Below are positions 1 through 23,644 of a stretch of 23,644 bases of DNA, in pieces. The notes beneath the pieces were generated by a model. That model saw only the letters and a list, made by a program, of their open reading frames with translations. It did not search any database and was not told the origin of the DNA. Source of the DNA: a virus; IMG/VR virus record IMGVR_UViG_3300025869_000103, positions 1 to 23,644 of that record; one strand, written 5' to 3'. A program made the position numbers and the translations under genes. The stretch's first letter is position 1; the number at the start of each line of letters is the position of its first letter.

Positions 1-46
1 ATTTGGTGGGTGCTTTGGTTGTTGGGGAACTAGCAAACGATAATAA

Positions 47-754
47 TTAATCTATCTCTATATGTAGAAAAGACTCTAAGGCTCGTTCCTCGTGGTATAT
101 ACTGGGTGGGTTTAATGTTGTTGATGACATGTGACCGTCTATGTGAATGTCGAATGCTTGAGAACATCTAGCCTCCTGTCTCGTGTTGGAGTCTACGGAA
201 TGCACGATGAGTGGACTAAACAAATGCAAGTCACCTCTTATGTTTTCTACCCATCCCTTACCTTGATACCATGTACCGTATTCTCTATGGTCGTTATGAC
301 TAAGGAATATATTACCGCTAATCATGTGTTGGTTTACGATAGGAATGATGTGTTGTTGTGACTTATCTATTTCCCAATCGTGTTCCCCTATTTGATTTAA
401 CTCTAGACCCGCGTGAATGTGGGGTCTTATGCCTTCGCCTTTGTCCCATCGATTACACCAACTCTTAATAAACACATCCTTGCAGTCTCGTGTGTCTACG
501 AATGACATGATTCTTTCTATGAGATTGATACCCAGTTCGTCTTCGATAAGAGGTATCCAGTTATAGGTGGAATGTAGTGCAGTGAGACCAGTGTATCCAT
601 CGGAGTCTGCCCATACGATATTCTCGGGTGAGAATTCTTCGATAAGTTGTGTGTGATGTGTAGAAATAAGTTCTACAATGGAGTCACATTCGACTTCACT
701 GTAGAACTTTGGTATGACTATGTGATAGTCTTCGGATTGTCTTATAGAACCCAC
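47..754 (-). CDS. 2OG-Fe(II) oxygenase-like protein, PF13759-type
   Basis: This 235-aa protein is probably a 2-oxoglutarate/Fe(II)-dependent dioxygenase with a double-stranded beta-helix core. Visible in the sequence are an H-x-H pair at residues 112-114 (RPHIHAG), a strand with SGNIFLSHN near 146-154, a GDLHLFSP turn near 174-181, the distal histidine H185 (LIVHSV) and R196, which would bind the 2OG carboxylate. This H-x-H...H...R order is that of the PF13759 family (TIGR02466-like), common in marine T4-like phages. The start is GTG, because no ATG lies near the N-terminus. It overlaps the end of the upstream glycosyltransferase-like gene by 13 bp, so the two are probably translationally coupled. 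The substrate is unknown. The C-terminal 30 residues extend beyond the core. Confidence 0.72.
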   Translation of the reverse strand: MGSIRQSEDYHIVIPKFYSEVECDSIVELISTHHTQLIEEFSPENIVWADSDGYTGLTALHSTYNWIPLIEDELGINLIERIMSFVDTRDCKDVFIKSWCNRWDKGEGIRPHIHAGLELNQIGEHDWEIDKSQQHIIPIVNQHMISGNIFLSHNDHREYGTWYQGKGWVENIRGDLHLFSPLIVHSVDSNTRQEARCSQAFDIHIDGHMSSTTLNPPSIYHEERALESFLHIEID

Positions 755-1620
755 AGTTCAAGATACCTGTCGGATTTAGGGTCTTTCCCTTCTCCTTTTA
801 AATGTAGAAAGCTACATTGTTGACTGATATCTCTGTACTCGTGTTCAAAGGTAATGAATTGTGCTTGTTGGTCTCCACCAAGTCCTCTCCATTCTCCTTC
901 ATTCTCGAATGATGGTCGTACATTGGTTTCCCATTTCTGATTCATTTCCAAGTTTGCAAACTCATCACCAATAATGTATTGACCTACGATACCATGGTTA
1001 GTGTTTAACACCATACCTTTGTTCTCTGCAATTTGGTCTTCGATGTATTGCTGTACGTTTGCACCATACTTTTCTTGAATGCCTGCTTTGTCAGCGAGGA
1101 AATTGTCGATAATGTACTTACCATCACCTTGTACCCAGCCACAGAAATGTGGGAAGTATTGAGTATCCCCATCTTCCATCCAGTTTCTTTCTTGAAAGAA
1201 GAATGATGTATTATTCTCTTTGATAGCTGCAGTTTCTTCATCTGTGAAGGTGAAGTTGCATTCGTCTGTAGTACCTTTAGAAGGTAGACCTTCGTATATG
1301 ACGGATGTACACATTTGTCTTGCAACGACTCTTGCATTGACATAGGTACACTTAGATTCTTCTCTAAGTCCCTTCATATCTCCGTCCCATAGTAAGACTT
1401 GATACCATTCGTCATGAATGATTTCGGGGTCTTTCATTAATGGGATAACACGGATGCCTTCATCAAGACCTGTAGGGTCATCGGTATAGCAAGATAACCT
1501 TGCGATGGACATACCGTCATTTGTTAGACTTCTCTGTCTGTCTAACGATAACTTTAATCGATTTACATCTTCAGATGTAACTCCAAGACCATCGGTCTTA
1601 ATTGTAACCACTTCAAACAT
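742..1620 (-). CDS. Glycosyltransferase-like protein with a degenerate DxD
   Basis: This 292-aa protein starts like a phage GT-A-type nucleotide-sugar transferase family: VVTIK near 4-8, EDVNRL near 17-22, then CYTDDPTGLDEGI at 44-56 followed by VIPL. In that family a strand with the metal-binding motif L-D-L-D normally comes next. Here the matching strand reads TYVNARVVA (residues 91-99), so both acidic residues are replaced by N94 and R96. The rest (WVQGDGKY near 162, a poorly conserved C-terminal half) is not recognised. Translation starts at ATG with GGAG about 8 nt upstream. The gene follows a terminator and a CTAAATA promoter motif, so it opens a transcription unit shared with the 2OG oxygenase that overlaps its end. 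Family assignment rests on the N-terminal motif only, and activity is doubtful. Confidence 0.5.
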   Translation of the reverse strand: MFEVVTIKTDGLGVTSEDVNRLKLSLDRQRSLTNDGMSIARLSCYTDDPTGLDEGIRVIPLMKDPEIIHDEWYQVLLWDGDMKGLREESKCTYVNARVVARQMCTSVIYEGLPSKGTTDECNFTFTDEETAAIKENNTSFFFQERNWMEDGDTQYFPHFCGWVQGDGKYIIDNFLADKAGIQEKYGANVQQYIEDQIAENKGMVLNTNHGIVGQYIIGDEFANLEMNQKWETNVRPSFENEGEWRGLGGDQQAQFITFEHEYRDISQQCSFLHLKGEGKDPKSDRYLELWVL

Positions 1621-1660
1621 TTAACACTCCTATAAAAATAATATATTTGATTTCTGATTT

Positions 1661-1667
1661 TATTTAG
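1661..1667 (-). promoter_or_regulatory. CTAAATA late-type promoter motif
   Basis: CTAAATAAA on the minus strand lies about 40 nt before the ATG at 1620 and just after an intrinsic terminator. It resembles the T4 late -10 element TATAAATA. The implied start near 1655 gives a leader of about 34 nt that contains the GGAG ribosome site. The role is inferred from recurrence of the motif at unit heads in this window. Confidence 0.5.
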
Positions 1668-1670
1668 GGT

Positions 1671-1713
1671 ATAAAAAACCCTTCATACTTCTATTATAAG
1701 ATATATGAAGGGT
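1671..1713 (-). terminator. Intrinsic terminator after the 37-aa ORF
   Basis: A 10-bp perfect stem, ACCCTTCATA with TATGAAGGGT (arms at 1678-1687 and 1704-1713), is followed on the minus strand by six T residues. It lies 13 nt after the stop codon of the 37-aa ORF and ends the transcript carrying the outer-membrane protein gene. Confidence 0.85.
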
Positions 1714-1725
1714 CTCGTCAACTGG

Positions 1726-1839
1726 CTATTTAAACATTTCTTCTACAAGAACGTGTATGTCACCACTCTTCATCATATCGTTAAATTTGTCTGCTAGTGT
1801 CCTAAGATACGAGGCAGACAATGATGCGTAATATTGCAT
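1726..1839 (-). CDS. Small protein, 37 aa
   Basis: A short ORF begins ATG CAA TAT TAC with GGAG seven bases upstream (GGAGATAAAAATG) and ends directly before a strong intrinsic terminator. The product begins MQYYASLSASYLRTLADKF and ends LVEEMFK. It looks like one amphipathic helical segment with no signal peptide or membrane span. The good ribosome site and the terminator position argue that it is translated, and it fills most of the interval between the outer-membrane protein and glycosyltransferase-like genes. The function is not recognised. Confidence 0.55.
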   Translation of the reverse strand: MQYYASLSASYLRTLADKFNDMMKSGDIHVLVEEMFK

Positions 1840-1920
1840 TTTTATCTCCTATATTTGTCGTAACAATCTGATACTCGGACTTCGAACTTAATCTACTTAC
1901 TCTTGTATCGTACTTGTTAC

Positions 1921-1950
1921 ATAAGTGTGACATTTATGTGTCACACTTAT
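1921..1950. repeat. Perfect 12-bp inverted repeat between genes
   Basis: ATAAGTGTGACA and TGTCACACTTAT form a perfect 12-bp stem with a 6-nt loop, 20 bp after the stop of the outer-membrane protein gene. There is no T-run after the stem on either strand, so a classical terminator is not supported. It could be an operator, an RNA-processing hairpin or a 3'-end stabiliser. The remaining sequence from 1840 to 1969 holds nothing else I can assign. Confidence 0.6.
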
Positions 1951-1969
1951 ATATAGGTGAATCAACAAC

Positions 1970-2611
1970 TTAGAAGTTGTATAGTAATCCTACTGATATA
2001 CTATCTGCAACTTGGTCTTCGAACACATCTTGACCAATCATACCTGTTAAGGTAAAACTCTCATTCAAGTCATAACTCACATTGAGTTGACCGAATGTAT
2101 CTTCACTGTCATATAGACCACCAACCAATGTTACGTCCAATACTGGAATGAACCATAGGTCATATCCAATCTCGGCATAGTTATCATTCGTATCAATATC
2201 TTGATAGTATGATAAGGATAGGTTGCCAATATCTGCAGCTGCATATAACTCTTCAAAAGATTCCACTGACCCATCGTATGTATATCTGATATACCCAACG
2301 TTCAATGTTACCTTGTCGGTTATAGGTAGTAATAGACCACCATAGAAATCTGTCTCACTGGTTGCATCATCAAACTCAACGTCTGAGTTCCATGCACCAA
2401 CATATAGTCCAGTTCCCTCGTGAAGAACCAAACCACCGACTGACAATGCTGGTTGGTTTCCTTGTGAGACACCTCTCCATACATAGTCTGATTTATAACC
2501 TATCTCACCAGTGAAAGAAAATGATGGTGTTGATTCCACCCCTGCTCTTTCATCTGCTAAGACTCCAAATGACATTACTGTAAACAATAATGTTGCTAAT
2601 ATATTTTTCAT
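1970..2611 (-). CDS. Outer-membrane beta-barrel protein, TIGR02001/Gcw_chp-like
   Basis: This is a 213-aa secreted protein. It has a signal peptide (MKNILATLLFTVMSFGVLA, cleavage probably after A19) and then alternating beta strands. The signature stretches of the bacterial Gcw_chp family (TIGR02001/PF09694) are present: SDYVWRGVSQ at 41-50, HEGTGLYVGAWNSDV at 64-78, an acidic strand before FYGG near 89-92, and YIRYTYDG at 107-114. The chain ends in a terminal aromatic (LLYNF), typical of BAM-assembled outer-membrane barrels. The start is the ATG at 2611 with GGAG just upstream; a longer reading frame runs back into tRNA-Ala and is unlikely. It follows tRNA-Ala and stands outside the virion and replication modules. 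This is a host-type gene, probably acquired. A role in altering the infected cell surface is inference. Confidence 0.8.
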   Translation of the reverse strand: MKNILATLLFTVMSFGVLADERAGVESTPSFSFTGEIGYKSDYVWRGVSQGNQPALSVGGLVLHEGTGLYVGAWNSDVEFDDATSETDFYGGLLLPITDKVTLNVGYIRYTYDGSVESFEELYAAADIGNLSLSYYQDIDTNDNYAEIGYDLWFIPVLDVTLVGGLYDSEDTFGQLNVSYDLNESFTLTGMIGQDVFEDQVADSISVGLLYNF

Positions 2612-2624
2612 ATATTCTCCTTTT

Positions 2625-2652
2625 TTTATTATCATGATTTTATTATCATGAT
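2625..2652. repeat. 14-bp tandem repeat in the leader of the outer-membrane protein gene
   Basis: Two exact tandem copies of TTTATTATCATGAT lie between tRNA-Ala and the start of the outer-membrane protein gene. Each contains the 8-bp palindrome ATCATGAT, with 14 bp between equivalent positions. This could be a paired operator or replication slippage in AT-rich DNA. Confidence 0.6.
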
Positions 2653-2658
2653 TAGTAC

Positions 2659-2734
2659 TGGTGGAGCTAGAGGGAATCGAACCCACGACCTACTGATTGC
2701 AAACCAGTCGCTCTCCCAACTGAGCTATAGCCCC
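2659..2734 (-). tRNA. tRNA-Ala(UGC)
   Basis: The gene is 76 nt with a full cloverleaf. The acceptor is GGGGCTA/TAGCTCC, the D arm is GCTC...GAGC, the anticodon stem is ACTGG/TCAGT with loop TTTGCAA (anticodon TGC), and the T loop is TTCGATT. Discriminator A and CCA are encoded. There is one T.T mismatch in the T stem. It closely resembles bacterial tRNA-Ala and reads GCA-type codons. Confidence 0.93.
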
Positions 2735-2740
2735 AGTAAA

Positions 2741-2902
2741 CTATTCTTTAATTTGTTTTGTCTTTCTTGACTTATAGACTTTCTTTTTAGACTCGTCTAT
2801 GTTAGGTGTAGATTTATCGTCTGCAACAAAACGACCTTTCTCGTCTCTTGCTCTGACCCATTCAAATCCTAACCAGTCTGTGAATTTATCCCAAAATGCC
2901 AT
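2741..2902 (-). CDS. Small basic conserved phage protein, 53 aa
   Basis: This ORF starts at ATG with a good ribosome site (GGAGAAG, 7 nt spacing). It encodes a protein beginning MAFWDKFTDWLGFEW, then VRARDEKGRFVADDKSTPNI and a Lys-rich tail. The 'GRFVADDKSTPN' stretch resembles a motif I know from small hypothetical proteins of marine T4-like phages. An amphipathic, Trp-rich N-terminus could touch a membrane. It lies between tRNA-Ala and a 2OG oxygenase. Function is unknown. Confidence 0.7.
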   Translation of the reverse strand: MAFWDKFTDWLGFEWVRARDEKGRFVADDKSTPNIDESKKKVYKSRKTKQIKE

Positions 2903-2916
2903 AAATTACTTCTCCT

Positions 2917-3546
2917 TTACACCGTTTTATAGTGTACGTTACCTGCTACCGATATCCTTTCACCTTGTGGGTCATGGAATGGGTAGACAGAATGATTCAA
3001 CCACGATGGGAAGATAAGTATATCTCCCTTCTCGGGGTAATGTGACATGGATGTCCAATTCATAAAATTGTTCTCTCCATAATGTAAGTCTATATGACCA
3101 GCAAGTGGTCTAGACTCTTTCGTTGTGGCCCTATCAAATTGATTATTGATAGCGACATCTCGTTTGATGGTGTTCTTTGTGTAGAATACGAAACTAAACA
3201 TACCATCATGTGCATGAATAGGATTGTATTCAAATTCTTTCTGTAGATTAACCCAAAGGCCCTCTATTTGCAGCTGTTCACTGTAAACTTCCATACCTAT
3301 CTGTTGGGCCCATGTCACTACATGGTCTAGAATGTGACTCTTTGTATTCTCGGTTACTACATCTTCAATGGATACTTGTGTATCAACTCTACCAGCAAGT
3401 AAGTCTGCACCTATCTTGTGGTCTTTGTTGTATCTACGTGATTCTATATCTCGATTAACTTCATCGATGACATCCATATCCATCTTTCCAACCCAAACTG
3501 GTGGGCCGAATGGTGTGATGAGTTCACCTTCAGGGCTATTCTTCAT
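2917..3546 (-). CDS. 2OG-Fe(II) oxygenase-like protein, PF13759-type
   Basis: This 209-aa protein has the whole PF13759-type core. Residues 109-116 (PIHAHDGM) hold the H-x-H pair H111/H113, then SFVFYTKN, then GDILIFPSWLNHSVYPF at 174-190 with distal H185, and ERISVAGN with R197. Hence metal and 2OG ligands appear complete. The start is taken as the ATG at 3546, preceded by GAGG; longer frames run 39 nt further into the upstream gene. It overlaps that gene by 11 bp, which suggests coupled translation. It is one of five oxygenases between 2.9 and 8.0 kb. Substrate unknown. Confidence 0.8.
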   Translation of the reverse strand: MKNSPEGELITPFGPPVWVGKMDMDVIDEVNRDIESRRYNKDHKIGADLLAGRVDTQVSIEDVVTENTKSHILDHVVTWAQQIGMEVYSEQLQIEGLWVNLQKEFEYNPIHAHDGMFSFVFYTKNTIKRDVAINNQFDRATTKESRPLAGHIDLHYGENNFMNWTSMSHYPEKGDILIFPSWLNHSVYPFHDPQGERISVAGNVHYKTV

Positions 3547-3775
3547 CTGACCTCTTTTCAGTAAGGACTGCATGTGGCAATCCATTCTTTCTTCTTCTCA
3601 CGAACTCGTTTGCAATCTTCTGACGCAATTTACCTTTCCCTCGTTGTGTAAGTATCTTATTGTATTCTTCAATAAGCTCTTTCAGTGGAGTAGATTTCAT
3701 ATAATAATGTGTTACTGAAACTTTTCCTGTTCCACGTGCAACGGTTTTTTGGGTTGGTTTAAATTTTGTCGGCAT
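3536..3775 (-). CDS. Conserved small basic phage protein, 79 aa
   Basis: The protein begins MPTKFKPTQKTVARGT and is strongly basic. It has a central HYYMKSTPLKELIEEYNK helix and RQKIANEFVRRRK near residues 53-65. A similar 'MPTKFKPS...HYY.K.T...L...VRQK..NEL.RR' pattern occurs in small proteins of cyanophages, as I recall. The ATG at 3775 has GGAG upstream (GGAGCAAAATG); further upstream starts fall inside the preceding zinc-finger gene. It overlaps both neighbours by a few bases. It might bind nucleic acid, judged only from charge. Confidence 0.7.
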   Translation of the reverse strand: MPTKFKPTQKTVARGTGKVSVTHYYMKSTPLKELIEEYNKILTQRGKGKLRQKIANEFVRRRKNGLPHAVLTEKRSDEE

Positions 3776-3932
3776 TTTGCTCCTTGGTTCGGGGTTTATG
3801 TTTAACATGCCAGTCATGACTACAATATGCATCACAAAAAACATGCACTGGTTTTTGGTTGATTGGTGTGTGGTATTTGACTTGTGTCATATCTAGTTCT
3901 TTTTTACACTCACTACATTTAATCTTGTTCAT
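3759..3932 (-). CDS. Small zinc-ribbon-like protein, 57 aa
   Basis: This short protein has C6-x2-C9 (KCSECKK) and C33-x3-C37 (VFCDAYCSHDWH), a spacing that could hold one zinc ion, perhaps with histidines nearby. The ATG at 3932 is preferred over a GTG three codons upstream because GAAGGAAG lies about 9 nt before it. It overlaps the upstream prolyl-hydroxylase-like gene by 14 bp and the downstream basic protein by 17 bp. The function is not recognised. Confidence 0.65.
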   Translation of the reverse strand: MNKIKCSECKKELDMTQVKYHTPINQKPVHVFCDAYCSHDWHVKHKPRTKEQNADKI

Positions 3933-4563
3933 CGAAGTCACTTCCTTCTTCGTTATGTCGTTTAAACCATATTGCTAGAACGTATCTTTCACCTTGAAAG
4001 AGAGGTTCCACTCCATGCCACCTTTCAGTGGAATTGTTGAATGCAACCATGGTTCCTGTTCGTGGTTGTAAGATATGTCCTTCGACATTCAAACGTCCAC
4101 CTTGATAATTGTCATTCAACATAAAGATTGTTGTACCTGTATCATCTTGGTCTGCTTCATCTTTATGCCATTGGAACATTGTATCCGTTGGATATTTCAT
4201 TATCGTAGCATACGTTATTTCTCCAAACTCTGCAGTTTTAGGAAGATATGGCTCCACTAAGTCTAGAACTTCCTCGAATGGTGTAGTACCTTGTTCCAGT
4301 ACAGTCACATCGTGTCCAGTACGTGGATGTTCGTATCTCCATGATTTATCCATAACAGACAGTTCTTTGGCACATATCTGTCCATTATCCTCTTGGAAAA
4401 CTTCGGATATTACCATTCTATCCATTACATTTATAATAACATCACATGACTCTTGTGTCAATACGCTATCTGCAATCATTAGTAGATTGGATGCAGTCTC
4501 CTCATACTCATGTGAAGCATCTTTGACTACTTGTGTACTGACTACTAGTTTTCGTATCGGCAT
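3919..4563 (-). CDS. Prolyl-4-hydroxylase-like 2OG-Fe(II) oxygenase
   Basis: This 214-aa protein fits the P4Hc/PF13640 type. The facial triad reads H133-x-D135 (QWHKDEAD) and H183 (RWHGVEP). R193 (GERYVLAIWF) would bind 2OG. The beta-helix core is clear between them: TTIFMLNDNYQGGRLNV and RTGTMVAFNN. The first 110 residues are a helical N-terminal region with TQESCDVIINVMD near 36-48. Start and upstream stop overlap as TAATG, so it is coupled to the preceding oxygenase gene. P4H-family enzymes hydroxylate peptidyl proline or related residues; the target here is unknown. Catalytic residues look intact. Confidence 0.85.
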   Translation of the reverse strand: MPIRKLVVSTQVVKDASHEYEETASNLLMIADSVLTQESCDVIINVMDRMVISEVFQEDNGQICAKELSVMDKSWRYEHPRTGHDVTVLEQGTTPFEEVLDLVEPYLPKTAEFGEITYATIMKYPTDTMFQWHKDEADQDDTGTTIFMLNDNYQGGRLNVEGHILQPRTGTMVAFNNSTERWHGVEPLFQGERYVLAIWFKRHNEEGSDFDEQD

Positions 4564-5261
4564 TATCTGTCTCTATGATTTGGTACAGGGTGGAAGAATC
4601 TCACGTATGAGTATCTCCATTTGTCTTCACAATATTTGGTGTAATCATCTATCCATGCACCATGTAATTTGTTACCAGTGAAAATAACACATGTGTTGTA
4701 TTTGGCTGGTATGATGTAATCAATCTCAAACTCTTCTTCAACTGGATATAGAACACCCATATGTTCCATGTTGGTAATCCACTCACCTTTATATACTGCA
4801 GTTCCACCGCTCTCTTCTTTATCCATGTATACTAACATATTCAATGTGGACTTATCATCGGGTGTGATGAAATCACTGTCGATGTGTGGGTAGTGTTGCA
4901 TTCTAGTATCAAACTCTGTTATTGTTTGAAAACAATTAAACTCATGAATCTGTTTGTAGTCATAGTCTCCTGTCCACCAGTATTTTCTACATAGTTCTAG
5001 GATTCTATCCATTTCATTAATCCCGACTCTAGTAGGATGTCCTATCTTGTCTGTAATACGACAATCATTGTATACGGTACCATTGGGTGAATCTCTTTCT
5101 GTAGAGTATTTCCACATAGGGTACTGTCTACTTGAGATGTGGTCATATATGTCTTCGGGGTTCTCAAAGAAATCGTGTATTGTGAGAACACCATTCTCGA
5201 ATTCATAATCTAGTTTGGGGTTGATTGCATACAGCTCATCAAGTGCGTAAGTCTTTTTCAT
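4563..5261 (-). CDS. 2OG-Fe(II) oxygenase-like protein (DUF6445-like)
   Basis: This 232-aa protein shows H126-x-D128 (HYPHIDSD), a beta-helix strand LNMLVYMDKEESGGTAVY at 140-157, FTGNKLHGAWI with H200, and arginines R216 and R221 (KWRYSYVRFF) as candidate 2OG ligands. The pattern of H-x-D, 'GGTA.Y', 'F..N.LHG' and a final 'R.FF' resembles DUF6445. No Shine-Dalgarno is visible; the leader is AT-rich. It starts 8 nt after the upstream PF13759-type gene and ends overlapping the next start by one base. It is clearly different in sequence from its neighbours, so local tandem duplication is not evident. Confidence 0.75.
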   Translation of the reverse strand: MKKTYALDELYAINPKLDYEFENGVLTIHDFFENPEDIYDHISSRQYPMWKYSTERDSPNGTVYNDCRITDKIGHPTRVGINEMDRILELCRKYWWTGDYDYKQIHEFNCFQTITEFDTRMQHYPHIDSDFITPDDKSTLNMLVYMDKEESGGTAVYKGEWITNMEHMGVLYPVEEEFEIDYIIPAKYNTCVIFTGNKLHGAWIDDYTKYCEDKWRYSYVRFFHPVPNHRDR

Positions 5262-5269
5262 AATATTAT

Positions 5270-6025
5270 TTATTTGCCGTCAAAAAGGTGACGATATGAC
5301 ATATTGTCACCAGTAGTATTGCTGTTGAATTGTTCTCTTAGTTTAAGGTTGAATGATAGTGAATATCTCAGTTCTTTGCTTTCTGATTCCATAGACGGTG
5401 GAACAGCATGCATCAAATAAGACGGCCAAAGTAGGAAATCACCAGCCGTTGGGTAGAACATCATATCAGACTGAAATCCAGTACATCCAGTAAACTCCAT
5501 ATGGGGTTTATCATTGAACGTTCTCAAATCCTCAACTCCATTATGTACATGACATGCAGCCATGTTAGGATTCCAAAACTTGATTGGTCTGTCGGATGAA
5601 TTGATATACCATGTACCACTCATATGTGAATCTACGTGATTGTGTATTTCGTGTTGATGCTCTGCATCATATCTGTTGACCCATGCAAACAGATGTATAT
5701 CGTCTCTGCAGTATTGTCTAACATCTCTATCGAATTGTGTTCTTACGAACTCGATATAGGTATCTTTGATTGTGTTTGAGAAATCCTTGAACCATGGTAA
5801 GATATGAGTTTGAGTTCTTATGTCCTCATCAAAGTATGATGTGTAATTAGACAACTTGTCCTTGTTACTCTTTCCAGCAACATGGTCAATCAACTTGTCT
5901 ATATCTCTCTTCACCAAGCCTGGTGAGTAATCTAATTGACCCCTCAAGAATGGTGTCGCAAACATAGGTATCACCCTATGTCGTGCTGGTTGAAACTTCT
6001 GTTGGTCTTGTTTCGCTGGTTTCAT
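5270..6025 (-). CDS. 2OG-Fe(II) oxygenase-like protein, PF13759-type
   Basis: This 251-aa protein contains QHEIHNHVDSHMSGTWYIN at about 124-142, the diagnostic PF13759 stretch with H128 and H130. GDFLLWPSYLMHAVPP at 195-210 has the distal H206, and R220 is in ELRYSLSFNL. The N-terminal part includes IPMFATPFLRG near 19-29, the usual family opening. A Cys-containing insert (MAACHVHNGVEDL near 155-167) sits within the core. ATGA overlap with the upstream membrane protein implies coupled translation. The set of ligands looks complete and the substrate is unknown. Confidence 0.83.
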   Translation of the reverse strand: MKPAKQDQQKFQPARHRVIPMFATPFLRGQLDYSPGLVKRDIDKLIDHVAGKSNKDKLSNYTSYFDEDIRTQTHILPWFKDFSNTIKDTYIEFVRTQFDRDVRQYCRDDIHLFAWVNRYDAEHQHEIHNHVDSHMSGTWYINSSDRPIKFWNPNMAACHVHNGVEDLRTFNDKPHMEFTGCTGFQSDMMFYPTAGDFLLWPSYLMHAVPPSMESESKELRYSLSFNLKLREQFNSNTTGDNMSYRHLFDGK

Positions 6026-6267
6026 AGTTTAATCGCCAATAATAGTAAAATTGATATTAGTAATATGTTTGTCATGAAGATACCGATTGCAAGAATGGTA
6101 TGATACCAAATCCATCTTGTCTTGTACGCATTCTCAATTGATATGTCGTTGGGGTCAACATCATCTTCCATCATGTCGATTTTTTTAGGTTCTATCGACA
6201 CATCATACACGATTTCTTTATCTTCTTGCCAAGCCCAATCTACAAATTTGTCAAACCACTTAGTCAT
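6022..6267 (-). CDS. Small tail-anchored membrane protein, 81 aa
   Basis: The N-terminal 50 residues are soluble and acidic (WFDKFVDWAWQEDKEIVYDV, then a DDVDPND stretch). The last 30 residues form one strong hydrophobic span (ILAIGIFMTNILLISILLLL). The 'KFVDWAWQEDKE...RWIWYHTILA' pattern resembles a small conserved protein of marine T4-like phages. It overlaps the lipoprotein gene upstream and the oxygenase downstream. Being next to a candidate spanin pair, it could belong to the lysis set, but a single C-terminal span does not define a holin. Confidence 0.65.
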   Translation of the reverse strand: MTKWFDKFVDWAWQEDKEIVYDVSIEPKKIDMMEDDVDPNDISIENAYKTRWIWYHTILAIGIFMTNILLISILLLLAIKL

Positions 6268-6805
6268 CCGCCTTCTCTATTTTAACTGCAACCCCCTTCT
6301 CATTTCCTTTCGGGGTTTTGATAGTAACGTTTCTGTAGTATACAACTACTTCACCTAATTGCTTTATGTATCGTTTGAGTTCTTGCATGTTTGCACTCAT
6401 GACCTCATAGTCTCCTATGGTAGTCGCAACGAATACAACCTCACCACCATTCTGTTCTTTCATTTCATCTAAGAAATAATCAAGGTGTGTGTAACCAACT
6501 GGCCACTCGGGATTGTCTCTGTCCTCAAGGTTACATGTCTTAGGACGTTTAAGTTGTTCTACACCCTCTTCATCGAACTTCTTAGGGTCAAATGATAGGG
6601 TCTTTCTGCATAGGTTATCTTTCTTTGCCTCTGATACAACAAACCATGTAGGTGCAGTCATTTCAATAGGTCTTGGTAATGTAGGTTGAATGATATCTAT
6701 TTCAATAGGTGCAGATACAACCTCAATCTGCTTGGTTCCTAATAAACTACAACCACTAATCGTCGCGATTAGACTCGTCAAGATTATAAATTTCTTGTGT
6801 ATCAT
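6260..6805 (-). CDS. Lipoprotein, candidate outer-membrane spanin
   Basis: The 181-aa product begins with a lipoprotein signal sequence: basic MIHKK, a hydrophobic core, and lipobox ISGC with C19 as the lipidated residue and S20 after it, which favours the outer membrane. A Pro-rich stretch follows (IIQPTLPRPIEM near 39-50). The C-terminal half carries ELKRYIKQLGEVVVYYRN, a motif familiar from T4-like cyanophage lipoproteins. Its first 50 bp overlap, out of frame, the 3' end of the upstream N-anchored coiled-coil gene. Overlapping genes for an inner-membrane coiled-coil and a lipoprotein are typical of Rz/Rz1 spanins. At 181 aa it is long for an o-spanin, so the assignment is tentative. Confidence 0.6.
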   Translation of the reverse strand: MIHKKFIILTSLIATISGCSLLGTKQIEVVSAPIEIDIIQPTLPRPIEMTAPTWFVVSEAKKDNLCRKTLSFDPKKFDEEGVEQLKRPKTCNLEDRDNPEWPVGYTHLDYFLDEMKEQNGGEVVFVATTIGDYEVMSANMQELKRYIKQLGEVVVYYRNVTIKTPKGNEKGVAVKIEKADD

Positions 6806-7139
6806 CTTCTATTCCCTCAAATACTCTATCAGTTCCACGATTGAACTTACCTGTCATTATACCAGGCTTTGCAACTGCAAGAGCGTTTAAATTATGTCTT
6901 TGGAATATCTGTAGATACTCCGCCTTTTCTGCTTCAATCGATGCATTTTTACGACTCATGTTTTGTAATGCTTTACCCTGTTTCTCAAACTGTTCTTTCA
7001 TTACTTCCATAGCACGTTGTTGTTCTTCTACTGCAGCTTCTAACTTAATGTTATTTTGGGTAAGTGTTTGATTCTCATTATACAAAAAGAAACAAAACAA
7101 TCCCACTGCTACTAGAAGACCCATAGTTAATTGATTCAT
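6756..7139 (-). CDS. N-anchored coiled-coil protein, candidate inner-membrane spanin
   Basis: This 127-aa protein has one N-terminal membrane span (MGLLVAVGLFCFFLY at 6-20) and then a heptad-rich segment of about 50 residues (roughly 25-75) rich in Gln and Glu. The C-terminal part has FQRHNLNALAVAKPGIM, resembling the 'KHDL..LA..KPGL' region of Rz-like proteins in marine phages, and an acidic end. This is the layout expected of an i-spanin with a periplasmic coiled coil. The next gene, a lipoprotein, starts within its last 50 bp in another frame. The start overlaps the upstream stop (TAATG). Confidence 0.6.
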   Translation of the reverse strand: MNQLTMGLLVAVGLFCFFLYNENQTLTQNNIKLEAAVEEQQRAMEVMKEQFEKQGKALQNMSRKNASIEAEKAEYLQIFQRHNLNALAVAKPGIMTGKFNRGTDRVFEGIEDDTQEIYNLDESNRDD

Positions 7140-7375
7140 TAATCTATCTCCTCTATTTTTACTTCAAGTCCTTTGACCGAACGTATCTCTACTACGTTCT
7201 TGGTTTCATAGTCTTTGAATTTTAAATGTTTCGGTCTATTAATCATGACATTTCTTGATACATATTCCGACTTGTACATATTACCACCTTCCGATTGACG
7301 GTAGATTGTAATCTTGTATTCTGCTTTGAATAGGGATTTCAGCCATTCCCAAATGACCCATACCCCTCTACGCAT
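7139..7375 (-). CDS. Conserved small phage protein, 78 aa
   Basis: The protein begins MRRGVWVIWEWLKSLF, an amphipathic Trp-rich helix, and continues as a beta-rich domain (YKITIYRQ, YVSRNVMINRPKHLKFKDYE, VVEIRSV, LEVKIEE). The ATG at 7375 is chosen because GGAG stands 6 nt upstream; an in-frame ATG at 7399 lies inside the end of the preceding oxygenase gene and has poorer spacing. There is no clear signal peptide. It ends overlapping the candidate i-spanin start by one base. The function is not recognised. Confidence 0.65.
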   Translation of the reverse strand: MRRGVWVIWEWLKSLFKAEYKITIYRQSEGGNMYKSEYVSRNVMINRPKHLKFKDYETKNVVEIRSVKGLEVKIEEID

Positions 7376-7391
7376 GAATACTCCTATCTTT

Positions 7392-8024
7392 TTAAGCATA
7401 GTCTATCCATCCTGTTATTATTTTCTTCTCTCCCTTCAATGGTGGGTTGCCTCTATGCATATGCGTAAAACCAGCAGGCCACAATACAATGTCACCTCTC
7501 TTTGGTTTGATACGTAATGATTGATATAGGAATTCTAACTCACCCCCCTCTTCCACGTCATTTAGGAAGATTGCCCATGCCAGTAGGGATTTACTGCTTG
7601 ATGGACAATTACAATGTTCACAATGCCAGACATGATATCCTTGTTGTGGTAGTGTCTTTTGAATCTTTGCACCACTGACCATAAGACCCCTGTAGTTGTC
7701 TCGGACTGGGTACTTGTCAAACCAACTATCAATTACCCCACCTTCCTCTTCGAAGATGTCTAGTAATCGATTCATCTGACCACCGAAATATGATTCGGGT
7801 ACTGAAGTGATGCTGATTGCATCGTCTGATTTGGATGTAATGATTTGTGTATCGTAGGACTTTCTTGGTAGTGTTAAACCACGGTCTTCACACTTCTGAT
7901 ATATGTCTAACACATAGTCAATAAACTCATCCGTGGCAAAACCTTGGTATAACAGAACATGCTCACCCAAGTCTTCTATAGTTCGTTCTTGTTCTTGTTG
8001 TTGTCGATGTATTTCTCGTCTCAT
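7392..8024 (-). CDS. P4H-type 2OG-Fe(II) oxygenase with H-x-E
   Basis: This 210-aa protein matches phage P4Hc-type oxygenases. YHVWHCEHCN at 130-139 holds H134 and E136 (glutamate where most relatives have aspartate). SLLAWAIFLNDVEEGGELEF follows, then RGDIVLWPAGFTHMHRGNPP at 176-195 with H188 or H190 as distal ligand. KKIITGW places lysines 200-201 where arginine usually binds 2OG. H-x-E is tolerated in this superfamily, so it may be active. It is the first gene after a terminator and a CTAAATA motif. No Shine-Dalgarno precedes the ATG; TATATAAAA stands just upstream. Confidence 0.8.
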   Translation of the reverse strand: MRREIHRQQQEQERTIEDLGEHVLLYQGFATDEFIDYVLDIYQKCEDRGLTLPRKSYDTQIITSKSDDAISITSVPESYFGGQMNRLLDIFEEEGGVIDSWFDKYPVRDNYRGLMVSGAKIQKTLPQQGYHVWHCEHCNCPSSSKSLLAWAIFLNDVEEGGELEFLYQSLRIKPKRGDIVLWPAGFTHMHRGNPPLKGEKKIITGWIDYA

Positions 8025-8037
8025 AATTTTTATATAC

Positions 8038-8063
8038 CAAAAAGTATGGAATTAATCCATACT
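8038..8063 (-). terminator. Intrinsic terminator after tRNA-Arg
   Basis: AGTATGGA (8043-8050) pairs with TCCATACT (8056-8063) in an 8-bp stem with a 5-nt loop, followed on the minus strand by five T residues. It would end transcription coming from the nucleotide module through tRNA-Arg. Confidence 0.7.
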
Positions 8064-8065
8064 CT

Positions 8066-8072
8066 TATTTAG
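8066..8072 (-). promoter_or_regulatory. CTAAATA late-type promoter motif
   Basis: CTAAATAAG on the minus strand lies 17 nt after the 3' end of tRNA-Arg. If it acts like a T4 late -10 element, transcription would begin near 8060, inside the first arm of the terminator hairpin. It would drive the oxygenase gene at 8024 and those beyond it. Confidence 0.45.
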
Positions 8073-8088
8073 TGTCACTGTAAAACGG

Positions 8089-8165
8089 TGGCACCCCCGA
8101 GAGGACTTGAACCTCTAACCTACAGCTTAGAAGGCTGTTGCTCTATCCAGTTGAGCTACAAGGGC
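8089..8165 (-). tRNA. tRNA-Arg(UCU)
   Basis: The gene is 77 nt. The acceptor is GCCCTTG/CGGGGGT with G-T wobbles, and the D arm is GCTC...GAGC. Anticodon stem ACAGC/GCTGT carries loop CTTCTAA (anticodon TCT); T stem AGAGG/CCTCT; discriminator G with CCA encoded. It reads AGA/AGG, and AGA is common in this phage's coding sequence. It stands directly after the HAD gene. Confidence 0.93.
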
Positions 8166-8166
8166 A

Positions 8167-8670
8167 TTATTCACCGTTTCTTAACTCTTTCAACTGTGCA
8201 ATAGTATCTTCTGCACTCGTGTGAAGGATACCTATTCCACCATGTTCTACCCATGCATCAAGGTTCTTTTGTCTGTCATCAATAAGGACACTCCCTTTGA
8301 TTGCAAACATACCTTTTTGACTACCAGTCATAGTACAAGTGACTACCACTGTTGGACTCACATGTTCTTTAATCCATTCGTTCTTATCGAACACTACTAA
8401 TTCTCTGTTGACAACACCAGCTGCAGTCAATATCTCCCAAGGAAGGTTTGTATGTCTGATATAACCAATGAGGTCATACATATCAGGCAGAGGTGGTAAC
8501 ATTCTGAACAATCTTTTGTTCGTTAACTCTTCCTTCCTTTCGTCATAATCGTTATGACCTTGGTCGGTGTTAGGGAACTCTCTCCCTGTCAATGTTTCAA
8601 CTCCAGTGTTGAAATCGGCTAGTACTCCATCCATATCGATGAAGATTCTCTTTACTCTTTTATTTTCCAT
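8167..8670 (-). CDS. HAD-family 5'(3')-deoxyribonucleotidase-like protein
   Basis: This 167-aa protein has all HAD motifs: nucleophile DMDGV at 12-16, motif II threonine in ILTAAG, motif III lysine in GSQKGMFA, and motif IV DDR in VLIDDRQKN. The overall pattern matches the NT5C-like nucleotidases of T4-like phages, which remove phosphate from (deoxy)nucleoside monophosphates and would fit the nucleotide module here. The ATG at 8670 is preferred. A longer frame begins at the TTG of a TTGACA -35 box and would use promoter sequence as codons. No Shine-Dalgarno precedes this ATG; the predicted transcription start coincides with its A. Confidence 0.82.
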   Translation of the reverse strand: MENKRVKRIFIDMDGVLADFNTGVETLTGREFPNTDQGHNDYDERKEELTNKRLFRMLPPLPDMYDLIGYIRHTNLPWEILTAAGVVNRELVVFDKNEWIKEHVSPTVVVTCTMTGSQKGMFAIKGSVLIDDRQKNLDAWVEHGGIGILHTSAEDTIAQLKELRNGE

Positions 8671-8676
8671 ACGTAT

Positions 8677-8706
8677 AGTATAACCTAAAACAGGGGCCAT
8701 TGTCAA
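8677..8706 (-). promoter_or_regulatory. sigma70-like promoter for the HAD gene
   Basis: TTGACA (8706-8701), an 18-bp spacer and TATACT (8682-8677) stand on the minus strand. A start 7 nt after the -10 box falls on 8670, the A of the HAD gene's ATG, which implies a leaderless mRNA. Confidence 0.72.
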
Positions 8707-8718
8707 GGCATTTCGGGC

Positions 8719-9162
8719 CTATTCCCAAAATATTTTGTATAGTTTTTCTTCCTTTGCATATGCCTCACGCTCCCATGGTTGACGGCTATAAGGGGTTGTG
8801 GAATAGTCTTTTTTCTTCCAATTCTGTTTAATTGGACTCAATTGTCCTGTAATGAACTGTTTTGCATGGACTAATTCGTGTGCAAGGTTCAACATCTGCT
8901 CCTCTAAGGAGAACTTTAGATGCCCTGAGCATCGTGCTAGGTCGATTTGAACCCCATTTCGGTCTCCATAACAGTGTGCATAAGCTGATTCTTCTAGGGT
9001 GGTTAGAACGTTTAGTTCTATTCTTATATCTTTACGTAATCTGGGCGATAAATAGGCAATACATGACTTAATATAAGTTCTGATACGCCGTTTTTGTGCA
9101 ATTTGACCATTAATTTGAATGTCAATCAAAGGGTATATTTCCTTTCTCTGTAGTCGTGCCAT
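8719..9162 (-). CDS. Putative zinc metallopeptidase (SprT-like HELVH)
   Basis: This 147-aa protein contains LAHELVHAKQF, a zincin HExxH motif with the extra 'AHELVH' context seen in SprT-like and related small phage peptidases. A likely third ligand or closing helix is in QPWEREAYAKEEKLY near the C-terminus (E-x2-A). The first 80 residues include SPRLRKDIRIELNVL, a strand-helix region. The ATG at 9162 lies only 1 nt after the -10 box of a strong promoter, so the real start may be the TTG at 9129, which has AAGGAA 9 nt upstream; that would give 136 aa. The substrate is unknown. Confidence 0.65.
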   Translation of the reverse strand: MARLQRKEIYPLIDIQINGQIAQKRRIRTYIKSCIAYLSPRLRKDIRIELNVLTTLEESAYAHCYGDRNGVQIDLARCSGHLKFSLEEQMLNLAHELVHAKQFITGQLSPIKQNWKKKDYSTTPYSRQPWEREAYAKEEKLYKIFWE

Positions 9163-9163
9163 A

Positions 9164-9193
9164 ATTATATCAAAATTGCTAGGTCATTGTCAA
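9164..9193 (-). promoter_or_regulatory. sigma70-like promoter for the metallopeptidase gene
   Basis: TTGACA (9193-9188), an 18-bp spacer and TATAAT (9169-9164) stand on the minus strand, with TGA before the -10 box giving an extended -10. Both hexamers are perfect. The -35 surroundings (GCCTTGACAATG) match those of the HAD promoter at 8706. Predicted start near 9157, past the first ATG. Confidence 0.8.
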
Positions 9194-9197
9194 GGCC

Positions 9198-9347
9198 TTA
9201 TTCGTCTTCTTCTAACTCCTCTTGCATATCCTCGTCAATCTCTGCACCACAGAAGGGACAATGGTCTATTCCATATGGGTGTGCATCCATCTCATGAATG
9301 ACTAAACATTCAGATTTACAATCCGAACAATGTATCCTAATCTTCAA
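9198..9347 (-). CDS. Small zinc-ribbon protein, 49 aa (TTG start)
   Basis: The ORF begins at TTG with GGAG 7 nt upstream (GGAGAAAAAATTG) and overlaps the end of the preceding gene by 11 bp. The product, starting MKIRIHCSDCKSEC, has C7-x2-C10 plus C14, then HCPFCGAE with C30-x2-C33, and a very acidic tail (EELEEDE). Two CxxC pairs spaced by about 20 residues are a classic rubredoxin-like or zinc-ribbon knuckle set. It has no ATG start. It may be a nucleic-acid- or protein-binding accessory factor; no function is assigned. Confidence 0.65.
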   Translation of the reverse strand: MKIRIHCSDCKSECLVIHEMDAHPYGIDHCPFCGAEIDEDMQEELEEDE

Positions 9348-9582
9348 TTTTTTCTCCTACTATTTCATTAAAAAAGTTGTCATTTGACTTGGTTTTCCCA
9401 TCAATAACACCATAAGGCAGTGTTCTACCCTCGGGTATGTCATTATTGAAGAAATCCTCTCCACATGTATATACTCTGACTTCGACTAAGTCCTTATCGA
9501 CTGTACGTGCAATATGCTCTAATCTCATATCATCAGCCGTTTGTTGATGTGGTCTTCGTAAGTATACGTGAACAGAATTCAT
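9337..9582 (-). CDS. Thioredoxin-fold-like protein without CxxC
   Basis: This 81-aa protein is next to, and coupled with, glutaredoxin (TAATG overlap). Its order of elements suggests a short thioredoxin-like fold: strand VHVYLRR, a helix from about 15 to 28, strand VEVRVYTC, then RTLPYGVIDGK with a proline in the usual cis-Pro position, and a last helix NDNFFNEIVG. It has only one cysteine (C40) and no CxxC, so it would not be an ordinary oxidoreductase. The fold is my inference from pattern alone. Confidence 0.6.
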   Translation of the reverse strand: MNSVHVYLRRPHQQTADDMRLEHIARTVDKDLVEVRVYTCGEDFFNNDIPEGRTLPYGVIDGKTKSNDNFFNEIVGEKIED

Positions 9583-9803
9583 TAGTCTTTTACAAACTCT
9601 GCAAGTTGGTCATATCCACCAATAGCATTTCCATCCACTCTGATTTGTGGAAATGTTCGTGCAGTTGGAAATTCCTCAAAGAGTTCTTCTCTAGTGAAAT
9701 CAGTATCCAACTGTTTATAAGTGTATTCTAGTCCTTTCTGTTCACATAAAGCTTTTGCTTTATCACAGAATGGACATTGTGTTTTTCCAAATATTTCTAT
9801 CAT
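9582..9803 (-). CDS. grx: Glutaredoxin
   Basis: This 73-aa protein is a standard small glutaredoxin. It has the active site C10-P-F-C13, ARTFPQIRVDG with the cis-proline, and IGGYDQL for glutathione contact. It is expected to reduce the C-terminal cysteine pair of the phage ribonucleotide reductase encoded three to five genes upstream, as T4 NrdC does for T4 reductase. It follows the PP-loop gene with 1 nt between them and has no promoter of its own that I can see. Confidence 0.9.
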   Translation of the reverse strand: MIEIFGKTQCPFCDKAKALCEQKGLEYTYKQLDTDFTREELFEEFPTARTFPQIRVDGNAIGGYDQLAEFVKD

Positions 9804-9804
9804 A

Positions 9805-10416
9805 TTAAAATCCCGTTATTCTTGTTAAATGTTTAAATTCCACACACTTAGAACATTCCCCACATTGATTTGGGTAACCCAAAGCGCATGAATTGACTAG
9901 TGTTCTGATTTCTGACGGTATTGAATTCCACTGGTTTAACTTAGTCTGACCACCTAATGGTGGGTAAAGTCTGTAGTTGTGGTTCTTATTCATCAATCTC
10001 GCATAGAACTCAAACACCATTTGAAATTCCCATGCACGTGGTACCCATGGCCAATCAGAATGATGCTTGTGGTCATCAGCATAATTTATCATTCCACTGT
10101 TGACACCCCAATAGTATTCCTCTATATGTGGGAACTGAGTCAACGCACTTAAACATGCGACTGACCAGTGTCGTGCAGAATGAAAGTATTCTTCTGACCT
10201 TTCTTCATGGTCATATTTAGGATGCTTATGAGTAATCAAATCAACATCCAGTATATCACATATTTGTGTAATATTACTATGTAGTTGATTTGCTGTCGTG
10301 ATAGGATTGTCCCATAGTGAATGCAGGGCAATAGGTTTCTTACCTTTCTCTACACACCAGTTCAATAATGCAGTGGATTCAACTCCACCACTAAACATAA
10401 CAACACAATCGTGCAT
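9805..10416 (-). CDS. PP-loop ATPase with QueC-type zinc site
   Basis: This 203-aa protein starts with the N-type ATP pyrophosphatase loop SGGVEST at 9-15. The C-terminus has C177, C185, C188 and C191 (CALGYPNQCGECSKC), i.e. C-x7-C-x2-C-x2-C, which resembles the zinc site of QueC, the 7-cyano-7-deazaguanine (preQ0) synthase. The middle differs from cellular QueC (HWSVACLSALTQF, WPWVPRAWEFQM). No queD, queE, folE or DNA-insertion transglycosylase is in this window. It could make preQ0 from host precursors, or amidate or adenylate another substrate. Its ATG overlaps the mazG stop. Confidence 0.7.
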   Translation of the reverse strand: MHDCVVMFSGGVESTALLNWCVEKGKKPIALHSLWDNPITTANQLHSNITQICDILDVDLITHKHPKYDHEERSEEYFHSARHWSVACLSALTQFPHIEEYYWGVNSGMINYADDHKHHSDWPWVPRAWEFQMVFEFYARLMNKNHNYRLYPPLGGQTKLNQWNSIPSEIRTLVNSCALGYPNQCGECSKCVEFKHLTRITGF

Positions 10417-10724
10417 TACTCTTCCTTAATAAAAATCCCATCGACCATACGTCCCTTACGGTCTTTGATGTCATGATATGCAACATTTAGACAATGTTGT
10501 AGACCTAGTCCATTTCTAGCTGCAATGTTAATTAATACGACAATGATGTCACCAATATCATCGGCTACATCTTTTTCTTTACAGACATTGTCCGATAGTT
10601 CACCCACCTCTTGGATAAGTTTACATACTTGGTCTTTATCTGTTGCACCTTCAATAAGGTTTCTGTCGTAGTGCCATTTTTCAATGCGTTCAATTACTGA
10701 TAGTAAATCTATGTCGGTAGTCAT
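10416..10724 (-). CDS. mazG: MazG-like nucleotide pyrophosphohydrolase
   Basis: This 102-aa, all-helical protein has the MazG metal motif QEVGEL (E39, E42) and ADDIGDIIVVL (D55, D56, D59) with the usual spacing. Phage MazG proteins hydrolyse (d)NTPs to monophosphates. In marine T4-like phages the gene regularly sits near nrd genes and is thought to help redirect host nucleotides. It is coupled to nrdB upstream and to the QueC-like gene downstream by TAATG overlaps, so it belongs to the same operon. Confidence 0.88.
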   Translation of the reverse strand: MTTDIDLLSVIERIEKWHYDRNLIEGATDKDQVCKLIQEVGELSDNVCKEKDVADDIGDIIVVLINIAARNGLGLQHCLNVAYHDIKDRKGRMVDGIFIKEE

Positions 10725-11821
10725 TATAACTCAAAATCCTCAAATGTAGAATCATCTACGTCCTGTTTGATGCCACCAATAAGATAGGATTCAATCTCCG
10801 TCTCTTGTGGGGCGTTTTGCAATCCTCTACTATTGAACCAATGATTAGTCCATGGTAGTGGGTTGTTCGTTGATGAGATATCGAACAGTGGGTTGAGTCC
10901 CAATGCACGTAATCTCTTGTTTGCTGTGTATTCTACGTACTGACCAAGCAGTGCAGTAGATAGTCCAATCATAGAACCGTCCTTAAATAAGAAGTCTGCC
11001 CATTCTTTCTCTTGGTCTACTGCATCACGGTACATTGCATATACCTCATCCTCAGTCTCTTCCATAATCTTCAACATATCTTTATCGTTCTCTTGGTTCT
11101 TATATGCTTTCAGAATGTGTTGTGTGATTGCTAGATGTTGTGCTTCATCCCTTGCAATAAGAGATATAATCTTTGCACTTCCTTCCATCTGTTTTAACTC
11201 TCCGAATGCAAATGAACATGCAAAGGATACGAAGAATCTAATTCCCTCTAAGATGTTAACTGATACTAGTGCAAGGTATAATGCTTTCTTAAGCTCATAT
11301 TCATCTACTTTAAGACCTAGTAATTTACGTCTTCCTAGTTCAATAAACTTGTCGTATTTTTCTGTTACCTGTTCTGCTCTAGCTACGATTGCTGGTTCAT
11401 CTAGTATTGTGTCAAATATCTGACTAGGGTCACTATATACATTTTTTATAATATGAGTGTAACTTCGTGAATGAATAGTCTCCATGAAGTCCCATGTAAT
11501 AATACAAGACTCAAGTTCAGGCAAGCTCACAAACGGTAAAAATGCTATGGATGGAGCTCGTCCTTGAACTGAGTCGAGTAAAGTTTGATACCTCAAGTTA
11601 GAGGTAAAGATGTGTTTTTGTGCATCAGATAGATTCTGATAATCACTTCTATCTTTCTGTAAGGATACCTCTTCGGGTCTCCAAAAGAAGCTCAATTGTG
11701 TCTGTGTTAGTTTGTCAAATATTGGATATTTGAATGTGTCAAATCTTTGGGTGTTTAACTCTTCCCCGAAAAACATAGATTCTTTTGTGAAGTCTACGTT
11801 CTTTTTATTAAATACTGTCAT
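10724..11821 (-). CDS. nrdB: Ribonucleotide reductase class Ia, beta subunit
   Basis: This 365-aa subunit would carry the diiron-tyrosyl radical cofactor. Ligands visible are D83 (TLLDSVQGRAP), E114 and H117 with the radical Y121 (METIHSRSYTHII), E192 (LEGIRFFVSF), and E226 and H229 (ARDEAQHL). The C-terminus ends in an acidic tail (DDSTFEDFEL), the usual docking peptide for the alpha subunit. The ATG at 11821 is preferred to the GTG at 11836; GGAAG lies about 9 nt before the ATG. It overlaps the preceding oxygenase gene by 14 bp. Length and motifs indicate a full, active subunit. Confidence 0.96.
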   Translation of the reverse strand: MTVFNKKNVDFTKESMFFGEELNTQRFDTFKYPIFDKLTQTQLSFFWRPEEVSLQKDRSDYQNLSDAQKHIFTSNLRYQTLLDSVQGRAPSIAFLPFVSLPELESCIITWDFMETIHSRSYTHIIKNVYSDPSQIFDTILDEPAIVARAEQVTEKYDKFIELGRRKLLGLKVDEYELKKALYLALVSVNILEGIRFFVSFACSFAFGELKQMEGSAKIISLIARDEAQHLAITQHILKAYKNQENDKDMLKIMEETEDEVYAMYRDAVDQEKEWADFLFKDGSMIGLSTALLGQYVEYTANKRLRALGLNPLFDISSTNNPLPWTNHWFNSRGLQNAPQETEIESYLIGGIKQDVDDSTFEDFEL

Positions 11822-12761
11822 TTCTTTTTCTTCCACGTGTGTCTAGTTCAAAATCATCATAATTGTTAGTAAATGCACTTTTTTCATCTATATGATTAAA
11901 GTATACATCTGAGAACTCACTGAACCATTTCTTTGTTTCTTTGACATGCTCCTCATTGTTCTCATCTGCATATCTATTTGGTCTACCATCAAAGTCTAGT
12001 GCTAAATGTTCAGGGCAACCTGTATGCATTGCATTTATTTGGTTTAACTTACTGTCCTCATTCCAAAAATGTAGGAACATGTGATAGGAGTAATCACCCA
12101 CTAGGTAATCTCTCCAGTGTATAACATTAGGCCCTTGGTATAGTAAAACGTCTCCAGGCTCTAGTGTTATTGGAATTCCCTTCCTTGCTCTATGTGGTAA
12201 TCCTTGAGACATTTCAAACACCTCATCCATACTTGGAGAATCAACATAGTTACCATCATTCTGTACCCAAATCTTCCATGGTGCATTGTCATCTGTTTGG
12301 TAATCTAAACAAATTGTTGCACTTATTTCACATGATGGTCTATCAGTATGAGCTCTTAGATATGCACCCCTCTCATACTTTCTAGAATATGAGTATGTTT
12401 CTCTTAGACCCATGTCAATAACATTGTTCAGCTTTTCCTTTAGCCATCTATGTAGGGAAACTGCCATCGGAGTACAATAGTTTGCACGTGATTTACCTAG
12501 TGAATCTTTTGGTGAGTTTTGGGTAATCTCCGTTTCTCTTTTGAAGATTGCATCATCCCACTCTTTGTTATGCTCAATAGTTTTCCATGCATCTAGTGAC
12601 ATGTTGATGATATCTTTGGGAATGAAATCTCTTAGAACTACGAACCTGTCCTTCATTAAAGACCACGTCTCGGGTGTAGTTCTACCAGTTAGAAGTTTAC
12701 CTTCTTGTTCTAAGTCCTTTATACAATATTCTACAGTCTTTTTCTCAAATGGCACAGGCAT
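11808..12761 (-). CDS. 2OG-Fe(II) oxygenase-like protein between nrdA and nrdB
   Basis: This 317-aa protein has H138-x-D140 (LRAHTDRPSCE), a beta-helix strand ISATICLDY, GDVLLYQGPNVIHWRD at 203-218 with H215, and DYSYHMFLHFW. There is no clear arginine at the usual 2OG position (SYHMFLHF), though R217 is two residues after the distal histidine. The N-terminal 110 residues and a C-terminal tail of about 80 residues flank the core. The ATG at 12761 lies inside the end of nrdA (17-bp overlap) with GAGG 9 nt before it. The end overlaps nrdB. Co-translation with both subunits is therefore likely. Its target is unknown. Confidence 0.78.
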   Translation of the reverse strand: MPVPFEKKTVEYCIKDLEQEGKLLTGRTTPETWSLMKDRFVVLRDFIPKDIINMSLDAWKTIEHNKEWDDAIFKRETEITQNSPKDSLGKSRANYCTPMAVSLHRWLKEKLNNVIDMGLRETYSYSRKYERGAYLRAHTDRPSCEISATICLDYQTDDNAPWKIWVQNDGNYVDSPSMDEVFEMSQGLPHRARKGIPITLEPGDVLLYQGPNVIHWRDYLVGDYSYHMFLHFWNEDSKLNQINAMHTGCPEHLALDFDGRPNRYADENNEEHVKETKKWFSEFSDVYFNHIDEKSAFTNNYDDFELDTRGRKRNDSI

Positions 12762-15033
12762 CGCAATCATCCTCACTTTCTGTAAAGTCACTCTGTGCAA
12801 GAGGTTCCTCTACTACATCTTCTACTTTACCGTCCATAGTATTTTGGTAATAAGAAGTTTTCCATCCATACTTATATGTATTCAGTAAATCTCTAGCCAT
12901 TACTGAAACTGGTACTTCACCCTTGTCATAATTCTCGGGGTTGTAAGACCAATTGCCACTAATTGCTTGGTCAAAGAACTTTTGCATCACTGCAAGTACT
13001 TTGATATACCCTTCGTTACTATCCATGTCCCATAATAATGTGTAATTATTCTTTAATAAACTATATTGTGGAACTACCTGTTTTAGGGTGCCTTTTTTAC
13101 TTTTCTTGACACTAAGGTAATCTCTTGGGGGTTCAACTCCATTCGTTGCATTAGAGACCACGCTAGAGGACTCTGAAGGCATCTGTGCAGTCAATGTGGA
13201 GTGTCTTAGACCATGCACTTTAATACATGTTCTTAGTTTATCCCAGTCACAGTTTAACACATTTGGTGTGATACTGTCAACATCCTTTTTGTAGGTGTCG
13301 ATAGGTAGTATACCCTGTGAATACTTAGTTCTATCGAAGTAATCACACGCACCTTTCTCAGATGCAATTTGATTAGATGACTTCAGTAATTCGTACTGGA
13401 ATCTCTCCGTTAGTTCATGTACTATTCTATGTGCTTCGGGGTCATCATACTTAACCTTGTTTTTCGCAAGGAAATGTGCAAGTCCAATGTATCCAATACC
13501 AAGACTTCTTCTTGCAAGTGTTGACCTTTCTGCAGCGACAACTGGATATTGTTGATAATCTATTAATTCTTCTAGCCCTCTAACTGCAAGGTCACATAGA
13601 CTACCAAGCTCATCATAGTTCTTGATAATGCCTACGTTAATTGCAGATAGAATACATAACGCAATCTCACCTTCCCCATCGATATGACTGATAGGGTCGG
13701 TGGGTAGTGTTATCTCTTGACATAGGTTACTCATGTTAACCTTGTCGACAAAACTACTATGCGTATTGCAATGGTCGATATTCATAATGTAAATACGGCC
13801 AGTCTCTGCTCGTTCTTTTAATAAACTTGTAAATAATTCTCTTGCACTAATTTTCTTCTTAGGAATACTAGTTGCACGTTCGTACTTTTCATAGAGTTCA
13901 TTGAACTCGGGTGTACCAAATGCTTCATACAATCCTTTAACATCATGTGGAGAGAACAATGTAATCTCCTCATTCTTTAGGAATCTTTGATAGAAAAGTT
14001 CTGACAGCTGTATAGAGTAGTCTAACTTTCTTACTCTGTTGTCTTCGGTGCCTTTGTTGTTTTTAAGTACCAAGATGTCTTCGATTTCTGCATGCCAGAT
14101 TGGAAAGTGTACCGTTGCGCTTCCACCTCTGACTCCGTTTTGGGTACAGCTTCTAACGGTTGCTTCAAATTTTTTAAGAAATGGTATGACTCCAGTATGC
14201 TGGACTTCTCCACCTCTAATTTTACTACCAAGTCCCCTAATTCTTCCTGCGTTGATTCCAATACCAGCTCTCTGAGCAACGTACTTACCGATTGCCATGT
14301 CACTGGAGAAGATTGAGTCGAGGGTGTCGTCTGAGTCAACGAGAACACAACTTGCAAATTGTCGAAGTGGTGTTCTAACCCCTGCCATAATGGGGGTTGG
14401 GATGTTAATTTTAAATTGTGATATTGCATCGTAATATCCTTTGACATATTGTAACCTACTTTCTCCATAGTTTCTGAATAATGTCATAGCAATCATCATA
14501 TACATGAACTGTGGTGTCTCATATAATGTATTACTAGACCTGTCTTGTACCAAATACTTGTCTACTATCTGTTGTAGACCAGCATAAGTAAAATCTAAAT
14601 CTCTGTTGTGTCTGATAAATTTAGCACATTGTTCTATCTCTTCATCTGTGTAGTGGTTAAGGATGTCCTTATCATACACACCAATTTCAATGTTTCTTTT
14701 GATGATGTCTAATAGTGGTGGATAGATTTCTGAATCTTTCCATTTAGTATTGAACACCTGTTTCTGCACTCCAAACAATAGTAATCTGGCTGCAACGAAC
14801 TGATAGTTCGGATTCTCTAGTGATATCAAATCACTTGCACTCTTCACTAGAATTTGTTGAATATCTTTTGTGGTGATTCCATCAAAGAACTGTAGACCAC
14901 TGTTCATTTCTACAGATGACTCTGACACACCTGTAATTCCTTTACAAGCTTTCTCCATCATCCTATGGATTTTATCTAAGTTGATATTAGTTTTACTACC
15001 ATCGGACTTAATTACTTTAAACTCTGCATTCAT
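12745..15033 (-). CDS. nrdA: Ribonucleotide reductase class Ia, alpha subunit
   Basis: This 762-aa catalytic subunit starts with an ATP-cone (about 1-95; FKVIKSDGSKTNINLDKI). Active-site residues are present: C229 (ASCVLVDSDDTLDS), N436, C438 and E440 (SNLCQEITLPT), C460 (ALCILSAINVG), and the radical-relay pair in KTSYYQNT. The tail ends DDCDACAI, with two redox cysteines for glutaredoxin spaced C-x2-C. It makes dNDPs from host NDPs for phage DNA synthesis. Its ATG overlaps the primase stop as ATGA. All parts look intact and no intron or inserted endonuclease gene is present. Confidence 0.97.
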   Translation of the reverse strand: MNAEFKVIKSDGSKTNINLDKIHRMMEKACKGITGVSESSVEMNSGLQFFDGITTKDIQQILVKSASDLISLENPNYQFVAARLLLFGVQKQVFNTKWKDSEIYPPLLDIIKRNIEIGVYDKDILNHYTDEEIEQCAKFIRHNRDLDFTYAGLQQIVDKYLVQDRSSNTLYETPQFMYMMIAMTLFRNYGESRLQYVKGYYDAISQFKINIPTPIMAGVRTPLRQFASCVLVDSDDTLDSIFSSDMAIGKYVAQRAGIGINAGRIRGLGSKIRGGEVQHTGVIPFLKKFEATVRSCTQNGVRGGSATVHFPIWHAEIEDILVLKNNKGTEDNRVRKLDYSIQLSELFYQRFLKNEEITLFSPHDVKGLYEAFGTPEFNELYEKYERATSIPKKKISARELFTSLLKERAETGRIYIMNIDHCNTHSSFVDKVNMSNLCQEITLPTDPISHIDGEGEIALCILSAINVGIIKNYDELGSLCDLAVRGLEELIDYQQYPVVAAERSTLARRSLGIGYIGLAHFLAKNKVKYDDPEAHRIVHELTERFQYELLKSSNQIASEKGACDYFDRTKYSQGILPIDTYKKDVDSITPNVLNCDWDKLRTCIKVHGLRHSTLTAQMPSESSSVVSNATNGVEPPRDYLSVKKSKKGTLKQVVPQYSLLKNNYTLLWDMDSNEGYIKVLAVMQKFFDQAISGNWSYNPENYDKGEVPVSVMARDLLNTYKYGWKTSYYQNTMDGKVEDVVEEPLAQSDFTESEDDCDACAI

Positions 15034-16067
15034 ATTTTCTTGTACTCCATTAGTTTTAGTTTTGCCGAAAGACCTTCAAATGTACAAGTATTAATGATAC
15101 CTACTATTTCACTTTGTTCCAATCCACTTACTATCATATCGTTTATATCTTTACAATCTGCAATACGTTTGTCGTCCCATATGCAAACTTTATAACCTAA
15201 CTCAATTACCTCTTCTAGCTTTTTGAGTATCTCTTCATTACGTGGTTCATTATCATAAATGATAATTGAATTATCTTTGATACCATCGTCTATTTTTTTA
15301 AAGTCACTTCCCCCGACTGCGATACTGTTGGGAAGGAATAAACTATCTATAGGGCCTTCGGTGACATAGATAGTTTTTGTTTTGTCCACATTTTGTATGT
15401 TATAGATGAGTGGAACGTCATCTAGGAGTCTCATAGTAAGATATCGTAATGGTGAGTCATTGATTGCTCTGCCCGATACTCCTACAAGTTCCCCATCCTC
15501 TCTAAAGAATGGTATTACTATCCGTGGGTCGTTTCCAAGGACTCTATCCTTATACTTATCTGATAACAAACTTAGAGTTTGTGCAGAGTCGACATACCAC
15601 AGCTCATCAATCTTATCATTAGGGACTAGTCTCTTTTCGAGGTAGTCACGTGCAACATGTTTCTCTTTTGCTGGAAACATAATTGCCGACAAGTCAACTT
15701 TCTTCATATTTAGTAATTCTGTTTTTGGAGTGAACTTGAAAACGTTTGCACTTGGCATCTTATGATTAGATGCGTGTTTTTTAGGTTTCTTACCACTCTC
15801 TGTTAACCATTCCTTGATGTACTCTTTATGTAGTACAGGGAAATGGTCTTTGATAAAGGTCACACTTGAAGTAGATTTACCACAATTATGACACTTAAAT
15901 ATAAAACTTTGTTCTACGACAAAGTGATATCCACGAGCCTTATGCTTATTCTTCTGTGAATCACCACAGTATAAACACCTGTGATTCAACGTTGTGTCTC
16001 CTTTCCATTTTGCAAGTTCTAACGAACCTACGCACATGGAGAGGTATTTTCTCTCTAACCATAGCAT
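15030..16067 (-). CDS. 61: DNA primase, T4 gp61-like
   Basis: This 345-aa primase has a zinc-binding domain with C31-x2-C34 (CLYCGDSQ) and C59-x2-C62 (KCHNCGKS), then a linker, then a TOPRIM catalytic domain: VTEGPIDSLFLPNS with E237, and IIIYDNEPRNEE with D272. It makes RNA primers for the lagging strand with the phage helicase. I place the start at the ATG at 16067. It gives MLWLERKY, like the 'M.WLE.KY' start I know from related phage primases, and it falls exactly at the predicted transcription start. An in-frame ATG at 16082 overlaps the -10 box. It heads the nrd operon. Confidence 0.9.
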   Translation of the reverse strand: MLWLERKYLSMCVGSLELAKWKGDTTLNHRCLYCGDSQKNKHKARGYHFVVEQSFIFKCHNCGKSTSSVTFIKDHFPVLHKEYIKEWLTESGKKPKKHASNHKMPSANVFKFTPKTELLNMKKVDLSAIMFPAKEKHVARDYLEKRLVPNDKIDELWYVDSAQTLSLLSDKYKDRVLGNDPRIVIPFFREDGELVGVSGRAINDSPLRYLTMRLLDDVPLIYNIQNVDKTKTIYVTEGPIDSLFLPNSIAVGGSDFKKIDDGIKDNSIIIYDNEPRNEEILKKLEEVIELGYKVCIWDDKRIADCKDINDMIVSGLEQSEIVGIINTCTFEGLSAKLKLMEYKKI

Positions 16068-16073
16068 ACATTC

Positions 16074-16102
16074 ATTATACATGAATCCATGCTAAATTAC
16101 AA
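16074..16102 (-). promoter_or_regulatory. sigma70-like promoter for the primase-nrd operon
   Basis: TTGTAA (16102-16097), a 17-bp spacer and a perfect TATAAT (16079-16074) stand on the minus strand. A start 7 nt after the -10 box is 16067, the A of the primase ATG, so the message would be leaderless. The -35 box matches the consensus at four of six positions. Confidence 0.6.
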
Positions 16103-16119
16103 GGTGTTTTTTAGGATTA

Positions 16120-16305
16120 TTATCCGTCTATAAGTGCTTGAACACGTGCTACTTCGGTGTCCCAAGCTGCTTTAGATGTGTCATAAGATGTCTGAGCAAG
16201 AGCTCTACCATCTGTTCCTTCAGCAGGAGCTCCGTCCATAGAAGGTTCAGTTGCTACCAATTCTGCCATAAACTCTACTAAAGTCATACTATCTGAAATT
16301 GCCAT
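16120..16305 (-). CDS. Small phage protein, 61 aa
   Basis: This short protein (starting MAISDSMTLVEFMAEL) looks helical and acidic, with an Ala/Gly/Pro-rich hinge (DGAPAEGTDGRA) and a second helix (YDTSKAAWDTEVARVQALID). GGAG lies 10 nt before the ATG, which overlaps the upstream stop by one base. There is no membrane span or metal site. It ends the unit that begins at the CTAAATA motif near 16786. The function is not recognised. Confidence 0.65.
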   Translation of the reverse strand: MAISDSMTLVEFMAELVATEPSMDGAPAEGTDGRALAQTSYDTSKAAWDTEVARVQALIDG

Positions 16306-16754
16306 TATTCTTGTTCTCCAGTTGTTGATTCCATTTCTGCTTCCATTTCTTCGAGTTCCATGATGAAGTTAGTCCAGTCATTTGACCAATCATCTTCTTC
16401 AGTTCTAATCCATTCACCTGCTACAGGGTCGTAACATGCATCCGTGTCAATGTTAGTAGACAAGTTATACTCATCTTCTTCCATATCGTTTGGTTGCATC
16501 CAACACTGATAAATACAATCCCAATAAGCATCTTCTCCAAATCCTTCAGGGCATGGGTGAGTAGGTGTCTCGGGGTGGATGTAATCACCTTCAGTAGATT
16601 CTACAAATACTACAGAATAGTCTTCAACATTCTCTTCTTTATGTGGTATTTGTCCAAGTGTATGTTCGATGTCTAGCAACATTCCACGAATGTCGTATAT
16701 CATCTGTTCTATTTTTAAACGAGGGTCTAAATTGGGTTTGTTTGTGTCGGCCAT
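16305..16754 (-). CDS. Very acidic Cys-containing phage protein, 149 aa
   Basis: The protein is strongly acidic, with a final run of Glu-rich residues (MELEEMEAEMESTTGEQE). A central part has four cysteines: HPCPEGFGEDAYWDCIYQCW and a later TDACYDPVAGEW. The N-terminus has a helix (LKIEQMIYDIRGMLLDIEHTL). The ATG at 16754 with GGAG 9 nt before it is preferred to a TTG at 16766. The CTAAATA motif and TATAAATA lie just upstream, which favours late expression and a possible virion or assembly role. No family is recognised. Confidence 0.65.
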   Translation of the reverse strand: MADTNKPNLDPRLKIEQMIYDIRGMLLDIEHTLGQIPHKEENVEDYSVVFVESTEGDYIHPETPTHPCPEGFGEDAYWDCIYQCWMQPNDMEEDEYNLSTNIDTDACYDPVAGEWIRTEEDDWSNDWTNFIMELEEMEAEMESTTGEQE

Positions 16755-16782
16755 TGATTTCTCCAAGAAATATTTATACTTT

Positions 16783-16789
16783 TATTTAG
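16783..16789 (-). promoter_or_regulatory. CTAAATA late-type promoter motif
   Basis: CTAAATAAA on the minus strand, with its TAA serving as stop codon of the upstream membrane-protein gene. The implied start near 16777 gives a leader of about 23 nt with GGAG. A second late-like octamer, TATAAATA, lies at 16778-16771 but would leave too short a leader to include the ribosome site. Confidence 0.5.
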
Positions 16790-17961
16790 TTTTTTTGAAG
16801 GTTCTCGACCTTCTTTTTCGGTACCTGTAGAACAATTCTTTGGGTTTCTCTCAACTTTTTAGTGTGACCCTTACCCTGTAACAGTCCTAGTGATGTGACT
16901 AGTAACAGGATTGCTAGCGGGTCAAACACAAAGATTAGCATGTAAATTACCCACCTTACGGCATTGTCAAGGTACTTGACACTGTCCTCTTGTCCATACA
17001 TTACCTCTGCAATATACTTAATTGGGCCTACTTCACGTTCTAATGAGAGTATAATCTGTTTACTCTCGAACATATCGTCTTTGTATCCATCTATGATATC
17101 ATAAGACTCATCAATCAACAAGTTGAATTCGTCTGTTTTTTGTATAATCTCATCTGCATCACCAGTAGATGATTGTTGCAGTCTTTTAATCTCTGCATTT
17201 GCATCATCGATTGTCTTCTGCGCTTGAGCTCTATACTTATCAATGTTACTCTGTTGTTCTGATATGTCATCCCTTATCTGTTCTCTCTGAGATGATTGTT
17301 GGTCAAATAGAGTGTTTGCCTGTTCAACATAGTCTATGGTTTCTGATTCACTTTGTCTAAAAACACCCCCTTCATCGGTAGTGATGACTTCAACACCTTT
17401 GTTCCTAAGAGTGGATACAGCCGTGTCTAGCGAGGTCACAGTACCCCTTAGAGATGTTATCTGACCTTGTGCATAGTCTATATCCCCTTGAACTCTGGCC
17501 CATGCACCATCTCTGATAGTTTCCTGTTGTTTAATAGACTCTGATACATCTATCTTTCCACCACCAAGATTGTCTATTCTATCTTGATATGTTTGTATCT
17601 TGTTCTGTTCCCTTGCAATCTGATTCTCGATACGAGTAACAACGGACTGTGCTTGTGCAGTATCACCTGTTTGTTCTGAGTGTGCTTTTGATAGGTATCC
17701 AAATATACCTAGTGATGTGATTAACATGAGAACAAATACTGCAAACACTAGATAGTATTTCATGTAGTTGAGTTTTTCCCATGCAAGATGCAGATAGGCT
17801 GCGGTGACAACTTTACCGAATTCTAAAGCACCTGCCATAATTACGATACCCATGAAAGCACCAGCAAATATTGTTGCAAGTCCTAACACTGAGAAATATG
17901 CAGCTATAGATGCAATTCCTAAAGACGTAATTACCGCGAGGTAATTCAAAAATCTGTTCAT
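16786..17961 (-). CDS. Membrane protein with a long coiled coil, 391 aa
   Basis: Three N-terminal membrane spans (about 7-27, 30-55 and 69-91) are followed by about 235 residues of coiled coil rich in Gln, Glu, Asp and Ser (95-330), and then a fourth span (about 335-365; IYMLIFVFDPLAILLLVTS) with a short basic C-terminal tail (KKLRETQRIV...KKKVENLQKN). The 'FDPLAILLL' span and the N-terminal 'SLGIASIAAYFSVLGLATIFAG' resemble proteins widespread in marine T4-like phages and DUF4407-like proteins. With an even number of spans, both termini lie on the same side. It overlaps neither neighbour. Function unknown. Confidence 0.75.
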   Translation of the reverse strand: MNRFLNYLAVITSLGIASIAAYFSVLGLATIFAGAFMGIVIMAGALEFGKVVTAAYLHLAWEKLNYMKYYLVFAVFVLMLITSLGIFGYLSKAHSEQTGDTAQAQSVVTRIENQIAREQNKIQTYQDRIDNLGGGKIDVSESIKQQETIRDGAWARVQGDIDYAQGQITSLRGTVTSLDTAVSTLRNKGVEVITTDEGGVFRQSESETIDYVEQANTLFDQQSSQREQIRDDISEQQSNIDKYRAQAQKTIDDANAEIKRLQQSSTGDADEIIQKTDEFNLLIDESYDIIDGYKDDMFESKQIILSLEREVGPIKYIAEVMYGQEDSVKYLDNAVRWVIYMLIFVFDPLAILLLVTSLGLLQGKGHTKKLRETQRIVLQVPKKKVENLQKN

Positions 17962-17964
17962 AAT

Positions 17965-18159
17965 CTATCTCTTAATGTTTCTTCTCAAGAGACCGAATAG
18001 AGCATTCGGTTCATACTTCTTATTCCTCTTCTTGAAACCGATACTACTTGCATCAGTTGAAACAGCTGCACCTGTGGCATTCATAGGTGCATCTTCGGTC
18101 TGAAGGTTGTCTTCAACCTTCTTCTTGTTCACATCAAATAGTGTACTAATATACGTCAT
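17965..18159 (-). CDS. Small basic phage protein, 64 aa
   Basis: The protein begins MTYISTLFDVNKKKVEDN. A low-complexity middle (NATGAAVSTDASS) separates it from a basic tail (FKKRNKKYEPNALFGLLRRNIKR). It overlaps the upstream gene by 14 bp and is followed after 3 nt by the coiled-coil membrane protein, so the three genes are one unit. There is no recognised domain. The tail might bind nucleic acid or lipid head groups, judged only from charge. Confidence 0.65.
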   Translation of the reverse strand: MTYISTLFDVNKKKVEDNLQTEDAPMNATGAAVSTDASSIGFKKRNKKYEPNALFGLLRRNIKR

Positions 18160-18730
18160 TTTCTGTTACCAATACCCTGTCTTCGTTTGCGTAGCCGATA
18201 TAAACATCAATGCCGAAGACTTTTGAATGATGTTCTGTTATTTCGACTGCAGTTTTATGTGGATGTACCACATCTAATTGTTCGAGTGTTCGTCTTAAGT
18301 GATACTGACCACCAACATGGAGTTTTCCGACTGACATGGATTCTTCTAGAACCTCTGAATCAACCTTACCTAATTCTTTTAGGTGTCTGTAAAACTTTTC
18401 ACACAGTTCTTCCATTTGGTCTTCATCTAACTCATTTGTTTCTTTTAACATGAGTAATGCAACAGCATATGATGCAAATTGTGATTTACCAAATGGTACC
18501 TTGTTTATAATTTTCTTTAGATTCCATACTAAACGATGGAGAGGTGTCAAGGAAGCTTTCTCTGCAGCTGATTCGGGGTTGTTGTCGACATTCTTACCAT
18601 CGACTTTTATCTGTTTTATCCTCGTTCCATTCTTGTCGATAAACCCAAATTTATATGCCTGCATTTTCTCCCAAGGTGTAGTCAACATCTTGAGTATTCT
18701 AAAGACTATTAAAGTATCTATGATTCTCAT
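18146..18730 (-). CDS. Conserved T4-like phage protein ('LTTPWEK'), 194 aa
   Basis: This is a mostly helical, soluble protein. The stretch LTTPWEKMQAYKFGFIDKNG (16-35), followed by LHRLVWNLKKIINKVPFGKS near 63-82 and ASYAVALLMLKET, is a pattern I recognise from uncharacterised, probably virion-related proteins of marine T4-like phages ('LTTPFEK.. A..LGIIDKNG ... NLKRLI.K.P.G.S..ASY'). The ATG at 18730 has no Shine-Dalgarno; a CTAAATA motif ends 6 nt before it. It lies directly after tRNA-Thr in transcription order. Confidence 0.75.
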   Translation of the reverse strand: MRIIDTLIVFRILKMLTTPWEKMQAYKFGFIDKNGTRIKQIKVDGKNVDNNPESAAEKASLTPLHRLVWNLKKIINKVPFGKSQFASYAVALLMLKETNELDEDQMEELCEKFYRHLKELGKVDSEVLEESMSVGKLHVGGQYHLRRTLEQLDVVHPHKTAVEITEHHSKVFGIDVYIGYANEDRVLVTENDVY

Positions 18731-18735
18731 ATATC

Positions 18736-18742
18736 TATTTAG
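18736..18742 (-). promoter_or_regulatory. CTAAATA late-type promoter motif
   Basis: CTAAATAGA on the minus strand, 13 nt after the 3' end of tRNA-Thr and 5 nt before the ATG at 18730. A start 6 nt after the motif would coincide with that ATG, giving a leaderless transcript. Confidence 0.45.
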
Positions 18743-18755
18743 GTGATTTGAGCAG

Positions 18756-18831
18756 TGGAGCTCCCAAACCGATTCGAACGGTTGACCTACTGATTACAAA
18801 TCAGTTGCTCTACCAGCTGAGCTATGGGAGC
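18756..18831 (-). tRNA. tRNA-Thr(UGU)
   Basis: The gene is 76 nt. Acceptor GCTCCCA/TGGGAGC is perfect, as are the anticodon stem ACTGA/TCAGT with loop TTTGTAA (anticodon TGT) and T stem AACCG/CGGTT. Discriminator T and CCA are encoded. It reads ACA-type codons. It begins exactly after the stop codon of the gene upstream. Confidence 0.94.
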
Positions 18832-19203
18832 TTACAATTCTCTCAATCTTTGTGCAATCACATCATCAATTGGTAGTTCAGGCCTGAAATCCTGTGTGAT
18901 GTAATCTAAGTATAGTAATAGAGTTTTGATTGAAGACCAGTATCTATCTTCTTTGATTTTAAAATTCAACATTCTCATACATGCATCGTATCCAAATACG
19001 TTGAATAGACATATGAGATGATTGAGTAACAGGCGTTCTCTTAGTTCCCCACTTTCATGGTATCTAAAGAGTAATCTTTTAAAGTATCTAAATCTACGTA
19101 AGTCCTCTTGGAAGTCTTCCATGTCCTCACATTGAGGGTCATCATAGTGCTTCAGAGCAAATGCAGAAAAGTTTTTAGCAGTTAGTTTGTCAAATAGACT
19201 CAT
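18832..19203 (-). CDS. Conserved phage protein, DUF7207-like, 123 aa
   Basis: This is a helical protein with ALKHYDDPQCEDMEDFQEDLRR near 16-37, FKRLLFRYHESGELRERLLLNHLICLFNVFG near 41-71, and MLNFKIKEDRYWSSIKTLLLYLDYI. This order matches DUF7207-like proteins in T4-like phages; their function is not known to me. No Shine-Dalgarno precedes the ATG, but TATAAT stands 5 nt upstream and a CTAAATA motif about 30 nt upstream. The stop codon abuts tRNA-Thr. Confidence 0.78.
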   Translation of the reverse strand: MSLFDKLTAKNFSAFALKHYDDPQCEDMEDFQEDLRRFRYFKRLLFRYHESGELRERLLLNHLICLFNVFGYDACMRMLNFKIKEDRYWSSIKTLLLYLDYITQDFRPELPIDDVIAQRLREL

Positions 19204-19233
19204 AATGTATTATAAAGTTAGTTGGTCTACCAG

Positions 19234-19240
19234 TATTTAG
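19234..19240 (-). promoter_or_regulatory. CTAAATA late-type promoter motif within an inverted repeat
   Basis: CTAAATACT on the minus strand lies between the 'MNPQAA' gene and the DUF7207-like gene. It sits in the loop of an inverted repeat, GTCTAC/GTAGAC (19225-19245). A TATAAT lies about 20 nt further on, just before the ATG at 19203. Confidence 0.45.
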
Positions 19241-19258
19241 TAGACGCAACTAAAGGAG

Positions 19259-19657
19259 TTAGACCAATGAACCGTATACTTTATAGCTGTTGTTCATCAA
19301 TCTCTCATATTTCACTTTGAGTGAAATTATTTTTTCTTCTTTTTCAAACTCATCGATAGGGGTATCGACTGTCTTCCCGAAAGTCTCACCATATTGAGAG
19401 AATGAAAGGTCAAACTCACCACTTTCATTGAACTCCACGTCATCATATTGCTTACATGATAGTCCTACGTGAGAAAGTTTTGCCTTCATTTGTTCTACTG
19501 CAGCTTGTGGGTTCATGTATTCTGAACTAGCACAATGTCCTAGTACTGCATTAATTTTTGCTTTCACAGATGAATCATCAATGTCGTATGGGGCATGCTC
19601 ATCTCCAGGCCAAGCATTGAATTGCTGTTCTGCCATGAATTGATTGAATTTTTTCAT
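19259..19657 (-). CDS. Conserved T4-like phage protein ('MNPQAA'), 132 aa
   Basis: The protein opens MKKFNQFMAEQ, a start shared by many marine T4-like virion-associated proteins. It then has VKAKINAVLGHCASSEYMNPQAAVEQMKAKLSHVGL (31-66) and GEFDLSFSQYGETFGK, patterns I know from conserved uncharacterised cyanophage proteins. AGGAAAA lies shortly before the ATG. It is soluble with no membrane span. A structural or assembly role is suggested by its neighbours, not proven. Confidence 0.75.
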   Translation of the reverse strand: MKKFNQFMAEQQFNAWPGDEHAPYDIDDSSVKAKINAVLGHCASSEYMNPQAAVEQMKAKLSHVGLSCKQYDDVEFNESGEFDLSFSQYGETFGKTVDTPIDEFEKEEKIISLKVKYERLMNNSYKVYGSLV

Positions 19658-19669
19658 AATTTTTTCCTA

Positions 19670-19897
19670 TTATTGATTGTCGTAGTAGTTTTTATTTAAC
19701 TCACCACGAACTATTGTTTCACCGACTTTTCTACACTTAATGTAGACTCTCTCTGTATTACCGCCAATCGATGTAAACGTTCTAATACCATTTGCTACAG
19801 TTCCATTGGATTCGGAGTATGTATCTGCAGTTGATTTATCTGCAGAGTTTTCATACTCCCAAATTCCGTTAGAGCCCGATACTGCCACCCAAGCCAT
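19670..19897 (-). CDS. Small conserved phage protein ('MAWVAV'), 75 aa
   Basis: This beta-rich protein begins MAWVAVSGSNGIWEYENS and includes GIRTFTSIGG, VYIKCRKVGETIVRGELNKNYYD. Small proteins with this 'WVAV.G.N..WEY ... G.RT.T ... KCRKVG...RGE...YYD' pattern recur near structural genes of marine T4-like phages, as far as I recall. It could be a decoration or neck-associated protein. It lies 9 nt after the Ig-like protein gene and is probably co-transcribed with it. Confidence 0.72.
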   Translation of the reverse strand: MAWVAVSGSNGIWEYENSADKSTADTYSESNGTVANGIRTFTSIGGNTERVYIKCRKVGETIVRGELNKNYYDNQ

Positions 19898-19906
19898 TTA
19901 AGACTC

Positions 19907-20479
19907 TTATGCTACTGCAGTAATCGTTCCAGCTGCGGTACCGATACCTGCGACTGAAGTGATTGTAGAAACTGTTGAAGTTCCTTTATCTTTAATTGTA
20001 CCACCGTTCAATGCAACTGCGTTAGCACCAATACTTAATACGTCATCCGCTGCAATCGCTGCATTCGCTGCACCGTATGTAATTGAGAATGTAAGTTCGT
20101 TAGAACCTGTTCCACTTGCATATGATAGTACGTGTGGGCCTCTTCCACTTCCACTACCTTGGTTACCGTTAGTAACTGATAGTTGAGGTGTTCCAGTAAC
20201 GTCTACTGCTTCGTTAAATATAACTTTGGCAGATAGTGTTCCACCAGCAGATACGTCCCATGCAGTTGATACCCAATCGATATCAGTGATATCAGCAGCA
20301 CCCAAAGCAGTTGTTAGACCAGAGCTTGACCATGCCACTAGGACTTCAGTCAATGTTCTACTTCCCACAACCTTCTTCAGTTCCCAACCGTGTGGTTTTG
20401 CTGATGTGTTTGTTTTATCCGCGTCACTCAACCAGTTAGGTTTTGATTCAGTTCCACTTGTATGTCCCCATAGTGCCAT
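19907..20479 (-). CDS. Virion-like protein with C-terminal Ig-like domain
   Basis: This 190-aa protein has two parts. Residues 1-70 begin MALWGHTSGTESKPNWL and include GWELKKVVGSRTLTEVLV, an opening typical of small structural proteins in marine T4-like phages. Residues 80-175 resemble a bacterial Ig-like/SWM-type repeat: SAKVIFNEAVDVTGTPQLSV, then LSYASGTGSNELTFSITYG, then GGTIKDKGTSTV. Such domains occur in large bacterial adhesins and as add-ons to phage virion proteins, where they may bind cell-surface glycans. GAGGAA lies 8 nt before the ATG. Base composition is more Ala/Gly/Thr-rich than in the Lys-rich neighbours. Confidence 0.72.
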   Translation of the reverse strand: MALWGHTSGTESKPNWLSDADKTNTSAKPHGWELKKVVGSRTLTEVLVAWSSSGLTTALGAADITDIDWVSTAWDVSAGGTLSAKVIFNEAVDVTGTPQLSVTNGNQGSGSGRGPHVLSYASGTGSNELTFSITYGAANAAIAADDVLSIGANAVALNGGTIKDKGTSTVSTITSVAGIGTAAGTITAVA

Positions 20480-20492
20480 TTTAATTTCCTCT

Positions 20493-21038
20493 TTATTTTG
20501 CGACTCTTAATATAGTATCAAAAGTCTTTTTAAATGTTTTTACATCTTTTTGTAATAGACGAGAGTATTTATCACGCAAGGCAGGCTTAACAGACATTAA
20601 AGCGTCATAAACTTTCTCTGCATCCGCTGCTTTTACCTTTAACTTTTTCATGTCATCGGTTCTAATCTCGGTATCACGTTTAGTATCAACCATTTTCGAT
20701 AGTTGTACTAAGATGTTTGCATCGGGTCTTAATTGCATTCCCGCTGCCTTTGAGTTAAAAGCATCGATAGCTCTATCGATAACTTCATCCTCTTGTGCTT
20801 CCGAATACTTTCCACCAGCCATAGTGCTGATTTTCTGTATCATGGCACGCAATTCTTTTTCTGATTTTGCCTTTGATACTGCACGTGCAATCTTCTTATT
20901 GCCACCGTCACTCATCATTGCAAAATCTGAAGCCTTCTCCATTACGGCATTGGTCTTCTTTGCAGCGTCTTTGATGTACCCTAATTTTTTAAGTTTTTCC
21001 TTAAAAATTTTGTATCTTGCATCACCTTTGACGCTCAT
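20493..21038 (-). CDS. Lys-rich helical phage protein, 181 aa
   Basis: The protein is basic and almost entirely helical (KGDARYKIFKEKLKKLGYIKDAAKK at the start). Repeated short charged helices follow, ending KYSRLLQKDVKTFKKTFDTILRVAK. There is no signal peptide or membrane span. It lies directly between the 353-aa Lys-rich protein and the Ig-like protein gene, a position that suggests an assembly, prohead-core or internal virion role. No family is recognised. Confidence 0.65.
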   Translation of the reverse strand: MSVKGDARYKIFKEKLKKLGYIKDAAKKTNAVMEKASDFAMMSDGGNKKIARAVSKAKSEKELRAMIQKISTMAGGKYSEAQEDEVIDRAIDAFNSKAAGMQLRPDANILVQLSKMVDTKRDTEIRTDDMKKLKVKAADAEKVYDALMSVKPALRDKYSRLLQKDVKTFKKTFDTILRVAK

Positions 21039-21039
21039 T

Positions 21040-22101
21040 TTACTTCATTCCTTTGGTTAACATCTTATCTATTTGTGGTGTGGTGTAATCACCATTTGTA
21101 GGGTCTCCATATGAAGATTTACCTATGACCACTCTTAGAAAGTCGTTTACCTGCTTTTTATTTCCTTTGATTCTTACGTGTTTACCTAAAACTGCAGCTT
21201 TAAGTTTAAATCTTCTCGCTGCTTTTGCAATTTCCATTCCATGATAGTTTTGGTCAGATGGACTACTGAACTTTTTGTTCTTTGGGTCTACAGTAATGTC
21301 CTGTACTTCTTCTGCAAACATGTTTAGGTATGATTCACCTATGTTATCACCTTGCTTAAGATATTTCTTTGCCTTAACTCTGTCATGGTAAAAGAACTGG
21401 TAATTCTTCTTAGTCTTGTCATCTCTTACGATGTAACTCTTAGGGCCCATCTTGACGACTTTACCCATGTACTTTGCACCGTCTGCTTGATAGTAATCTA
21501 CTTCTGTACCAACTTTGATTGAGTTCTTAGTCTCTGCACCCATACCATGTTTTGCAAGAACTCTATAGTTCTCTGATATAGTACTTTCATCAAGGATTGA
21601 CATTATGAAGTCTTCTGCATCATGTTTACCACTGACTTCACCAGTTTGTGATGCCCAACCTAGTAATTCATCTTCTACCTTTTTAGGTAAATCTTTATTG
21701 TTGTTTCTGAATTTGTCAATATCACGTTTATATTTTGTGATAAGTTTTTTCCAGTCGTTATCTCTTGGGAACATTTTGATTACTTTTTTGTAATCTTCTG
21801 ATACCATTTCACCTTCTGATATAGTTCCTTCGTTTGCATACTTAAGTGCAGACTGTACTTCTTTTGATTTAAGAATCTTATCACCAAAGAACTTCTTAAT
21901 TTCTTTAGCTGCAATATCCATTGCACCACTCATGTCAAGTGCAACTTCTACTGCTTTCTTGACTTCGGGGTCACTGACTTTGTTTCTTCTGAAATAGGTA
22001 GAAACTTCTCTACCAGTAAGTTTCATCTTACCATAAGGGCCTAAAGGATTAACTTTCCCATCCTTGTCTAGTACCTTCTTTGCTTCGTGAAATAAATTCA
22101 T
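21040..22101 (-). CDS. Lys-rich phage protein with a C-terminal conserved domain, 353 aa
   Basis: The ATG at 22101 has GGAG 6 nt upstream and opens MNLFHEAKKVLDKDG; a longer frame runs back into the preceding gene. Residues 1-180 are helical and Lys-rich. A small beta domain follows, IKVGTEVDYYQADGAKYMGKVVKMGPKSYIVRDD, like an SH3-type barrel. The last 75 residues (YHGMEIAKAARRFKLKAAVLGKHVRIKG, then VIGKSSYGD) look like a separate alpha/beta domain. It belongs with its neighbours in a probable virion-assembly group. The function is unknown. Confidence 0.65.
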   Translation of the reverse strand: MNLFHEAKKVLDKDGKVNPLGPYGKMKLTGREVSTYFRRNKVSDPEVKKAVEVALDMSGAMDIAAKEIKKFFGDKILKSKEVQSALKYANEGTISEGEMVSEDYKKVIKMFPRDNDWKKLITKYKRDIDKFRNNNKDLPKKVEDELLGWASQTGEVSGKHDAEDFIMSILDESTISENYRVLAKHGMGAETKNSIKVGTEVDYYQADGAKYMGKVVKMGPKSYIVRDDKTKKNYQFFYHDRVKAKKYLKQGDNIGESYLNMFAEEVQDITVDPKNKKFSSPSDQNYHGMEIAKAARRFKLKAAVLGKHVRIKGNKKQVNDFLRVVIGKSSYGDPTNGDYTTPQIDKMLTKGMK

Positions 22102-22102
22102 T

Positions 22103-23335
22103 CTACTCTCCAAATATTGCGTATGACAAGATAGCATCTTGCATAATGATTTCTGCCATCTCTTCTCTAAACATTGTATCACCTTGGAAATCTTTCGAAA
22201 ACTTATCGTGCATTCTGTTTGTTAATACAATATTCTCTTCGTAACCCATAACTTCACACTTCTTTAAGTGTCCTTGTATAAGTTTACCGTATTTTTGTGA
22301 ATCGGGAAATTCTTTCTCCGTCTTCATTAATTTATCTAGGTCTTTTAAAATTTTATTTAACTTAGGTGCCTTATAGATGAATGGTTTTTCATTACCGTGT
22401 TTTGCTATAAGAGCATCTACTTGTTTGTAGTAATCTCTACTTGCCTCAGTAACAGGCTGCTTTAGATTTTTTTTTTCATCTCCAAGTTTAATGAATTTTT
22501 TACTTGGTTTTGCTTCGTCTAAACCTTCACTGAATGCAGCCATAAGAATCTTTTCAAATCCTTTGTCTTCTTTAATACCTAGTTTTTTAATTTCAGATGC
22601 AATCTTCTTGTTGATGTCACCAACTTCTTTAGTTGCAACTGGGCCTTGTGCAACTAGTCGTGCTTTTTGCATAAGAAGGTCTGAGTATTTTGCATACTTT
22701 CCAGCCTTCTCGTTAAATGTTTCTGATTCTGCGACACCGTCAATTGGTGTTGGTAGGACTTCTTCAATTTTAACTGATTCGTTTTTCGTTGGCCCGTTGA
22801 CCTTACCCCTATACTTTTTAACAATCTTTTGTACATTTCTATCAGAAATAAATTTGTCTAAAGACTTTTCATCACCATAAAATTCTAAAGAATTTGGTTC
22901 ATCAGATGCACCATCAAAACTAGTTACATGCATTTTCTTAATTTTACTAATTAGTTTATCTATAACTGTTAATTCATCTTTGGAAATTTTACCCTTTGTT
23001 TCGATATATAAACTAGCTTCATGACCTCTACGGTCTTTATTTTTGAAGTTTTTCATATCTCGAACATCTTCGTCTATCTTTGACTCGTGTGCATGAGGTT
23101 TGTCACCTTTCTTTTGATGGTGTTCATTTTTCTCATCTTTTCCATCCCAATTCTTATCGATGTAATCATAGAATTCTTTCTCTTTGTCACCTTTAAGTTC
23201 TGCTGGTGATGTAACACCAAACTTCTTAAGTGCAGCTTGGAAAAACTTCTTGTAGTCTCCACTCTCTAATACAATTGCATTGGCAGCTGCAAGTAAGTCT
23301 GCAGATAAACCATGTCCTAGTCCTTCAAATTTCAT
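22103..23335 (-). CDS. Lys-rich phage protein, 410 aa
   Basis: The N-terminus has YKKFFQAALKKFGVTSPAEL and KEKEFYDYIDKNWDGKDE (28-68), a helical motif seen in probable structural proteins of marine T4-like phages. A His/Lys-rich linker follows (EHHQKKGDKPHAHESK), then a small alpha/beta domain (RGHEASLYIETKGKIS ... HVTSFDG ... NSLEFYGDE). Two further helical regions include KYSDLLMQKARLVA and a final EEMAEIIMQDAILSYAIFGE. ATGA overlap couples it to the gene upstream. There is no membrane span. The likely role is virion assembly, by context only. Confidence 0.65.
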   Translation of the reverse strand: MKFEGLGHGLSADLLAAANAIVLESGDYKKFFQAALKKFGVTSPAELKGDKEKEFYDYIDKNWDGKDEKNEHHQKKGDKPHAHESKIDEDVRDMKNFKNKDRRGHEASLYIETKGKISKDELTVIDKLISKIKKMHVTSFDGASDEPNSLEFYGDEKSLDKFISDRNVQKIVKKYRGKVNGPTKNESVKIEEVLPTPIDGVAESETFNEKAGKYAKYSDLLMQKARLVAQGPVATKEVGDINKKIASEIKKLGIKEDKGFEKILMAAFSEGLDEAKPSKKFIKLGDEKKNLKQPVTEASRDYYKQVDALIAKHGNEKPFIYKAPKLNKILKDLDKLMKTEKEFPDSQKYGKLIQGHLKKCEVMGYEENIVLTNRMHDKFSKDFQGDTMFREEMAEIIMQDAILSYAIFGE

Positions 23336-23644
23336 TGTTCTAATTCCCCTTTTTCGAAGTAGTCAAACATTTTTTCTTTACCTTGTTCATCAAGACGTAA
23401 AGACTTTGCAAGTCTACCTAACATGTTTTTTTCTGTTAATTTTTCAACTGTCTTTTCGAGAGATGTGTTCTCTTCTTTAACTTCAACTTCATCTTTGAGA
23501 GGTTTAACGCCTGCATCTCTGAACATTGCCAATAGTTTATTGTTGGTAGGTAGTGTAATCTTTTTCTCTTTACCTAACTGAACAATTAACTTTTCGAATC
23601 CTTTTGGGTTTTGTTTCTGCATTGATTGGACTACTTTGACACCA
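23332..23644 (-). CDS. Lys-rich phage protein, 5' end beyond the window
   Basis: The reading frame is open to the window edge. The first internal ATG is at 23622 but has no ribosome site before it, so the gene probably starts outside. The visible part reads GVKVVQSMQKQNPKGFEKL, then a coiled-coil-like stretch (VEVKEENTSLEKTVEKLTEKN) and LGRLAKSLRLDEQGKEKMFDYFEKG. It is basic and helical. The stop overlaps the next ATG. It heads the visible part of the Lys-rich gene group. No family is recognised. Confidence 0.6.
   Translation of the reverse strand, partial: GVKVVQSMQKQNPKGFEKLIVQLGKEKKITLPTNNKLLAMFRDAGVKPLKDEVEVKEENTSLEKTVEKLTEKNMLGRLAKSLRLDEQGKEKMFDYFEKGELEQ

Follow-up and report, generated by a model that had tools for sequence, protein, structure and literature searches.

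What would seven oxygenases of several families do in a single phage, and at which stage of infection would they act? The question is raised by the window analysed here, a 23,644-nucleotide fragment of a marine T4-like phage, for which an earlier note had listed seven divergent 2OG-Fe(II) oxygenase genes and read them as a set with different targets. All seven appear in the ORF list, on the minus strand throughout (Table 1). Their coordinates, the Pfam and PHROGs matches and the AlphaFold models of ox4 and ox7 confirm the presence of seven oxygenase-type genes. The window has a near-identical longer relative, a contig of 146 kb.

Table 1. Positions of the oxygenase-type genes, their neighbours and putative promoters in the window.
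Feature	Position	Strand	Basis or remark
ox1, 235 aa, PF13759-type oxygenase, HxH...H...R	47..754	-	overlaps upstream gene 742-1620
Conserved 292-aa protein, function not assigned	742..1620	-	synteny, dN/dS
Sigma-70-like promoter TTGACG-17-TATAAT, before 742-1620 gene and ox1	1693..1721	-	consensus match only
ox2, 209 aa, PF13759 oxygenase, HxH...H...R	2917..3546	-	PF13759 50.2 bits; phrog_81 3.2e-31
ox3, 214 aa, P4H-like oxygenase, HxD...H...R	3919..4563	-	PF13640 53.8 bits; alignment
ox4, 232 aa, DUF6445, 2OG-oxygenase fold	4563..5261	-	PF20043 35 bits (cut-off 24)
ox5, 251 aa, PF13759 oxygenase, HxH...H...R	5270..6025	-	PF13759 59.2 bits
Four small overlapping genes, 81/181/127/86 aa, before ox5	6022..7399	-	ORFs, syntenic
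ox6, 210 aa, P4H-like oxygenase, HxE...H...K	7392..8024	-	PF13640 44.0 bits; phrog_61 7e-42
Sigma-70-like promoter, 11/12, before nucleotidase-like gene, tRNA-Arg and ox6	8677..8706	-	consensus match only
Sigma-70-like promoter, 12/12 with TG before -10, directly before SprT-like gene	9164..9193	-	consensus match only
nrdB, class Ia RNR small subunit	10724..11836	-	named by eye and by place beside nrdA, as in annotated phages
ox7, 317 aa, DSBH oxygenase-fold, HxDRxSC...HWR	11808..12761	-	phrog_2954 6.4e-37; overlaps nrdA and nrdB
nrdA, class Ia RNR large subunit	12745..15033	-	megablast to annotated marine phage NrdA genes

Families and conservation of the oxygenase genes

The genes fall into four families, one more than the minimum of three sequence types in the earlier note: ox1, ox2 and ox5 are of the PF13759 type, ox3 and ox6 belong to PF13640, ox4 to DUF6445, and ox7 is without a Pfam match. 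In Pfam searches at E<=1 (cut-offs: PF13759 27, PF13640 27, PF20043 24 and PF12851 34.9 bits), ox2 and ox5 exceeded the cut-off of PF13759, ox3 and ox6 that of PF13640, and ox4 that of PF20043. The score of ox1 against PF13759 was 22.6 bits, under the cut-off of 27; this match and one to phrog_81, labelled "2OG-Fe(II) oxygenase" (5.9e-8), are the only grounds for assigning the superfamily fold to ox1. The double-stranded β-helix is given by Pfam matches over the cut-off for ox2, ox3, ox5 and ox6, and by models for ox4 and ox7. Profiles of ox1, ox2 and ox5 are interrelated (hhalign 99.9–100%), and part of the set therefore stems from an ancient expansion. The view that the genes, being of several families, are not simple tandem copies is supported.

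The paired histidine ascribed to every gene was found as HxH in ox1, ox2 and ox5, where the putative metal ligands read HxH...H, as is usual for PF13759 at large; the HxD/E...H pattern of the superfamily is seen as HxD...H in ox3, ox4 and ox7 and as HxE...H in ox6. A basic residue past the distal histidine, expected in most of the proteins, is kept in ox1–ox6, namely R197 in ox2, R193 in ox3 (alignment), R216 in ox4, R220 in ox5, R196 in ox1 (conserved with H112, H114 and H185 across 15 distinct sequences) and K200 in ox6 (with H134, E136 and H188 in 9/9 aligned sequences). The distal region of ox7 reads YSYHxFxHF in 16/16 sequences, and the Arg or Lys is absent from its usual place; the invariant R141 and R217 are candidate 2OG-carboxylate-binding residues.

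Solved relatives of ox5 are 3bvc and 2rg4, and a sequence search with ox6 reaches prolyl 4-hydroxylases of known structure (8e-6). No PDB match was obtained by sequence for ox4, nor for ox7 at E<=1 with a single sequence or a profile. The AlphaFold models of both proteins (pLDDT 78.7 for ox4 and 86.2 for ox7) have the 2OG oxygenase fold. Among the matches listed, the ox4 model aligned with OGFOD1 (Z 12.3), mimivirus L230 (Z 12.0–12.1) and LH3, and the ox7 model (best Z 15 against 2OG oxygenases) with PHD2, the P. putida P4H, which has also been solved with EF-Tu, and BesD/HalA-type enzymes; the top VIA-align rows of ox7 were free-amino-acid enzymes and an epimerase. Fold and motif layout of the two models resemble those of LH3, L230, prolyl 4-hydroxylases and EGLN/PHD2, whereas identity in the structural alignments is about 7–20%. 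The PHROGs label of the ox4 family, phrog_1644, is "minor coat protein", and the predicted fold is that of an oxygenase.

The core gene order was kept wherever it was readable among 49 IMG/VR contigs, and ox5, ox4 and ox3 were consecutive in all 36 contigs with readable ox4 flanks. Across the seven genes dN/dS was 0.05–0.28 where dS was unsaturated, lowest in ox4 (0.05–0.09), and these ratios indicate purifying selection. In one relative clade the aligned ox3 lacks the Fe-ligand sites and the gene is retained, for which a non-catalytic role would fit. The 292-aa protein encoded beside ox1 (dN/dS 0.07–0.09) had no Pfam match over the cut-off and none in PHROGs or NCBIfam; at least 9 of the 18 contigs checked have its gene next to ox1, and the protein is a possible partner or substrate. 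Two of the four small genes before ox5 are lipoprotein-like with coiled coils, spanin-like by eye only; the two searched gave no Pfam match over the cut-off.

With regard to the host, a psbA-type match was present in S-CAM9 and absent, in the same search, from seven relative contigs (four of them <100 kb) and two pelagiphages. The host is probably not cyanobacterial. An outer-membrane-like protein (1970–2686), tried as a host clue, had no relative in the genome contig database.

Density compared with other phages

The earlier note had regarded the density of these genes as unusual. Its arithmetic is right (five genes in 5.1 kb, seven in 12.7 kb), but the relatives compared show that such density is no rarity. 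Counted by one and the same pair of Pfam models, the genes per 23.6 kb number 8 in Syn30, 7 in ACG-2014g and 5 in the window phage, which reaches 7 once ox4 and ox7 are added; ACG-2014f (4), 023Pt (2) and AG-345-E15 (2), the last two being short records, were sparser, and the eight comparison records are matches to ox7, ox4 or nrdA and not a random sample. S-SCSM1 was published with 24 oxygenase genes in its genome (PMC9602691). On these counts density was dropped as the surprise, and the cluster is a further case of a known pattern. Compared with random gene slots, the oxygenase genes of the 146-kb contig are clumped: 6 of the 13 lie within 7.5 kb (P 0.0008) and 7 within 12.5 kb (P 0.0013); the window sizes were picked after looking, so these values are a guide only.

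As in the window, S-SCSM1 (PMC9602691), Syn30, ACG-2014g and HTVC008M carry many divergent PF13640 and PF13759 genes, several of them in tandem. The window cluster differs from those sets in including DUF6445 and the ox7 family, and in surrounding the RNR operon, whereas the clusters examined in S-SCSM1, HTVC008M and Mosig adjoin tail or neck genes.

The ox7 gene in the ribonucleotide reductase operon

The order nrdA-ox7-nrdB was found in all 45 assessable contigs (40 strictly, 5 with one extra oxygenase-type gene), 19 of which had been retrieved via ox4 and not via ox7. Since ox7 overlaps both nrd genes, it is probably co-translated with both, and its action probably coincides with that of RNR. 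An arrangement linking a phage oxygenase to RNR was not described in the literature searched, which was mostly outside subscription journals. Could ox7 be a dedicated partner of RNR, with an RNR subunit, a host RNR regulator or the nucleotide products as its hydroxylation target, and so tune dNTP supply to oxygen, iron and 2OG? We consider this a long shot; if true, oxygen sensing by hydroxylation would be built into the phage nucleotide operon.

The PHROGs families phrog_2954, to which ox7 belongs, and phrog_3531 are both labelled "ferrochelatase". The label has been adopted in two papers (PMC11561400, PMC9599517), which treat ferrochelatase as an auxiliary metabolic gene of seasonal or partner type, and no correction was evident in the mainly open-access literature searched. 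Nevertheless, a genuine ferrochelatase function of ox7 and the other phrog_2954 members, in the service of phage heme synthesis, is barely credible. PF00762 gave no match at E<=1 to ox7 itself or in any of 10 phage records, six of them with a gene labelled ferrochelatase, whereas among 14 control genomes it matched 10 and exceeded its cut-off in 8. Moreover, HxD...H is invariant in 9/9 aligned phrog_2954 members, the ox7 model has the 2OG-oxygenase fold, and a fused 362-aa "ferrochelatase" homologue of ox7 bears a PF13640 domain (63.2 bits). The ox7 family is almost certainly not ferrochelatase. In HTVC023P-type phages (PMC9599517), HTVC008M and Mosig, the ox7-family gene stands beside other oxygenase genes, as here, but in HTVC008M and Mosig it lies outside the nrdA/nrdB pair; the pelagiphage neighbours published as ferrochelatase and oxygenase are here all taken to be oxygenase-fold genes.

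Nucleic acid as a possible target

The place of ox7 between nrdA and nrdB in 45/45 contigs would also suit a modified-base pathway with the RNR operon, in which at least one of the seven enzymes, foremost ox7, would oxidize DNA, RNA or dNTPs. Consistent with this, the Syn30 homologue of ox7 adjoins a DNA methyltransferase gene, the ox7-like half of the fused homologue has a weak match to AlkB-type PF13532 (19.2 bits, cut-off 31.2), and AlkB 3bi3 is found at rank 47 of the ox7 Foldseek list. The same phage also carries a TET/JBP gene, with a gene for a C5-cytosine methyltransferase next to it. Phage TET/JBP proteins and C5-methyltransferases together carry out cytosine hypermodification, and such a pair is present in the 146-kb contig; it lies outside the window, about 28 kb from ox7, and its oxygenase is none of the seven. 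None of the seven oxygenases reached the cut-off of PF12851 (Tet_JBP), the best being ox3 with 13.4 against 34.9 bits, and the best folds, among the matches listed, were protein, amino-acid and small-molecule oxygenases. The pair exceeded the cut-off in only 2/7 relative contigs, several of which are fragments. Overall, oxidation of nucleic acid by the seven is unlikely. The separate pair is the likelier source of DNA oxidation in this phage, and DNA modification is better given to it than to the cluster.

Promoter context and virion proteins

Late-type promoters (TATAAATA) precede 12 genes in the 146-kb contig, where 1.3 are expected, and none lies within the ox1–ox7 span, in which strong sigma-70-like sites occur. 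Such sites numbered 53 in positions 1–16500 of the window and 60 in shuffles, and single sites are weak evidence because they are no commoner than in shuffles. The site at 8677..8706 precedes the nucleotidase-like gene provided that this gene starts at the downstream ATG. In pelagiphage HTVC022P, nrdAB is expressed at the middle stage (PMC12753301). The promoter context weakly suggests that the cluster would be expressed early or in the middle phase, favouring protein hydroxylation in takeover or replication over virion modification.

Hydroxylation of virion proteins, another role put forward earlier and here taken to concern tail or capsid proteins, is quite improbable, and the promoter context speaks weakly against it as the main role of the cluster. 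Tandem oxygenase genes do adjoin tail-fibre or neck genes in HTVC008M, Mosig and S-SCSM1, and the oxygenase genes at 116719 and 118332 of the 146-kb contig are near a probable neck gene (by eye). A possible late promoter also precedes ox4: a less strict form of the motif, NATAAATA, is likewise more frequent before genes than expected (27 against 3.3), and one such copy, AATAAATA, stands before ox4 with the 5-base gap to the start codon seen in the strong ones. Late control of ox4 was rejected, as just one of the 20 distinct sequences upstream of ox4 contained ATAAATA. The window cluster itself has replication and nucleotide genes as neighbours and lacks TATAAATA late promoters, and no Gly-X-Y run of six or more was found in the 146-kb and 151-kb contigs. 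A third contig had one glycine-rich match, whose ORF runs antisense to one of 2233 aa; collagen-like substrates were discarded, as two of the three contigs had no six-fold run.

Proposed role

We give an even chance to the reading that the seven oxygenase-fold genes around the RNR operon encode hydroxylases with separate targets, chiefly protein side chains, that act in the early or middle phase. A syntenic block of genes from four families is kept around this operon; each enzyme would be loaded with Fe(II) and, for ox1–ox6 at least, 2-oxoglutarate, and would hydroxylate its own target, most likely Pro, Lys, Asn or Arg side chains of host or phage proteins, during nucleotide making and host takeover. 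The several families and dN/dS values well below 1 fit a set with different targets, but the proposed roles are inseparable by sequence. 2OG oxygenase folds also act on small molecules and nucleic acids, which counts against protein hydroxylation, as do the free-amino-acid enzymes and the epimerase in the top VIA-align rows of ox7. The missing basic residue of ox7 and the ox3 of one clade without Fe-ligand sites are further points against the proposed role.

The enzymes might instead consume 2-oxoglutarate or modify metabolites and thereby change host nitrogen or energy metabolism, as put forward for cyanophages (PMC9602691), and ox7 aligns with BesD/HalA-type lysine enzymes. We judge this very unlikely: one enzyme would be enough for such draining, seven divergent, separately conserved active sites would be superfluous, and no biosynthetic partner genes were recognized in the window by eye and by family searches.

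Oxygenase expansions are widespread among marine phages, and, according to the S-SCSM1 paper, what such enzymes do in viruses had not been studied specifically (PMC9602691). If phrog_2954 and phrog_3531 are oxygenases, the printed statements on ferrochelatase (PMC11561400, PMC9599517) would need re-reading. A recheck is also due for the labels of phrog_274 ("DNA endonuclease V"), phrog_2297 ("DNA endonuclease") and phrog_1644 ("minor coat protein"). For one family, the steady co-encoding of an oxygenase-fold gene with RNR in a clade is a strong genomic clue.

Families and conserved residues of ox1–ox7

An ORF check found every one of the seven oxygenase genes (ox1–ox7) proposed in the earlier note. 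In the Pfam search, ox2 and ox5 scored over the cut-off for PF13759, ox3 and ox6 for PF13640, and ox4 for DUF6445; ox1 scored under the PF13759 cut-off, and ox7 gave no Pfam match at E<=1. In PHROGs, ox1, ox2, and ox5 matched phrog_81, ox6 matched phrog_61, ox4 matched phrog_1644 ('minor coat protein'), and ox7 matched phrog_2954 ('ferrochelatase'); the first match of ox3 was phrog_2297 ('DNA endonuclease'), with phrog_61 next. Profile comparison indicated that ox1, ox2, and ox5 are mutually related (99.9–100%) and that ox3 is related to ox6 (91.5%); the values of ox4 and ox7 against any other of the seven were <=21%.

The ligand-like residues conserved in at least 97% of the aligned sequences were H112/H114/H185/R196 in ox1 (15 sequences), H111/H113/H185/R197 in ox2 (6 sequences), H126/D128/H200/R216 in ox4 (27 sequences), H128/H130/H206/R220 in ox5 (10 sequences), H134/E136/H188/K200 in ox6 (26 sequences), and H138/D140/H215 in ox7 (32 sequences). 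No Arg or Lys occupied the usual 2OG place of ox7 in 16 of 16 sequences; R141, R217, and Y224/H227 are candidates for binding the cosubstrate. In regards to ox3, no H, D, E, R, or K reached 97% conservation among 25 sequences, and the alignment showed that the ligands are gone in part of its relatives. The ox3 genes of loci L040, L041, and L044 encode WSKE in place of WHKD and tyrosine in place of the distal His in an open frame; with both Fe-ligand sites gone, ox3 of this clade is possibly a pseudoenzyme.

The ox7 model, built from the window sequence and 15 relatives, had a pLDDT of 86.2. Foldseek placed the P. putida prolyl hydroxylase and PHD2 on top (E ~5e-9), and VIA-align gave HalA (Z 15.4, rmsd 3.6, 204 aligned), BesD (Z 15.1), and PHD2 2g1m (Z 14.6). 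The best ox4 model (16 relatives) had a pLDDT of 78.7, the remaining four reaching 40–54; its top Foldseek match was SptF (1.5e-7), and VIA-align ranked OGFOD1 first (Z 12.3), with mimivirus lysyl hydroxylase L230 at Z 12.0–12.1.

The ferrochelatase label of phrog_2954

The label of the ox7 family was examined with the Pfam ferrochelatase profile, PF00762. The 'ferrochelatase'-labelled genes of HTVC008M, Mosig, and 023Pt had phrog_2954 E-values no higher than 1e-50 and drew no Pfam match at E<=1, and HxDR, C144, W162, GD, HWR, and FxH were invariant in a nine-sequence ox7 alignment. At E<=1, PF00762 was silent across all 10 phage records, including the six that carry a labelled gene; 10 of the 14 control genomes matched it, 8 over the cut-off. 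Moreover, a fused homologue in ACG-2014f, approximately 2.2 kb downstream of nrdB, contains a PF13640 half that also matches PiuC by sequence (9e-5). The silence of PF00762 and this PF13640 half make a ferrochelatase identity very unlikely for the ox7 family, and the relabelling of this phage protein family is a firm addition. Two reports take the label to mean ferrochelatase: the first describes phrog2954 as enriched in seasonal viruses (PMC11561400), and the second a 2OG oxygenase gene as adjacent whenever a phage encoded 'ferrochelatase' (PMC9599517); both observations fit phrog_2954 itself being oxygenase-fold.

Among the labels at loci L086, L087, L088, and L090 and those of ox3, ox4, and ox7, five PHROG families look oxygenase-fold; the evidence is strong for phrog_2954 and phrog_3531 ('ferrochelatase') and partial for phrog_274 ('DNA endonuclease V'), phrog_2297, and phrog_1644.

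Gene order and selection

Among 49 contigs retrieved with ox7 or ox4, the order nrdA-ox7-nrdB, in which ox7 lies between the ribonucleotide reductase (RNR) subunit genes, was kept in 45 of 45 assessable contigs. Forty were strict; two others had an ox6-like gene before ox7 and three an ox1-like gene after it. In the window ox7 overlaps both neighbours, and its gaps to them ranged from -122 to +156 bases in seven loci. In all three phages examined beyond this clade (AG-345-E15, S-CAM9, and ACG-2014f), nrdA and nrdB lie side by side with no ox7 between them. The fixed arrangement is a firm addition. The order ox5-ox4-ox3 was kept in 36 of 36 contigs, a PF13759 gene before ox4 being taken as ox5 even where ox2 scored best.

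Pairwise dN/dS values of ox1–ox7 against three relatives were 0.05–0.28; they are rough because dS was near saturation in most of the 21 comparisons and saturated in two. The ox4 values (0.05–0.09) were similar to those of nrdA and nrdB (0.05–0.10).

Promoters and gene content

Of the 23,644 positions in the window, 39 differ from the corresponding stretch of G001, a 145,922-base IMG/VR contig. TATAAATA precedes 12 genes in G001 (1.3 expected) and occurs at 12 sites in G002 (1.3 expected) and 18 in G003 (1.5 expected), two further relative contigs; the genes concerned include ones taken by eye for structural. The looser NATAAATA is likewise enriched in G001 (27 against 3.3 expected). In six of the nine G001 genes shown, TATAAATA ends only 4–6 bases upstream of the start codon, and therefore the transcripts would be almost leaderless. 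TATAAATA was absent from the ox1–ox7 span. AATAAATA lies upstream of ox4 in the window, though it occurs in only 1 of 20 distinct ox4 upstream stretches. Strong sigma-70-like sites are present in the window, at a frequency not above that of shuffles. This promoter context indirectly favours early or middle expression of the cluster.

The window also encodes primase-like, PP-loop ATPase, glutaredoxin-like, SprT-like, and nucleotidase-like genes, part of the names being assigned by eye, and three tRNAs. Its best-covered DNA match among phage records was nrdA (~71–72% identity to Marine virus AG-345-E15 and Synechococcus phages). The start of the longest reading of the Gcw_chp gene overlaps tRNA-Ala, and many relatives, though not all, carry the QueC-like gene near their RNR genes.

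In G001, the TET/JBP-methyltransferase pair, preceded by a perfect (12/12) sigma-70-like site, probably directs cytosine hypermodification. TET/JBP exceeded the cut-off in two of seven relative contigs, several of which are fragments.

Locations and scores of features in the window and related phages
Feature	Location	Score or remark
292-aa protein, strongly conserved, often adjoining ox1	window 742-1620 (-)	no family match
Gcw_chp (PF09694) outer-membrane-like protein, phage-borne	window 1970-2686 (-)	59.3 bits; signal peptide by eye
QueC-like PP-loop ATPase, lone	window 9805-10416 (-)	PF06508 24.2 bits, cut-off 22
Strong sigma-70-like sites	window 1721, 8706, 9193	
TATAAATA nearest to ox1–ox7	window 16,778	
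Genes with TATAAATA close to start codon	G001 starts 131265, 127568, 109010, 48924, 26892, 19214	
Tet_JBP protein beside C5-cytosine DNA methyltransferase	G001:73403-75654 (L063:16403-18651)	50 bits (cut-off 34.9); 169 bits
ox3, candidate pseudoenzyme	L040:10572-11297	
362-aa 'ferrochelatase' of ACG-2014f, ox7-like half + PF13640 half	NC_047714.1 147201-148289 (L092:3974-5062)	PF13640 63.2 bits, cut-off 27

Density of oxygenase genes

PF13640 and PF13759 matches per phage record (E<=0.001)
Record	Whole record	Most in 23.6 kb
G001	11	5
G002	6	3
G003	8	5
HTVC008M	16	5
Mosig	10	5
S-CAM9	13	6
ACG-2014g	13	7
Syn30	12	8
ACG-2014f	8	4
AG-345-E15	3	2
023Pt	2	2

With ox4 and ox7 added and the TET/JBP gene counted in, the G001 total was 13. 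The published account of S-SCSM1 lists 24 oxygenase genes in 228,827 bp (PMC9602691); four stand in tandem (210,680–213,294), followed by tail-fibre genes. The earlier note had called the set dense; the higher counts of Syn30 and ACG-2014g do not bear out an unusual density: the Pfam counts and the S-SCSM1 set indicate that the cluster is ordinary for such phages. Any function given to each of the seven is an inference; ox1–ox7 are all genuine genes of the oxygenase fold, and the type of expansion they form is known, its location new.
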